64,000 bases of DNA, from positions 19,668,983 through 19,732,982 of the forward strand of contig OZ020245.1 in the NCBI GenBank assembly GCA_963971285.1, given 5' to 3'. The position numbers and the translations under genes were made by a program. The number at the start of each line of letters is the position of its first letter. Positions within the stretch are counted from its first letter, which is position 1. Of the stretch, positions 1-64,000 are shown in pieces. Source of the stretch: Astropecten irregularis. Its lineage: Eukaryota > Echinodermata > Asteroidea > Paxillosida > Astropectinidae. The notes beneath the pieces were generated by a model. It was not told the DNA's origin. It saw nothing but the letters and a program-made list of their open reading frames with translations, and did no database searches.

Positions 1-314
1 TGTTGGCTCGCATGCATGCACCTCCAGTACCCCATAAACCTTTCTTTTATTTACACCCCTAGCCTAGAGATGTAAAGTAACACTTAGAATCATGAAATGT
101 CTTGAGTAAGACAACATTTAGATTTGCGTTGCGTGAAATTGTGTCTTCGAGCAAAAATTGTAACGGAATTCCAGAGCACGATTCGTGCATAAAAAAAATG
201 CCGATTACTAATCACAGGTATCTCACAATTTCACAAACCCACCGTGCAGCGAAGGAACTCTTTCAAAAAATAAAATAAACGAACTATAGACTCGGTCCAA
301 CACATCTCTCCTCC
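1..314. other. AT-rich spacer, nothing recognised
   Basis: I see no long reading frame, RNA gene or terminal-repeat element here. A CTTTCTTTTATTTACAC motif near position 42 resembles the end of the inverted repeat that starts at 315. Confidence 0.4.
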
Positions 315-628
315 TATAGACCTTTCTTTTGCAACGTCACAGACCGAGTTTTTGTCAACCAGCATGGCGGAAACTATGGCAAGCCATCAAAGCCAGGCAT
401 ACAAAATAACCACAACATTTAAATACAACATTTCATACACATTGAAAGATATTGCTGAATGTAATGGAAACACCACAAACAATGCTGGTATGTATTTTTC
501 ACATAGTATGGAAAGTTTACAAAAACGTTGAAGTTGGTCACGCCGTCTGTCAAGAAGACGAAATGATTTGTAATATTTGGCCGCCCATGCCTTGCCAACC
601 AGTGTTTGTAAACAAAAGAAAGGTCTAT
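315..628. repeat. Possible short inverted-repeat element
   Basis: ATAGACCTTTCTTTTG at about 315-330 is mirrored by CAAAAGAAAGGTCTAT at about 613-628. The spacing of about 310 bp fits a small non-autonomous DNA transposon. No second copy with both ends is seen in the window, so this rests on one 16-bp terminal repeat. Confidence 0.35.
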
Positions 629-1042
629 TCCACACATCCAAACTTTCTTAATGTCCAATTTAGTTGTGAAAATAATTATAATTCAACAGAGGGCGCTATG
701 CACATCAGACCACAGGTTGTCGCGTCAAACAACGTATACCCCTGATTAAGTGATTATGATTTTTTCGAATAGGGTCCCATTTTGCCCGATTTTCCAGATT
801 TAACTCAGTGCTAACCGCCTTTCTCTGAGAGCTAACGAAGGACCAAGAAAAATACTAACAATTCCATTTGACGGATGACAACCCTCATGAAAAATTTAGC
901 CATCTAGAGTGACTATGAAAGTCGAACAAGTTAATCGAAAATCAGTAACTAATCGAACATTAAAAACTCAATTTTAAATCGTAAGTTAAAGTTATACATT
1001 TCCCAATTTCAGAGGATCTTCTTGATGGGCTTAGTCCCCGGC
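629..1042. other. Spacer, nothing recognised
   Basis: AT-rich sequence with only short reading frames and no obvious repeat ends. Confidence 0.4.
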
Positions 1043-1230
1043 TCAGTCTTCATCTCCGTCCCCGAAAAGCTGAAAATACAGGTCAGTGTCATTTCCTGTA
1101 GAGTTGTAGCTCTGTTTTCTCTGGCGAAAGCAGTCTGTTTTCTTCACAAAAAAATCGTAGTCAAAACTTCGTCTTTTAACAAATAATTTTGCTTCGCAAA
1201 TCAATTTGATGTGGTAACCAGAACAGAAAC
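1043..1230 (-). CDS. Possible 3'-terminal coding exon of an unrecognised minus-strand gene
   Basis: Read on the minus strand, a pyrimidine-rich stretch ending TCCTTTTCAG (just above 1230) precedes an open stretch of 188 nt that ends in TGA at 1043-1045. It would enter in phase 1. The 62 full codons give a charged peptide with a basic, aromatic middle (FVKRRSFDYDFFVKK) and an acidic end (FQLFGDGDED). The good acceptor and the acidic tail just before the stop are what make it look like a last exon. I do not recognise the family, and upstream exons would lie to the right at unknown distance. It could be chance. Confidence 0.25.
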
Positions 1231-2207
1231 CTGAAAAGGACCACAAGGTTCAAAAGAAGCTTGACAACAGAGCTCATTTTTGTAAGACATTAATTCTTTC
1301 ATGTGGCCACTGACTATCAAGTATGTACAAACCGCCTACATTTCCGATCGGCTCTAATTCAATTAATTCTATTATTATAGAATACATACCTTTTGTTCTC
1401 TTATCTATTTAGAAACCTACGCTGTTGCTGCTTGATAAACACTGTCATAACAAATAATGGTAATTTCTATTAGCAAGCCCTATGGTTAATAAAATAAACC
1501 GAAATTCACTTGAAGCGCTTAAACTTTAAATGGCGCCCTCTAATTTCTCTAATGTCACTTCGGTTTAGCACTTTATTGACGCGTGGTGGCGCTATACATA
1601 CTGTGCGTTTTGCTCTCCACAAAGTAACGGCCGTTGAACTTACTGCAGAATGAAGACCCTCTCTGTCTTAGTTACTGAACATTTTATATTTTAATCTGCC
1701 AAATTCATTTTCCCCTCTTTCTTATGGGGAAATCTTTTTTGAAAAACACACGAAAATGGGTTGTTTTCCAAACTGACTTATTGTTGGTTTTCATTACATA
1801 TCCGTCTGCTTCTACTAGCTAGAGCCATTTTATCTCCGGGCAGTTTGAAGCACGCCCTCAGGTTGTGATACCTTGCAACAACGACTATACACAATAACTC
1901 TATCAATCACACGACCCTCACAATTAATTATTGAATCTGAGGACGATTTCTAAGTTATGAGATCTGCAAAGCTCAAATGTCAATGCTAAGGCCTAAAAAT
2001 AATGTCTGATTGTATGAAGAAATTATTTAATATCAGTGCGGAGTTACATTTCATTGTGGAGATGTTTAAGTTCTGCATAATTTGCAATGTCAAATTGTGT
2101 TTTGAGTCTTGTGCTGCATCATTCATGAAAAATAGCGAAGATGCTAATATTTTCAAATTATAATCAAATTGGATGAAAATGGCGGTTCGGGTATAACATT
2201 CATTGCG
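1231..2207. other. Spacer, nothing recognised
   Basis: AT-rich sequence with scattered short frames. If the exon at 1043-1230 is real, this would be its upstream intron. No exon with convincing splice borders was found in it. Confidence 0.35.
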
Positions 2208-2545
2208 TTTAAAGGTACAGTGCAGGATTGGTAACAGACCCAAACAGAAATGTTCACCGCAGATTTACGTATAACTCGGATATGAAGATGGTGCTGGTAG
2301 AAACATACCGTTAAAATATTACCGCCTGAAATGGTGTATTTATCCAGAAATCAGTCAAACAAAGACCAAAAACAGTTTTGATCTCGGGGTAGGATAAACA
2401 CCATTCTTTATGTTTCATAAGATAATTTGAGTCGAGTTTACGCTATTTTCTCGTGACTCAGATGTCCGATTGAGCTCAAGGTTTCACAGGCTTATCATTT
2501 CATGCACATGTTTAATTAGACAAAGTGTGAGTGTTGTTCTAATTC
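2208..2545 (+). mobile_element. TTAA-type MITE, family E, 3'-truncated copy
   Basis: Starts GTTTAAAGGTACAGTGCAGG and then shares with family A the subterminal sequence ACCGTTAAAAT...CCGCCTGAAATGGTG and the TTTATCCAGAAAT motif. The right terminal repeat is not recognisable. Related to the copy at 23695-24036. Confidence 0.5.
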
Positions 2546-2951
2546 CCCCTTTCCCTTCACATGTCTTTTGTAGTCTTCTTTGTGAACATCATTTTAATCA
2601 TAATACGTCTGACCGTTTATTTTTTATTTTGGGGGAAGAATCTTTTTCAGAGATATAAAAAAAACCTCATAAAACCATTCCTCAGTTCAGAGTAGCTTTT
2701 CTGCAGTAACACATCGCTATTGCACCTCAGTGCATTTTGTTTATCCTATTTGGACATAAAATCTGACTGATGTAATCATTACAATTGTCGGTATCTTTGT
2801 CAGCTGAAGTGCAGAAACATCTGCCTTTGCTTCCTGGCCGAGGAGATTATGCTAGAGGACGAGAAGAGCAGGTGGTGCTATACCAGCGGAAACGATGTGT
2901 AGATGCGCAACACGTTTCATTGGTTCCCCGCTGCCTTCAATGACACTTTGC
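2546..2951. other. Spacer, nothing recognised
   Basis: No coding or repeat structure identified. Confidence 0.35.
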
Positions 2952-3526
2952 GCGTTTACAAAACCATGAGGCCCGGGCTCCGTCTCAGCCTCTCAGGCTC
3001 CGGCTCCATTTCGTGAATCCATTCTGAAATAACTGGTATCAAAACAGAGGCTTTTGGCTGTGGCTCAGAAGTAGATACTCTGGTTTGAAAAGGAAAACAG
3101 GGCATCATACTTTGTTTTTTGTCAAAGAAATGCAGATTCATGGGCAAACAGTCATCTGTGAAAATTTCAATCCCATGGTGTCCACTTTTTGAAAAAAAAA
3201 AACAGTGAAAAACGGCCACAGTGTTTCTTAAGTCTTCTCTGTTTTATTTTTGATCTTTTAAAAGAGCAAAAAGATTTTCGATCGTTGTTTCACTAATTTC
3301 TGGATAAATACACCATTTTAGACGGAAAGAATGTTAACGGTATGTTCTTACACCACCATCTCCAAACCATGTAAGTTATACGTAAATCTGTGAAGATTTC
3401 TGTTTTGGATTCTTACCAAAGTATGATACTACCTTTAATGAAAAACCACAACCTATATTTTCAGCATTTATGCATGGCAGAGCTGGAGCCTGAGCATGAG
3501 CCTGAGCCTCCGTTTCGTAAATGCCC
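2952..3526. mobile_element. GAG-CCT foldback MITE (J), interrupted by a family A MITE
   Basis: The outer ends are inverted repeats rich in GAGCCTGAGCC and its complement, with GTTTAC/GTAAA at the edges. The same element uninterrupted is at 29705-29950. Here a family A MITE (3102-3438) sits between the two halves, so J inserted first. Confidence 0.65.
3102..3438 (-). mobile_element. TTAA-MITE family A, copy 1
   Basis: Ends ACCAAAGTATGATACTACCT followed by TTAA. The left end is eroded (CATCATACTTTG). Internal hallmarks: GATTCATGGGC, GATCTTTTAAAAG and GGATAAATACACCATTT. Nested inside the J element. Confidence 0.8.
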
Positions 3527-3771
3527 ATTGTGGGATGGGAAAGCAGGAAATAGTCCTTGTGTAGTCCTCCATTGTCTCGATACCGTGATCATTCCGGTAC
3601 ACCACCTGCTTGATGATTTTAACAGTATGAATCATCATTATTCTTAGCCGTTCTCAAGCCCACTTGCTTGACCGAGGTCCCCAGCTACCCCGTCAGGCTG
3701 ATGCCAGTTGGCTCTCATCCTGTGCGTCTCTCCTCCCCCCCCCCCCCAACCCAACCCAACTCAACTCAATA

Positions 3772-4122
3772 TTAAAGGTAATATTATACTTTGGTTTTTA
3801 TCAAACAAATACAGATTCATGGGCACAGATATCAAGACAAATACAGTGACAATCATTTGTGAAAATTTCAGTCACATACGGTGCCTATTTTTTTTAGAAA
3901 ACAGTGAAAAACAGCCACAGTATTTTTTTTTAAGTTCTTTCTCTTTTATTTCTGATCTTTTAAAAGATCAAAAAGATTTGCAGTCGTTGTTTTACTAATT
4001 TCTAGATAAATACACCATTTCAGTCGGAAAAAATTAACGGTATGTTTCTACCCTGTAAGTTATATGTAAATCTGTGAACATTTCTGTTTTGGTCTCTTAC
4101 CAAAGTATGATACTACCTTTAA
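3772..4122 (-). mobile_element. TTAA-MITE family A, copy 2
   Basis: Both ends intact: TTAAAGGTAATATTATAC on the left, CTACCTTTAA on the right. Preceded by a C-tract (about 3736-3748) and (CCAAC)n-like sequence. Confidence 0.85.
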
Positions 4123-4240
4123 AGAAAAATCTGCACATACTTTTCGACATAACTTGCAAGAGTATGGCATCATAATCATAACATATTAAGCATGCATACA
4201 TAGCGGATATGAAGGGGCTTAAATTTTGAAGTGTTTTAGG

Positions 4241-4870
4241 ACAGCTGGCAATCTTCACTTGATGCAAGTCGTGCTATACTTGAACTTTCGGCCATTAAGA
4301 TTTCTAAGAAATGTAACAAACATGTTACCATCCTGTAGGGAACATCTGTGGCTACATTTTGTACAGGTTTCATTTTGATTGGCTCAGTATTGAAGGAGTT
4401 ATTTTCAACTCTAGCGCGAAAATCTTGGCCAAACCCTCTTTTTTTTTGCAATGTTTTGACGGCATCTGGGATGATTTCACTTGATTCAAGTCGTGCTATA
4501 CTTGATCTTTTGGCCAGTAAGATTTCTATGAAATGTAACAAACATGTTACCATCCTGTAGGGAACATCTGGGCTACATTTTGTACAGATTTCATCTTGAT
4601 TGGCTCAGTATTGAAGGTGTTTTTTTTTCAACTCTAGCCCGAAAATCTATGCCAAACCCTTATTTTTGCATTGTTTTGACGGCAGCTAGGGTGATTTCAC
4701 TTGATTCAAGTCGTGATATACTTGAACTTTTTGCCAGTAAGATTTCCATGAAATGTAACAAACATGTTACCATCCTGTAGGGAACATCTGGGCTACATTT
4801 TGTACAGATTTCATCTTGATAGAGTCAGTATTGAAGGAGTTATTAAGCGCGAAAATGTATACCAAAACAA
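4241..4870. repeat. Tandem repeat, unit about 223 bp, nearly three copies
   Basis: The phrase CATGTTACCATCCTGTAGGG recurs at about 4320, 4543 and 4767, giving a period of 223-224 bp. Units differ by point changes and small indels. Reading frames through it are fortuitous because they repeat with the unit and match no family I know. Confidence 0.85.
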
Positions 4871-5855
4871 TTATGCTTCCATTCTGTAGGGGTTAGTTGT
4901 TGACGACTTAGCTGATACATTACAGAAAACCCTTGTTAATAAATCTGTGTACTGAGGCCTGTTATTAAGACACCTCAGCATAATAGGATGCCCTTTTTAA
5001 TGTTAATGAGTCCTATGCATGTCATCTGTTGATGCCACCAGGTCGGACAAAGGGAGGACATAATACCCTGAAAATCTAATTGTTCCCGGCCAATTATATT
5101 TTTTTAATTGGCACCGTGGGAAAACAACCCTTACGTCCTGTGTTAATTAGCAGAATCCTGCCCGTGCAAGAGAAGGTGTGCCTCATTAATTACTGGTTTG
5201 AAGTTGCAGTATACTGACTGTGTGGTAGAGCTATAGCGAGCGACGGTGTAGTCTTGATATGTTGACTGAGTCATTGTACATGTCATTCTGACTATTGTAC
5301 GTTTTCGTGTGCCTTGTTGTCATCTCCAATGGCGTGCTAATGAATAAAATGTATACAGCTCAGTCGCGAGAATCTAAGGGATTCCTTTTTGCTTCCCCAC
5401 AACCAACCGACCCACGACCGACAAACCATCCGTACATTTCATCTGCGTTTTCACGAACTGGCGAACCCGAGCACTAATACTTGTTCTGACCAATTTCTTT
5501 CTTTTTTTCTTACTCGATAAGAAATTCACAGTATTTGAAACCTAAATTTTGGCACCATTCACATCTCAGATATTAGATATTTATTATAAAATGTGTGTCT
5601 TTGACTTGAGATGGATTTAGGCCTTGACATAAAGTCATCAGTTGCATCGTTGAAAAGTCGGAATTACATGTGTTTTATACGGAAGCTTGTAGTGACCATC
5701 CGAGTTTCCAAGTTTCCGAGATAATAATTTCAGACAGACGTCTCGGAAAGACGTCTTTCCCTGATATGTAATTACCTTTGCAAGCCGTCTTTCTGATTAG
5801 TATATTTTCGTAGTCTTAAGCGACGTCTTTCCGACAAGCGAATTTCCGAGTCTAT
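4871..5855. other. Spacer with short palindromic motifs
   Basis: No gene recognised. At about 5735-5840 the motif ACGTCTTTCC recurs in both orientations (for example GACGTCTCGGAAAGACGTC), suggesting the remains of a foldback element. Confidence 0.35.
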
Positions 5856-6078
5856 GGGCCTTTACGAAATGGGGCTTGAGGCTAGACTTGGCATTTCGTT
5901 TTTCTACTGCCATTTTGTGTCCTAAATGAAATAAATGGCTTGAGATACATGGCGAAGCTGGAGCCTTTCCCCAGCTTCATCATGTGGCCCATTCCCTTCG
6001 TTTAATTTTGTGGGCTTCAAATGGCGGTAGTGAGATAAGTCCCAAGCCTAGCCTCAAGCCTAGTTTCGTAAAGGCCCT
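5856..6078. mobile_element. Small MITE with terminal inverted repeats of about 35 bp
   Basis: The left end GGGCCTTTACGAAATGGGGC pairs with the right end AAGCCTAGTTTCGTAAAGGC. The repeats continue inward through GAGGCTAG...CTTGG / CCAAGCCTAGCCTC. Length about 223 bp, non-coding. Confidence 0.8.
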
Positions 6079-6780
6079 ATGTTAGCTAGCTAGGTCTATA
6101 GCCACGATATAGATCAAGGAATGTCTATATAACCTATCCTAACTATCCTAACATATCATTTTACATCAGCATAGAGCCTATTATAGGCTACAGTTCCAAC
6201 ATTGCGGGAAAATAATGGCCCTACATTTTTCCAAATCACTAATTACATTCTGTTTTAAAGACATCCTCTCAACAATTCCTTACCATGACGTTAGGGAGAG
6301 GTAATTGTATACCATGTGTCAATAATAAAGATACAACATTACAATCATTCCCTCAGATACTCAAACAAAAGACCAATCTGACTCTTGAGGACTCTCGAGG
6401 ACCGGAAGATGACGTCATCAAGTACAAAGTAAGCCACCCTAAAACAAGTTTTTTTTCTTTAATTTAGATTTCAAAGAAGTTTCCAGTGTGTTTTAAAGGT
6501 ATTTTGTATATCATGACTGCTTTTAGTTCAGAATTACTGTGATTTCAGTCATTCTTGTGGCAGCATTCAATAGTTTTATCCTCGTTGTTGACAGTTCAAG
6601 GCCAATTGAACCCACTCAGTGAATTTTTAGAATTGTTTTCAGTTGGGCTCGTGAAACTTTCTTGAATACACATTCCAAATGCCTGTAAAACGCGAGGGTA
6701 TGTGGGGTAATTACTGAACAATGAGGTATTGTTTGGATTGGTTGATATCATCTTTCATTTCCTACTGTGGTATACAATGT
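6079..6780. other. Spacer, nothing recognised
   Basis: AT-rich, with no splice-bounded exon I can support and no clear repeat, up to the edge of the minisatellite. Confidence 0.35.
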
Positions 6781-7915
6781 TTCTACCAGTGACAGTAGCG
6801 TACCATCTCCTTGGACCTTGTCCACTGCTGCAGGTATCCCTACACCCTCATGTGTTCCTGAGTCACCAACACTTCTTTCTGCACGGGTCACTGTTCCTAC
6901 CAGTGGCAGTAGCGTACCATCCTCTTGGACCATGTCCACTGCTGCAGGTATCTCTACACCCTCATGTGTTCCTGAGTCACCAACACTTCTTTCTGCACGG
7001 GTCACTGTTCCTACCAGTGTCAGTAGCGTACCATCCTCTTGGACCATGTCCACTGCTGCAGGTATCCCTACACCCTCATGTGTTTCTGGGTCACCAACAC
7101 TTCTTTCTTCACTGGTCACTGTTCCTACCAGTGGCAGTAGCGTACCATCCTCTTGGACCATGTCCACTGCTGCAGGTATCCCTACACCCTCATGTGTTCC
7201 TGAGTCACCAACACTTCTTTCTGCACTGGTCACTGTTCCTACCAGTGGCAGTAGCGTACCATCATCTTAGACCATGTCCACTGCTGCAAGTATCCCTACG
7301 CCCTCACGTGTTCCTGAGTCACCAATACTTCTTTCTGCACTGGTCACTGTTCCTACCAGTGGCAGTGGCGTACCATCCTCTTGGACCATGTCCACTGCTG
7401 CAGGTATCCCTACACCCTCATGTGCTCCTGAGTTACCAACACGTCTTTCTGCACTGGTCACTGTTCCTACCAGTGGCAGTATCGTACCATCCTCTTGGAC
7501 AATGTCCACTGCTGCAGGTATCCCTACACCCTCATGTGTTCCTGAGTCACTGACACTTCTTTCTTCACTGGTCACTGTTCCTACCAGTGGCAGTAGCGTA
7601 CCATCCTCTTGGACCATGTCCACTGCTGCAGGTATCCCTACACCCTCATGTGTTCCTGAGACACCAACACTTCTTTCTGCACTGGTCACTGTTCCTACCA
7701 GTGGCAGTAGCGTACCATCCTCTTGGACAATGTCCACTGCTGCAGGTATCCCTACACCCTCATGTGTTCCTGAGTCACTGACACTTCTTTCTTCACTGGT
7801 CACTGTTCCTACCAGTGGCAGTAGCGTACCATCCTCTTGGACCATGTCCACTGTTGCAGGTATCCCTACGCCCTCATGTGTTCCTGGGCCACCAACACTT
7901 CTTTATGCACTTGTC
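6781..7915 (+). repeat. 114-bp minisatellite, about ten units, open in several frames
   Basis: The anchor CAGTAGCGTACCATC or a close variant recurs every 114 bp from 6793 to 7819. Since 114 = 38 codons, frames are preserved from unit to unit. In one plus frame each unit is a Ser/Thr/Pro-rich 38-mer containing GIPTPSCVPESP and VPTSGSSVPSSW, like a mucin-type domain. That frame is broken once, by TAG at 7268-7270 where other units have TGG. A second plus frame and a minus frame are also largely open. No splice context or leader proves coding, so I call a repeat and keep a mucin-like exon as an alternative. Confidence 0.85.
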
Positions 7916-8370
7916 ATTTTTTTAGTGTCTAAATTGTAAAAGTGGACAGAGAGAATGCTCTTAACATAAACAATATTGTCAATTTCAAGTTAAGTTTATC
8001 GGTTTGGACGATGTTTAGAAAGTAAAGTTTAAGTAAAACTAAGTAAAGTTGTGTGCACAATCTTATGGAAATGATACCCTGATTGGGAAAAGGTAGCTCT
8101 TAGTGCCACCCTGCTAGATAGAGGATTAACCCCCCCCCCCCCCTCCCCCTTCCCAGGTCTGACGACACGTCTGTGCCATAGCGCAGGTCCAAACTCAATC
8201 TACGTGTCATTGAATGGGAGACAAGAGATGGAAGGCAATGCATGTAACATCACAAGTATCTATGCACTTAATGATGCGCGTACATCGCACATCACAAAGT
8301 CAACCTGCACAGATTTTCTGTGTGTTTTTATATGTAGCATACGCTTCCTGGATAATCTTTGTCTGCTTAG
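7916..8370. other. Spacer with a dispersed-repeat relic and a C-tract
   Basis: Around 7950-8030 the sequence (GAGAATGCTC...GATGTTTAGAAAGTAAAG) matches part of the element at 62854-63102. A poly-C run lies near 8131-8144. No gene seen. Confidence 0.45.
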
Positions 8371-9056
8371 TTAAGGTACGAAGAACTCAAGTGAAATGTA
8401 ACCCCAAAAATATTATAACAGCAGTCAACTGCCACGACATGCGCAATAACAGGGTGCAGAAGTGGACTGTGATTCGCCCTCATGTCATATGTCATGGCGG
8501 CCACAAAAATGAGTGATCACACTATACCCATTAAAGGTACTATCATACTTTGGTTTTTGTCAAAGCAAAACAGATTCATGGGCGAAAATATCAAGGAAGA
8601 TACAGTAACAGTCATCTGTGAAAATTTCAGTCTCATACGGTGCCCATTTTTTAAGAAGTGAAATCGGCTATAGTATTTCTCTTTTATTTTTTATCTTTAA
8701 AAGATCAAAAAGAAATTTGGTCATTGGTTTTACTCTTTCCTGGATAAGTACAGCATTTCAGGCAAAAACATTTTAACGGTATGTTTCTACCACCCGGTAA
8801 GTTATAGGTATAAATCTGTGAAGATTTCTGTTTCGGTATGCTACCAAAGTATGGTATTATCTTTAAGGTACTTTCTTCTTAAGGTACGTTATTTAAGAAC
8901 TCATGTGAAATGTAAACAAAAAGTTATTATAACATCGGCCACGCAAGACATGCACAATAACGAGGCGCAGTATATAGTGGACGGTGATTTGCCCATAATG
9001 TCATATGCCATGGCGGCCACAAAAATGCTTGATCATACTATACCCATTAAAAGACT
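8371..9056. repeat. Direct repeat of about 165 bp flanking a family A MITE
   Basis: 8371-8536 and about 8880-9056 are diverged direct copies. Both start near TTAAGGTACG, contain GCCATGGCGGCCACAAAAATG or its close variant, and end CTATACCCATTAAA. The family A copy at 8531-8866 lies between them. Confidence 0.7.
8531..8866 (-). mobile_element. TTAA-MITE family A, copy 3
   Basis: Left end TTAAAGGTACTATCATAC; right end CCAAAGTATGGTATTATCTTTAA in diverged form. The internal GATTCATGGGC and GATCAAAAAG motifs are present. Confidence 0.8.
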
Positions 9057-9243
9057 GGCGAAAAAACGTTAAGGAAAATGTGGGGGGAAATAATTCAAAG
9101 CGCTTTTCATGAAACACGCCTTTCCAGCAGCGTGATGGGGGGATTGTTCAGCGCGTGAAAATGCCATCCATCTATTCAGTTACAGCCATAATCAAATAAA
9201 GCTGCACGAAAAAACACCAATCATTAACCCCATCAAACCACCA

Positions 9244-9486
9244 GGGGCCGATTTCATAGAGATGCTTAGCACAAAAAAATTGCTTAGCACAAAAATGTCT
9301 TGCCCAATAAAACAAACCTCCATTGAAAATTCCATTTGATATTCATGGTCAGTAAACAACAGCCAAATAACAATCACAAGTGATACACAACACATAGAAA
9401 TTTGGTTGTTAATCCTGTTTTTATTCAGACAGAAATGTCATGCTTAGCGATTTTTTTGTGCTAAGCAGCTCTATGAAATTGGCCCC
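9244..9486. mobile_element. MITE family H (CATAGAGCTGCTTAGC ends), copy 1
   Basis: Terminal inverted repeats GGGGCCGATTTCATAGAG and CTATGAAATTGGCCCC frame about 240 bp. The interior carries GATATTCATGGTCAG and GTGATACACAACACA, which recur in the other H copies. Confidence 0.85.
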
Positions 9487-9940
9487 ATGTGAGTGTTGTT
9501 CTCCTGAAGGCAACGGTCGACCTATGATATGTATAACCATAACCACATTTATACCGTGTGTGGACTTCACACGCGTGACATATACACAATGATGCTCTCG
9601 CAATGATACGGTTGCCATAGAAATAGAGCCAGGGTATCATGCGAGACACCTGATCCCATCAGCACGAACATAATTATGGCAGTACACGCAGATAAATAGG
9701 CAAGGTTATGTATATGTACGGCCGTTGGTGCAACACATGCATAATTAATTGATTGATTAGGGGACAGGTGTATTCCATTGTTTCTCCGCGATGCATCTGG
9801 CTGTTTTTCCTCGCCCTGAATTTTTTAACTCAATAATTTTATAGCAACAAAGACGATTTTTCTGTGATGCGGCACAAAAACAAGATATAAATGGCGGAAA
9901 TTGCGAAATAGGCTCAGTGGGATAACAGCCAATTACCGTT
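9487..9940. other. Spacer, nothing recognised
   Basis: No gene, RNA or repeat boundary identified. Confidence 0.35.
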
Positions 9941-10314
9941 TTAAAGGGAATATCATACTTTGATTTTTGTCAAAGAAATGCAGATTCATGGGCAAAAATA
10001 TCGAGAAAGATATTCAGTAACAGTTATCTGTGAAATTCCCAGTTCCATACGGTGCCCACTTTTTGCGAAAACAGTGACAAACGCCCACAGTATTTTTAAA
10101 AAAATCTTTTCACAAGATTTTTGAGCTTCCGAAGATGAAAATGTTTTTGATCAATTGATTTGAGTCTTTTCTGGAAAAAAAAATACAGCATTTCAGGCAG
10201 AAGGATTTTAACGGTATGTTTCTACCATCTCCATCTTTATAATTATATGCCCTATAGGTAAATCTGTGAAGATGTCTGTTTTTGTATGCTATCAAAGTAT
10301 GATAGTACTTTTAA
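9941..10314 (-). mobile_element. TTAA-MITE family A, copy 4
   Basis: TTAAAGGGAATATCATAC on the left and GATAGTACTTTTAA on the right, both diverged from the family consensus. Interior as in other copies. Confidence 0.75.
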
Positions 10315-11206
10315 ATAAAAATTAAAAAATAGAGATAGCCTATTCACTGGGATAAGGGTATAGACAATAACTATATTGCCAGATCTAATAACACAGATTT
10401 TATAATGCAACAGGTGGAGCCATAACAGCTGCTTCAATTCATTTAAGCTTATTTATCTCAATATTCGCCATCCTAAATATTATCATTTACAAAATGAAAA
10501 CAGAGAAGATATCTTCATGCATACACTTGTAAAGATGAAACCAAGTAGCTATAGTTAGGATGGAAAAGATTGTGTAGACTTTTTTTCACGAGAGAAACAT
10601 AAATTTATTTTCGTCAGTTATGATAATAATAAATAATCACGTGCGTGCATATGCTGGCGCCCGTGTAATGCAATGCTTCCCACCTCGTTGGCTCAACGCA
10701 CGGGTATATAGAGCTAGAGACCCATAAATATGAAATATGTTCAAGCAGCCTCCCACATTGTGGATTGCACCGTTGCTGGGTAAGGAAGGACCGGGAACGA
10801 CAGGCCTGCACGACTCAGCTATGCAAGAGGTCACGGCATACTGTGCTTAGGCCACGCCATCTGCAAGCTTCACCCAGCCTACCCGATGTTTCAATTTGGG
10901 TGACATGACTATACGTACGTCGCGTCGACAGAACATGCAGTTCGTGTTTGCTTCTCTCCATGTCGCCTTCTTCGAGGTAGTATTTGACGGCGCACGAAAT
11001 AGGTCGATCGAGTTGTGCATTGACGTGGATGGTTATTTGTTTTCGAGCGAATAATGCCTCTATGATTGGGCTTGGGTGGATCTACACTGGCGTGAAAATA
11101 GTTATTCTGCATTCGACATTTATTTCAACCATTCTAGATCCCGAAGAGGTGTAGAATTATTTGACCTTTTTCTTCTCCTTGGCATAAATTATTATTCTCT
11201 GGAACG
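10315..11206. promoter_or_regulatory. Upstream region of the RING gene
   Basis: No exon is evident. A TATA-like GGGTATATAGAGC lies near 10702, about 500 bp upstream of the ATG at 11207, and the sequence becomes richer in CpG (for example CGTACGTCGCGTCGAC near 10915) towards the gene. Promoter and leader are inferred from position, and the transcription start is not defined. Confidence 0.3.
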
Positions 11207-12205
11207 ATGGGCTTCGCATCTCAGCGCTTCGTGAGCAAGCCAGATCAGAATCTCCTGTGTGGAATCTGCAAGGCGGTGATGAGGGATGCCGTTCTGACGA
11301 GGTGTGGTCACGCCTTTTGCGAGGAGTGTCTAGATACGTGGCTGGCGCGCCCCTTGAGCGGATCCTGCCCGCAATGCCGGGCATCCGTCAGCAAGTTCCA
11401 GGTGAGTCCCGTCTGGGCCATCCGGGAGATCGTCAGCAACCTCACGGTGGAGTGCGACTACGGCGACCGCGGATGCCGTCTTGTCATGCGGATTGAATCG
11501 CTGGAGAAGCACCGGAAGAGCTGCGCTTACGCCCCGGTCGAGTGCGCCGGCTGCGAGACGGTCGTGAGTCGCTACGAGCTGCCACATCACCAGGCACAGT
11601 GTGCCAAGATAGCGGCCACCGCAAATGAGCCTGACCTCGACGAGCCCCGGACACGAGACTGGACCAGCCAACTCGTCAAGGAGCTCGAGAACAAGCTCAC
11701 CAAGACGGAACACCAGCTCAGCCAGACCAAGGTCAAACTCGAAACGTCTGAGAGCAGCGGCCGGAAGCTGGAGCGAGAGCTGTCCGAGGCCAGGCTCCAA
11801 CTCCAGCGAAAACAAGGCGAATGTACGTTCCTCCGCTTCAACAACCCCGAGTTCGACCACCAGTATCCTTACGGGTTTTCTCCCGAGAGCATAGCCAAGC
11901 TCTCTCTCCTAATAGCCTGTCACCTCCTCCGCAAGCCGGACTACATGGACCGCAATCGCATCTTCAACTGCGTCAAGAGGTGCTACGACAGTTTCGCCAG
12001 ATGCGGGTCGCACTTCGAGCAAGACGTGCACATGCTGGTGGCCACGGCGTACGCCAGCAACTGGTTCACCGAGAACCAGAGGATCAACTTCCACTGCTGG
12101 CTGCAGAGCATTGCACGGTACCGTAAGTACGCCGACCTGAGCGGCCCACCACACCCCGGCTGCACGGTCAATGCTGTCCGGAGGACCACATCCATGCGAA
12201 GCTGA
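11207..12205 (+). CDS. RING / TRAF-type zinc-finger protein, probable E3 ubiquitin ligase
   Basis: Intronless frame of 332 codons starting at ATG 11207 and ending TGA. A C3HC4 RING finger occupies residues 18-57 (C18, C21, C33, H35, C38, C41, C54, C57). It is followed by a TRAF-type zinc finger pair at about 83-132 (C83, C90, H102, C106, C113, C116, H128, C132). Residues 152-205 are a charged heptad-like coiled coil. Residues 206-332 form a cysteine- and aromatic-rich C-terminal part that I do not recognise. RING proteins of this layout (RNF41/NRDP1, RNF151 and PDZRN types) bind an E2 and transfer ubiquitin to partners chosen by the C-terminal region; E3 activity here is inferred from the RING. 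The gene is clearly GC-richer than its surroundings and stands alone, with no introns, so an old retrocopy or a truly intronless gene are both possible. Confidence 0.9.
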   Translation: MGFASQRFVSKPDQNLLCGICKAVMRDAVLTRCGHAFCEECLDTWLARPLSGSCPQCRASVSKFQVSPVWAIREIVSNLTVECDYGDRGCRLVMRIESLEKHRKSCAYAPVECAGCETVVSRYELPHHQAQCAKIAATANEPDLDEPRTRDWTSQLVKELENKLTKTEHQLSQTKVKLETSESSGRKLERELSEARLQLQRKQGECTFLRFNNPEFDHQYPYGFSPESIAKLSLLIACHLLRKPDYMDRNRIFNCVKRCYDSFARCGSHFEQDVHMLVATAYASNWFTENQRINFHCWLQSIARYRKYADLSGPPHPGCTVNAVRRTTSMRS

Positions 12206-12572
12206 GAGACAATCACACCTTGAAAGAGATCGTAGAGCTTCACGTCCACACGTCTTTCTCCTTCAATAGATCATTTCATCTTTCAAGGGGTTTGCAATAT
12301 CATCTTTCAGACAATGTCCTCCGCCGTCACTTCAGGGATGAAAGTCATGTAACCTTAGACAGTATCCCAGGATATTACAGTACTATAGATGAGAAAGAAA
12401 TAGTTCTTTTAATAGACACTAGTTCCGTAAAATGTCTTATTTGAAAGGAAGATCAATAAGCTTGTAGCGCGATTAATGTGGATGTAGTTGTTTAAGTTGT
12501 TGTTACTCCAAAGATTAAGTGTCATGAATCAGTTCTGTGTAAGGTACTTCCAGAAGAAAAATTTTCCAAAGA
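12206..12572 (+). other. Probable 3' UTR of the RING gene and spacer
   Basis: Directly follows the TGA. No further domain is encoded, and short frames here match nothing. No polyadenylation signal could be picked with confidence. Confidence 0.35.
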
Positions 12573-13000
12573 AAAAGCAACACTTGTGTCGAGAAGTATT
12601 ATGACTATTAAACTGTTTATCACTTCAAGATTCAGATATGTGATAAAGCCATGTCTTGGCTATCACCATGTAGAATTTGAGCAAAATTTGACTAAATTTG
12701 AGTGAAAAAAACTAAGATTGAATTACCCAACCTCAAAACCCGATTTTCATCTTTCTTTCATACACATTATGTGTGTATTGACCAATATGCGTGTTATCCT
12801 TGCAAATTTGTTGTTAAGGAGTACTCTTTCAATTGATCATATTTTCGCCAATTTCAGCCCCAATTATGCTTAAATTCTACATGGTGGTAGCCAAGACATG
12901 GTTGTATTACATATCTGAATCTTGAAGTGATAAACAGTTTAATTTTAACATAATGGGTCTCGACATAGTGTTGCGTTTTTACTGGGACACCATGTATAAT
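12573..13000. mobile_element. Mariner-like MITE family G, copy 1
   Basis: AAAAGCAACACTTGTGTCGAG at the left is mirrored by CTCGACATAGTGTTGCGTTTT at the right. Inside are two facing copies of the phrase CATGTCTTGGCTATCACC and its complement. About 430 bp, non-coding. Members elsewhere end ACAGGGTGTCCCCC. Confidence 0.75.
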
Positions 13001-13257
13001 CACTTTGGTGATTATAAAGAGAAATAGCCTATGTTTGAATTTTGTCCTTTTACCAAATTCCATCCATCCCAGCTCGCCTTGGGCTCGTTGTTAAATTATA
13101 TATTTCGTGCAAGATGTTTGTGTATTTTTTCGTCGTGTGCACATTATATGAGATATATATTAAAATTAACTTAATTAATATCCCAGGTAAATTATTAGGT
13201 TGGTAAGATTTTATAGCATTTATGCAAAAGGTCTGATTTTTCAAGAAGAGCACTGTA

Positions 13258-13471
13258 CCAATTCCATACAGCTACTTAAGCACCCAAATGTGATAAATAA
13301 AATAAATATGCCAGCCAAAACTCCCTGTGAATGTCATGCTCAGCAAACAATGGCCTAATATTAGTCAAAAGCATTAAACATCACATGCAAGTTTGTTTGG
13401 TAATCCTGTTTGATCAAGGAAGACTCTGTGCTTAAGCGAATTTTATGCTTAAGCAGTTCTATGAAATTGGC
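13258..13471. mobile_element. MITE family H, TTAAGCAC subtype, copy 1
   Basis: Left end CCAATTCCATACAGCTACTT, right end AAGCAGTTCTATGAAATTGG. The interior ATGCCAGCCAAAACTCC and GTAATCCTGTTTGATCAAGG recur in the copies at 45145 and 60601. Confidence 0.7.
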
Positions 13472-13981
13472 TACAGATGTCATGCTATCTTCCTATGACG
13501 TGATATATTGCCATTAATTAACAGTTTACATTTCAAACACCGTATTGGTATTTTTTTAATTAAAGACAACCAGTCAAAATCATTGGTTGTGTGAAAATAA
13601 TTCTTCTTTATTATCGATTTATTTCATTTTTTTCTATTTATTTATTTCCTCTTTGGCTGGCTTGATGTGGTTATTGATTTTCGATCGCTGTTCGGATTTG
13701 TTGTTTTTTCATTGGAATTTGTCATTTAATATATTCACCGTATGCCGTATTAATTGTCCACCCACAAAATATGCCAGTTAATATGTATGGTCCATGTTCT
13801 GTTTTTAGTTATTAACTAATTAACATAATCCTTTGTTTTAGAATCTATAGCTGTTTTGCTGCTAACCTTACCTGTGAGGAACATTTTTGAGAGCTGGAGT
13901 GTATTATGCCCATACGCCCATAACTATTCATACCCGCCATGCGATGTGATCTAGTTTGAAATAATCACCGGTGCGACTATT
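13472..13981. other. Spacer, nothing recognised
   Basis: T-rich sequence without supported features. Confidence 0.35.
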
Positions 13982-14311
13982 TTAAAGGTGACAATATACT
14001 TAAGTAACATACCGAAACAGAAATCTTCACAGATTTACCTATAACTTACAGGGTATGGAGATGGTGGTGGCAGAACATAAACCGTTAAGAACTTAAGATG
14101 TTTCTGCCTGTATTTATCCGAAAAGAGTAAAATAGATTACCCCCAACTGTTTGCTGTGAAAAGATTTGAAAACATATTGAGCGTTTTTCTCATAAAGTGT
14201 GGGCACCTTATGGGACTGGGGATTTCAAAGATGACTGTTATTGTATATAATTATTTGGCCATGAATCTGCATTTCTTTGACCAAAGAACCAAAGTATGAT
14301 ATTACCTTTAA
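13982..14311 (+). mobile_element. TTAA-MITE family A, copy 5
   Basis: TTAAAGGTGACAATATAC at the left, diverged. ACCAAAGTATGATATTACCT then TTAA at the right. Confidence 0.8.
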
Positions 14312-14557
14312 AAAGAGATTCACCCGAAAATCACAAGTATCAAGTTGATAGTTGGCATTGCCACTAAAATGGGCTGGCCCAGTCATTATAATAATAGAAC
14401 AAAAGGAGGGTGCCCGTCAACATAGATACGTTACGTGTCTTTTTATGCATATCACTAATCATCTTGCAAAATGTCACGCATCACCTTGTTTGCTGAATCA
14501 GACATTGCAATTGGTTTGCCGTCCCTTCTGAACATTATACACGTTGGAGTTGCTTAT
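14312..14557. other. Short spacer
   Basis: Nothing recognised. Confidence 0.3.
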
Positions 14558-14959
14558 GCAGGGTCTCTCTCAAAAAAGCAACACTTTGTCGGGAACCATT
14601 ATATTACAATTAAAATGTGATACAACTATGTCTTGGCTATCACCATGTAGAATTTAAGCCAAATCGGGCTGCAATTGACGAAAATATGACAAATTGAAAG
14701 AGTACTCTTTAAAAACAAATTTGCAGTATTCCAGAATAAGTGTATATGAAGGAAAGATGAAAATCGGGTTTTGACGTTGGGTAATTAAATCTTAGTTTTT
14801 TTCCTCAATTTCAGTCAAATTTTGCTCAAATTCTACATGGTGATAGCCAAGACATGGCTGAATGACATATCTGAATCTTTAAAGTGGTAAACAGTTACAT
14901 TTTAATATAATAGTTCTTGACACAAGGTGTTTCGTTTTTTGGGGGGGACACGCTGTATA
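14558..14959. mobile_element. Mariner-like MITE family G, copy 2
   Basis: Begins CAGGGTCTCTCTCAAAAAAG and ends GGGGGGGACACGCTGTATAA, with the facing CATGTCTTGGCTATCACC phrases inside. Confidence 0.8.
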
Positions 14960-15087
14960 AACACACGCATTTTTATTTTTGAAACAAATCAGTGCAAAAC
15001 TTGTTTATTATTTGAAAGTCGTCTCGCACGGAGGTGTTTAGAAAAGTGTTGAAATGTTAAGCAATGTAGTCACATGTAGAAAACCAA

Positions 15088-15329
15088 GGGCCATTTTCAT
15101 AGAGCTGCTTAGCACAGACAAATTGCTTAGCACAAAAATAGCTTGCCCAATAAAACAAACAACCATGGAAAATTCCATTTGATATTCATGGTCAGCGAAC
15201 AACAGCCAAAGAACAATTGCAAGTGATACACAACACACGGAAATTTGGTTGTTAATCCTGTTATTACTAAGACAGAAATATCATGCTTAGCTAATTTTTG
15301 TGCTAAGCAGCTCTATGAAATTGGCCCCA
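15088..15329. mobile_element. MITE family H, copy 2
   Basis: Ends GGGCCATTTTCATAGAGC and CTCTATGAAATTGGCCCC; same length and interior as copy 1. Confidence 0.85.
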
Positions 15330-15835
15330 GACATCCAGGACAATTCATCACAGATGAATATTTATGTTCGCAATTAATATATAAAGCTTCGATAATGTTA
15401 ATTTTTCGCAATGCTGGAATAATGTGATGTAAATTTGGTTGTGTTTATGACAGTGCATAAACTGCAAACACAAAGTCGTTATCTTGTGGAAATGATTGTA
15501 ATGAATATTTTATTATGTAATTTATAGTAATATATATTGTGATGTCTTCCTGTAGTAGTGGGCATCTGTCTCAGAGAAAATGGAGGGATTTGTTCAGTCT
15601 CAGTAATGTGACTGCATTTAAAAAAATGTTGTCTACTAGTAAACCGAGTCAGGGTTGACTTTGTCTCGGGTCTATCGCTGAATGGACGTTATTATTATGA
15701 TGACAACAATACGTAATGTAGCACTGTTGAGACCAAACCCCAATAAAGTTCATGTTTTTGTATATGCAAACTTACCAGCTGATTTTTTCTTAGGATGCTT
15801 TTATTCCTTCTGACCTGTATTTAGCCGTTGTTTGC
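15330..15835. other. Spacer, nothing recognised
   Basis: AT-rich sequence with no supported feature. Confidence 0.35.
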
Positions 15836-16196
15836 TTAAAGGTTTACTGTAATCAACATTGGGAAAGGGTTGAAAGTGTTTTAAGATTATTGCTTAATAC
15901 ATAATTAATGACTATTTAAATTTATATGTTTATGTAAGTGCTTACTTTTGACCAAAACTTACAAAATCAGTACATGTATGCCCCGCCCCCCTCCCCTAAA
16001 AAAAAGTATACTGTGTGGCGTTCTGCATGTGACGTAAGCAAGGTTTTTCCTCGCGAAAAGTGGGGTGCTCAATTATGGGTCTAGAATACCTCCCTTTTCT
16101 ATATACAATATTTTTAGCGCAAACAATGATAGACAGGTTGAGTTTTATAACAATGTATTTAACTTCATATGTGTTTTGATTACAGTAAACCTTTAA
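15836..16196. mobile_element. TTAA-type MITE, family F
   Basis: TTAAAGGTTTACTGTAATCA at the left pairs with TGATTACAGTAAACCTTTAA at the right, about 360 bp apart. It shares only the TTAAAGG terminus with family A, so it is a separate family with the same apparent target. Confidence 0.8.
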
Positions 16197-16516
16197 TGGG
16201 GTTTTCAAGTTCGGTGCTTGAGCAAAATCTGGTACTGAATTTAAAGGGCTCATTAAAATTGGCCCATGCATGAACAACTGTGTTTCGGCCAGTGAAATGT
16301 GTGACATCAGGGGTCGATTTCACCAAACTCATCGTAACTTAATATCAATTGTAGGATCTTTGTTGCATTGCAGCCCTACATAGAATAGCCCTCCCCCCCC
16401 CCCCTTCCTACGGTGGGTTATTTTTCGTTATTTACGCTCGATCGTAGGGATTTGTGAAATCGACCCCAGCAGTATAATATTGATATAAACATAGAGTGTG
16501 AAAAAATGATTTCATG
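16197..16516. other. Spacer with a C-tract
   Basis: Poly-C near 16386-16399 between TCGATTTCACCAAACTCATCG at 16315 and TTTGTGAAATCGACCCC at 16451. These facing words suggest another eroded foldback element. Confidence 0.35.
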
Positions 16517-16767
16517 AGGCCAATTTTATAGAGCTACCGTACTTACCACACAAAAATTGCTTAGCACAAACATGGCTTGTCCAATAAAACAAGCCAACAT
16601 TGAAAATTCTATTTGATATTCGTGGTCAGCGAACAACAGCCAAAGAACAATCACAAGTGATACACAACACATGGAAATGTTGTTGTTAATCCTGTTTTTA
16701 TTAAGACAGAAATGTCATGCATGCTTAGCGAATTTTTGTGCTAAGCAGCTCAATGGAATTGGCCCCA
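16517..16767. mobile_element. MITE family H, copy 3
   Basis: Ends GGCCAATTTTATAGAGCT and CTCAATGGAATTGGCCCC with the family interior (GATATTCGTGGTCAGCG). Confidence 0.85.
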
Positions 16768-17547
16768 GATCGAGCAAATTAATATCGGTCCGATAGGCCT
16801 TAAGTTCTGCTTGTCTGCATTTCGTGTATGTCGAAAATCCCAAGTCTTCATGTTCCACGGGAAAAAATATCTTTCGCCCAAATTGTTCCAGTGTTGAATT
16901 TTCGTGGGCAGACAGTCGGCAAAAGGTCGTATTAGGGGCTCTCTGGCGACCCCAAATAGTGAAGAAACAGCCACAGCATTCACCTACAGACCAAAAGAGA
17001 GTTCCCATGCCTTTTGTCAAGAAAGGACATAAAAGGACCCACGCGTGAGGAACGCTGCTTTGTAGTAAATACAAAAAATAGTGCATAAAGAAAAAATATT
17101 CAAAGAAAACATTTTCAAGGTTCAACGATATGGGAGGTGTGTGCTGGACCGCTGAACAATAAGGGAATTTATGGTCTATTGAAAAATTTGTACCATTACC
17201 TGGGGGCATCTGTATTATCACGCAGTACTGATTCTGACGTGAGGTATACACGGCTTGCAGTAGGCAAAACATCGTGAATAAAAAAAATATACCCTGCTTA
17301 TTTTGTTATTCTGAAAAACAACGTTTAGCAAATACCATCATTGCTCTTGCACATAATTATATTGTTATAGTTATAATAATTATATAGGAGAGCCCCAAGG
17401 AACCAGTTGTGTACTTTCTAGTTGTGCATAATATGTATACCATGCAGCATTATACTTTACACAACAGTTATACCAACAAGTGTCGTATAGTATTATATGC
17501 CTTTAATTCAAGTGGAAAATAAGGAAAGGAATTTATTTACCATGCTC
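16768..17547. other. Spacer; one long minus-strand frame not accepted as a gene
   Basis: A minus-strand frame of about 185 codons covers 16715-17272, but its end runs into the neighbouring family H MITE and its product has no recognisable domain. No splice-bounded exon was found. Confidence 0.35.
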
Positions 17548-17840
17548 TTAAAGGTACTATCATACTTTGGTAGCATACCGAAACAGAAATCTTCACAAAT
17601 TTACATAATTATAACTTACATGGTATCAAGATGGTCATGGTAGAAACATACCGTTAAAATTGTCTGCCCGAAGTGCTGTATTTATCCAGAAAAAAAGTCA
17701 AACCAGTGACCAAAATTATTTTTGATCTTTTAAATATCAACAATAAAACAGAAAAGACTTTGAGATATACTGTGGGCGTTTTTCACTGTATGGGACTGGA
17801 ATTTTCACAGATGACTGTTACTGTATCTTCCTTGACTTTC
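17548..17840 (+). mobile_element. TTAA-MITE family A, copy 6, right end missing
   Basis: Intact left end TTAAAGGTACTATCATAC. Homology stops just after TGTATCTTCCTTGA, so the right 50-60 bp are lost. Confidence 0.75.
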
Positions 17841-18282
17841 AACAACTTGCCTGCAAGTCTACATCACAATCAACACCACACAAAATCAGACTGGGGGAAA
17901 ATACTCTCACGATAAATCGCTTGCTCTCGAGTTGGCACTTGAACCAATTGATTAAATTTTCCTATTCTGTCAAAGCAATCTAGAGCAAGGCCAGCATATT
18001 GTTGTGTATGAACGTTGGAATTCCATAAATCAAACCGATTTATCGTATACACACAATGCAGCCATCCTCAACTTGAAGTCTTGTTTGCGGTTATTCTGGA
18101 ACTATAAAAAAAAAAAAAAACCACAATATTATGCTCCCAAGGATCAAATTCGTTTTCAGTTGCTAGTATATACCTGGCAGACGTTTACTCAGAGCTTGTG
18201 AACTTCTCTTTTAAGTTTTCGAGGTGGAATTGTAAGAGAGTGGTGATTTTTTTGTTTTTATGACGCGGTGGGAGATTTGATT
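17841..18282. other. Spacer, nothing recognised
   Basis: Poly-A near 18105-18120. No gene seen. Confidence 0.35.
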
Positions 18283-18716
18283 TTAAAGGTAGTATCATAC
18301 TTTGGTAGAACAGAAATCTTCACAGATTTACCTATAACTTACAGGGTTTGAAGATGTAGTATCATACTTTGGTTTTTATAAAAGAAACACAGATTCATGG
18401 CCAAAAATACCAAGACAGATACAGTTACAGTCATCTGTGAATATTTCAGTCCCATACGTTGCCCACTTTTTGAGAAAACAGTGAAAAACAGCCACAGTAT
18501 TTCTTTTGTCTTTTCTCTTTTATTTTTGATCTTTTAAAAGATCAAAAAGATTTTCGGTCCCATTGTTTTACTAATTTCTGGATAAATACACCATTTCAGG
18601 CGGAACAATTTTAACGGTGTGTTTCTGCCACCACCATCTTCATACCCTGTAAGTTATACGTAAATTTGTGAACATTTCTGTTTTGGTTTCTCACCAAAGT
18701 ATGATACTACCTTTAA
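18283..18716 (-). mobile_element. TTAA-MITE family A, copy 7, composite
   Basis: A plus-oriented left fragment (18283 to about 18355) is fused to a nearly full minus-oriented copy that starts AGTATCATACTTTGG near 18357 and ends CTACCTTTAA. This is a head-to-head partial duplication of the same family. Confidence 0.75.
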
Positions 18717-18804
18717 TACCCTGTAAGTAATTACGGTATACGTAAATCTGTGAACATTTCTGTTTGGAATTGGGTATGTTACCAATCCTGTATTGTACCT
18801 TTAA
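18717..18804. mobile_element. TTAA-type MITE family E, end fragment
   Basis: CTGTAAGT...TTACCAATCCTGTATTG followed by TACCTTTAA is the right end of a family E element. It abuts the composite family A copy. Confidence 0.5.
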
Positions 18805-19140
18805 AGACGTGTCCAACAGATTTTTGGTTTTTATTTTGAACTTCTTTTGAACTTACTGTGTTGTGCACGCACAATTCGTTTGCATGTTTTGCCCTTTGAC
18901 CTCCGTTGAATATATCATTTATCACGACAGCTTATAATTCACTCAAGTCGAACTCCAAGGAAACTCTTGAACAGAATCTCGACTTGAGAGACATGAACTA
19001 TTTGCGAAATAATTATTATTAGCCTCCAATGTTATCGGGTGCCACCATAGATTGAAAGCACAGTTTAAGTTTGCCACTATGGCTTTGCTATTCAAAGCCG
19101 AACATCCGAAAAAAAAATGTAATAGCGCCCTCTGCCTAAC
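18805..19140. other. Spacer, nothing recognised
   Basis: No feature supported. Confidence 0.35.
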
Positions 19141-19499
19141 TTAAAGGTAGTATCATACTTTGGTAGGAAACCAAAACAGAAATTTACCAATAACTTACAG
19201 GGTCACTATAAAGATGGTGGTGGTAGAAACATACCGTTCAAATCTTTCCGCCTGAAATGCTGAATTTATCAAGAAATTAATCAAAGCAACGACCGAAAGT
19301 ATGTTTGATCTTTAAAAGATCAAAAATTACAGTGACAAGACATTCTGTGGGAGTTTTTCACTGTTTTCTCAAAAAGTGTATGGACACCGTATGGGAATGG
19401 GAATTTTACAGATGACTATTATTGTATCTTCCATGATATTTTTGCCCATGAATCTGCATTTCTTTGACAAAAACCAAAGTATGACAAAAATATCTTTAA
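19141..19499 (+). mobile_element. TTAA-MITE family A, copy 8
   Basis: TTAAAGGTAGTATCATAC at the left. The right end is diverged (AAGTATGACAAAAATATCTTTAA). Confidence 0.8.
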
Positions 19500-19941
19500 T
19501 TCGGGCTGGGTTTAAAAGTTATCACAACAGACGGAGTGGAAGTGCCTTGTGTGCTCATGGGAAAATCGTCAGGCCAAGAGTACATTGTAGTACGCAAGGT
19601 TTGTTAATTAAACCAGTAGAAGAGAAATGTCGCCCTCTTGTGAACGTCATGAGTTATCCCCTTAAATGGCGCTTTGGACTTGTAGCAAGTCTAATGGGAA
19701 AATGGGACATGAATTGGGAATTCCCCACGTTGAGAAATACCACTTCGTGCAATCAGACGATGTAAATTTAGCTGGTCCCCAGCCCACTCACAAACGACAT
19801 GCCAATGATGTTAATACTACGAAAATGAAAGTAGCGACCAGTTTGTGGCTCCATTTTTGGCCTCCATGTTACGTTATTGTGAAAACTCACAGTCTCTTTT
19901 CGGTAAAAATTGTTGATAGGGCTTGACATTTTCTGAACACA
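19500..19941 (+). promoter_or_regulatory. Conserved 5' flank of paralogue 1
   Basis: From about 19630 this flank is homologous to the flanks of the other two paralogues (about 29028-29255 inverted, and 30230-30613). Shared words include GATGTAAATTTAGCTGG, CACAGTCTTTTCGG and GGGCTTGA just before CTGAACACA and the ATG. Conservation of non-coding sequence in all three copies shows duplication at the DNA level, and promoter or leader function is likely. Confidence 0.55.
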
Positions 19942-21411
19942 ATGACTTCCTTGTGTACAGCCTTTGAAGAGCTGACTGTGGACGAATTACCGCAAGAGAT
20001 GCGACAAATTCTCATGGATAAATCGCTGTCTAGACTCCTGTCGATGGGGCAGAAAAACCTCCCGAAATCCCGATCAGCCCTGGAGAATGTTTTGCGTCCC
20101 TGTGCTGCAGTCGTGCCTTACGTCAACCCGCTGGAGGCGCTGGAAGCGGCCAATGAGTCTTTTAAACTACCGGCTCCATCGGTCAGCATTCCTCACGCCA
20201 AGAAACGAGTGTACACGACGCTGAAAAAGCTGAAAGAGGCGAATGAGAAACATCTTGAAGGACAGAAGCGTGTGTTGGCCAAGCGCGGGGGTGAAGAAGA
20301 AGGGCTGATCAAGAGTAACATCACTGACTGGCTGCAGACAGATCCAGAGGGTAGTGAGGAGATCCTGATACAGAGATTTGTCGAGAAGTTGGAGGTACAA
20401 CTACGGCCTCATTTGATATGCTTTGTTCCACCCTCTCGGGTCATGGGTATGAGCTTACCAGAAATAAAACACAGGGAGGTCAAGGAAGAAACCGATGGCA
20501 AGGCATCACAGAGGGTCACCAAGACAACCGGAGGTCCAGGACAGTCAAAGGAACAGAAAGCGGATGCGGGGACCACTCCATCTACTACATCCAAGCCGGA
20601 AATTGAATTTGCGATTGGATTTCAGACCGGGGAGCGGCTAGTAGACGAATACATCAAGATGACACCGAAAGGGCTTACTGGCGTGGAAGTACTGAGCCGC
20701 AGATCCACCCCGTTGAAGCCCAAGAACAAGAGGTTGCGTGTTGTCGGTCAGGTCAAGGGTATGACCACGGCCTTCACCAGCCGTCTCACTGTGGCGGTAC
20801 GCGACCTGAATGCTATTCTGATACCAGCCAACGAGCGAGACAAACATCGCATCATCACCAGAGTGGCCGAGTGGGTTAACTCCTTTAATTGCCACCGGTT
20901 ATCCAGCTCGCCGCCCTTGCAACCTGTTGCGATCCTGCAACGGGATCTGGCCAACTTGTGCGTGGGCAAAGTGCGACGCCTGAGTCAGTCCACCCTAACA
21001 GACTCACTCCAGTCCAAGGGATACATCGCTATCGACAGCCAGGGCAAAATAACCTATCGACTCCCTGAAGCGAATGTCAAGACTGACAAGTCACTAACTT
21101 GGCAGGAGAGGACTGTCTCTGCTGCCATCCAGACCTGCAAATTCCCCAGCCTTGCAAGGAAAGCTTTCCCACGTCGGAAGAAGCTATCTCAGACTCAAAC
21201 AGCCACTGGAAGCAGCAAAGTCAGCAATACTCGCACTACTAGCTCCCGTAGTAAGATCGTTGATCCTGTCATATCTTTGAGCGGACCTCTCTATTGTCCT
21301 TACAACTGTCCTGACCATTTCAGTGACGAAGATGATCTATATCTAGATATTGCTTATGGTATTTATGAAGAGGAAGATGACGGTTTATATGATGATTCTT
21401 ATTATTATTAA
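19942..21411 (+). CDS. Unrecognised intronless multicopy protein, paralogue 1 (short form)
   Basis: A single frame of 489 codons from ATG 19942 to TAA. The start is fixed by the identical context (CTGAACACAATG) in all three paralogues. The first ~95 residues are almost the same as in the other two copies (SLCTAFEELTVDELPQE, SVSIPHAKKRVYTTL). Compared with them, this copy lacks roughly 80-90 residues in frame, between the WLQTDPEG and RVMGM blocks, including the first of two winged-helix-like segments. It keeps the FAIGFQTGE block and the RLRVVGQVKG block. It also keeps the second winged-helix-like segment, LTDSLQSKGYIAI followed by KITYRL. A basic stretch follows, then a private acidic, Tyr-rich tail. 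I know no family for it. A nuclear, nucleic-acid-binding role is only an inference from the basic patch and the wing-like pattern. Confidence 0.85.
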   Translation: MTSLCTAFEELTVDELPQEMRQILMDKSLSRLLSMGQKNLPKSRSALENVLRPCAAVVPYVNPLEALEAANESFKLPAPSVSIPHAKKRVYTTLKKLKEANEKHLEGQKRVLAKRGGEEEGLIKSNITDWLQTDPEGSEEILIQRFVEKLEVQLRPHLICFVPPSRVMGMSLPEIKHREVKEETDGKASQRVTKTTGGPGQSKEQKADAGTTPSTTSKPEIEFAIGFQTGERLVDEYIKMTPKGLTGVEVLSRRSTPLKPKNKRLRVVGQVKGMTTAFTSRLTVAVRDLNAILIPANERDKHRIITRVAEWVNSFNCHRLSSSPPLQPVAILQRDLANLCVGKVRRLSQSTLTDSLQSKGYIAIDSQGKITYRLPEANVKTDKSLTWQERTVSAAIQTCKFPSLARKAFPRRKKLSQTQTATGSSKVSNTRTTSSRSKIVDPVISLSGPLYCPYNCPDHFSDEDDLYLDIAYGIYEEEDDGLYDDSYYY

Positions 21412-21608
21412 AGGTTGGCCCTCAAATAATGTCCAGAAAGATTACTGGACACTCGACCAGTTTTCCTCCTCGCTTATCGCTGAAACTTGGATTACCTAAA
21501 TGTTTTGTGAATATTAAATTCTCTCCATTATTGTAAAAAATTCTGTCTTTAATGGACTCAATCATGGAGATAACAGGCTTTGTTTTACCTATAAAATGTA
21601 GAGAGAAA
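21412..21608 (+). other. 3' flank of paralogue 1
   Basis: Not homologous to the sequence after paralogue 2, although the flanks become homologous again beyond the MITEs. An ATTAAA near 21513 could be a polyadenylation signal. Confidence 0.35.
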
Positions 21609-21970
21609 AAAGTATCATACTTTGGTAAGAAACCAAAATGGAAATGTTCACAGATTTACGTATAACTTTATACAGGGTATGAAGATGGTGGTGGTAGAAA
21701 CATACCGTTAAAATTTGTCCGCCTGAAATGGTGTATTTATCCAGAAATTAGTCAAACAGCGACCGAAAATCTTTTTGATCTTTTAAAAGATCAAAAATAA
21801 AAGAGAAAAGACTTAAGGAATACTGTGGCCATTTTTCACTGTTTTCTTAAAAAGTGGGCACCGTGTGGGACTGAAATTTTAACTGATGACTGCTACTATA
21901 TCTTCCTTGATATTTCTGCTCATGAATCTGTATTTCTTTGATAAAAACCAAAGTATGATACTACCTTTAA
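21609..21970 (+). mobile_element. TTAA-MITE family A, copy 9
   Basis: The left end is clipped (AAGTATCATACTTTGG, no TTAAAGG); the right end is intact with TTAA followed by AATCTGTG. The matching empty site GATC-TTAA-AATCTG survives in the inverted arm (plus coordinates about 26844-26855), so this copy inserted after the duplication, or was lost precisely there. Confidence 0.8.
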
Positions 21971-23800
21971 AATCTGTGTATAGTTCATAACCAGTTAAGT
22001 TTCCAAAATATTGTAAATAGGCCAATTTACTCTCCTACTGAAACTTGACAGTATTAGGGAAATGGTGGCGGGTTAATTGGTCATAGTCGATGCAGGATGA
22101 AGAGTAAAAAAATAATGTATCATAGTGTAAATAATAATACAAAGTTTGAAGTTGAAATGAACAGGGTTTTCTTAAGGAAAAATACTCAAGATATATTGAG
22201 CAAGATTTTGAGAAATTTGAGAAATTGAGAGTGTATTCATACATTTCAGAACTATAGAAACTTATTTTTAACTTCATTTACATTTACAGATTCCATTATT
22301 TGCATGTTTTAGTTTCTAGTTAATATTTGTTAATATTTTCTGTGGCACTGATTTATTCTTTGCGATGTTTAAATTGCTGGATTTTTGAGAAAGAGTATAA
22401 AAAAAAACAGACACAAACGGAAAGATGAAGAAAATAATTAATATTAATAATTAGAGCTGGCCTAGACTGAAGTCCCTTTCAATAAAGGTGCTTATGTCTA
22501 GTGTTTCAGCTGTCAAAAATAAAACTTTTTATTTTCGATATTTCTTTTTCTTTGAACAAGCAAACGTAGATCAAATCATATTGATACAAGCTGAACACAA
22601 CTACTTGTAGATTATAGTTAGACAGGTAGGCATAACAGTAGTGTGTTATTTACCTTTCAATGGCTATGTAAACAATACTAACGGTTTATAGTCTTTGTCT
22701 TTAGTTTGGAGCGTGATTCAAATCTGTCTCTCACGTGATCGCGTGAGGGACGGACATCGATGCATTAATTGCTTTGCTAAAGAATTCTTGAATACTTATT
22801 GTCATTAAAAAATTTACATACTAACCCTGACACCAGTGCAAGTTGGCCACATGCCATTTTTAATTTGTCTATTTTGGGGGTTTTTTAAAGAAGATTTTAG
22901 GGCGTTAGGGACAGACATCAATAAAAATGACTACCTTCACCTGAATCTACAGATTTGTTTATTATTATTAATAAAATCTTGAAAACATTTTCAACTTTGG
23001 ACAATTCAATGTTGTAAGAAATTTCTTTTAGATTAGAAAAAAATGTTATCCTTTCTTAGTTAAAAGGAGTAATTTTTAATGGTGTTGAAGGAATTTGAAT
23101 ATAATGTTTTTGAATGTTACCTCATTTTGGATCATGCACTTTGGTGAATGGAATTTCATTGGTAAAATGCCATTTTAAATTTATCTTAGAAATCTGAAAC
23201 CAATGGCAGAAGTACATGTGAAAGGATTTCGAACTGCCACCTTTTGTTGCAAATGTTGTCATTTGGTTGATCAGTTAGTTTCAAGGTGTCGTTCACCTTT
23301 AGAAGAGAGAATTTATTTCTATCAAGTAAAGGCCTACTGGTAAATAATTCTGCATTAAATGATAAAATTAACTTTTTGAAAATTTGAGTTTTCTCATTTC
23401 ACTGCATGCGTGGAATTGTTTTTGGTTGTGTGGGTTTGTTGTTTGTCGTATTTTATATTGGTGTCTTCTTTTTTCTGTAGGCTTTGGGCTTCATCTATTT
23501 ATTTGTATTTAATTTAGGGCTTTAGTGAGATTGTTTTCCAGTGGTGAAAACTCAGACTGAATATTTCCATACAGCAGTCTTGGAAACAGGATTTGGAAAA
23601 CTTTTTTGCCCCCTAGACATTGATCTGCTCTCCTCCCTCCTTACAGACACTTTTCTCCATACGGACATTATTTTCAGTGTTCCGTTAATATGATTTAAAG
23701 GTATAATACATGATTGGTAAATGTCACAGAACAGCACTCAAACTTTGTCTGATCAAGCATGTACATGAAATAATAAACCTGTGAAAATTTGAGCTCAGTC
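21971..23800. repeat. Arm 1 of an inverted duplication (part downstream of paralogue 1)
   Basis: This stretch is homologous, in reverse complement, to about 24615-26850. Checked anchors: 22035-22200 with 26590-26740; 23264-23322 with 25498-25556; 23533-23650 with 24780-24900; 23660-23790 with 24620-24770. With the gene and its 5' flank, arm 1 spans about 19720-23800. A part (about 22700-23010) is also found downstream of paralogue 3 at about 33430-33715. No additional gene is seen. Confidence 0.75.
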
Positions 23801-24036
23801 GGACATGAGTCCCGAGAAAATAGCGAAAAACGACTCTCTTTCTTCTCATAAAATATAAAGAATGGTTTTTATCTTGGCACAATATCAATGACTGTTTTCG
23901 GTCTTTATTTTACTTATTTCATGATAAATGCACCATTTCAGGCGCAAATAATTATTTCAACAGTATGTTTTTACCTGCACCATCTTTATATACCCTGAAA
24001 GTTATTTTTTGTTTGGGTATGTTTGGGTACCTTTAA
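23695..24036 (+). mobile_element. TTAA-type MITE, family E, full copy
   Basis: TTAAAGGTATAATACATGAT at the left and GGGTACCTTTAA at the right, with the family-wide CACCATTTCAGGCG motif inside. The left part is shared with arm 2 (24620-24723). Confidence 0.7.
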
Positions 24037-24116
24037 TTAATTACCGATCGGAGTTGTGTACACTGTGATTATTGCCAGTATTTTATACTGGTACACGTAC
24101 ATCTGTAAATTTATAC

Positions 24117-24540
24117 ACATCCGAGATGGGTACCAGCTAAAATACTCAAAGGCTGGCGATTTCTCACCAGGGAAATTCCCTATTCCACGCAATAGTACAG
24201 TAGACTTTCACTAGTCCGACAGTCAGTCATGATACTCCCAGTTGAGTCTCCCACTGCCATCTTCAAATGACCCGCCGATGCCCCCGTCGGTGATGCCACG
24301 GGTGGCATTTTGTTTTCCCCTAATAAAAAGGCTTCGGGAATCATTGATCATTGAAATTCAAAATCATTTTGCGAAGCTGTTCGCATAATAATACTCACAA
24401 GCACGACCCGTCTTCCGAGGATGGTAGGGCGCCCTCATACGCCGTTAACGGTCCACTATGATTTAATACCGATCAGAGTTTTGTAAATCATTGTGATTGT
24501 TACATCGTACGTCACGTGGTACTGATTAGGGGCCGTCCAT
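24117..24540 (+). repeat. Block D, first copy, in the spacer of the inverted duplication
   Basis: About 400 bp nearly identical, in the same orientation, to 29268-29708. Anchors are CATCCGAGATGGGTACCAGC, ATGCCCCCGTCGGTGATGCC and GAGGATGGTAGGGCGCCCTC. Non-coding as far as I can see. A C-tract follows at about 24576-24593. Confidence 0.85.
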
Positions 24541-24614
24541 TAAGTACGTACGCACGAAATGCCGACTTTTTTAAACCCCCCCCCCCCCCCCCCTCCCCCT
24601 CTGTACGCATGGCG

Positions 24615-26892
24615 TACGCATTGGTCCCAATTTTCACAGGTTTATCATTACATGCACAATCATGTTGGATTAAACAAAGTGTGAGTGCTGTTTACCTTTA
24701 CCAATGATGTATTATACCTTTAAATAATTTTAAAGGAACACTGAAAGTAATGTCTGTTGTGTACATTATATAGGGACAGTTTTCTGTAAGGAGGAGGGGG
24801 GCAGATCAGTTTGTCTAGGAGTGCAAAACGTTTCCTAAATCCTGTTTCCAAGATTGCTGTACGGAAATAATCAGTCTGAGTTTCCACCAACCACTGGAAA
24901 ACAATCCCACGAACGCCCAACATACAAATAAATCGGGGGCCTATAGTGTAACCCGAATCCCACAGGTTAAAAAAGGAAGACATTTAAAGGCAGCGTACAG
25001 GATTTACAAGGTCTCAAAAAATAATTATTGAGTTTGAGACAGAAAAATGGACTCAACATTTCGTAAACAGTGCAAACAGTCACCATGGGAAACCTTGGTT
25101 CATCAGATGCTGGGTTTTTCAAGGAAATCAAGATTAAGTGTCTTTTAAAAAGCTCGTTCGTCCGAACAATTTTTAGCATTTCGAAAGCGTGGTGTAACCG
25201 TGAAGGATTCGGAGGGAGGCAAGATTATTTCGGCCGTATTTCTGATATCCAGATGAACAAAGCATAAAAAGGTACAAGAAACAACGTCTGTAAGGAAGTT
25301 TAAGACCTTCACTTCTGTTTAAGTACTGGTACCAAATTCAGCCAAAACGCACATCTTTGCAAACCCTATATGCTCCCTTTATACATTTATATACAGCAAA
25401 CCACAAAACCAACAAACCTGCACGCAGTAAAATGAGAAACCTCAAATATTCAAAAGTTACTGTTATAATAATGCATAATTATTTACAAGTATGGTTGGTA
25501 GAAATAAATGCTCTCTTCTAAAGGTGTACGACACCTTGAAACTAACTGATCAACCAAAATAATTGAAAACGGAACAAAGAAAACTTGACTCGAGCGGGAT
25601 TCGAACCGACGACCTAAGGTACGGTATTCAGGAGGTCGCCGGTTCTAATCCCGCTCCATTCGATTTTTCTTTGTTCACTTTTGAATGACTTTAATTTCAG
25701 TCAGTTTCCCTTGTAGTTATATGATGATTACAACCAAAATAATGACAGCATTTAGCAACAAAATGTGGCAGTTAAAAGGAAAATCCTTACACAAATTGGT
25801 TCAGATGTCTGAGATAAACTAATAGTATTATTAACCAATGAAACCCTCAACCCAAAATAAGACGACAAAGCATTAATATTGTTTACATAGCCATTGAAAG
25901 GTAAATAACACACAACAGTTAAGCATACCTGTCTCATAATTATATTTCAACTATTATCTACAATTAGTTGTATTCAGCTTGTATCAATGTAATTTGATCT
26001 AGGTTTTAATTGATTACATAATAGCAGACAACATCCATAGCAATCAGCATATAAAAATGAAATACAAAAATACAAAACAAGAATTAATTTAGGAGGAACA
26101 AAAACGTTGGCAATGCAAATCGGTCGAGATACACTGCATGTGAGGTGGGAAAGGATTAAAGAAATAAAAAATAAATTCCGGCAACGAATTTGAAATGGTC
26201 TGTTTGTTCAAAGAAAAAGAATTATTGAATATAAAAAGTATTATTTTTGATATCTAAAACATAGCCATAAGCACCTTTATTGAAAGTGATTTTTCCTTTC
26301 AGACTAGGCCAGCTCTAAATATTAATATTGATTATTTTCTTCATCTTACCGTTTTTGTCGTTTTGTTTTTACTCTTTCTCAAAAATCCAGCATATAAAAC
26401 ATCGCAAAGAATAAATCAGTGTCACAGAAAATAATTACAACAAACATTAACTAGAAACTTTAACATGCAAATAGTGTAACCTGTAGATTTATGTAAACGA
26501 AGTTTAAAATGTTTCTATAGTTCTGAAATGAATGAATACACTCTCAAATTGCATAGTCTTTGCTCCATGCATCTAGGTCCTTGTCATTTGAGGATTTCTC
26601 CTTAAAAAAAACCCGGTTAATTTCAACTTCAAACTTTGTATTATTACTTAAACTATGATACATTATTTTTTTTACTATTTATCCTGCATCGACTATGAAC
26701 AATTAACCCGCCACCTTTTCCCTAAAAATGTCAAGTTTCAGTAAGGAGAGTATTAAAATTGGCCTATTTACAATATTTTTTTTTTTATTTGCTATCAGTG
26801 TTTGAGTAGTGCTGGAAACTTAACTAGTTATGAACTATTCACAGATTTTAAGATCATACATTTCTTTTTTAGTCTAACTTAAATCCATTCCC
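24615..26892. repeat. Arm 2 of the inverted duplication (part downstream of paralogue 2)
   Basis: Reverse-complement counterpart of the arm 1 flank. It includes a truncated family E end (ATTATACCTTTAA at 24711-24723) and a SINE-like insertion at 25557-25731 that arm 1 lacks. No protein-coding gene is supported in it. Several short frames occur but none has a recognisable product. Confidence 0.75.
25557..25731. mobile_element. Foldback tRNA-derived SINE with target-site duplication
   Basis: The left half GCGGGATTCGAACCGACGAC is mirrored by GTCGCCGGTTCTAATCCCGC, and both halves end in GAACAAAG / CTTTGTTC. Each half carries a tRNA B-box-like GGTTCGAATCC (or complement). It is bounded by CAACCAAAATAAT on both sides, a 13-bp target-site duplication. 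Arm 1 has no insertion at the equivalent place. Related to the SINEs at 43501-43639 and 57773-57940. Confidence 0.75.
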
Positions 26893-27265
26893 TTAAAGGT
26901 AGTTTCATACTTTGGTAAGAAACCAAAATAGAAATGTTCACAGATTTATAATGTAACATACAGGGTATCAAGATATGGTGGTGGTAGAAATATACCGTTA
27001 AAATGTTTCCGCCTGAAATGGTGTATTTATCCATACGAAATTAGCCAAACAACGACCGAAAATCCTTTTGATCTCTTAAAAGATCAAAAATAAAAGAGAA
27101 AAGACTTGAAGAAGAAATGCTGTGGCTATTTTTCACAGTTTTCCTCAAAAAAGTGGGTACCGTATGGGACTGAATTTTTTTACAAATGACTGTTACAGTA
27201 TCTATCTTTATATTTTTGCCCATGAATCTGTATTTCTTTGATAAAAAGTATGATTTTACCTCTAA
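26893..27265 (+). mobile_element. TTAA-MITE family A, copy 10
   Basis: TTAAAGGTAGTTTCATAC at the left; eroded right end (AAGTATGATTTTACCTCTAA). It lies about 45 bp from the empty site of copy 9 and has the same plus orientation although the arm is inverted, so it is an independent insertion. Confidence 0.8.
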
Positions 27266-27320
27266 TCTTCATCAGTGATTGTACAAACGTACACATCGCA
27301 AACAAATAATGCAAGGCTTT

Positions 27321-29027
27321 TCAAAACTTTTTAGGGAATCCTATACCTAGGAAATCATCGAAATTCAATAGATCCATATTAGATAGATCTATATGAACCT
27401 TCCAGACGCTCCCTCGAGGCATAGGTTTTTGCTTAGGTTTTTGCGTAGTGTTTGCGCTACGCTTCTTCGGTTTGCGCTTGCATGGAAAAGCTTCCTTTGT
27501 CAGTCTACGGCTGTTGCAGCACTTAGCAGCAGCATCTATCATCTCCTGCTGTTGCCGTGTGAGATCCTCCGGTCTTTTATGCCATGGAAGCTGGTGGTAC
27601 GTCACTCTGTTCTCACCATCCAAACCGATGTATCCAGACGAGGCGAGCAAGTTTGTGATGCCTGACGGGCTGAGGTGCCGAACTTTACCCACGCACATGT
27701 TGGCCAATTCATGATGTATCTGGGCCACTGTTTTCTTTGTGGGTGGGGTCGAGGGTGTAGCTTCTGCCTCAGCAGCTTCGGCAGGGGGATCTACAGGCCC
27801 AACGTGAAAAGAGTTAACCCACTTGGTTACTCTGGATACGATCAGCTCCTTTTCCTGTGCATTCGCGGGCACAAGAGTGGCATGGGGGTGACTGTGTACT
27901 GCAACTTTCAAGCGACTTCTAAAGTACGCGTGCAGGCTTTTGCTCACACCGACAGCTCGCAGCCTGTCAGGATTATCCGACCCATGACCACTTGCTGCAG
28001 CTGCCCCAGACTCCGAGTCAGAAGATGCCTCAGTATCTTCTGAAGCACCGGTCACGTACCTATCGATACCTATCAGTCCTCGTGGTGTGAGAGGGACTTC
28101 CTCTCCGATGCTATTCTCACCAGGCTGCACTCCGATAGCGAATTCGGTTTTCGTGTTTTGCTCTTCACTGTCCACAGAGGGCTCTTGTTTGGCCCCTCGT
28201 GTGGCTTCTGTTGATGTCTCCTCCGAGTCGCTACCATCTTTGACTTTGCGGTTCTTTATGCGCCTGGTGTTCATACCAAAGAGTCGAGCGGGTGGGAGTA
28301 TGACGACAGCATTAGTGACCGACTTAAGTGCGTCAACGAGTTCCACTGCTGTCAAAGGCCACTTCTGCGATGGAATGGCACCGAGCAGAGGCACTGCCTT
28401 GTCGACTATGAATTCAACCAATGATTTCTTATTTCCCGCATCATCGGATCTCCTACCATCAGGAAGAAAATGAAACATTTCTGAATCGTCACATGCCATC
28501 AGAAACCCAAACTTACAAAGATCTCCTACAACTTCAGAGCTACAATCTATTTCCACCTCACTGTTGATGGTGAGCTCGCGTATCAGCGTCTCTTCCGTGC
28601 CTTCCGGATCAGTGTTTAGCCATGCAATAGCTTTGTCCATGATCAACCTCTCTAGATAACTGTCCATGCGTGCAAGCCCTGGCACAACTTTCCCGCCAAA
28701 CTTCAACATCGAACGTCGTCTTCGGAACTCGCCGTTTGCCTTTAGGAGCGTCGTGTACACTCGTTTCTTGGCGTGCGGAATGCTGACCGATGGAGCCGGT
28801 AGTTTAGAAGTCTCATTGGCCGCTGCCAGCGTCTCCAGCGGGTTGACGTAATGCACGACTGCAGCACAGGGACGCAAAACATTCTCCAGGACTGATCGGG
28901 ATTTGGGGAGGTTTTGCTTCCCCATCGACAGGAGTCTAGACAGCGATTTATCCATGATAATTTGTCGCATCTCTTGCGGTAATTCTTCCACAGTCAGCTC
29001 TTCAAAGGCTGTACACAAGGAAGCCAT
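27321..29027 (-). CDS. Unrecognised intronless multicopy protein, paralogue 2
   Basis: Minus-strand frame of 568 codons starting at the conserved CTGAACACAATG context. Order of blocks: conserved N-terminus (1 to about 93); a divergent basic stretch; a first winged-helix-like segment whose helix ends LCKFGFLMA and is followed by an acidic turn and FHFL; the block ARLFGMNTRRIKNRKV; FAIGVQPGENSIGEE; a Ser/Asp-rich linker; RLRAVGVSKSL; a second winged-helix-like segment (ELANMCVGKVRHLS then SSGYIGL and RVTYHQL); a basic patch rich in K and R. The last ~35 residues (DLSNMDLLNFDDFLG core) are unlike the other copies. It is convergent with paralogue 1. The frame is intact throughout, which over this divergence argues for selection. 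Function unknown. Confidence 0.85.
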   Translation of the reverse strand: MASLCTAFEELTVEELPQEMRQIIMDKSLSRLLSMGKQNLPKSRSVLENVLRPCAAVVHYVNPLETLAAANETSKLPAPSVSIPHAKKRVYTTLLKANGEFRRRRSMLKFGGKVVPGLARMDSYLERLIMDKAIAWLNTDPEGTEETLIRELTINSEVEIDCSSEVVGDLCKFGFLMACDDSEMFHFLPDGRRSDDAGNKKSLVEFIVDKAVPLLGAIPSQKWPLTAVELVDALKSVTNAVVILPPARLFGMNTRRIKNRKVKDGSDSEETSTEATRGAKQEPSVDSEEQNTKTEFAIGVQPGENSIGEEVPLTPRGLIGIDRYVTGASEDTEASSDSESGAAAASGHGSDNPDRLRAVGVSKSLHAYFRSRLKVAVHSHPHATLVPANAQEKELIVSRVTKWVNSFHVGPVDPPAEAAEAEATPSTPPTKKTVAQIHHELANMCVGKVRHLSPSGITNLLASSGYIGLDGENRVTYHQLPWHKRPEDLTRQQQEMIDAAAKCCNSRRLTKEAFPCKRKPKKRSANTTQKPKQKPMPRGSVWKVHIDLSNMDLLNFDDFLGIGFPKKF

Positions 29028-29255
29028 TGTGTTCAGAAAATATCAAGCCTTTAACCGAAAAGACTGTGACAAATCGCAATGCCAAAATGGAGGCAGGTAA
29101 TGGAGGTACAAACTGGCTCAGTGCTTCTTTCATTTTCCTATTAACAACCGTCGTTCGTGAATCGGGTGGGGACCAGCTAAATTTCCATCGCCTGATCACG
29201 AAGCGCATATGTATGAATTGGTATTATATTTTGTCATAGTAGGGAATTACCAATT
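29028..29255 (-). promoter_or_regulatory. Conserved 5' flank of paralogue 2
   Basis: Reverse complement of the flanks of paralogues 1 and 3: GGAAATTTAGCTGGTCCCC, TGCGATTTGTCACAGTC and GGCTTGATATTTTCTG occur in the same order and spacing. Likely promoter plus leader. Confidence 0.5.
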
Positions 29256-29267
29256 ATCTGAAATGTA

Positions 29268-29708
29268 TACACATCCGAGATGGGTACCAGCTAAAATACT
29301 CAAAGGCTGGCGATTTCTCATCAGGGAAATTCCCTATTCCACGCAATAGTACAGTAGACTTTCACTAGTCTAATACCGGGCAATCAGTCATGATACTCCC
29401 ACTGCCATCTTCAAATGACTCGCCGATGCCCCCGTCGGTGATGCCACGGGTGACATTTTGTTTTCCCCTATTAAATAAAAAGGCTTCGGGAATCAATAAT
29501 CATTGAAATTCAAAATCATTTTGCTAAGCTGTTCGCATAATAAATACTCGCGAGCACGACCCGTCTTCCGAGGATGGTAGGGCGCCCTCACACGCCGTTC
29601 ACGGTCCAATACACCATGATTTACCGATCAGAGTTTTGTAAATTATTGTGCATCGCATAGGGCTATATTTCGTGCATAAACGTCACCGGTGGTACACAGA
29701 CTAGGGGG
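29268..29708 (+). repeat. Block D, second copy
   Basis: Direct repeat of 24117-24540. Together the two D blocks bracket arm 2 with paralogue 2, marking likely duplication breakpoints. Confidence 0.85.
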
Positions 29709-29950
29709 GTTTACGAATCGGAGGCTCGGGCTCCGTCTCAGGCTCCTGCTCCATTTCGTGAAATCATTCTGAAATAACGGGCATGAAAATAGAGGCTTTT
29801 GGCTGCGGTTCTGTAGTAGATTCTCCGGTTTGAAGAGGAAAACATGACAGAGCTTCAGCTTCAATGAAAAACCACAACGTATATTTTCAGCATATCGATG
29901 TCAGAGCTGGAGCCTGAGACTGAGCCTGAGCCTCCGTTTCGTAAACGCCC
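29705..29950. mobile_element. GAG-CCT foldback MITE (J), uninterrupted copy
   Basis: GTTTACGAATCGGAGGCTCG at the left and GAGCCTCCGTTTCGTAAAC at the right. The interior (AGAGGCTTTTGGCTG, AAAAACCACAAC) matches the two halves of the interrupted copy at 2952-3526. Confidence 0.8.
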
Positions 29951-30613
29951 AAGCTTATGTACGAATTCAGAATTGAGAATCACTAGCGTCTTACTGGCTT
30001 AATCGACCGGGTCTTCGCAACTGGACTGACGGTCACCGACCAAGGATTGCTGGGTCGTCACTTGTGACATCAAACCCCAAACCATCAGACCCCGCAACCC
30101 AAACCCCTGCACTACAAAAATAGTTCACAATGGTCCCGTTGAAAAGTCTATATACCGAGATATATGGCGAGTGCGGCGTATCGAACAACCTCCACATCAT
30201 GCAGCCCTCGGAGGAGAGTTATCCCTCAAGGTGGCGCGTTGGACTTGTGGCGAGTCTAACAATGAAAACGGTACATTAATGGACCTTTTCCTTTAATATG
30301 CTAATCAGATACTCGCATGCACAAAATGCATCACTGGTTGGCAAGCTACATGCCGGCTAATTAGCATATTTCAAGGGAAGGGTTGGTAATATTATTCCCC
30401 ACGATGAGAAATACCAATTGATACGCTTCGTAATCAGCGATGTAAATTTAGCTGGTTCCCGCCCGATTCACGAACTACAAATGGAAGTAGCGCTGAACCA
30501 GTAATTGTAGGCCTACCTCAATTACATGCCTTCATGTTGGCATTGCGATCTGTCACGGTCTTTTCAGTTTCAGTTAATATTTTGTTTGACAGGGCTTGAT
30601 ATTTCTGAACACA
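29951..30613 (+). promoter_or_regulatory. Spacer and conserved 5' flank of paralogue 3
   Basis: From about 30230 it is homologous to the other two flanks, with an extra segment of about 100 bp (30275-30385) containing the inverted words CCTTTAATATGCTAATCAG and GGCTAATTAGCATATT, which looks like a small insertion. GGGCTTGATATTTCTGAACA leads into the start codon. Confidence 0.5.
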
Positions 30614-32272
30614 ATGGCTTCCTTGTGTACAGCCTTTGAAGAGCTGACTGTGGACGAATTACCGCAAGAGGTGCGACAAATTCTCATCGATAAATCGCTG
30701 TCTAGACTCCTGTCGATGGGGCAGAAAAACCTCCCGAAATCCCGATCAGCCCTGGAGAATGTTTTGCGTCTCTGTTCTGCAGTCGTGCCTTACGTCAACC
30801 CGCTGGAGGCGCTGGAAGCGGCCAATGAGACTTCAAAACTACCGGCTCCATCGGTCAGCATTCCACACGCCAAGAAACGAGTGTACACGACGCTCAAAAA
30901 GGCAACCAGCTGGTTCCAAAGCCGACGTCGGACTTGGGAGGGCAAAGCTGTGGTAGTTCTTCCACGGATGGGCAGTGATGACGAGAGTTCCATCATGGAC
31001 AATTCTATTGCATGGCTAAACACTGATCCTGAAGCCAGTGAGGGAGAGGAAGATTTGCTTATACGCGACCTCCTGCGCAACAGTGAGATGGTAATAGATT
31101 TTACCTGTCAAGTTCTAGAAGATCTTTCTAAATTCGGTTGTCTGGAATGTTCTGATTCAGAATCGGAAAAATTATATGATCTTCATGATGGCGGGAGGTC
31201 CGATGGTGCGGAAACTGATGAGAAAACACTCCCCGGGTACGTTCTCGCCAAGGCAATGCGTTTGCTGGGCGCCATTCCAACTCAGAAGTGGCCTTTGAAA
31301 GAAGAGGAACTCATTGACGCACTTGAGACGGCCACTAGGGTTGTCGTCATGCTCCCACCCGCTCGACTCTTTGGTATGAACACCAGGCGCATAAAGAACC
31401 GTAAAGTCCAAGATGGTAGCGATAAGACATCAAAAGAACCCACACGACGGGCCGAACAAGAACCCGCTGATGAGGAGAAAAAAACGAAGACCGAATTCGC
31501 TATCGGAGTGCAGCCTGGTGAGAATAGCATCGGAGAGGAAGTCCCTCTCACACCACGAGGACTGATAGGTATCGATAGGTACGTGACCGGTGCTTCAGAA
31601 GACACTGAGGCATCTTCTGACTCGGAGTCCGGGGCAGCTGCAGCCAGTGGTCATGGGTCGGATAATCCTGACAGGCTGCGAGTTGTCGGTGTGAGCAAAA
31701 GCCTGCACGCGTATTTTAGAAGCCGCTTGACTGTTGCAGTACGCAGTCACTCCGCCATTCTTGTGCCCGCGAATGCACAGGAAAAGGAGCTGATCATATC
31801 CAGAGTAACCAAGTGGGTTAACTCTTTTCACGTTGGGCCTGTAGATCCCCCTGCCGAAGCTGCTGAGGCAGAAGCTACACCATCGACCCCACAAGTTAAG
31901 CACACGATGGCCCAGATACAGCAGGAATTGGCCAACATGTGCGTGGGTAAAGTTCGGCACCTCAGCCCGTCAGGCATTACAGACTTGCTCGCTTCGTCGG
32001 GATACATCAATTTGAATGATGAGGACAGAATAACGTACCACCAACTTCTAAGGTATAAACAAACAGAGGAGCTCACACGGCAGCAGCAGGAGATGATAGA
32101 TGATGCTGCTAAATGCTGCAACAGCCGTAGACTGACCAAGGAAGCTTTTCCACGCAAGCGCAGATCGAAGCAGCGTCGGACAAAAACTAAGCAAAAACAC
32201 CCTCCAGAGGACGACTTTGAGGGTCAAATTAGAGCAATGATTCGGTCATTGAAGTATAGTATGGAACTTTGA
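30614..32272 (+). CDS. Unrecognised intronless multicopy protein, paralogue 3
   Basis: 552 codons from the conserved start at 30614 (an in-frame ATG at 30596 is not conserved in the other copies) to TGA. Conserved N-terminus 1-93; divergent 94-125; winged-helix-like segment 1 at about 145-192 (LEDLSKFGCLECS turn); LPPARLFGMNTRRIKNRKV near 247-265; FAIGVQPGE 295-303; acidic and Ser-rich linker 325-350; RLRVVGVSKSL 354-364; winged-helix-like segment 2 at about 435-480 (ITDLLASSGYINL, then DRITYHQL); basic cluster 511-528 resembling a nuclear localisation signal; private tail from 529. Closer in architecture to paralogue 2 than to 1. No transmembrane segment or signal peptide is seen. No known family is recognised, and the winged-helix reading is by eye. 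Confidence 0.85.
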   Translation: MASLCTAFEELTVDELPQEVRQILIDKSLSRLLSMGQKNLPKSRSALENVLRLCSAVVPYVNPLEALEAANETSKLPAPSVSIPHAKKRVYTTLKKATSWFQSRRRTWEGKAVVVLPRMGSDDESSIMDNSIAWLNTDPEASEGEEDLLIRDLLRNSEMVIDFTCQVLEDLSKFGCLECSDSESEKLYDLHDGGRSDGAETDEKTLPGYVLAKAMRLLGAIPTQKWPLKEEELIDALETATRVVVMLPPARLFGMNTRRIKNRKVQDGSDKTSKEPTRRAEQEPADEEKKTKTEFAIGVQPGENSIGEEVPLTPRGLIGIDRYVTGASEDTEASSDSESGAAAASGHGSDNPDRLRVVGVSKSLHAYFRSRLTVAVRSHSAILVPANAQEKELIISRVTKWVNSFHVGPVDPPAEAAEAEATPSTPQVKHTMAQIQQELANMCVGKVRHLSPSGITDLLASSGYINLNDEDRITYHQLLRYKQTEELTRQQQEMIDDAAKCCNSRRLTKEAFPRKRRSKQRRTKTKQKHPPEDDFEGQIRAMIRSLKYSMEL

Positions 32273-32280
32273 ACCTTTTG

Positions 32281-32558
32281 TGATTTTCTAGGACAGTCGC
32301 TTTTAATGTTTATGTTAAACGTTGGATTTTTATATGTGGGTGGAATTATACCCTATACAGTGTGTGTAAAAAAACGCAACAGGATTTAAATTCAAATTTG
32401 TGAAGATTGTGCTAGCTTTAGAGCAATGTGAGCAGCATCATGTTAAAGCCACATTTTTCCTCTTTCCAATGATATTTTTTTTATTCATACACGGTCATGG
32501 ATGGCTGAGTAATCTTTTTTGTTTGGACAATGGGTCAGAATGGACTTGGGACCAAGTT
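32281..32558. other. 3' flank of paralogue 3 and transposon end
   Basis: CAGTGTGTGTAAAAAAACGC near 32359 resembles mariner-type ends and is probably the right end of the element whose transposase remnant follows. Confidence 0.35.
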
Positions 32559-32898
32559 TTACACACGGCTTAGAGCATCAAACACATGAATGATTCTTTG
32601 TCGGAGAGTTGCAATATCAGGTGGAGGGGAAATAAACACCTTGCTCTTGAGATAACCCCAGAGGAAAAAGTTACAACAACAAGTCAGATCCGCGGTGATC
32701 GCGGTGGCCACTCCACATCGTGATACAAGGCAATCAGTCGATGTCCAAAAATTAAACCTCAGCCAATATGTTTCTTACTGCAACTAGTCGATGGGCTGGT
32801 GCGCCATCCTGTGCCCACCATAGGCGTCTGAACACACCCCTTTGTTGCATCATAGGATAGTTTTCCATTAATTCAGTAATCCCAATCACATTTTCATT
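32559..32898 (-). pseudogene. Broken Tc1/mariner-superfamily transposase, C-terminal part
   Basis: On the minus strand the frame reads MENYPMMQQRGVFRRL, then WWAQDGAPAHRLVAVRNILA, then after a stop and frameshift LIALYHDVEWPPRSP, then after another shift NFFLWGYLKSKVF and PPPDIATLRQRI, ending at a stop at 32559-32561. DGAPAHR and the PRSPDL.. / FFLWGYLK region are hallmarks of DDE transposases of this superfamily; the first acidic residue of the catalytic triad would lie upstream and is not preserved here. Two frame disruptions and a stop make it non-functional. Confidence 0.8.
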
Positions 32899-33429
32899 TA
32901 AAATCTGTAAGTATCCATTTCCGGATCTGACTTGTAACTTTTTTCTTTGGCAAAGTGTATGATTACCCCCTCCACCTGATATTGCAATTTTATTCCAACA
33001 AAAATAATGTTTTGTTGGAGGCCTTGCAAATGCTCCCTTTAAGTTATGAGCTGACAGCTGAAATCATTACACTAAACAGTGCTTGTGCAGGTCTATATAC
33101 CATCACCATTTTAACTTATATAGGCCTATAATTATACGCAAATCTGAGAACGCCTTTTTGTTCATTCTGTCATCTGCTATGTCTTTTAATAATAAGTAGT
33201 GAATAGTTATTTTTTTAATCAGTTTTACTTTAAAAAAAAAAAAGGCTTTCGTGCAAATAATCTACAAGGGTGTGTGGTCACTTTGTGCATGGTCGTTTGT
33301 TTGACTTCTGACTCTAATCCCCAACCCCATAGGCCTACTCCACCCGTCCCCATCCCCACCCCTCGAAATTAATTTATTTCAAGTTCAACTTCCTCCTCAC
33401 CAGTGGGAAATCAAGGTTCGAGACCGGCT
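32899..33429. other. Spacer with a small internal duplication
   Basis: GATCTGACTTGTAACTTTTT and CCCCTCCACCTGATATTGCA at about 32925-32985 repeat words of the transposase remnant in the same order, so part of it is locally duplicated. Poly-A near 33232-33243. Otherwise nothing seen. Confidence 0.4.
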
Positions 33430-33715
33430 CGAGGACAAGCCTATAGAGCATGAGCCAAATCCGTCCCTCGCAAATGCATCAATTGCTTCACTAAAGATTT
33501 CGTGAATCAGTCAAAAAACATGTGAATCTTTTGCCCTGACACCAGTACACGTTGGCCACGTGCCATTTTCAATTTGTCTATTTTGGTTTTGGTTTTTAAG
33601 AAGATGTTAGTGCGTGAGGGACGGACATCAATAAAAATGAGTACCTTCACCCGAGTGTACGGGGTTTTTTTATTATTAAAAATTTGAAACATTTTCAACT
33701 TTGGTTTATTAAATA
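33430..33715 (+). repeat. Downstream flank of paralogue 3, homologous to arm 1
   Basis: CCCTGACACCAGT, GTTGGCCAC, ATCAATAAAAATGA and AACATTTTCAACTTTGG occur in the same order as at about 22740-23000. The duplicated unit therefore originally included about 1.5 kb or more downstream of the gene, here separated by the transposon. Confidence 0.65.
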
Positions 33716-33719
33716 ATGT

Positions 33720-33931
33720 AAGAATGGAGTGAAATTTTGGAGCCAGGCACTGCGACGGAGCGGAGCGACCAAGCCCCAGGGCGCGAAGCGCCCGAGGGGG
33801 GGGGGGGTGGAAGGGGGGTGTCCCCCCTTTTTTGGTAGGGAGCTTTTTTCAAATTTTTTTTTTTCATTTTAGTTTTTTTTAGGGAGCCCAAGGGGGGGTT
33901 AACCCCCTAACCCCCCCCCCCCCCCCCCAGA
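33720..33931. repeat. GC-rich low-complexity patch with G- and C-tracts
   Basis: GCGAAGCGCCCGAGG followed by G-runs, then CCCCCCTTTTTTGG and a long C-run at about 33911-33930. Looks like a dispersed repeat. A weaker relative (GGGGCGGATCCGTGGGGGGG) is at 43975. Confidence 0.6.
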
Positions 33932-34442
33932 TCCGCCACTGTTGTCCCTTGGCCTATTGGATCTAAGGGTTACGATGATCGCAACAAAATTATTTGGAAC
34001 AGGTGTGTGGCGGCCTCAACTTTCTCCCGGTCTCAGCGGTCCCCCTTACCAAATCATATTGCATACGTCATGCCAACTTTGCGCACAACAATGGGAAAGT
34101 CATCCGTGGTGTGCTAAGTCCGGCTACGTCAGGGGACAGATGAGACCGGGAGACAGCTGAGACCGCCACACATGAAAAATTATACCAGTGTTGAGTTTGT
34201 GACATGATTTGACCTCCTTTGCGACCATTAACATTATGCTACCGTATATTGACACGAGGCCCCCGTGTAATCTTTTAAACAACTTCACCAGACAAGGGTC
34301 ATAAAAGATTACACTAATCCCGTGTAATCCGCTTATCTCTAGCACTTTGTGTATAACTGTCCACACTTATATAGACCGTTATATCTTTTGGTACCTGGGT
34401 GATAACGAGGGTGGACATTGTTTGGATCAGACTGACGTATAA
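33932..34442. other. Spacer, inverted motif
   Basis: GGTGTGTGGCGGCCTCAACTT near 34001 and AGACCGCCACACATG near 34161 face each other, as do CTCCCGGTCTCA and TGAGACCGGGAG: an eroded foldback element. No gene. Confidence 0.4.
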
Positions 34443-35244
34443 TACAAGGGTGTCCCAGAAAAAACGCAACACTGTGTCGGGACCATTATGTTACAAATAA
34501 ACAGATTATCACTTCAAGATTCAGATAATGTGATACAATCATACAACCATGTCTTGGCTATCACCATGTAAAATTTAAAGGGATTGCATACGTTTGGTAA
34601 TTTGAGCCTATTGTTTGTTTCAAACCAATATAATTGTATATATATACCATAAAACTAACCTGTGAAAGTTTCAATTCAAAAGGTGGTAGCGTTTGTGAGA
34701 TTTTGGCGACAAACTAGAACGATTATTTCACGCCAGATAACAGTTAGTCAATAGCTGAGAAGCGTTACGGCCATAACGCTTCTCAGATTCATAATTTTTG
34801 GAGATAAAAAGTGACATATCTTTCCATAACCGCGGTACTTCGAATTGAACGTTTCTCAATATGCATTATACTATCCAAAGCAGCTGTACTTCTCACCAAG
34901 TAAGTTTTTATTGCCATCAATTTTCAGAGTCATTACCAAACGTATGCAATGCCTTTAAGCATATTGGGGCTGAAATTAGCGAAAATATGACCAATTGAAA
35001 GAGTACTCCTTAAAAACAAATGGCAAGGGTAACACGCATAGTGGCCAACACACACATAATGTGTATGAAAAAAAGATGAAAATCGGGTTTTGAGGTTGGG
35101 TAATTCAGTCTTAGTTTTTTCACTCAATGTAAGTCCATGTATGTATCACATATCTAAATCTTGAAGTGATAAACAGTTAAATTTTCATATAATAATATAG
35201 TTTTCGACACGAGTATTGTGGTTTTGGGGGGACACCCTGTATAC
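34443..35244. mobile_element. Mariner-like MITE family G, copy 3, interrupted
   Basis: Ends ACAAGGGTGTCCCAG and GGGGGGACACCCTGTATA. The element is split at a TTAA by a different MITE (34575-34958); removing it restores the usual family G sequence across CATGTAAAATTTAAGCATATTG in two parts. Confidence 0.85.
34575..34958. mobile_element. TTAA-type MITE, family B, inside family G copy 3
   Basis: TTAAAGGGATTGCATACG at the left pairs with CGTATGCAATGCCTTTAA at the right, and the subterminal TTTGGTAAT / ATTACCAAA extends the repeat. TTAA is present on both sides. Clean evidence for TTAA targeting. Confidence 0.9.
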
Positions 35245-35530
35245 ATGTAGATGTTGCTTAGATTATGAGATCCAGCTAAAAAAACAAATCACTTGAAACT
35301 CCTAAACAAACTCTCGGGCTATAGGTTCAGCTCCAAAACTTTATAGCAACCCGGCCAAATTAAAATTGAAAATTGAAAATCGAAATTTACATGTGCATTT
35401 TTATCCTCACTTCGCGAAGAGAAAAAGAAGCGAGGAAGGAACGCAAAGACCACTGCATCGCCATGGTAACTATAGACAAATCCGTATTCAAATCACACTG
35501 GCAAAAAAGGTTTCGTTTGGAAAATCAAAA
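35245..35530. other. Spacer
   Basis: Nothing recognised. Confidence 0.3.
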
Positions 35531-35706
35531 TTTTAAAGATCAAAAATAAAAGAGAAAAGACTTAGGAAATACTGTGGCAGTTTTTCACTGTTTTCTCAAA
35601 AAGTGGGCAACGTATGGGACTGAAATTTTCACAGACGACTGTTACCGTGGTATCCTTGATATTTTTGCCCACGAATGTGCATTTCCAAAGTATGATATTA
35701 CCTTTA
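35531..35706 (+). mobile_element. TTAA-MITE family A, copy 11, right half only
   Basis: Starts inside the element at TTTTAAAGATCAAAAATAAA and ends CCAAAGTATGATATTACCT then TTAA. Confidence 0.75.
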
Positions 35707-36372
35707 ACCGATTTCTGCTCGGCATCAAATTTTGTCCTGTAGTAATCCTTTCCAAAATAAGAAAGCCCTAAATAAATTAGGTTGTTATACATCAATAGAT
35801 TGTACACCCTGTCTGTATAGACTCAACCGAAAGGTCCCTATAGTATACACAATGTGTGTTGTTCAGAATGTTGTTTACTTGCAAACCGTGTTGACCCATA
35901 TCGGCCTTTCTCCACAGGCCACTCACTAGTCTTGTTTTTCACTCAAATTCATTTTTCTCCGTCGGCAGCCAAGTCAGTGCCCCTGGTTTATGAGCGACTT
36001 GTCGATAAAAAGAATCGATTTTTTGCAATTCTGATTTTTTTTTTCTCTATATACTTTGTGTACTGGGTAGGCCTATAGTTTGTTTGTTTGTTTGTTTGTT
36101 TGTTTATTTTATCCTTGCTGGAATATAATTTTAAGAATATCAGGTTTAATTTCAGTACATAGCAAAATACTCCGAGTTTGACACCACAATAAAAACACAA
36201 TGAATAACTACATGTGCATCTGCGGTATGGCGCCCTCTATTTTCATGATCTGTGTATTATAATTGAGTTCCAATCCAAACGCGTAAGAGCACCATCCACC
36301 TTTGTTTTTTTCTCAATACCGTCATGTCGGCATACAACTGCAATTACTAATATTGCCATTCTAATTATCCAT
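35707..36372. other. Spacer with a TTTG microsatellite
   Basis: About seven TTTG units at 36078-36105. No gene or RNA seen. Confidence 0.5.
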
Positions 36373-36735
36373 TTAAAGGTAATATCATACCTTATACGTC
36401 ACAGAAATACAGATTCGTGGGCAAACAAATCAAGGAAGATACAGTCATCTGTGAAACTGTCATCTGTGAAATTTTCAGTCCCATACGGTGCCCACTTTTT
36501 GAGAAAACAGTCAAAAACGGCCACAGTATTTCTTAAGTCTTTTCTCTTTTATTGTTGGTCTTTTAAAAAATCAAAAAGATTTTCGGTCGCTGTTTTACTA
36601 ATTTCTGGATAAATACAGCATTCCGGGCGGAAGAAATGTAACGGTATGTTTCTACCATCATCATCTTCGTACCCTGTGAGTTATCTGTGAATATTTCTGT
36701 TTCTGTATGTAACCAAAGTATGATACTACCTTTAA
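36373..36735 (-). mobile_element. TTAA-MITE family A, copy 12
   Basis: TTAAAGGTAATATCATAC at the left and GATACTACCTTTAA at the right, with a short internal duplication of ATCTGTGAAA. Confidence 0.85.
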
Positions 36736-37189
36736 TATCAACAACAACAGCAATAAATACACATATAACCAAATTGCTAAGCAGGCAAATGACAAACACC
36801 CATTACACATCAGGCTACTCAACTACCGACTACCCAACATCTGTTGACTGAAACAATGCATTGGGTGATTGAATGCACCATTTGAGCATCCCCTTCCCTT
36901 TAGAAAATAATTATTATGATCATAATTTTTATGCGTTGGTTCCATTCAATAATAATTCTATTGCAGGCAGTCATCATTGTTCATAGGGGCCTACTTGTTT
37001 CCTGCCGGCCCAACCTTCAATAAAAAAAAAGAATTCAAATCAACGACAATCAGAACAATCTTATTAATTCCATGTGAATAATCATAAATAATTGTCCAAA
37101 AAATGAAGGTCACATGATTTAATCTGTGTCAAAGCAGCTCAATAATTTGGTGACATTGTGGAATAAAATGCGACGGCGCCTAAAATCGA
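36736..37189. other. Spacer upstream of the receptor-pseudokinase gene
   Basis: AT-rich with no feature I can support. Confidence 0.35.
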
Positions 37190-37608
37190 TTGCATGTTAC
37201 TCAGCACGTGGATGATGTAAACACAACACGGAACAGTCGTTGTATGCAAGAAGGACGAATATAACGTGCACGACCATTAAAGCAACGGCATAATAATAGT
37301 GCACGGCACACGAGCCGGAGGGAAGTATTTTATTTTGCAACCAAGTTGTTTTTTTAATACCTTCCGAAGACTATTTTTTGCCAATCGGTTGATGTGATGA
37401 AGCCGGATGCAACATGAATATATCTCGGCGGTGTATCTGTGGTGAGTACATAGTTTTTTATAGCTCTGATTTGAACATAAGAGTGAAGTTATTTGCAGCA
37501 TGAGATGATTTTTGTTCACCGTGATTGCTGCGTGTGATGGACGATGAACTGCGCCGTTGTGGCGCGCCGTTCGTCGGCCGGGGTCATCACTTGGTCACGG
37601 TTGCTGCA
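37190..37608 (+). promoter_or_regulatory. Candidate promoter / first non-coding exon of the receptor-pseudokinase gene
   Basis: A local rise in CpG and GC (CGCGCCGTTCGTCGGCCGGG near 37562) stands out from AT-rich flanks about 600 bp upstream of the acceptor at 38213. A good donor sequence, CTGCA|GTGAGT, occurs at 37608/37609. I infer a start region and 5' UTR exon here. No direct evidence fixes the transcription start. Confidence 0.3.
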
Positions 37609-37861
37609 GTGAGTTCGCCGGTGAATTAAGAGCTCAAAACACTAATGGCGCCTTTGCATATCATTAATAAAGGCAATATTTGCCTTTAAAGGTATAATGT
37701 TGAAAGAATTGGATAGAATTACCATAAATTCCAGTCAAATAGTTTCCCAATGAAAAAATTCAAATTTTATAATTTTTTCTATAAAAAGCTAATTATTTTT
37801 GCCAATTATGCAGTTTCATTTGATAGTTCTCAGATATTATAGCACTTATAAAATGCCACAT

Positions 37862-38099
37862 GGGGCCAATTTCATAGAGGTGCTTAGCAACAAAAATCGC
37901 TAAGCATGACATTTCTGACTTGATAAAACGGATTAACAACCAAATTTCCATGTGTTGTGTATCACATGCAATTGTTCTTTGGCTGTTGTTCGCTGACCAT
38001 GAATATCAAATCGAATCTCCAATGGTGGTTTGTTTTATTGGGCAAGCCATTTTTGTGCTAAGCAATTTTTGTGCTAAGCATCTCTATGAAATTGGCCCA
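37862..38099. mobile_element. MITE family H, copy 4
   Basis: Ends GGGGCCAATTTCATAGAGG and CTCTATGAAATTGGCCC. Lies only about 110 bp upstream of the acceptor of the first coding exon. Confidence 0.85.
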
Positions 38100-38213
38100 G
38101 GCCCTTGATGACAGTTAAGCTAGATATTTAAATTAATTTCTAACATGGCTCTCATTTGAGATAGGCCTACTTCTTTTTTATGCCAAAAGTATATGTTTGC
38201 CTTTCATCTACAG

Positions 38214-38293
38214 GGAATGATGGACATGCATGGAAATGCTCACACATGATGGTAGTGATTTTATAGTACTAGTAAGTTTAATCCAACAACAGA
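38214..38293 (+). other. 5' UTR part of the first coding exon, with an upstream frame
   Basis: A pyrimidine-rich acceptor, TTTGCCTTTCATCTACAG, ends at 38213. The leader has an ATG at 38217 opening a ten-codon frame that closes with TGA at 38247-38249. A TAA at 38279-38281, in frame with the main ATG, shows that the receptor frame cannot extend upstream in this exon, unless the weak acceptor AACAACAG ending at 38292 is used. Confidence 0.55.
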
Positions 38294-39245
38294 ATGGAGG
38301 AGGACAGTGCTGGAACCATGCTAGACCAGGAAGAGCCACTCAAGCTATCCGACTCACTCGCAGCCGGTATGTGGACCGTTGCCTTGATGATAATCTTCTT
38401 CAACGTACTGTTGGTCATCATTGGCTGGCCACGGAAGAAGGAAAACAGCGTCAATGCTTTCTACCTGTACTACCTACTCCTGTGCAACCTCCTGACTGCC
38501 ATGTTTGTACTTCTTCATGCCTCCCTGGACAACAGCATCAAGGATGAGGATGGCACGGATGAGAAGTATCACTCCCTCTGCTCCTTCTGTGGCTACATCG
38601 GAATCGCCTCTTGCTTGCTGGCGCTGTCGACGATGCTCACTATGGCAACTAATCTCCTCCTCCATCTTCTGTTTCCAAGATGCTTCAAACAGGGAAAGAA
38701 TTATTTACCCAAGATGCGAGCGATTGCCTTCACGGAAGGTCTCTTCATCTTGGTAGTGGTCGTCGTTCCGTTTCTGCCTCTGGATGTCTTTGAAGAGGGC
38801 CAGACTGCCTCCCGCTTCACTCTCTGTCTTCCTATGCACCCACCTCAGACCACGATGTGGGAGGTCACCTTAGTGCTGTACATCGTGGAGTCTCTGGGTG
38901 TCTTCGTGCTCTTCCTCATGTCTGCAATGATGTTCTGTCATCTCAGCCGCCAGCAGAGCGTCCTGGAGTCGGCCATTCCAATGGAAGCACGCGTTCTACG
39001 GAAAAACTCGCTCCTGGTCAAGCGCCACTGCTGCTTGCTCCTGGGCACCGTCGTATGCTGGGTTCCACCTCTGTTAACACTGCTCAGTATGTTTGCTGGC
39101 GTGCAGGTCTCAGCCACAGTAATACAATGGATGTTTGGTGTGGTCAAGCCACTTGGAAGTGCGGCTGGCCCCTTCTTGTATCTGTTACGAGTGACCTGCA
39201 AGAACTACACAGTTTCATCATGTATTAAAGGAACGAGAAGTAAAG
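38294..39245 (+). CDS. Receptor-pseudokinase gene, exon 1 coding: class A (LGR-like) seven-transmembrane domain
   Basis: Encodes residues 1-317 plus one base of codon 318. Start: ATG 38294, with an in-frame TAA just upstream. Seven hydrophobic helices lie at about 22-44, 55-78, 96-126, 143-163, 188-215, 243-268 and 273-298. Class A hallmarks: N37 in TM1; C96/C99 and C178 for the extracellular disulphide; C255-W-V-P258 in TM6; LGSAAGPFLY 287-296 in place of LNxxxNPxxY in TM7. Loops and TM5-TM7 most resemble the LGR/relaxin-receptor branch (CLPM before TM5, VKP in TM7). D2.50 is M70, and there is no DRY/ERW at the end of TM3. The extracellular N-terminus is only about 21 residues and no signal peptide is seen. 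The exon ends at a consensus donor AAAG|GTGAGT. If unspliced, the frame would stop at 39274, giving a receptor-only form. Confidence 0.85.
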
Positions 39246-39290
39246 GTGAGTATATTATGCTTTATTACGCATAGTGTTTGGGATCAACCG

Positions 39291-39644
39291 TTAAAGGTAG
39301 TATCATACTTTGGTAAGAAACCCAAACAGAAATGTTCACAGATTTACAGGGTATAAAGATGATGCTGGTAGAAACATACCGTTGAAATATTTCAGCCTGA
39401 AATGCTGTATTTATCCAGAAATTTGTAAAACCAGTGACCAAAATCATTTTTGATCTTTTAAAGATCAAAATTAAAAGAGAAAAGACTTAAGAAATATTGT
39501 GGCCGTTTTTCACTGTTTTCTCAAAAAGTGGGCACCGTATGGGACTGACATTTTCACAGATGGCTGTTACTGTATCTTCCTTGATATTTTCGACCATGAT
39601 TCTGCATTTCTTTGACAAAAACCAAAGTATGATATTACCTTTAA
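39291..39644 (+). mobile_element. TTAA-MITE family A, copy 13
   Basis: TTAAAGGTAGTATCATAC to GATATTACCTTTAA, both ends intact. It starts only 45 bp after the intron 1 donor. Confidence 0.9.
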
Positions 39645-40505
39645 CTAAAGAATATGTTGCATCATAAAACAAAATATGAGAAAGACTTTGATGGCAGCAA
39701 CCTTTTAGAATCATTGGAATGCTGTATTTGGAGAACAAAAAAGCTTACATTTTGGTCAAAAAGTATTTTTAATGTTTTGTTTAACAAAAATGGAAACTTT
39801 GGTTTTATTTTTTCTCATGATCCAGACATCAGACTGAGCTCAAACCTTCACACATTTTTTTTTTCCTTTTTGTTGAATCAGACTCAAAGTGTGTACATGC
39901 TCACTGTTCTGTGACCTTTGCCAAGTATGTGTTATCCCTTCAACAAAAGAACATAATTTCATTATCATATCAAAATATGTAGATATTGTGTTCTCTTTTT
40001 TTTTGGAAACACTAACTTTTACTGCAAGTGAGTCGTGGAAGAACCCCCCCCCAAAAAAAAAAAAAAAAAAACCACCAAAAATAGAATGAATCCAAATACA
40101 TTTTATTGCAATTTTTATTTTTTGTATTTGTTGTTTTGGAGCTATGAAGTGTTTTGTAATATTCTGTGCACATATAAGCAATCAAGGCCCTTATGGAAAG
40201 TAAATCTTTCTTATACTGTATACCTTTATAGTTGCTATCATACAATGCATGTAGCATTCTGATTTTTAATGCATTTTGTTGTCATTGTTTTTGGTTCTCG
40301 TTATATTATTGGGATTCAAATCTCCTGTCTTCATCGCCCAGGATCGGACGAGGGTAGGAATATGTGCCGTTTTGGTTCACTTTAATATGCAATAGTGTGC
40401 CTGTGTCCCTGTGTGTTGAATGCACTGCACATCATAATATTATCCATAATATTGTGAAATGTGACAACCTGTACCTTTTAATTTTAACGTGTTTGATATC
40501 TTGTT
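39645..40505. other. Intronic AT-rich sequence
   Basis: Contains a C-run followed by a poly-A run near 40046-40072. No exon or complete repeat found. Confidence 0.35.
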
Positions 40506-41181
40506 TACGGAGCTCCACGAGTGCCAATGTTCCACTTAATATCCAGATATCCACAATTTATCTCGCCAAGTCGACTTTTGGAGTTGTAAAAGTCGTCTTG
40601 TCTCAATAATTATCTCAACATGATGACCTTTGCAAATTAGGCATGCCCTTCACCGACGTGGATGAGCACTGTATACTCAGTGCTTGTGAGAGCACGTGAA
40701 AAAAATCACATGATTGCTCAGGTGGGATTCGAACCCACGACCTCCTGCTTGCTAGTGCAGATGCCTTACCTGCTAGGCCACCGAGCTAGCTGGGGTCTGC
40801 AGGGTGAATCGAATCCAATATCACGGCGGGTACCGCAGTAAGATGACCTTTAGCGAAAACGAGAAGTCAACTTATCCTAATAATTTTCTGGCCAAGTCAA
40901 CAAAGTGAATCTAAAAAGTCATCTTATCCTGAGTTTAAGTCGTCTTTGCAAGGTAAACTATCAGGACAAGTCGACTTCCTTCTTTCAGATAGTCGTCTTG
41001 GCAAGATAAATTATTATTTTAATTATTAATGTCGACTTCTTAGTTTTTAAATTTTACTAAGTCATCTTTTACGGATAAATTATCTCGATAAGTTGCCCTT
41101 TAGGGCTTAAATGTGTCAACTTGGCGAGATAAATTATGTTTGTTATCTGGATAAGTTGAATGGCACTCGTGGAGCTCCGTA
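40506..41181. mobile_element. Foldback element with GGAGCTCCACGAGTGCC ends and internal repeat words, split by a SINE
   Basis: ACGGAGCTCCACGAGTGCCA at the left pairs with TGGCACTCGTGGAGCTCCGT at the right, extended by CCAGATA...ATTTATCTCG / CGAGATAAAT...TATCTGG. The interior alternates AAGTCGAC- and GATAAATTAT-like words in both orientations. A SINE interrupts it at 40632-40841. Confidence 0.85.
40632..40841 (-). mobile_element. tRNA-derived SINE, family S2, full-length, with target-site duplication
   Basis: Minus strand: A-box-like GGTGGCCTAGCAGGTAAGG and B box GGGTTCGAATCCC in a tRNA-like head, then a unique body CACAAGCACTGAGTATACAG and a tail ending in GAAGGGCATGCC. GATGACCTTT flanks it on both sides (40622-40631 and 40842-40851). 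The matching body and tail recur at 62520-62652. Confidence 0.85.
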
Positions 41182-42128
41182 CTTGTTTTCCCTGGCACCG
41201 TGAACTAATATTCCTTTGTTGTTGTTCTAGTGTTGTGCACAAACAAGTATTAGTAGTTGTTCTTGGAACTTCACTCTTTATATTTGTTTTGTTTTGTTTT
41301 TATAAGATACACCTCGGGTCAATGTAAAGTGAATGTTATCATTCATATGAACATAAAACTATATTGATTTTAGAACCAAAAACATTGATTTAATGATGTC
41401 TGTTTAAGTATTTTTACATTATCCCTGGGTTTGTCTCCTAAAAAAACCCAATATCAGTCAAATGTCTTAATCTCCCAGCATCTACACATGTATTCTTTCC
41501 TTTGTCCATGCGGAACAACTTTGATTACTGGTAGCAGGGCTGGAAATAAGGTTTTGTGAGGGCAAGGCCATTTTTCCATTGCAAGGGGCACTTCCATTGG
41601 AAAATCATTATAATGTCTAAAGAAACATTTGAAGGGGGCACCAAGGCCAAGAACCAGGGCAACGAAGGCCGTGGCCTCCGTGGCCTCCGTGGCCTCCGTT
41701 TATTTCCAAGTTTGAGGTAGTCACCTCTAATATCAGAGCTCACCCCAAGCCTGGAAAAATTAGCATTATCGACACTCTCAATGTCATCGCATATGTAAAA
41801 AATGACGCACAGGGTTAAATATTGATGAAGTGTTTGCATTTAAAATTGTGACACAATTGGAGTTGCTGCTGCAACTGCTGCTGCTACTGCTGTCATTGCT
41901 GTTGTGCTGGCAAAACTGCTGCAGGCAGAGCTGTATATATGCTGTTACTGCATGTGTGGACTAGAAGATGAATTTCTTTGTCAGTATTGCTGAACAAGCA
42001 ACAATTCCTGAATATACACCTTTAACATGGTTGAAACCCCTGTGGTATCGGCCTAAATGACAATTTTGCGGTCGCAAAATTAGCACCTCCTTCAACCGCA
42101 GAAATATCTAGGCAAGGGGGTTGGAGTG
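41182..42128. other. Intronic sequence with GGCCTCCGT and CTG repeats
   Basis: GTGGCCTCC is repeated three times near 41672-41698, and an interrupted CTG tract lies at about 41862-41935. Near 42064 is the palindrome TTTTGCGGTCGCAAAA-like GATTTGCGG form. No exon recognised. Confidence 0.45.
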
Positions 42129-42495
42129 TTAAAGGTAGCATCATACTTTGGTAGCATACTGAAACAGACATCTTCACAGATTTAACAATAACTTACAGGG
42201 TATAAAGATTGTGATGGTAGAAACATACTGTTAAAATCTTTCTGCTTGATGAATGGTGTATTTATCCAGAAAAGAGTAAAACAAGTGACCAAAATTGTTT
42301 TTGATCTTTTAAAGATCAAAAATAAAAGAGAAAAGACTTTAGAAATCATGTGGCCGTTTTTCACTGTTTTCTCAAAAAGTGGACACTGTATGGGACTGCA
42401 ATTTTCACAGATGACTGTTACTGTATCTTCCTTGATAGTTTTTCCCATGAATCTGTATTTCTTTGACAAAAACCAAAGTATGATATTACATTTAA
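42129..42495 (+). mobile_element. TTAA-MITE family A, copy 14
   Basis: TTAAAGGTAGCATCATAC to GATATTACATTTAA. Confidence 0.85.
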
Positions 42496-42992
42496 CTAGG
42501 ATGACTGTACAAGTGTGCATCGCTACAATTCCGCATACACACCACACCACATAATAACCACCACATAATAATGACTTTATTAATTTCATTACCGGTACTT
42601 TTCTTAGTAAGATTGGGTCTCCCTAGGATAATTAGTATTGAGTTGATGTGATTAAAAGAGCAAAAGACAAAACAAATCATCAAAGCGGCAAGCAAGCTCG
42701 CCATAATTAAGTATTAAAGCAAACTCTGTGTATTTTAATGAAGACTTAATGCAGAGCCATTAACCCCTAGACATGCTAGATCATGTAACCTTTAGGTTGG
42801 GACATAAAATGGTACGTAGCTGATAACATACTGCAGTGCATGCAGGTAATGACTACAGTCTTAATAGCCCTCTGCACTAATGATGTCACTTATAGACTTT
42901 GATACTTTAATGTATTGTCAGACACTATAATATACTCAAATATTGTCTCGTGTAAGCTACAAGTATATTTGGCACATAATAGGTACGTTCAC

Positions 42993-43064
42993 ACACACCA
43001 AAAAGCGCGACTATTTGGGTCGCGATTCAAATCGCGACCCAAATAGTCACGCTTTTTGGTGTGT
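42993..43064. repeat. 35-bp near-perfect hairpin
   Basis: The left arm 42993-43027 and right arm 43030-43064 are complementary except for one position, with a 2-base loop. Core words: ACCAAAAAGCG, GACTATTTGGGTCGCGATT and their complements. Further partial repeats (GTGTGACCCAAATCG) follow at about 43080, suggesting the middle of a foldback repeat. Confidence 0.9.
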
Positions 43065-43500
43065 CCACACAGGCAAAAAAGTGTGACCCAAATCGTACTG
43101 GTACGATTTCTTAATCAAACTGCGCATGCCCGATTCTAATGTGCAACGAACGATCAATACGTAGGATACGATGGGTTATCCATTGTAGCTCAAGCTACGA
43201 TCGATGATAGGGCTTCGCGAAATCAGTATTTTTTCAGTACCGGTATTTCGGAATGGTTTTTGTAAATGTCGAACTTGCAAATCAAATTAAACCAAATAAC
43301 AAAGTTGGCATGTTTGTTTCCCTAGTGATACCATATAGCACATAGATACTCATTTTCTTCAGCATAAGGAATCTTCATGGTAGGGTATTTTTATACAAAA
43401 CATTCTTTTTTTATTGCTTAATTTTGACTTACATTTTACTGCTGTTTGCTATTGTAACATTTCACATGGGGATATGGCTGGCAACCTGATTTTTGTCATT
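43065..43500. other. Intronic sequence, nothing recognised
   Basis: No feature beyond the hairpin remnants at its left edge. Confidence 0.3.
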
Positions 43501-43639
43501 GAAAAGTGAACAAAGAAAAATTTACTGCAACCTCCTGAATATCGTACATGCGCTCTACCAACTGAGCTGTCCAGTCCTATGTTGATGGTGTCCCCAATAG
43601 TCAATTATCTTTGTTCGTTTGGCAGTCAGAAGCCATGAA
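43501..43639 (-). mobile_element. tRNA-derived SINE, family S1
   Basis: Minus strand reads GCTTCTGACTGCC, then GACTGGACAGCTCAGTTGG with an A-box-like GCTCAGTTGGTAGAGCGC, then a decayed B-box part and a tail TTTTTCTTTGTTCACTTTTC. Same family as 57773-57940. Confidence 0.75.
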
Positions 43640-43974
43640 TCCATGCACACCAACCTGATTTCTTTTATTAGAAAACAGCATTTCAAGTTTTGTTGCCCTA
43701 TGTTGGTGTTTATATAAGCAGTCCCGATGAAATGATATAGGCCTAAGTGGAACGACCGTCCATTAGACCTAATTCGTCAATTGCCAGAGTCACCAAACTT
43801 CCACCAAACCGTCTCCCTGGCTGAGGCTGTATAATTACATCTAGAGTGACCCTTGATGAATAATTAAAAGCACATTAAAAACAAATTAATGCATTATGCT
43901 AAAATTGTATCCATAGGAATGTAGGCCTTAACTGTATTGGCCTACTCGTCATTTTCTAATTCCTTGTACAGCAG
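43640..43974. other. Intronic sequence
   Basis: Nothing recognised. Confidence 0.3.
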
Positions 43975-44082
43975 GGGCGGATCCGTGGGGGGGAGTACCC
44001 CCCTTTTCTTTCAGCAAAAAAAAAAAGAAAAGAAAAGAAAAAGAAAAGAAAAGAAAAAGAAAAGTGAAAGAAAGAGGGAAAA
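43975..44082. repeat. GC-rich relic followed by an AAAAG microsatellite
   Basis: GGGGCGGATCCGTGGGGGGG, then irregular AAAAG / AAAAAG units to about 44064. Confidence 0.7.
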
Positions 44083-45144
44083 TAACATCATATGGACTCA
44101 AAAAGAGGGGATGGGGAGACAAAATTAGCTAGCTTTGATCTCCCCGAAATGCATCCGTCGCTATTGAATTGTCGCATTTTATTCCCCCTTCCCCCCTTTG
44201 GAAAATCCTGGATCCGAAAAATTTTGGGTATTCACAAATTTTTATTTAGCCCCCAAAACACTTCATATTATTAAATTACAGCCACCCCACCTACAAAACA
44301 AGCATTTTTATCTCCCTGAAATTTCGGATTATGGGCATCATAGGCCCTATAGCATGAACTTCTGAACCAACGGAACTGTGTGATTTTGTGCAGCATGTTG
44401 TATCTTATGTACTTCATTGTGTGTTGATTTTTTTATGAGCCTACAAAAAGTGTATTAATTGTAGTAAAGGTATTTCAGTGTTTTGTGTTTATTCCCCCAA
44501 CCCCTCAAAAACACGCACTTGTGGTGTCTGTAACAATTATGTTTACGTCTATTGTGGATTTGATTGACTGTACACTATTTGTTTAAAGCACAGTAGGTTT
44601 GCAGTTGCACAGACCTGTACGTCATCAGTCTCCGTTCTTTTGTTGTTGCTCCCACTTAACTTTGTTGTAATTTGTTTTTATTCTAATTTCAAGACCTGTA
44701 CATTTATTTTCTTTATTACACATAATTATGGGTACTTTGGGCACTATGCAAATCATGCACCATCCAATTGGAAACTTGATCTAAATCCAGTTTAATCCCA
44801 TGAAATAACAAAATACATTGTAAATCTTTCAAACACTAATTTCAATTTGAATCTGCACAGAGGTTTCATATTTTCTTCTTATTTTCATTTCTCATATAAT
44901 TATGTGGCTTAAGATGTAAACATATAAAACATTCAAAATTGCATTGTTTCCATTTGTCAATGGATAATGCAACCCATTATGTATTAACAAAACACAATTT
45001 GTGAGAATCTTGGATTGTCTGGATATCAGATAAACTAATACCTGTCGACCTTTACATGACTAACAATCAAAGTAATTCATTTTCAGTCCTGAAATTTCAT
45101 GAGGGTCACACGATCTCATTACAGTGGTCAGCTGTGGCAGTCCT
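44083..45144. other. Intronic AT-rich sequence
   Basis: No exon with acceptable borders, no RNA gene and no clear repeat ends. Confidence 0.35.
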
Positions 45145-45332
45145 GGGGCCACTTTCATAGAGCTGCTAATTTAATCACCAAAATTTGCTTAAGCATGAAA
45201 AACCTTGGTAAATAAAGTCATTATGCCAGCCAAAACTCCATGGAAATATGGTTGATAATCCTGTTTGATCAAGGAAGATTTTTCATGCTTAAGCAAATTT
45301 TGTGTTTAAGCAGCTCTATGAATTTGGCCCCA
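45145..45332. mobile_element. MITE family H, TTAAGCAC subtype, copy 2
   Basis: GGGGCCACTTTCATAGAGC and GCTCTATGAATTTGGCCCC ends. The intact TTTGCTTAAGCATGAAAAACC inside is the kind of TTAA site that is filled by a family A MITE in the copy at 60201. Confidence 0.8.
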
Positions 45333-45492
45333 TGTCAATATGATATGTCCTCAACCTTGAAAATGTGGCCTGGCCCCTTGAGGAAATTGGAGTGCAGAAA
45401 AAGTCCAGAATAATTGCCAACTTCACACCAAACTCCTCAAGAAACAGGGAACAAATATGAACACTCCTCCTGTTATTCTTTTGTTTCCATAG

Positions 45493-45713
45493 TTGCCAAG
45501 ACAAGAGATGCGGTACAGATGCAGCTAGGCCAGCTGACCGGTGCCATCACGGTGCCGCAGAAAATGGACGCATACCGCGTGCCCAACAGTAACCACGTCG
45601 CATCGGTGGAGAGCATTTCTGCCTCTCAGCAGAAGAATGGGAAGCGTTCCAATGCTCCGTCGGTGGTCCGCTGGGTGGAGACGGTTCCAATCATTGGACG
45701 TCACATGAACATG
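45493..45713 (+). CDS. Receptor-pseudokinase gene, exon 2 coding: cytoplasmic linker
   Basis: Acceptor TTGTTTCCATAG ends at 45492 and donor ATG|GTATGA starts at 45714. The exon enters in phase 1: the single G from exon 1 plus TT gives Val318. It leaves in phase 0, coding for residues 318-391. The sequence is polar with SISASQQKNGKRSN near the middle. The last part, VVRWVETVPIIGRHMNM, leads directly into the kinase-like glycine loop (G386). Frame continuity with the receptor exon supports one transcript, although the two exons are 6.2 kb apart. No known domain in the first 50 residues. Confidence 0.7.
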
Positions 45714-45772
45714 GTATGAGGAAGCATTCTGCTAATTGGGCACACCTGTCATAAATTGTGCACAGTGTTCAC

Positions 45773-46130
45773 TTAAAGGTAGTACTTTGGTAAGAAACCA
45801 AAACAGAAAGTTTCACAGATTTACGTATAACTTACAGGGTATGAAGATGGAGGTGGTAGAAACATACCATTAAAATGTTTCCGCTTGAAATGCTGTATTT
45901 ATCCAGAAATTAGTCAAACAATGACTGAAAATCTTTTCGATTTTTTAAAAGATAAAAAATAAAAGAGAAAAGACTTAAGAAATGCTGTGGCCATTTTTCA
46001 TGATTTTCTCAAAAAGTGGGCACCGGACGTATCTGGAATTTTCACAGATGACTGTGACTGTATCTTCCTTGATATTTTTGCACATGAATTTTGTTCTTTG
46101 ACAAAAACCAAAGTATGATACTACCTTTAA
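45773..46130 (+). mobile_element. TTAA-MITE family A, copy 15
   Basis: TTAAAGGTAGTACTTTGG (6 bp shorter at the left end than consensus) to GATACTACCTTTAA. Confidence 0.85.
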
Positions 46131-46147
46131 TATGATGATACTAGATG

Positions 46148-46588
46148 TACAGCGTGTCCCCCAAAAAACACAACACTATGTCGGGAACCAGTATGTTAAA
46201 GTTTAACTTTTTATCACTTCAAGATTCAGCTATATGATACAACCATGTCTTGGCTATCACCATGTAGAATTTAGGCAAAATCGGGCTGAAATTGGCAAAA
46301 ATATGACCAATTGAAAGAGTACTCTTTAAAAATAAATTTGCAGTATCCCAGAATAAGTGGTCAGTACACACATAATGTGTATTGAAAGAAAGATGAAAAC
46401 TTGGGTTTTGAGGTTGGGTGATTCAGTCTTATTTTTTTCTCTCAATTTCAGTAAAATTTTGCTCAAATTCTATATGGTGATAGCCAAGACATGGTTGTAT
46501 CACATATCTGAATCTTGAAGTGATAAACAGTTTAATTTTCATATAATAGTTCTCGACACAATGTGTTTTTTGGGGACACCCTGTATAT
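46148..46588. mobile_element. Mariner-like MITE family G, copy 4
   Basis: ACAGCGTGTCCCCCAAAAAA at the left, TTTTTTGGGGACACCCTGTA at the right, and the facing CATGTCTTGGCTATCACC phrases inside. The best-preserved member here. Confidence 0.9.
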
Positions 46589-47646
46589 ACAACAATTCAC
46601 TGAGAGTAAACTATGGCTACCAAAATTTGCCTTACAAATTAATCTGAAATCACCATATTTTAAGCATTTGAAAACAATTAGTGCAATGTGTTCACATTGC
46701 CTTTGGACAGGAATAAAATATTCCCATAGATTCTGTTTATAGATTCTGACTTACATTTGGACAGAACTGTGTTAGCTGGTTCTAATACTCACTTTGCAGA
46801 ACTTGTCTCAGAAAGCATTCAGGTTTAAGAATTGTCAACGGTTTTGAGTCTTTGACCGATTGTCAAAATTTGCCCTCCATCCACAATTGTATTTCCTTAA
46901 AATGCCCTGTCAAGATTGCAAGCCTCCGTAGAGTAAAAGGAAGGTATATACAGCCATCTACTTACAACTGCATGGCTTTCAAGTTGATCATTGCAAGCAT
47001 TTTCAAATGCGAAGCTGAAACCACCGTTAACCCTAAAGGGAAGATTTCTCCCTAGATACCTATCCCTTCTACTCAACCCAACCGGTCCCACATCGAAATA
47101 TGGTCATGTCATAAACAGCGCCTTGCAGAGCTTCCTATATGCCCATCTAAAGGTATCCGGTGTCATCCCTGCGTGTGCCGGCAAAGACGTAACAGAGATT
47201 TCCTTTCACTACTGAACAAGTCTTTGTAAACCTAAGTGCTCAGCGTGGCTCAAGGCAATGTTGTGATTGCAGGTAGAGTATGGAGGAGTGCGCGCTCAGC
47301 AGAGGGAAGAAAACGGTGCGCAAATAAAAATCAGCCGTGTTCTCTGCCAAGCAAGAGAGACGGAGTTCCGTATTATACTCAGGGAGAGTTTATGATTATG
47401 TCCACCAATCGTCTAGTCTGTGAAAACATTCCAAATACTGAGCAAACATTGGAAACTGTTGGGACCGTTGTAATATTATACCTGTATCAACATGGCGCTG
47501 TTGGGGGTAATACTCATTTTGACAGATCAGCAGCACAATTGAACAAGTGTCTGGGAAACTGAGGGGGAAAGAAAGAAGATTTGTGGAGATTCCAAAAGAC
47601 TGTTCTGCTTATTGAAAGTAATGATGTAAACTTTGTATGATTATTA
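46589..47646. other. Intronic sequence, nothing recognised
   Basis: Frames of up to about 108 codons occur (47236-47562) but have no splice support or known domain. Confidence 0.35.
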
Positions 47647-47997
47647 TTAAAAGGTAGTATCATACTTTGGTACGAAACCAACACAGAAATGTTCACAGAT
47701 TTACATATAACTTTCAGGGTATGAAGATGGTGGTGGTAGAAACATACCGTTAAAATTTTTCTGCCTGAAATGGTCTATTTACCGTATCCAAAAATTTGTA
47801 TAAAAAAAAATTGACCGAAAATCTTTTTGGTCTTTTAAAAGAGAAAATACTGTGGCTGTTCTTCACTGTTTTCTCAAAAAGTGGGATATGGGACTGAAAT
47901 GTTTACACATGACCATTACTGTATCTGTCTTGATACTGATTTTTGCACATGAATCTGTATTTCTTTGATAAAAACCAAAGTATGATGCTACCTTTAA
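47647..47997 (+). mobile_element. TTAA-MITE family A, copy 16
   Basis: TTAAAAGGTAGTATCATAC at the left (one extra A) and GATGCTACCTTTAA at the right. Confidence 0.85.
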
Positions 47998-48013
47998 GCA
48001 TAATGTGTATAAT

Positions 48014-48340
48014 TGAAAGGGCATGTACTACATTGGTAACAAACCAAAACAGAAATGTTCACAGATTTATGTATAACTTACAGGGTATAAGACCATAATG
48101 GTAGAAATGTACTGCAAAACACCAAAAACATTTTTTATTGTAGCAAGATAAAAAATGAGACAGCTATTCCCCAACACAATTTGGAGTAACAATTGCAACA
48201 GGTTTTCATTGTTTTCTACTGTTTTCAATGATCAATTGAGCTGAAAATTTCACAAATTTTGTTTTATTCCATAACAAATCAAATTTTGAGCAGCCTGTAA
48301 ATGCTCTGTCACCTTTACCAATGTTGTACATGCCCTTTAA
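48014..48340. mobile_element. TTAA-type MITE, family D
   Basis: TTGAAAGGGCATGTACTACA at the left pairs with TGTTGTACATGCCCTTTAA at the right. The subterminal TTGGTAAC/TTTACCAA is as in families B and E. Its right TTAA (48337-48340) is also the left TTAA of the next element. Confidence 0.8.
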
Positions 48341-48449
48341 AGGTAATATCATACTTTTCACAGATTACTGTTATTCTATCTTCCTTGATAATTTTTGCCC
48401 ATGAATCTGCATTTCTTTGACAAAAACCAAAGTATGATATTACCTTTTA
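48337..48449 (+). mobile_element. TTAA-MITE family A, copy 17, deletion derivative
   Basis: Only about 113 bp: the left TTAAAGGTAATATCATACTT joins directly to TTCACAGATTACTGTT and the right end. Internal 250 bp are missing. Abuts family D on a shared TTAA. Confidence 0.85.
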
Positions 48450-48544
48450 CAATAAAAAGAAATTTAAAAGTTGTCTCAATTTTTTAGCATCATCCATCAG
48501 ATTACTTTTCACACCTTGCTTTTTTCTTTCTTAATACTGTATAG

Positions 48545-48789
48545 AACTTTGGCATAGTGGAGTGGCAGACAAAGAATGGTTCGCCACGTCGCGGACTCCT
48601 GAAGGTCTTCGTCAAGCCCCACTCCCGCGAGTGGCGCAACGAGTCCAGCATCCTGTACCGTCTGAGCAGACTGGAGCACCATCGTAACATCGTGGAGTAC
48701 CTGTGGCACTCCAAGAGCTCTCACACCAAGCTGGAGCGGGAACAGTCAGAGCCTGCCCATCAAGACCAGGAGAAGCCTGTCATTCAGAG
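48545..48789 (+). CDS. Receptor-pseudokinase gene, exon 3 coding: kinase-like N-lobe
   Basis: Acceptor ends TATAG at 48544; donor AG|GTAAGA at 48790. Entered in phase 0 and left in phase 2, it codes residues 392-472. N392-F-G-I-V396 completes a glycine-loop pattern begun by G386 in exon 2. The beta-3 lysine is K411 (LLKVF) or K415 (VFVK). E424 in WRNESSIL is the candidate alpha-C glutamate. LEHHRNIVEYL (434-444) is the typical alpha-C/beta-4 block (HxNIV). A polar loop rich in E, Q and S (447-468) precedes the beta-5 start KPVIQ. The spacing from K411 to HxNIV is close to that of tyrosine-kinase-like domains; that from K to E is slightly short. GC-richer than the surrounding intron. Confidence 0.75.
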
Positions 48790-48850
48790 GTAAGATGAGT
48801 TGGACATTTGAGCTGGCAGCGGGGAAAGGAGAGCTGATGAGAGTTGACCA

Positions 48851-49534
48851 GGGGCCAATTTCATAGAGCTGCTTAGCACACAAATTCGCTAAGCATGACA
48901 TTTCTGTCTTTTAGTAAAAGCAGGACTAACAACAAGCTGATGAGAGTTGACCAAGGGCCAATTTCATAGAGCTGCTTAGCACATAAATTCGCTAAGCATG
49001 ACATTTCTGTCTTTTTAAAAGCAGGATTAACAACAAGCTGATGAGAGTTGACCAAGGGCCAATTTCATAGAGCTGCTTAACACGCAAAATCGCTAAGCAT
49101 GACATTTTTGTCTTTTAGTAAAAGCAGGATTAACAACAAGCTGATGAGAGTTGACCAGGGGCCAATTTCATAGAGCTGCTTAGCACACAAATTCGCTAAG
49201 CATGACATTTCTGTCTTATAGTAAAAGCAGGATTAACAACCAAATTCCTGTGTGTTGTGTATTACTTGCAATAGCGTTCCGCACTAATGACGTCACACCA
49301 TGCATGCACGCGCATACATACCCCCACTCACCACACGTTTGCACGGCCAGTTGCAATGTTTGTCTGAGGTTCGGTGCTATTTTTAGTGCAAGTTTGCAGT
49401 GCTATTGGTCTTTGGCTGTTGTTCACTGACCATGAATATCAAATGGAATTTTCAATGGCGGTTTCTTTTATTGGGCAAGCTATTTTTGTGCTAAGCAATT
49501 TTTTTGTGCTAAGCATCTCAATGAAATTTCCCCC
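48851..49534. mobile_element. MITE family H, copy 5, with its left end tandemly expanded
   Basis: A unit of about 97 bp (GGGCCAATTTCATAGAGCTG, CTAAGCATGACATTT, AACAAGCTGATGAGAGTTGA) occurs four times at about 48851-49235. After it the rest of a normal H copy follows to the right end at 49534. An extra 120 bp (about 49262-49400) interrupts the usual interior. Confidence 0.85.
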
Positions 49535-51091
49535 AGATATAACATGCTGGACAATATAATCCCTCCCATCACAAAAGTGACATCCTTCATGAATGTTTTC
49601 TCAAATCACTTCATCGTTCCTTGGTTCAATATTTACCTTGCTCTCTCGTATCTTGGCTACTTGTATTCAGAGTTTATTATATTAATATGATTTGTGCTTG
49701 GAGTTAGGAGGGCCTGACTCATTTCAATCCTAGCAGGATTTCTCAAATATGATCTGTGTCGAGGGCTTGCACTAGCTGTACTTCCAATTTTTATTTCACA
49801 AGCCTACCCATTATATTAACAATTATTTGTCACGTTGCGATTTCAAGTGAGTTGTCTACTTTTTTGGCGAGCTGCTGCAAAGCAGTGCGAGTCTATGTAA
49901 TACCGCTTTACGTCCGTCTGTCCGGCCGTCTGCGTGAAATGTTGAAGTTGGGTTTTTTTTATTCGGATGAAAAGTAAAAGTTTTTCAGTGCTTACAATTT
50001 TTGGGAACGTAATAAAATTCATCTCTACAACCTCAAATTGGAGTTTTTACTCTTAAAATTAATTATTTTAATCCAGAAAGACAATAGAAAAATGTTACAG
50101 TTTTGGGGGTTTTTGGTTTAATTTGCTATCATCCACAAAACCAAGCACTTTCGATCTCAGGCTCCGTAATCATAATGGATTGCCGGTATTGCTAGCAGCC
50201 GAGAGCGCTGATGAATACCAGCAATCCAATTTCGTTGTAGCCAGCGCTTTGTAACTTAAAGAAAAGGCACGAAATAAATGTAATAATTATGTAATAATTA
50301 TAATGTTTGTTACTGCAAGTAAGGCTGCAGCGAGCCATGACAGCTTCGCTGTTCTAGTTTACATGTACAGCTGGATTTCATCTGAGAAATAAGTCCGACT
50401 ATCGCGGATTGTACATGACTAGAGTGTTTAATCAAACCATGCACTTTTATATGAATGCACTTTATCTACTGTAATAAAAAGCACAAGAAAACTGAAGCTT
50501 AAAACCTATTCTAATGCTGCTGGAGGGGTTTGTATCAATATCTCTGGCCAATTGAGTGCAATTTGTGTTCTCTATTTTTTAACCGCAGAGCAGGATAAGC
50601 CCATAAACATCATTTTGATTGTTCACATTTGTTTGTCATGAAATCAGCATTCATTATTATCTGGATAACTTGTATGAGCGCGGCAAAAGTCCATTTACTG
50701 GTTTGATTTTTCCAGCGTTGGTTATTGACCCCCTAGCGAGCGGAGCAGCACAAGTAGGGGGCCCACCACTGAGCATTGTTCCCAGTGTCAAAAGATGGTT
50801 CCGCTCGGAGCAAATGCTGTTTTGGTAAACAGGCCCATGTGAGACGCCTTTTGTGCCCCTTCACTAAAAGAAAAAAAGGAGGCAGCCGGAAAGGTTTCAA
50901 GTTCGGCGCTTCGCTTAAATGACTCTATGAATTTAACAGTCCCTCGGGGTTCCGTCACGGATCACTGCTCGGGTCGTCTGCTGCACAACAGCTAAATCAT
51001 TGACGACATTGGGCGTCCTGTTTTTTTATTATCCTTTCTTGTTTATATCAGAATCCATACTTAGTAAGGTTTGAAGTTTTGCATGGTGGAG
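49535..51091. other. Intronic sequence with eroded repeats
   Basis: GGCGAGCTGCTGCAAAGCAG at 49866 and words around 50340 (GACAGCTTCGCTGTTCTAG) look like ends of another foldback element of about 500 bp. No exon recognised. Confidence 0.35.
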
Positions 51092-51726
51092 AGACTAGAA
51101 TGAGTAAGGCTTGCGGTGACACCATGTATACCGATGAGAGTGTATAATACACTCTCATCGGTCCTTTTCAGGACCACACATCTGCCTTTAGAAGAGTATT
51201 TTACATGGTGACACCATGTAAAATACTCTTTTAGGAAGTTGTGTGGTCTTGAAAAGGACCGATGAGAGTGGATTCTCGACGTTTCGACTAGTGTATGTGC
51301 TCTAGTGAGCTCTAGTGTGGGGAGTCAGGCTGGTGTGGCGGTTCTTTCCTCGCCTTTCACCTCTGTGGACCGGGTTCAAGTCCTGCTCAGTTCACAAGTG
51401 GATTGGGTTTTCAGTCCCTGCCTGATTCCGTGGGTTTTACCCAAAATAATATTACTCTGGTGTTTTCCTCCCACCTCAAAAACTGTATCTTCTTCTCATC
51501 ATCTTTCCATAACAGGTTTCATCGGGCTTTCGAGCTACAGTGCCTTTGTCACTTTTGAGGAATCCTTGGTGTCATTACCATAAATAAATAATAATAATAA
51601 TAATAGTCCTCCCTCCTGAGGAAAATATCGAGAATCCGCTCTCATAGGTCCTTCTCAGGACCACACATCTTCCTGAAAGAGTGTTATACATGGTGTCACC
51701 ACAAGCCTTACTCATTCTCATTCTGC
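51092..51726. mobile_element. Nested foldback element containing a SINE-like insertion
   Basis: Outer repeats: AGAATGAGTAAGGCTTG...GGTGACACCATGTATA and ACATGGTGTCACCACAAGCC...CTCATTCTCATTCT. Inside on the left are further palindromes: GATGAGAGTGTATAATACAC next to its complement at 51133-51162, and AGTATTTTACATGGTGTCAC-type words at 51190-51230. The centre holds the SINE-like sequence 51325-51605. Confidence 0.75.
51325..51605 (+). mobile_element. SINE-like element, family S3, with AAT-rich tail
   Basis: GTGGCGGTTCTTTCCTCGCC, CACCTCTGTGGACCGGGTTC (B-box-like GGGTTCAAGTCC), TTCCTCCCACCTC, and a tail of AATAATAATAATAA. A second, shorter copy is at 56815-56990. Confidence 0.65.
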
Positions 51727-52683
51727 CAAAAAGATTGAAATTTCATTCCTTTCTGGTCGAGCATCAAGTAATTCATCCGTTTTTTCAGTCCCACATATAT
51801 TCTCTCTCTTGTTCAGGGTTCCTTCAGTAACAAAGTGAAGTTTGTTCAAACGTGTCATACATATCGTCTCATTTTTTTCTTCAATTGTGGACTCAGCAGC
51901 ATCAGTTTCAATTCTTGTGAGGCAGTATGAGCCAGCTAGCTGGTGAAATTGTATTCCTCATTCGGCCGTCATTCAATCTAGTAGGGACATGCTATAATCT
52001 GATACAGATGCAGTGTGCGTTTATTACACGCAGATGCAGTGTAAAGTGCTAATGAAATTTCAGGTTGAATGGATTGGAAAGCAGTCCGCTGCCCCGGCCG
52101 ACAAACCGGCCCATCGCAGCCCGGAAATTGACATTTTTCCTGATTTGCCAACTGGCAGTTGCCGGGATTGAGAATTATATGCCCTAGTGTAACTGGCTAA
52201 TATACTTCACGCCATGGACCGTAGCCACAAGGTCATCACATAATGGGGAATCTATACGCCGGCCGGCCGTCGTACTACGTGTGCTGCATGCATGCTACTT
52301 GTAACGCGCGCTCACTGAATTAGCCATCACTACTTGTTGCCATAGCGACCGAGTAAGAGTATACATATAATATGCCCACGGGGGCAAAACAAATTCATTT
52401 CTGGGATGTTGATGTTTCTTTCAGGAAAGCTTTGGTACCGCAGCCTGGGGAGTAGCGAAAGCAAAATTATCTGTACGTCCTGGTATTGATCTATATTAAT
52501 TATGATGTTATGAGAATATACATGTACTGCGGAGGGTTTTTATATTATGTTAAGTGAATTAGGGTATTTTTTCACCCAATAGCATCTGTTTGTATCATGA
52601 TCAAGAACCGGGCCGGCACTTACATACTTCTAAATTGCATCCGTTAATTAAGAGAGATCGAAGTAAGATACAAACACGAATCT
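51727..52683. other. Intronic sequence, nothing recognised
   Basis: Local CpG-rich parts near 52080-52280 but no exon borders or repeats that I can support. Confidence 0.35.
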
Positions 52684-53099
52684 TTAAAGGTAATATCATA
52701 CATTGGTTTTTATCAAAGAAATACAGATTCATGGGCAAAAATACCTTATCATACATTGGTTTTTATCAAAGAAATACAGATTCATGGGCAAAAATACCAA
52801 GACAGATACAGTAACAGTCATCTGTGAAAAATTTAGTCCCATACGATGCCCTCTTTTTGAAAAAACTGTGAAAAACAGCCACAGTATTTCTTAAGAATGT
52901 TCTCTTTTATTTTTGATCTTTTAAAAGATCAAAAAGATTTTCGGTCGTTGTTTTACTAATTTCTGGATAAATACACCATTTCAGGAGAAAAATGTTAACG
53001 GTATGTTTCTATCACCACCATCTTCATACCCTGTAAGTTGTATGTAAATCTGTGAACATTTCTGTTTTGGTTCCTTACCGAAGTATGATACTACCTTTA
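52684..53099 (-). mobile_element. TTAA-MITE family A, copy 18, with internal 56-bp duplication
   Basis: Left end TTAAAGGTAATATCATAC. The segment ATCATACATTGGTTTTTATC...GGGCAAAAATACC occurs twice in a row (52692-52803). Right end GATACTACCTTTA. Confidence 0.85.
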
Positions 53100-54705
53100 C
53101 ATTAGTGAACATTTCAGTCGAGATGAAATTGACCGTCAAATCATGCCACTGCACTGCATGAAGGTGGCCTGTATATTAAGTCTGTATGGCCATGCACTAT
53201 TAGCATTTTAGAAACGCGCACGTAAAACTGAAGTCCCCTTCAGCAAAATGGCCAACCACTTCCTAATCCCTAGAACTGCTCCGACTTATAATACTGGCGC
53301 TGCTCTTCAACCCAGTCCTTATGTCATCTCACGTCCCAGCTATACAGTTTCTGCAATCAGTGTTTTTTCTATAACTCCACTGATGGATTATCATCCGAGT
53401 ACATTTCTACCTTTAATCTATACATGTCCACGTTCAATCCTCAAAAAAAATGATACTGATCAGGACTGTGCAATGTCCCTGCCACAGTTCAGTACAAAAT
53501 TATGTATTTTTATGCCTGTACATTTTTTTCCCCCGCCATTCTTTGGCTCCAATTCTACCTTCTCAAGCCCATATCTTAGGCGAATTTTTTTTTCATTCAC
53601 TATGCGCAATCCTTGTGTCTATACATGGATGAAGATTGATGGTTTACTCGAACCCAAGGAACCCAAATCGGCTCAATTTATCTACGACAAACCTCAGAAT
53701 TTATGCACTAAGTGCTGGATTTATCACCGGTTGGTAAATAAACTTAATCTCGGTCGGGCTTGTACAAATATTAGTTGTTGGGTTTGTTGTGACACATTAA
53801 ATCACCCAGGCAAACGATATCCTTCATGGATATCACAGCACCAATAATGAGTCCGTCGCTGCCATGGCCTCAATCACATTTCGCAGGGAAAACGTGCCGA
53901 GAAAAAATGTGGGTGTGACAAAAATCGATAAAACCTGTTTATCAGCAACATCGAACAAAAGGATGTACAAAAATATGTTCATCTGTGGCAACCTTGAGTA
54001 TCTTTTTCGCATGGGAAAGCTCGTACGTAAAGCAGGCTATATACAGCTATGCCGGCGTGTGTCATTCCTATATTTACTCAATGAGCATGTTGTCTTTTCA
54101 AAAAAATAATTGTGTGTATTGTTGAGTGATGGAGCCATCGGCGTGTTTGTTCTCATACTTGAATAGTAAAGGTTATTTTTTTTATTTTTAAGGGAGCCTT
54201 GATCAATTGGATTAGTGATGCACGCAAGTGCAAGACCTCAACATACATGTGTCCTGCACACACGCTCGCACGTAGACACCACATGCATTATGTGTGCATT
54301 TCTGCACTGTAGGCAAGTGCATTAGAGGCGTGCTGCTCTTTTCTTTTTTATGTCTTTTCTTCTTTTTTTTTCTTCCTGATCAATTTAACCAGGCTAGAGG
54401 CTGGTTGTTATGACAACACATTGATCGAGACACAATAAAATGCAAACGTCTGCAGATGGGGGGGGGGGGGGGGGCGGAATGGAAATGCTTTTTTATTCTC
54501 TCCTCTGTATGTCATCTGTGAATATTTCCCTCAGCTGAATATTGAAAGAATTTCTTTAATATTGCAAGGAATTCATTTCAACAAGTGAAGTATGTGTGCA
54601 TATGTGACAGTTTTGGGAGGTTTTTCCGTGTGATTGGGCAATGCATTTTGTTTCAAATATCTGCCAACCCCCTTGGATACACTGCTCTTGCTTTTACCAA
54701 ATTTT
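53100..54705. other. Intronic sequence; one 199-codon open frame not accepted
   Basis: 53248-53847 is open from ATG to TAA in the plus direction. The product is Pro- and aromatic-rich with a Cys-rich end (CTKCWIYH, CWVCC), but resembles no family I know and has ordinary AT-rich codons. A long G-tract lies at about 54457-54475. Confidence 0.35.
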
Positions 54706-55027
54706 GTAATATCATACTTTGGTTTTTGTCAAAGAAATACATATTCATGAGCAAAAATATCAAGGAAGATACAGTAACAGTCATCTGTGAATATTTCAGT
54801 CCCATACGGTGCCGACTTTTTTTAGAAAACAGTGAAAAACGCCTGCAGTATTTTAACAATCTTTTCAACTTAATTTATTGTCTTTCTGGATAAATACAGC
54901 ATTTCAGGCAGAACAAATTTAAACGGTATGTTTCTACCATCATCATCTTTATATCCTGTAAGTTATAGGTAAATCTGTGTGGAAATTTCGGTTTCAGTAT
55001 GCTACCAAAGTATGATGCTACCTTTAA
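54706..55027 (-). mobile_element. TTAA-MITE family A, copy 19
   Basis: Left terminus eroded (TGTAATATCATACTTTGG); right end GATGCTACCTTTAA. Confidence 0.8.
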
Positions 55028-55435
55028 TAATATAGTCAGACAGAATTAAGAATGCAAGCATGTCTGAGCTTTAAGCTAATGCGTCTGTATGTTTGCCCTG
55101 TGTAAATGTCATGAAGGCAAACAATCAATTTATCCAGGAAGCAGAATGGAGCTGCTAACGCGCCGGCCAATATATGCAAGCGAGAGAGACCCCTTGTGTC
55201 AATTTGCAATACCCAGGCGGTGTCAGAAAAAAAAGGAAGGGCACGATAATCGAGGATGCAAGACTTTATTTCTGGCCAAATTGGAATGATCACCGAGAGG
55301 CCGCTAATTCGTGAAATAGATGTTAGGCAAGAGGGAATCAAACCAAAAAATCAACAGAAGAGAATGAGAATATAAAACTTACTGTAGTTTTATGAACTGG
55401 GGCTGATTGTAATAAAATGGTCTTAAATGATGGGC
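55028..55435. other. Intronic sequence, nothing recognised
   Basis: No feature supported. Confidence 0.3.
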
Positions 55436-55814
55436 TTAAAGGTAACATCATACTTTTATTTTTATGAAAGAAATACAGATTCATGGGCAAAAATACCAAG
55501 ACAGATACAGTAACAGTCATCTGTGAACATTTCAGTCCCATAGGGTGGCCACTTTTTGAGAAAACAGTGAAAAACAGCCACAGTATTTCTTAAGTCTTTT
55601 CTCTTTTATTTTTGATCCTTTAAAAGATGAAAATGATTTTCAGTCATTGTTTTACTAATTTCTGGATAAATAGGGCCTACACCATTTCAGGCGGAATGAT
55701 TTTAACGGTAGGGCATATGTTTCTACCAACACTATCTTCATACCCTGTAAGTTATAGGTAAATCTGTGAACATTTCTGTTTTGATTTCTTACCAAAGTAT
55801 AATACTACCTTTAA
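55436..55814 (-). mobile_element. TTAA-MITE family A, copy 20
   Basis: TTAAAGGTAACATCATAC to ATACTACCTTTAA. Confidence 0.85.
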
Positions 55815-55847
55815 GGATGCAGACCAAAGCTGACTTTCTCTCTTAGC

Positions 55848-56142
55848 CGGGCCCAATTTCATGGAATCCGTTACGGCCTATTTTTGTGCTTACAAACACA
55901 GCTACGCGTGAAATCTATTTCATGGAATCCGTAAGCAGACCTTTCGGTTAGCGAAGAATTTCTAGGGTAACCGTGATAATTTTCTGCTAACGCGCTGCCG
56001 TATGCATTTTGCACAAATTCCTTGCTTACCGTTACCAAAAAGGAAACTCTTCCGCGAAATACGCTAACCGTAACCAAAAAAAGTCTGCTACCGTAAGCGA
56101 AGAATTTTTGCTAATGGTAACGGATTCCATGAAATTGGGCCC
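55848..56142. mobile_element. MITE with GGGCCCAATTTCATGGAATC ends
   Basis: The left end GCCCAATTTCATGGAATCCG pairs with CGGATTCCATGAAATTGGGC on the right. The first 80 bp contain a second ATTTCATGGAATCCGTAAGC, and GCTAACCGTAACC/GGTTAGCG words face each other inside. The terminal GGGCCCAATTTCATGGA resembles family H ends. Confidence 0.85.
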
Positions 56143-56814
56143 AGGTCTTGAGTAAGACAACAAAGTTAGCCCATTGCAATAAGCCAGTCTTTCATAGCCC
56201 CTTGTGGAGTTATTGATTCACCCATGGTTACTGACAAATTTCCAGTCTGTGATGTGTGTAACATGTACAGTTTGAACAACTTGTGCACATAATCATGTTG
56301 CTGGATGGCTTGAATCACAATGAAAAATAAAAATGGAAAAACTCAATGAAACCCTCATCGGTATAACTCATTACCATCATATTAACCACAGGATTCAGCC
56401 TGCCCTCAGAAACCCCTCTGTCAGCCCAAGGCTATTCTGTTTAAATCTTCAACAACTAAGTAGAAATTGCTATTTTGGCAACAAAAGTTATTACAACATG
56501 CAATCAAGTAAGGGAAATTCCAAACAAAGACAGTTTTAAGCCTGCTCCAAGCAGGCTAACTCTGTTAGGACTGGCTAAGCAGCAAGACTGCTTCATTGCA
56601 ATGGTCTAACTTTTAAACCAACTAGGTCTAAGTCATTTAAGACCGGCTAGAGCTATAGACAGCTTTAAGACTGCTTTTTGCAATCCACCCCGATCAAATT
56701 CGAAACACAGCTTCGGGGGAATGATTTGGGGGGAGGACTTGTCATCAGTGCATGAAAATAGTGACGACATACGCCTTGATACATTTGTGCATTGCCTGTT
56801 ATAAGGTGGTAAAG
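56143..56814. other. Intronic sequence, nothing recognised
   Basis: No exon or repeat boundaries supported. Confidence 0.3.
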
Positions 56815-56990
56815 GTTGGCATAGCGACATCATAGTGGTTCTCTCCTCGCTAAATGTCACCTCTGTGGTCCGGATCTCGAATCACATTGGGGGCACGGTT
56901 CTATGAGGACTGGGTGTTGCAGTCCTTTTTTTGATCAATTCCTCCCACCTCCAAAACTGCCATTTTTCTTTCTTAAGTCTCCGTTTTGTA
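56815..56990 (+). mobile_element. SINE-like element, family S3, diverged copy
   Basis: GTGGTTCTCTCCTCGC, CACCTCTGTGGTCCGGATC, TTCCTCCCACCTCCAAAACTG match the copy at 51325. The B box is decayed. Confidence 0.6.
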
Positions 56991-57283
56991 AACACCAATA
57001 GTATGATCACTTTATTATTTATTACTATGGAATAGCTTTTCACTGGTGCCCTGTAGGGTACTGTAGATATCCACAAAGCAGTGTGAATCTACCTTTATAT
57101 ACCGGCGGTACTTCACCGGTTCACACCAGGTGGTGGGGCACATAACATACAGCAGCGCATCTGTGCCAATTTTAACAACTTACCCATGTGCCCCAAGTGT
57201 CATTTTATTGTCTGGTGTTCAGATCTTATGAGTCATGTACTTGAGATAGATACAATATTTCACAGGATTTTTACAAGCGGGAA
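56991..57283. other. Intronic sequence
   Basis: Nothing recognised. Confidence 0.3.
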
Positions 57284-57480
57284 CATTTGCTTAATAAGCA
57301 TGAGAAGTCTTCCTTGATCAAACAGGATAACCAACCAAATTTGACATTTATTGCTTTTGACTTGTAATCTGGCATTGTTTGCTGAGCATAACATTCACTA
57401 AGGATTTTCTTTTTCATTAATACCCAGGATTTTGGTGCTTAAGCAAACTTGGTGCTTAAGTACCTCTCAATTGGCCCCAG
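57284..57480. mobile_element. MITE family H, TTAAGCAC subtype, copy 3 (left end lost)
   Basis: Contains GTCTTCCTTGATCAAACAGG and ends TGCTTAAGTACCTCTCAATT followed by GGCCCC. Confidence 0.65.
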
Positions 57481-57772
57481 GTTATAAAAGGGGATATTTT
57501 CAATAGCCAAATCTTTGTAAACCGTGGAGCCAAGTTTAGGTAAGCTAGGTCATTCTATATTTTCTTTTGAGATTCTCTTTTGTGAGGGGGGGGTGTCGTA
57601 TCCAAAATGGAGACTAAAAACAATAATTCAGTCAGTTTTCATTGTGGTTATATTTGATGATTTTATTTAAAAAGTTTTATCCTCTTTGAGTGATCCCCTA
57701 TGTACCGTTCCCAGGTTGCAGCATTGCTGTGCGTATCCTTTTAATGATCCTTGGGGTAGGCCGGTATGTGGG
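57481..57772. other. Intronic sequence
   Basis: Nothing recognised. Confidence 0.3.
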
Positions 57773-57940
57773 TGGTTTCATGGCTTCTGACTGCCAAATG
57801 AATAAAGATGATTGACTATTATGGACACCACCAACGTAGGGCTGGATGGGTCAGTTGGTAAAGCGCCTGTACGATAATCAGGAGGTCGCCAGTTCGAATC
57901 CCACTCCAATCAATTTTTCTTTGTTCACTTTTCAAAATGG
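57773..57940 (+). mobile_element. tRNA-derived SINE, family S1, best copy
   Basis: Leader CATGGCTTCTGACTGCC, then a tRNA-like part with A box TCAGTTGGTAAAGCGC at 57851 and B box AGTTCGAATCC at 57891, then TTTTTCTTTGTTCACTTTTC. It lacks a coherent cloverleaf, so I do not call a tRNA gene. Confidence 0.8.
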
Positions 57941-58229
57941 AGTCACAGTTTGCTTTGGGATGCATCCATGTGCCACTGAATGTGAAGGCATCTTGTTTGG
58001 AGATAGGGTACCTCTTCTCTTGAGAACATTTTCCCTCTGGCTTACTGCTGCTGCATATTATGAATACTGATACATGAACCCATCCATCATTTTGTTGATG
58101 ATCAGCCCATAGATCAGAGAGGCCGTCTTCACAACTGCACTGCTACCTGAACTAGCATGGGCTACTGAACAAAATACAGTACCTGAAAACCTATGGCCCT
58201 CAGAAATCTCCCTTGAGGACACCACTGAC

Positions 58230-58736
58230 CAGTGTTGGAGTAGAGTCCTCAGATCCGAGTACAGAGTACTCGGAGTACATTCAAGGTCGAGTACAGGGCC
58301 GAGTCCGAGTACCAAAGTCTGAGTTTACGTCCGAGTACATCAGTACCAACACACAGTGCAAAAACAAAATGCAGTTTGTTTCACAAAGATGCTTATAATT
58401 GGATGTTGATCATGTTGTGCCACTCTTCTCAGAAATTAATATTTTTCAAACCTTGCAAATGACACTGTGCTGCTTACTCTGTTTGATACTAAACTGCTGA
58501 TCTTCATACTCCCATTGTATAATTTATCGGAAATTGACAACATTATCAGCCATGAAATTGTAATGAAAATGAAATTTTCACTGAATGGTCATTAAGTACT
58601 CCCAAAATTCAAGCACATGGAATTGAGTACAGGCACATTTATTTTTGAGTACTTTTTATCGAGTACGGGCCAAGTACATTTTATTTCCTAGTACTTTGAA
58701 TCGAGTACGGGCCGAGTATTTGTCTGTACTACACTG
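58230..58736. mobile_element. GAGTAC-rich hAT-like MITE
   Basis: Begins CAGTGTTGGAGTAGAGTCC and ends GTCTGTACTACACTG, giving CAGTGT/ACACTG terminal repeats. The GAGTAC word (or complement) recurs more than ten times near the two ends. I could not find an 8-bp target duplication. Confidence 0.55.
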
Positions 58737-59144
58737 ACTCTGCAGTGGGCTAAGTCTGGATAGTAAAGGATTAGTGACTGAAAGACTGGCACACACCGTG
58801 GCTCGCACCTTTTGCCATTGACCTAAAGGCACCCCAGCAACTCCATGAAAGTTGATACGGCCCCAGGGCAAAGCCAGAGGATTATATCCTCCTTTGATGT
58901 GATATATTGAACCTTTGAAGACTTTGATCTCATGTGATTTTTTTTCCACAAGGTGGGAAACTGATTTTAAGTGATAGATATATTGTTCTCTTTCACACCC
59001 ATATTGTTGGAAAGTCAAATGAGATTTGGCACGCAAACCTACAAATCCATTGACTGTTATAGTGCCTGAGTCATAAATTTCAGAAATTTATGATAATTGC
59101 TGTTCATTTTTTTGCAGCCAATATCTCATTTGAGAAAGTTAATG
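58737..59144. other. Intronic sequence, nothing recognised
   Basis: No feature supported. Confidence 0.3.
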
Positions 59145-59390
59145 TTATGTGGATTGGTTTGCGGAAACACCATGTAAGAATCATTCGTACTTTCGCACTT
59201 CTATTTCGTTCGCACTTCTTGTAAGGTCTCAACATTTCGACTAGCCCGCTCTAGTCATCATCAGGAGATCCTGTCCTCATCAGGAGGACTAGAGCAAGTC
59301 ACTCGAAACAAACGAAATAGAAGTGCAAAAGTACGAAAGATTCTTGCATGGTGTTTCCGCAAACCAATCTGCATACTAATTAACACCATG
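59145..59390. mobile_element. Foldback element with long arms
   Basis: Left arm GATTGGTTTGCGGAAACACC...TTTCGCACTTCTATTTCGTT; right arm AACGAAATAGAAGTGCAAAA...GGTGTTTCCGCAAACCAATC. Between them GACTAG...CTCTAGTCATCATCAGG and CATCAGGAGGACTAGAGC also face each other. The arms are about 60-70 nt. Confidence 0.85.
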
Positions 59391-60200
59391 CAAAGCCTCA
59401 AATCTTTCTTAAAGTTAATGTCACAATAAAAACATGAATTTTATGACTTCATCAACTATGCACCGATCCAGTAGCAACGTAGCCCACAATAGCAACGTCC
59501 AAGCAACGACGCACATGCGCACACACACAACGTGTCACTATCGCCCACATATGCGAAGCGTTGCACACTCTCAACCGCTGAAAGTAGCTCTCTTCGTTGG
59601 ATTTTGGTTTTGCAAAAGGCCAAAAATGTACATTTCCTCTCAGCCAGGGCATCGAGAGTCAGAATTACAATGAATAATATAAACACCGCTTGAATATGGT
59701 TAACAATAAAACTCGGATTTGTAAAAGAATTTGCCTTGTACTTACGAAACAAAAGTAAACTCAACAAAAACTGCATAGTAAAGAATACAAAATGTAAAAC
59801 ATTTTGTCGGGACAAAATGGCGGCAATTTGTTGGACCTTAAATAACGCGTTACACAACAATCCTCTTTCATTCTTTTAGCTAACTGAAATGTTACAAGGT
59901 TTTTTGGCAGTACGGTTTTGCTGCGTAGGTAAATTTCCCTTGTGCATGAACACAGTCTCCACATCATGAAAAGGCACTAAGGAAGTATTGCATTGGTTAT
60001 TATGATTGTTTGAGCAATAATAGGCATAAATCTCCAAGGGGTTTTCTGCCTGTTCCAAGTTCTGAATAAGTTTGCTTGTGAAACAAGTCAAACTAAACAT
60101 TTATGTGGTAGCAGTTAAGGTCAGATTTATGGTTCTGTTTTTGTACTGTGCAAGCACTTGGCCATCACAAGGATTGCTGTCACCACCTCAAGACAGCAGT
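59391..60200. other. Intronic sequence, nothing recognised
   Basis: Open frames up to 134 codons on the minus strand have no recognisable product. Confidence 0.3.
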
Positions 60201-60788
60201 GCCCAATTTCATACAGCTACTAATAAGCACCAAAATTTGCTTAAAGGTAGTATCATACTTTGGTAAGAAACCAAAACAGAAATCTTCACAGATGTATGTG
60301 TAACTTTATACAGGGTATGAAGATGGTGGTGGTAGAAACATACCGTTAAAATATTTCCGCCTGAAATGGTGTATTTATCCAGAAATAAGTAAAACAACGA
60401 CCGAAAATCTTTTTGATCTTTGAAGAGATCAAAAATAAAGGACTGAAGAAATATTGTGGCTGTTTTTCACTGTTTTCTGAAAAAGTGGGGTACCGTATGG
60501 GACTGAAATTTTCACAGATGACTGTTAATGTATCTGTCTTGATATTTTTGCCCATGAATTTGAATTTCGTTGATAAAAACCAAAGTATGATATTACCTAG
60601 GCACCAAAAACTTTGGTAAATTAAATCAGTATGCCAGCCCAAACTCCTTGTGAATTATATGCTTAGCACAAACAAAGACAAAAGCAGTCAACATCACATG
60701 AAAATGTTTGGCAATCCTGTTTGATCAAGGAAGACTTTTCATGCTTAAGCAAATTTTGTGCTTAAGCAGCTCTATGAAATTAGCTTGG
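60201..60788. mobile_element. MITE family H, TTAAGCAC subtype, copy 4, interrupted
   Basis: Left part GCCCAATTTCATACAGC to AAAATTTGCTTAA (60201-60244) and right part from AGGCACCAAAAACTTTGG to GCTCTATGAAATTAGC. The gap is exactly a family A MITE inserted in the element's TTAAGCAC site. Confidence 0.85.
60241..60598 (+). mobile_element. TTAA-MITE family A, copy 21
   Basis: TTAAAGGTAGTATCATAC at the left. The right end reads GATATTACCT then AGGCACC, so the right TTAA has decayed. Confidence 0.85.
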
Positions 60789-61301
60789 GGCCCCAACCTG
60801 TTGTGTAGGCCACCGAATTCCCCTCCCAACGAAAATGCAAATAGGCCTATATATTTTTTATATCCCCCGCAAATCATGTCAACTCGTACAAATATTTGGT
60901 CGTATCCTAGATTAATATTTATTGTACATTTGTACTTCTGAGCCTTCTGGTGAGAATTAATGAATGTAATATTTGGAACAGACAGTTTATATTTACTAAA
61001 CAGCTGCACAGGTGAATAGCTGTCGGAGCTTAGCACTGTAATGACGTCATTCTAAATATCCAGATGTCAGATAATTGTTACTGAATTTGCAATGCATAAT
61101 TAGGCTATATTGTGAATTTGATAAAAAAAAATTCTGAGAAAGTGGGTACTTGATTGATTTTATAGTTTTGAACTTCTATTTTTGGAATGAATATAGCACT
61201 TTTGATGTATTGTTTCAGGAAATTGATATGATACAGCTGTGCAGGGTATTAAATTAGCAACACGGTAACAGAAAAATTAACAGTTAAAATATAATTGCTG
61301 G
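60789..61301. other. Intronic sequence, nothing recognised
   Basis: No feature supported. Confidence 0.3.
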
Positions 61302-61620
61302 TTCAAAGGTACTATCATACTCTGGTTATGGTAGCATACCGAATATACCTATAGGCTATAAGTAACATGGTATAAAGATGGTGATGGTAGAAATATGGTT
61401 CAAGTTTTTCTGCCTGAAACATGTGAAATGCTGTATTTATCAAGAAAAGAGTTTGTTGAAAAGATTTTTTTACTAAAAAATACCCTGGGCGTTTTACACT
61501 GTTTTCTCAAAAAGTGGGACTGGAATTTTCATAGACGACTGTTGCTCTATCTTTCTTGATATTTTTACTTTATGAACCTGCATTTCTCCGACAAAAACCA
61601 AAGTATGATATTACTTTTAA
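61302..61620 (+). mobile_element. TTAA-MITE family A, copy 22
   Basis: TTCAAAGGTACTATCATACT at the left (TTAA mutated to TTCA) and GATATTACTTTTAA at the right. Interior shortened. Confidence 0.8.
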
Positions 61621-61794
61621 GCAGAATGTATATTGTTATATCTCCCCAAAAATGGTTTGTAAAGTTAATTTTAGCTCCTCGGAATTAGATGGAAATCATG
61701 GAATGAATATTTGGTTTATAGCGGGACTTTTAGCACAACATGCATGTTTGTCAGAAGGTTATTCTATAATTATAACTACTTTCATTCTCGGCAG

Positions 61795-61987
61795 GTTTAT
61801 TTGCACGGCCTATTATCAGCACGGCACCCTGCGGGACTTCCTGCACAATCACCCACGGACCATCCAAGAGAGTCACGTCCACGCCATAGCCACCCAGGTC
61901 TCGGCCGGCATGTCCTACCTCCACGCCATGAGCATCATTCACGGCCTCCTAGAAACCACCAGCGTGTTGATTGGCGGCCATGTCGAG
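61795..61987 (+). CDS. Receptor-pseudokinase gene, exon 4 coding: hinge to catalytic loop of the kinase-like domain
   Basis: Acceptor TTCATTCTCGGCAG ends at 61794. Entered in phase 2 (AG plus G makes Arg473), and left in phase 0 at GAG|GTAGGT (an alternative donor, GTAATT, is 4 bp on). Residues 473-537. FICTAYYQHGTLRDFL (474-489) matches the beta-5/hinge/alpha-D signature of tyrosine-kinase-like domains. VSAGMSYLHAMSIIH (508-522) matches alpha-E. The catalytic loop is H522-G-L-L-E-T-T-S-V-L in place of HRDLKxxNVL: R to G, catalytic D to L524, K to E526, and the Mg-binding N to S529. Together these changes predict no phosphotransfer. Similar HG.L loops occur in receptor guanylate cyclase kinase-homology domains and in JAK JH2 domains. 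The DFG segment and C-lobe must lie downstream, beyond the window. Confidence 0.75.
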
Positions 61988-62519
61988 GTAGGTAATTGTG
62001 TACGTTCTTGGAATGCATCGCGTTCTTCCGGTCGGATGGCCGGGAATCGAGTCACTCTCTGAAGATACTTAGAGGTTCCACGCTTCTTAATTGGAAACTC
62101 AAGCCTTTCTTTTCAGAGTAGAGTCGGGAAGGTTGTTGACAGAAGTTACTGGCTGCATAGGGATCTTGTCACGATTTTTGCGTCTGTTTTTTTCTCCCTG
62201 ATAAAGTCAGTTTATCAGTAATCTGAAGTTAATTACATTGAAGCTTGAAGATTTTCTTCAAGTAGCGCTCCTTAGTCGCCAATGATGTCAGTTCTTTATT
62301 GAAATTCCAGACAAACACATTTCAGAATTGTCATGCTTGAGTTGGGTGTGAACTTAACAATCATTGTCTACGATCATGGTCCATGTTTGAGCGGCATCAC
62401 AATTTCAAGCCTTGTTTTTTCGCATTAGAACAGAGATTTGTTTTTAATCAGTTTGAAAGATTTACCAAAGCAAAGAATTCTTGAATGATAGACACCTTTT
62501 CACAATTCATATTTATGGC
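61988..62519 (+). other. Start of intron 4 of the receptor-pseudokinase gene
   Basis: Follows the donor at 61988. No exon encoding the DFG segment was found up to the right edge. Confidence 0.5.
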
Positions 62520-62652
62520 GTCTGCACTAGTAAGCAGGAGGCCGTGGGTTCGAATCCCACCTGAGCCAGCACGTGATTATTTTCACGTGCACTCACAAGC
62601 ACTTAGTATACAGTGCTCATCCACGTCGGTGAAGGGCAAGCCTAGTTTGCAT
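62520..62652 (+). mobile_element. tRNA-derived SINE, family S2, head-truncated copy
   Basis: Starts CTGCACTAGTAAGCAGGAGG, has B box GGGTTCGAATCCC, body CACAAGCACTTAGTATACAG and tail GTCGGTGAAGGGCAAGCC, matching the full copy at 40632-40841. Confidence 0.85.
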
Positions 62653-62853
62653 ATTATCATATTAGTTTGTTAGTATATAAATATTAGAGGTGTTTAAAAC
62701 TAACTTGATAATTATGAAATAATTTTGGAAGTATTGAACAAATAAATACAGCTTTATCTTAGTGAAAAATTGGAAAGCCATGCTAGATGGAAGCCATAAT
62801 GGTATGACAATCGTGGAGACATGTTGAGCTAGAAGATAGTAAATTCTGGATTG

Positions 62854-63102
62854 GACCTTAAGGAGACAAGGTTTGCTATAAATTTGACCTTAGGGAGACA
62901 CCGAACATTAAGGAGACATTTTGGTGTCTCCCTTAATGTTTTAGGTACCTTTTATAGACACATTTTTTATAGAAAATAGAGAATGCTTTCAATAGGAACA
63001 TATGTAAATTTCGAGTTCATTGGTTTGGAGGATGTTTAGAAATAGATAAGTAAAGTTTAATGCACGACCCTATGGGAATGTCTCCCCAAGGTCCCATTTA
63101 GG
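62854..63102. mobile_element. Small inverted-repeat element with internal hairpin
   Basis: GGACCTTAAGGAGACA at the left pairs with TGTCTCCCCAAGGTCC at the right. An inner hairpin pairs AACATTAAGGAGACA with TGTCTCCCTTAATGTT at about 62909-62940. Part of it recurs near 7950-8030. Confidence 0.7.
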
Positions 63103-64000
63103 ATAATTTATAATTTATTGAATATTATTTATACATTGCGTTAGAGCATCTGTCGGAATATGGATCTTTTCCACATATGGTTTGTGTGTCTAGTTTCTGG
63201 CCCACCGTTAGTACATTAGTGGATGTCATTCACCATGTAGTCAGGGGGTACCGACTTAATGCATATTACCTTCAAGTGAAAAAAAAAAAAGGAGAAAAAA
63301 AAATTATAAAATGAGCAATTACAATAGGAAATATCCTGGCCATGGAGTACGTATAGCTGTCATTAGAGATCCAGATGACATTTGATGTCAGGACGTGATG
63401 TGACGTGAGCACAGTATGGCCTTGATGGATCTAGCGCCACTCTGTCCTTGGCTTAGATCTGGCGCTCAAACACCCCTCCCCCCTCCACCCTCCCCCCCTA
63501 GCCACTCCTGAATGCATTATTTATTGTTTACATCACTTTCACTCGCTACCCCCTTCCCCGATGAAAGACATGCCCCCGACTTATTGAGTTATGAGGCAGA
63601 ATAATTCCCCCTGAGAATCGCAGGATCTGTTTATCAAATATACCCTAAGAAACAGGTCTCGGCAGTGCATAAGTGCATTACCCAAAACAATGAAACCACT
63701 AATTAGGATTGAGTGCGTAATTAAAGAGTGACCCACAAGAAACAAGCAAATATGTTCAGTCTTAATTAAGAAATTGAAAAGAGGAACGTTTAGGCCCTAT
63801 ACGTGCAGTTATAACCGTCATATCTTCAGAAATATTTATCATTCTCTTATAACATGGCCAGGAAATTTGCCACACAATTTACGACAAATGTATAACATTT
63901 CATATGTTGATATAATTACTGTTTGCTCTTTTTGTCCCTTTTTCGGTTCAATCAACATTTCTTCTGCGCTATTACAATTTATATAAAGTGATCATTTATA
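63103..64000. other. Right edge, nothing recognised
   Basis: Presumed intron. Poly-A near 63280-63303 and C-tracts near 63474-63500. No exon recognised. Confidence 0.3.

Follow-up and report, generated by a model that had tools for sequence, protein, structure and literature searches.

A sea-star gene joining an RXFP/LGR-like 7TM part to a probable pseudokinase

The window analysed here, a stretch of 64,000 nucleotides from the sea star Astropecten irregularis, carries the first four coding exons of a gene that, on its sequence, joins a 7TM part and a kinase-fold part in one gene and one product, in an animal. The 7TM part is closest in sequence to the RXFP/LGR family of class A receptors, and the kinase-like domain appears to be a TK/TKL-type pseudokinase, probably catalytically dead. 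The reading that we favour, with a little better than even confidence, is that of a membrane protein of ~1386 residues, made of a 7TM part of LGR ancestry and a TK/TKL pseudokinase, which would act as a membrane-anchored docking scaffold and whose gene is common to at least four sea stars (A. irregularis, Patiria miniata, Asterias amurensis and Acanthaster planci).

An earlier note on this DNA had proposed a four-exon gene joining the two parts, and we found the exon borders, the phases and the open 537-residue frame just as described (Table 1); Val318 and Arg473 are indeed split codons restored when the exons are joined. Exons 1-4 have AG/GT borders (exon 1 being taken from its ATG) and end in phases 1, 0, 2 and 0. 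The coding sequence extends 42 kb beyond the window and closes with a stop codon at 105984, giving seven exons and 1386 amino acids, and all six consecutive junctions are phase-compatible. A codon-plus-splice-site exon finder, with exons 1 and 6 in its training set and exons 2-5 kept out of it, returned at threshold exons 2, 3, 4, 5 and 6 and nothing else on the + strand from 39.3 to 134 kb, placing the start of exon 4 at 61820 instead of 61795 in the identical frame. The reading frame opens 3' of an in-frame TAA (38279-38281), and the acceptor at 38214 scored 5.9, the top of the 16 AG sites listed between 38190 and 38364.

Table 1. Features of the fusion gene, numbered from the first letter of the window; exons 5 to 7 lie beyond its end, on the same scale.
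Feature	Position	Strand	Content
Possible last 5' UTR stretch	38214..38293	+	starts from best-scoring acceptor upstream of the ATG
Coding exon 1	38294..39245	+	ATG start; short acidic N-terminus and whole 7TM part, RXFP/LGR-like (residues 1-317)
Coding exon 2	45493..45713	+	linker and pseudokinase start (residues 318-391)
Coding exon 3	48545..48789	+	pseudokinase N-lobe; beta-3 Lys411, HHRNIV, candidate alpha-C Glu424 (residues 392-473)
Coding exon 4	61795..61987	+	hinge, alpha-D, alpha-E, degenerate catalytic loop HGLLETTS (residues 473-537)
Exon 5	100869-101036	+	ANFS at DFG site
Exon 6	102525-104804	+	alpha-F and insert
Exon 7	105883-105984	+	alpha-H/I and stop

The receptor part

The 7TM part aligns with RXFP1 over 275 residues, through TM7 (E 4.5e-10; profile E 1.1e-7), 9 of the 10 solved sequences that it matched are RXFP1 or LGR4, and its best relative in its own genome is an LGR-like locus (L020, E 3.6e-18). 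The Pfam model 7tm_1 was matched at E 1.3e-5 to 2.9e-5 (24.1-25.3 bits, below the Pfam cut-off of 30.5), by three of the four members at E <= 1 and by one of the three full-length orthologues at E <= 0.1. Hydropathy peaks cover TM1 to TM6, none of the peaks listed falling at TM7. On segment ends placed by the analyst, ICL1-3 and the tail carry 3, 5, 5 and 6 Lys plus Arg residues, compared with 1, 2, 1 and 0 for the N-terminus and ECL1-3; the predicted topology is N-out/C-in, with the kinase-fold part on the cytosolic side. Neither AlphaFold model is reliable (mean pLDDT 41.0 and 33.5), so structure confirms neither the 7TM nor the kinase fold; one of these low-confidence models has ten helices, seven of them at the expected places.

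Only one of the five class A switches considered (D2.50, D/ERY, W4.50, W6.48-x-P6.50, NPxxY) is fully retained. In all four sea stars position 2.50 holds Asn for Asp, Asp3.49 is replaced by Asn and Arg3.50 by Leu or Ile (the DRY site as a whole reading Asn-Leu/Ile-Leu/Phe), and Asn7.49 is replaced by Gly, leaving Gly-Pro-x-x-Tyr, with Ser replacing the Pro in Acanthaster; W4.50 has become Gly or Ala. Among the five own-genome relatives aligned, Asp2.50 and Asp3.49 are present in every one, Arg3.50 in three (Ser in L025 and L026) and Asn7.49 in four (absent from L022). To call this part a complete class A GPCR goes too far: its nearest relatives, of the RXFP/LGR kind, belong to class A, but these switch residues are changed and the 7tm_1 score is below the cut-off.

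Since W6.48, P6.50 and Tyr7.53 are kept in all four species and the inner loops are basic, G-protein coupling may persist, and the gene could encode an LGR-derived receptor with G proteins or arrestin still as its main signalling route, its pseudokinase tail only tuning trafficking, stability or desensitisation. The length and strength of the RXFP1 alignment speak for this alternative too. We consider it unlikely, albeit the most serious competitor, as the replaced residues at 2.50, 3.49, 3.50 and 7.49 are mostly intact in the own-genome relatives and conservation is higher in the pseudokinase core than in the receptor: mean pairwise identity is 85.5% in the N-lobe, 92.3% in residues 481-555 and 92.5% in residues 1299-1386, and elsewhere 71.3% in the 7TM part, 55.0% in the insert and 37.3% in the activation loop. 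This pattern suggests that selection acts on the pseudokinase core more strongly than on the receptor part.

It is less probable still that the protein is a 7TM scaffold with no diffusible ligand (e.g., resident in an organelle or cilium), kept to anchor the pseudokinase at the membrane. The changed switch residues would agree with such a role, as would the N-terminus, short in all four sequences, and the result that no LRR/LDLa ectodomain exon was seen by eye among 10 upstream exon candidates on the + strand. Class A surface receptors, however, usually have a disulfide, which the invariant Cys96 and Cys178 together would fit. Cys96 aligns with a Cys in all five own-genome relatives; Cys178 lies opposite a Cys in the RXFP1 alignment, but off the relatives' Cys in the own-genome alignment. 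As to a Cys-rich hinge, the fusion receptor contains no hinge cysteines.

The kinase-fold part and its insert

The kinase-fold part matches Pfam PK_Tyr_Ser-Thr (E 8.7e-11 to 1.1e-11) and Fyn (E 5.7e-7), and its nearest solved chains are of the Src-family, LIMK and JAK/TYK2, with TYK2, JAK2 and KSR among those matched; assignment to any kinase group closer than this neighbourhood is not justified. A search of NCBIfam gave weak matches to bacterial models and nothing more. The motif columns were set by HMMER alignments to Fyn, TYK2 and LIMK2 and by alignment with kinases of the same genome (six of the eight loci tried). In all four species HRD is replaced by HGL (H522-G523-L524), the catalytic-loop Asn by Ser (S529), and the DFG site is devoid of Asp, its best fit being NFS within the invariant A546-N547-F548-S549. 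The placement of DFG varies, one alignment setting it against I545-A546-N547 and others setting the Asp against N547, and Asp is found in neither. The beta-3 Lys is retained, Lys411 aligning with that of all six own-genome kinases, while the column of the candidate alpha-C Glu424 holds Glu in one of the six. No APE motif was seen in the kinase-fold part. The earlier reading, by which the two domains follow each other without a missing piece, is borne out as far as the catalytic loop; the rest lies beyond the window and is split by a Ser-rich insert of ~670 residues in the C-lobe.

That this is a catalytically active receptor kinase, an effector of the GPCR-TKL sort, is very improbable. The Pfam match and Lys411 could be read that way, and weak activity does persist in certain pseudokinases whose motifs are degenerate, but the catalytic Asp and the catalytic-loop Asn are replaced and the DFG site has no Asp, invariantly in four species, no APE was seen, and the C-lobe is broken by the insert. 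Because the domain looks like a pseudokinase, of the two roles put forward earlier, the receptor's own kinase-fold effector or a scaffold, the scaffold is favoured and the active effector unlikely.

The insert is probably disordered, with short invariant islands (nine invariant runs of 8-16 residues each). Two invariant motifs in it, the PI3K-SH2-like YFDM and the beta-TrCP-degron-like DSGISS, are what we take to be candidate docking motifs. In 2000 shuffled inserts a YFDM-type motif arose in 256 and a DSGISS-type motif in 120, and invariance is the sole point in favour of either.

Conservation among sea stars

Three database proteins, from P. miniata, A. amurensis and A. planci (1324-1359 residues), match the product from its 7TM part right through to its C-terminal residue, and on this ground we regard the fusion as one conserved gene. 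Identity to residues 1-660 is 76, 72 and 69% over 98%, all three models span the exon 1/exon 2 junction (39245/45493), which speaks against the refuting case of transcripts that never make this join, and all three end in the same last residues (...CLTEVAL). The entries are named "uncharacterized protein", with Pfam labels for the kinase only, and neither P. miniata LOC119741457 nor A. planci LOC110979617 is mentioned in the literature searched.

The suggested search of the joined product for the same domain order failed with the 537-residue query (no homologue at E <= 0.001 among 8000 candidates scored), because that length admits proteins of up to about 940 residues, and succeeded with the 1386-residue query, which found at least three homologues, all sea stars, among 8000 candidates scored. 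With Patiria residues 388-680 as query the same three alone were returned (2014 candidates, E <= 0.1). The homolog searches found no relatives beyond sea stars, and no fusion-family proteins of choanoflagellates, sponges or oomycetes among their matches; their word filter passes over distant relatives, which makes this weak evidence of absence. In the own genome 60 candidates were scored and 53 matches listed, four being the fusion gene itself; as for duplicate or unfused copies, one of the 49 other matches listed reaches the kinase part (C21, E 0.23). The idea that two adjacent genes have been misread as one, with the 7TM gene finishing at 39274 and the kinase-like exons belonging to a gene of their own, is hardly credible: the exon 1 frame does stay open into intron 1 up to a stop at 39274, and introns 1 to 4 are long, measuring 6.2, 2.8, 13.0 and 38.9 kb by the exon coordinates, but the phase-compatible junctions in series and the identical join in three full-length sea-star proteins largely refute it.

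Proposed role and known systems

According to the docking-scaffold reading, a 7TM part of relaxin-receptor/LGR ancestry, devoid of an ectodomain, would be followed by a linker of ~70 residues and then by the cytosolic pseudokinase. Judging by the lost residues, the protein would not phosphorylate; the pseudokinase would be an allosteric docking module held beneath the membrane by the 7TM part, and a partner kinase, adaptor or E3 might be gathered through its C-lobe and the insert islands. A ligand or lipid would shift the 7TM conformation and so gate docking, and this gate could replace or accompany G-protein coupling, in a logic likened to the direct binding of PKA-C by Smoothened. More tentatively, at somewhat short of an even chance, the gene may represent a bilaterian class of 7TM-pseudokinase receptors, sea stars only so far, in which an LGR/relaxin-type 7TM has abandoned ordinary G-protein switching and now forms the membrane end, gated by ligand or lipid, of a pseudokinase scaffold.

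7TM/protein-kinase fusions are known from oomycetes and amoebozoans (PMC5784254, PMC6033456) and from choanoflagellates and sponges (eLife 107467, PMC12716839). In these papers the animal examples are from sponges only, and to the knowledge of the authors of one of them no such fusion had been functionally characterised (eLife 107467). With a conserved case in sea stars, an experimentally tractable group (Patiria miniata embryos), the function of such a fusion can be tested directly; the loss of the catalytic residues suggests that it is not enzymatic. There is also a blind spot: a domain-based survey would file this fusion as a lone kinase, because the entries are labelled with the kinase Pfam only and the 7TM match is below cut-off.

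The arrangement resembles that of the protist, choanoflagellate and sponge fusions, with 7TM and kinase fold in like order. Of the features that mark a 7TM-kinase fusion, the gene has both parts in one continuous coding sequence (by the gene models); its accessory domain, by its residues, would not be catalytic in any of the four sea stars. Choanoflagellate GPCR-TKL/K and GPCR-TK and sponge GPCR-TK likewise have a 7TM followed by a C-terminal TK/TKL-type kinase fold; the 7TM parts of acanthoecid GPCR-TKL/K cluster with no other GPCRs and those of GPCR-TK form no unified family, whereas the sea-star 7TM is LGR/RXFP-like (eLife 107467, PMC12716839). Compared by description, the choanoflagellate and sponge fusions have kinase domains, whereas the sea-star gene has lost the kinase motifs and has a bilaterian host. 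The GPCR-bigrams/GPCR-TKL of oomycetes and amoebozoans also combine a GPCR-like N-terminus with a TKL domain, but are regarded as catalytic, with a DEP domain in roughly half of the P. infestans members (PMC5784254, PMC6033456).

The relaxin receptors and LGRs (RXFP1, LGR4) resemble the fusion in 7TM sequence, but have an LRR/LDLa ectodomain and hinge cysteines, neither seen here, where D2.50, DRY and N7.49 are changed and a pseudokinase tail is added. JAK JH2, KSR and other TK/TKL pseudokinases likewise combine a TK/TKL frame with a degenerate catalytic loop, a likeness that implies no orthology, but differ from the sea-star protein in its C-lobe insert and 7TM fusion. Smoothened with PKA-C, as described in part of PMC13186710, offers a works-like analogy with no claim of relatedness, a noncanonical GPCR directly contacting a kinase fold; Smoothened is of class F and binds the kinase in trans, whereas in sea stars the kinase fold is fused to the receptor.

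Gene structure and sea-star orthologues

The earlier note had proposed, from four exons, that a class A GPCR is joined here to an intracellular kinase-like domain. These exons are indeed present in the sequence, with AG/GT borders, phases 1, 0, 2, 0 and an open frame of 537 residues, and the frame of exon 1, when run into the intron, meets a stop at 39274 as had been claimed. With a simple home-made matrix the donor scores of exons 1-4 were 8.1, 1.5, 6.1 and 5.5, and the acceptors of exons 2-4 reached 5.3, 2.7 and 4.4, which makes the exon 2 donor the weakest element. In the 110 kb downstream of the window, an exon finder provided two more exons and, at a lowered threshold, a last one. The training set of its codon table comprised kinase and receptor ORFs, some in the wrong frame, together with exons 1 and 6 but none of exons 2-5; at the original threshold, its + strand list between 39.3 and 134 kb consisted of exons 2, 3, 4, 5 and 6 alone. 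All six junctions are compatible in phase, and the gene model gives a product of 1386 residues over 67.7 kb.

Exons of the fusion gene and other features (window numbering, continued beyond both ends)
Feature	Position	Strand	Remarks
Exon 1	38294-39245	+	begins at its own ATG
Exon 2	45493-45713	+	AG/GT borders
Exon 3	48545-48789	+	AG/GT borders
Exon 4	61795-61987	+	AG/GT borders; start at 61820 per exon finder, identical frame
Exon 5	100869-101036	+	exon finder
Exon 6	102525-104804	+	exon finder
Exon 7	105883-105984	+	exon finder, lower threshold; ends in TAA
Dispersed repeats	37800-39700, 45200-49100, 61400-64000		within and around introns; aaaggtagtatcatactttggt-like and gggccaatttcatagagctgcttagca-like copies, by eye
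Repetitive stretch	6711-7939		long open frames on both strands
RING-finger ORF	11165-12205	+	long, single exon
SLCTAFEELTV ORF	19927-21411	+
SLCTAFEELTV ORF	27321-29042	-
SLCTAFEELTV ORF	30590-32272	+
Goosecoid-type homeobox exon look-alike	-7921..-8117	-	upstream neighbour
BTBD9-like	133193-136254	-	downstream neighbour
COG2-like	167301-167474	+	downstream neighbour

Three database proteins matched this product when 8000 candidates were scored: LOC119741457 of Patiria miniata (1359 aa, 76% identity), a protein of 1328 aa from Asterias amurensis (72%) and, from Acanthaster planci, isoform X2 of LOC110979617 (1324 aa, 69%). Each covers 98% of query residues 1-660, and the alignment of all three extends from the 7TM part up to identical last residues, CLTEVAL, so that one gene model is common to four species. 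A search with just the pseudokinase region, over 2014 candidates, retrieved these three again. All go by the name "uncharacterized protein", with Pfam labels for the kinase only, and two carry "isoform X2" in their names, which suggests transcript-supported predictions. We consider it practically certain that the fusion gene is real. The mitochondrial cox1 of this genome has an uninterrupted frame under the echinoderm code, in which AAA gives Asn at a position usually occupied by Asn; taken together with the orthologues, this makes a sea star the most likely host.

The neighbours on the same contig (C8; the window is C8:19668983-19732982) are named by what their residues look like. Within the window, the RING finger of the E3-ligase-like ORF is above the Pfam cut-off and its Sina and TRAF-type zinc fingers are sub-threshold. 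The three related SLCTAFEELTV ORFs (494-573 codons, named after their common start) have no Pfam match at E <= 0.1 and would represent a local gene family or a mobile element; frame 6711-7550 of the repetitive stretch has no Pfam match either. Elsewhere in the assembly, a cox1-like open frame without TGA (L042) lies on C131, probably a bacterial contig, and a cox1 stretch with seven TGA on contig C25 (L044) is probably mitochondrial DNA copied into the nucleus.

An altered receptor joined to a kinase fold

Against solved structures, the 7TM part matched RXFP1 (4.5e-10 over 275 residues), followed by LGR4 (ca. 0.007) and one unrelated chain (1.8); the four-species profile was weaker (RXFP1 1.1e-7, LGR4 0.13, one unrelated short match 0.17). 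The score for Pfam 7tm_1 reached 1.3e-5 (25.3 bits, below the cut-off of 30.5), with three of the four species matching at E <= 1, and one of the three full-length orthologues at E <= 0.1. The hydropathy peaks listed cover TM1-TM6 and none lies at TM7, through which the RXFP1 alignment extends, and the loop charges are consistent with an N-out/C-in topology. The best relatives in the same genome are LGR-like receptors (L020, E 3.6e-18, 26%, itself matching RXFP1 at 1.2e-48). The product had 49 other own-genome matches listed, 32 on contig C30 and four on C19, and the eight loci translated (among L020-L035; C30, C19 and others) read as LGR-like 7TM regions; the 7TM part may derive from this expanded set of receptors.

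In an alignment with five of these relatives, and in GPCR numbering, Cys96, Trp256 (6.48), Pro258 (6.50) and Tyr296 (7.53) are retained in the four sea-star proteins, which have changed Asp2.50 to Asn65, Asp3.49 to Asn120, Arg3.50 to Leu or Ile121, Trp4.50 to Gly or Ala and Asn7.49 to Gly292. Some relatives also depart: L025 and L026 have Ser for Arg3.50, and L022 differs at 7.49 and 7.53.

The cytosolic part (without exons 2 and 7) matched Pfam PK_Tyr_Ser-Thr at 1.1e-11, and its profile found Fyn (5.7e-7), then Fgr, LIMK2, Src, TYK2 and JAK2 among solved structures. We aligned it with six of eight own-genome kinase loci, two being dropped as their catalytic loop was missed by the motif filter. 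Lys411 stands at the beta-3 Lys in all six and Asp609 in the alpha-F Asp column; the HRD Arg-Asp is replaced by Gly523-Leu524 and the catalytic-loop Asn by Ser529, and no APE motif was seen. The DFG site, placed less certainly than the other motifs, is I545-A546-N547 by MAFFT, or has N547 for Asp and F548 for Phe by the LIMK2 alignment and the six-kinase profile; its Asp is absent in either placement. Glu424 is a candidate alpha-C Glu only (Glu occupies that column in one of six kinases). The named residues are invariant in all four species, and by its motifs this kinase looks dead, with a split C-lobe. AlphaFold models (mean pLDDT 41.0 for the 7TM part, four sequences; 33.5 for the Asterias tail piece, three sequences) broadly follow the helix and strand order expected of seven TM helices plus helix 8 and of a kinase fold that is split, at a confidence too low to count.

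Constraint, possible function and known fusions

Mean pairwise identity among the four species is 33.7% for the N-terminus, 71.3% for the 7TM part, 63.5% for the linker, 85.5% for the N-lobe, 92.3% for residues 481-555, 37.3% for the activation loop, 87.0% for alpha-F, 55.0% for the insert and 92.5% for residues 1299-1386, and constraint is therefore stronger on the dead-looking core than on the receptor. Within the insert, which spans residues 633-1298 and is 16.8% Ser, nine stretches 8-16 residues long are invariant, and two of them include YFDM and DSGISS. These fit the PI3K-SH2 and beta-TrCP consensus, respectively, but when the insert was shuffled 2000 times, motifs of the two types arose in 256 and 120 cases.

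We lean slightly towards a mechanism in which the product would be a pseudokinase scaffold anchored in the membrane, with the conserved C-lobe and the insert islands as a docking surface, gated by the conformation of the 7TM part. Its main rival is residual G-protein signalling. For the scaffold, Smoothened and PKA-C offer a precedent of a noncanonical GPCR acting via direct kinase-fold contact (PMC13186710).

The fusion is not described in the available portions of PMC6033456 or of PMC8286064, on ambulacrarian LGRs; neither LOC119741457 nor LOC110979617 was found named in the literature searched, and no other report appeared there by title or start of abstract, subscription journals and preprints lying outside the search. 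The architecture belongs to the 7TM-kinase-fold fusions, an already known kind; what is new is the host group (as far as the literature examined goes), the receptor lineage and the dead-looking kinase with its split C-lobe.
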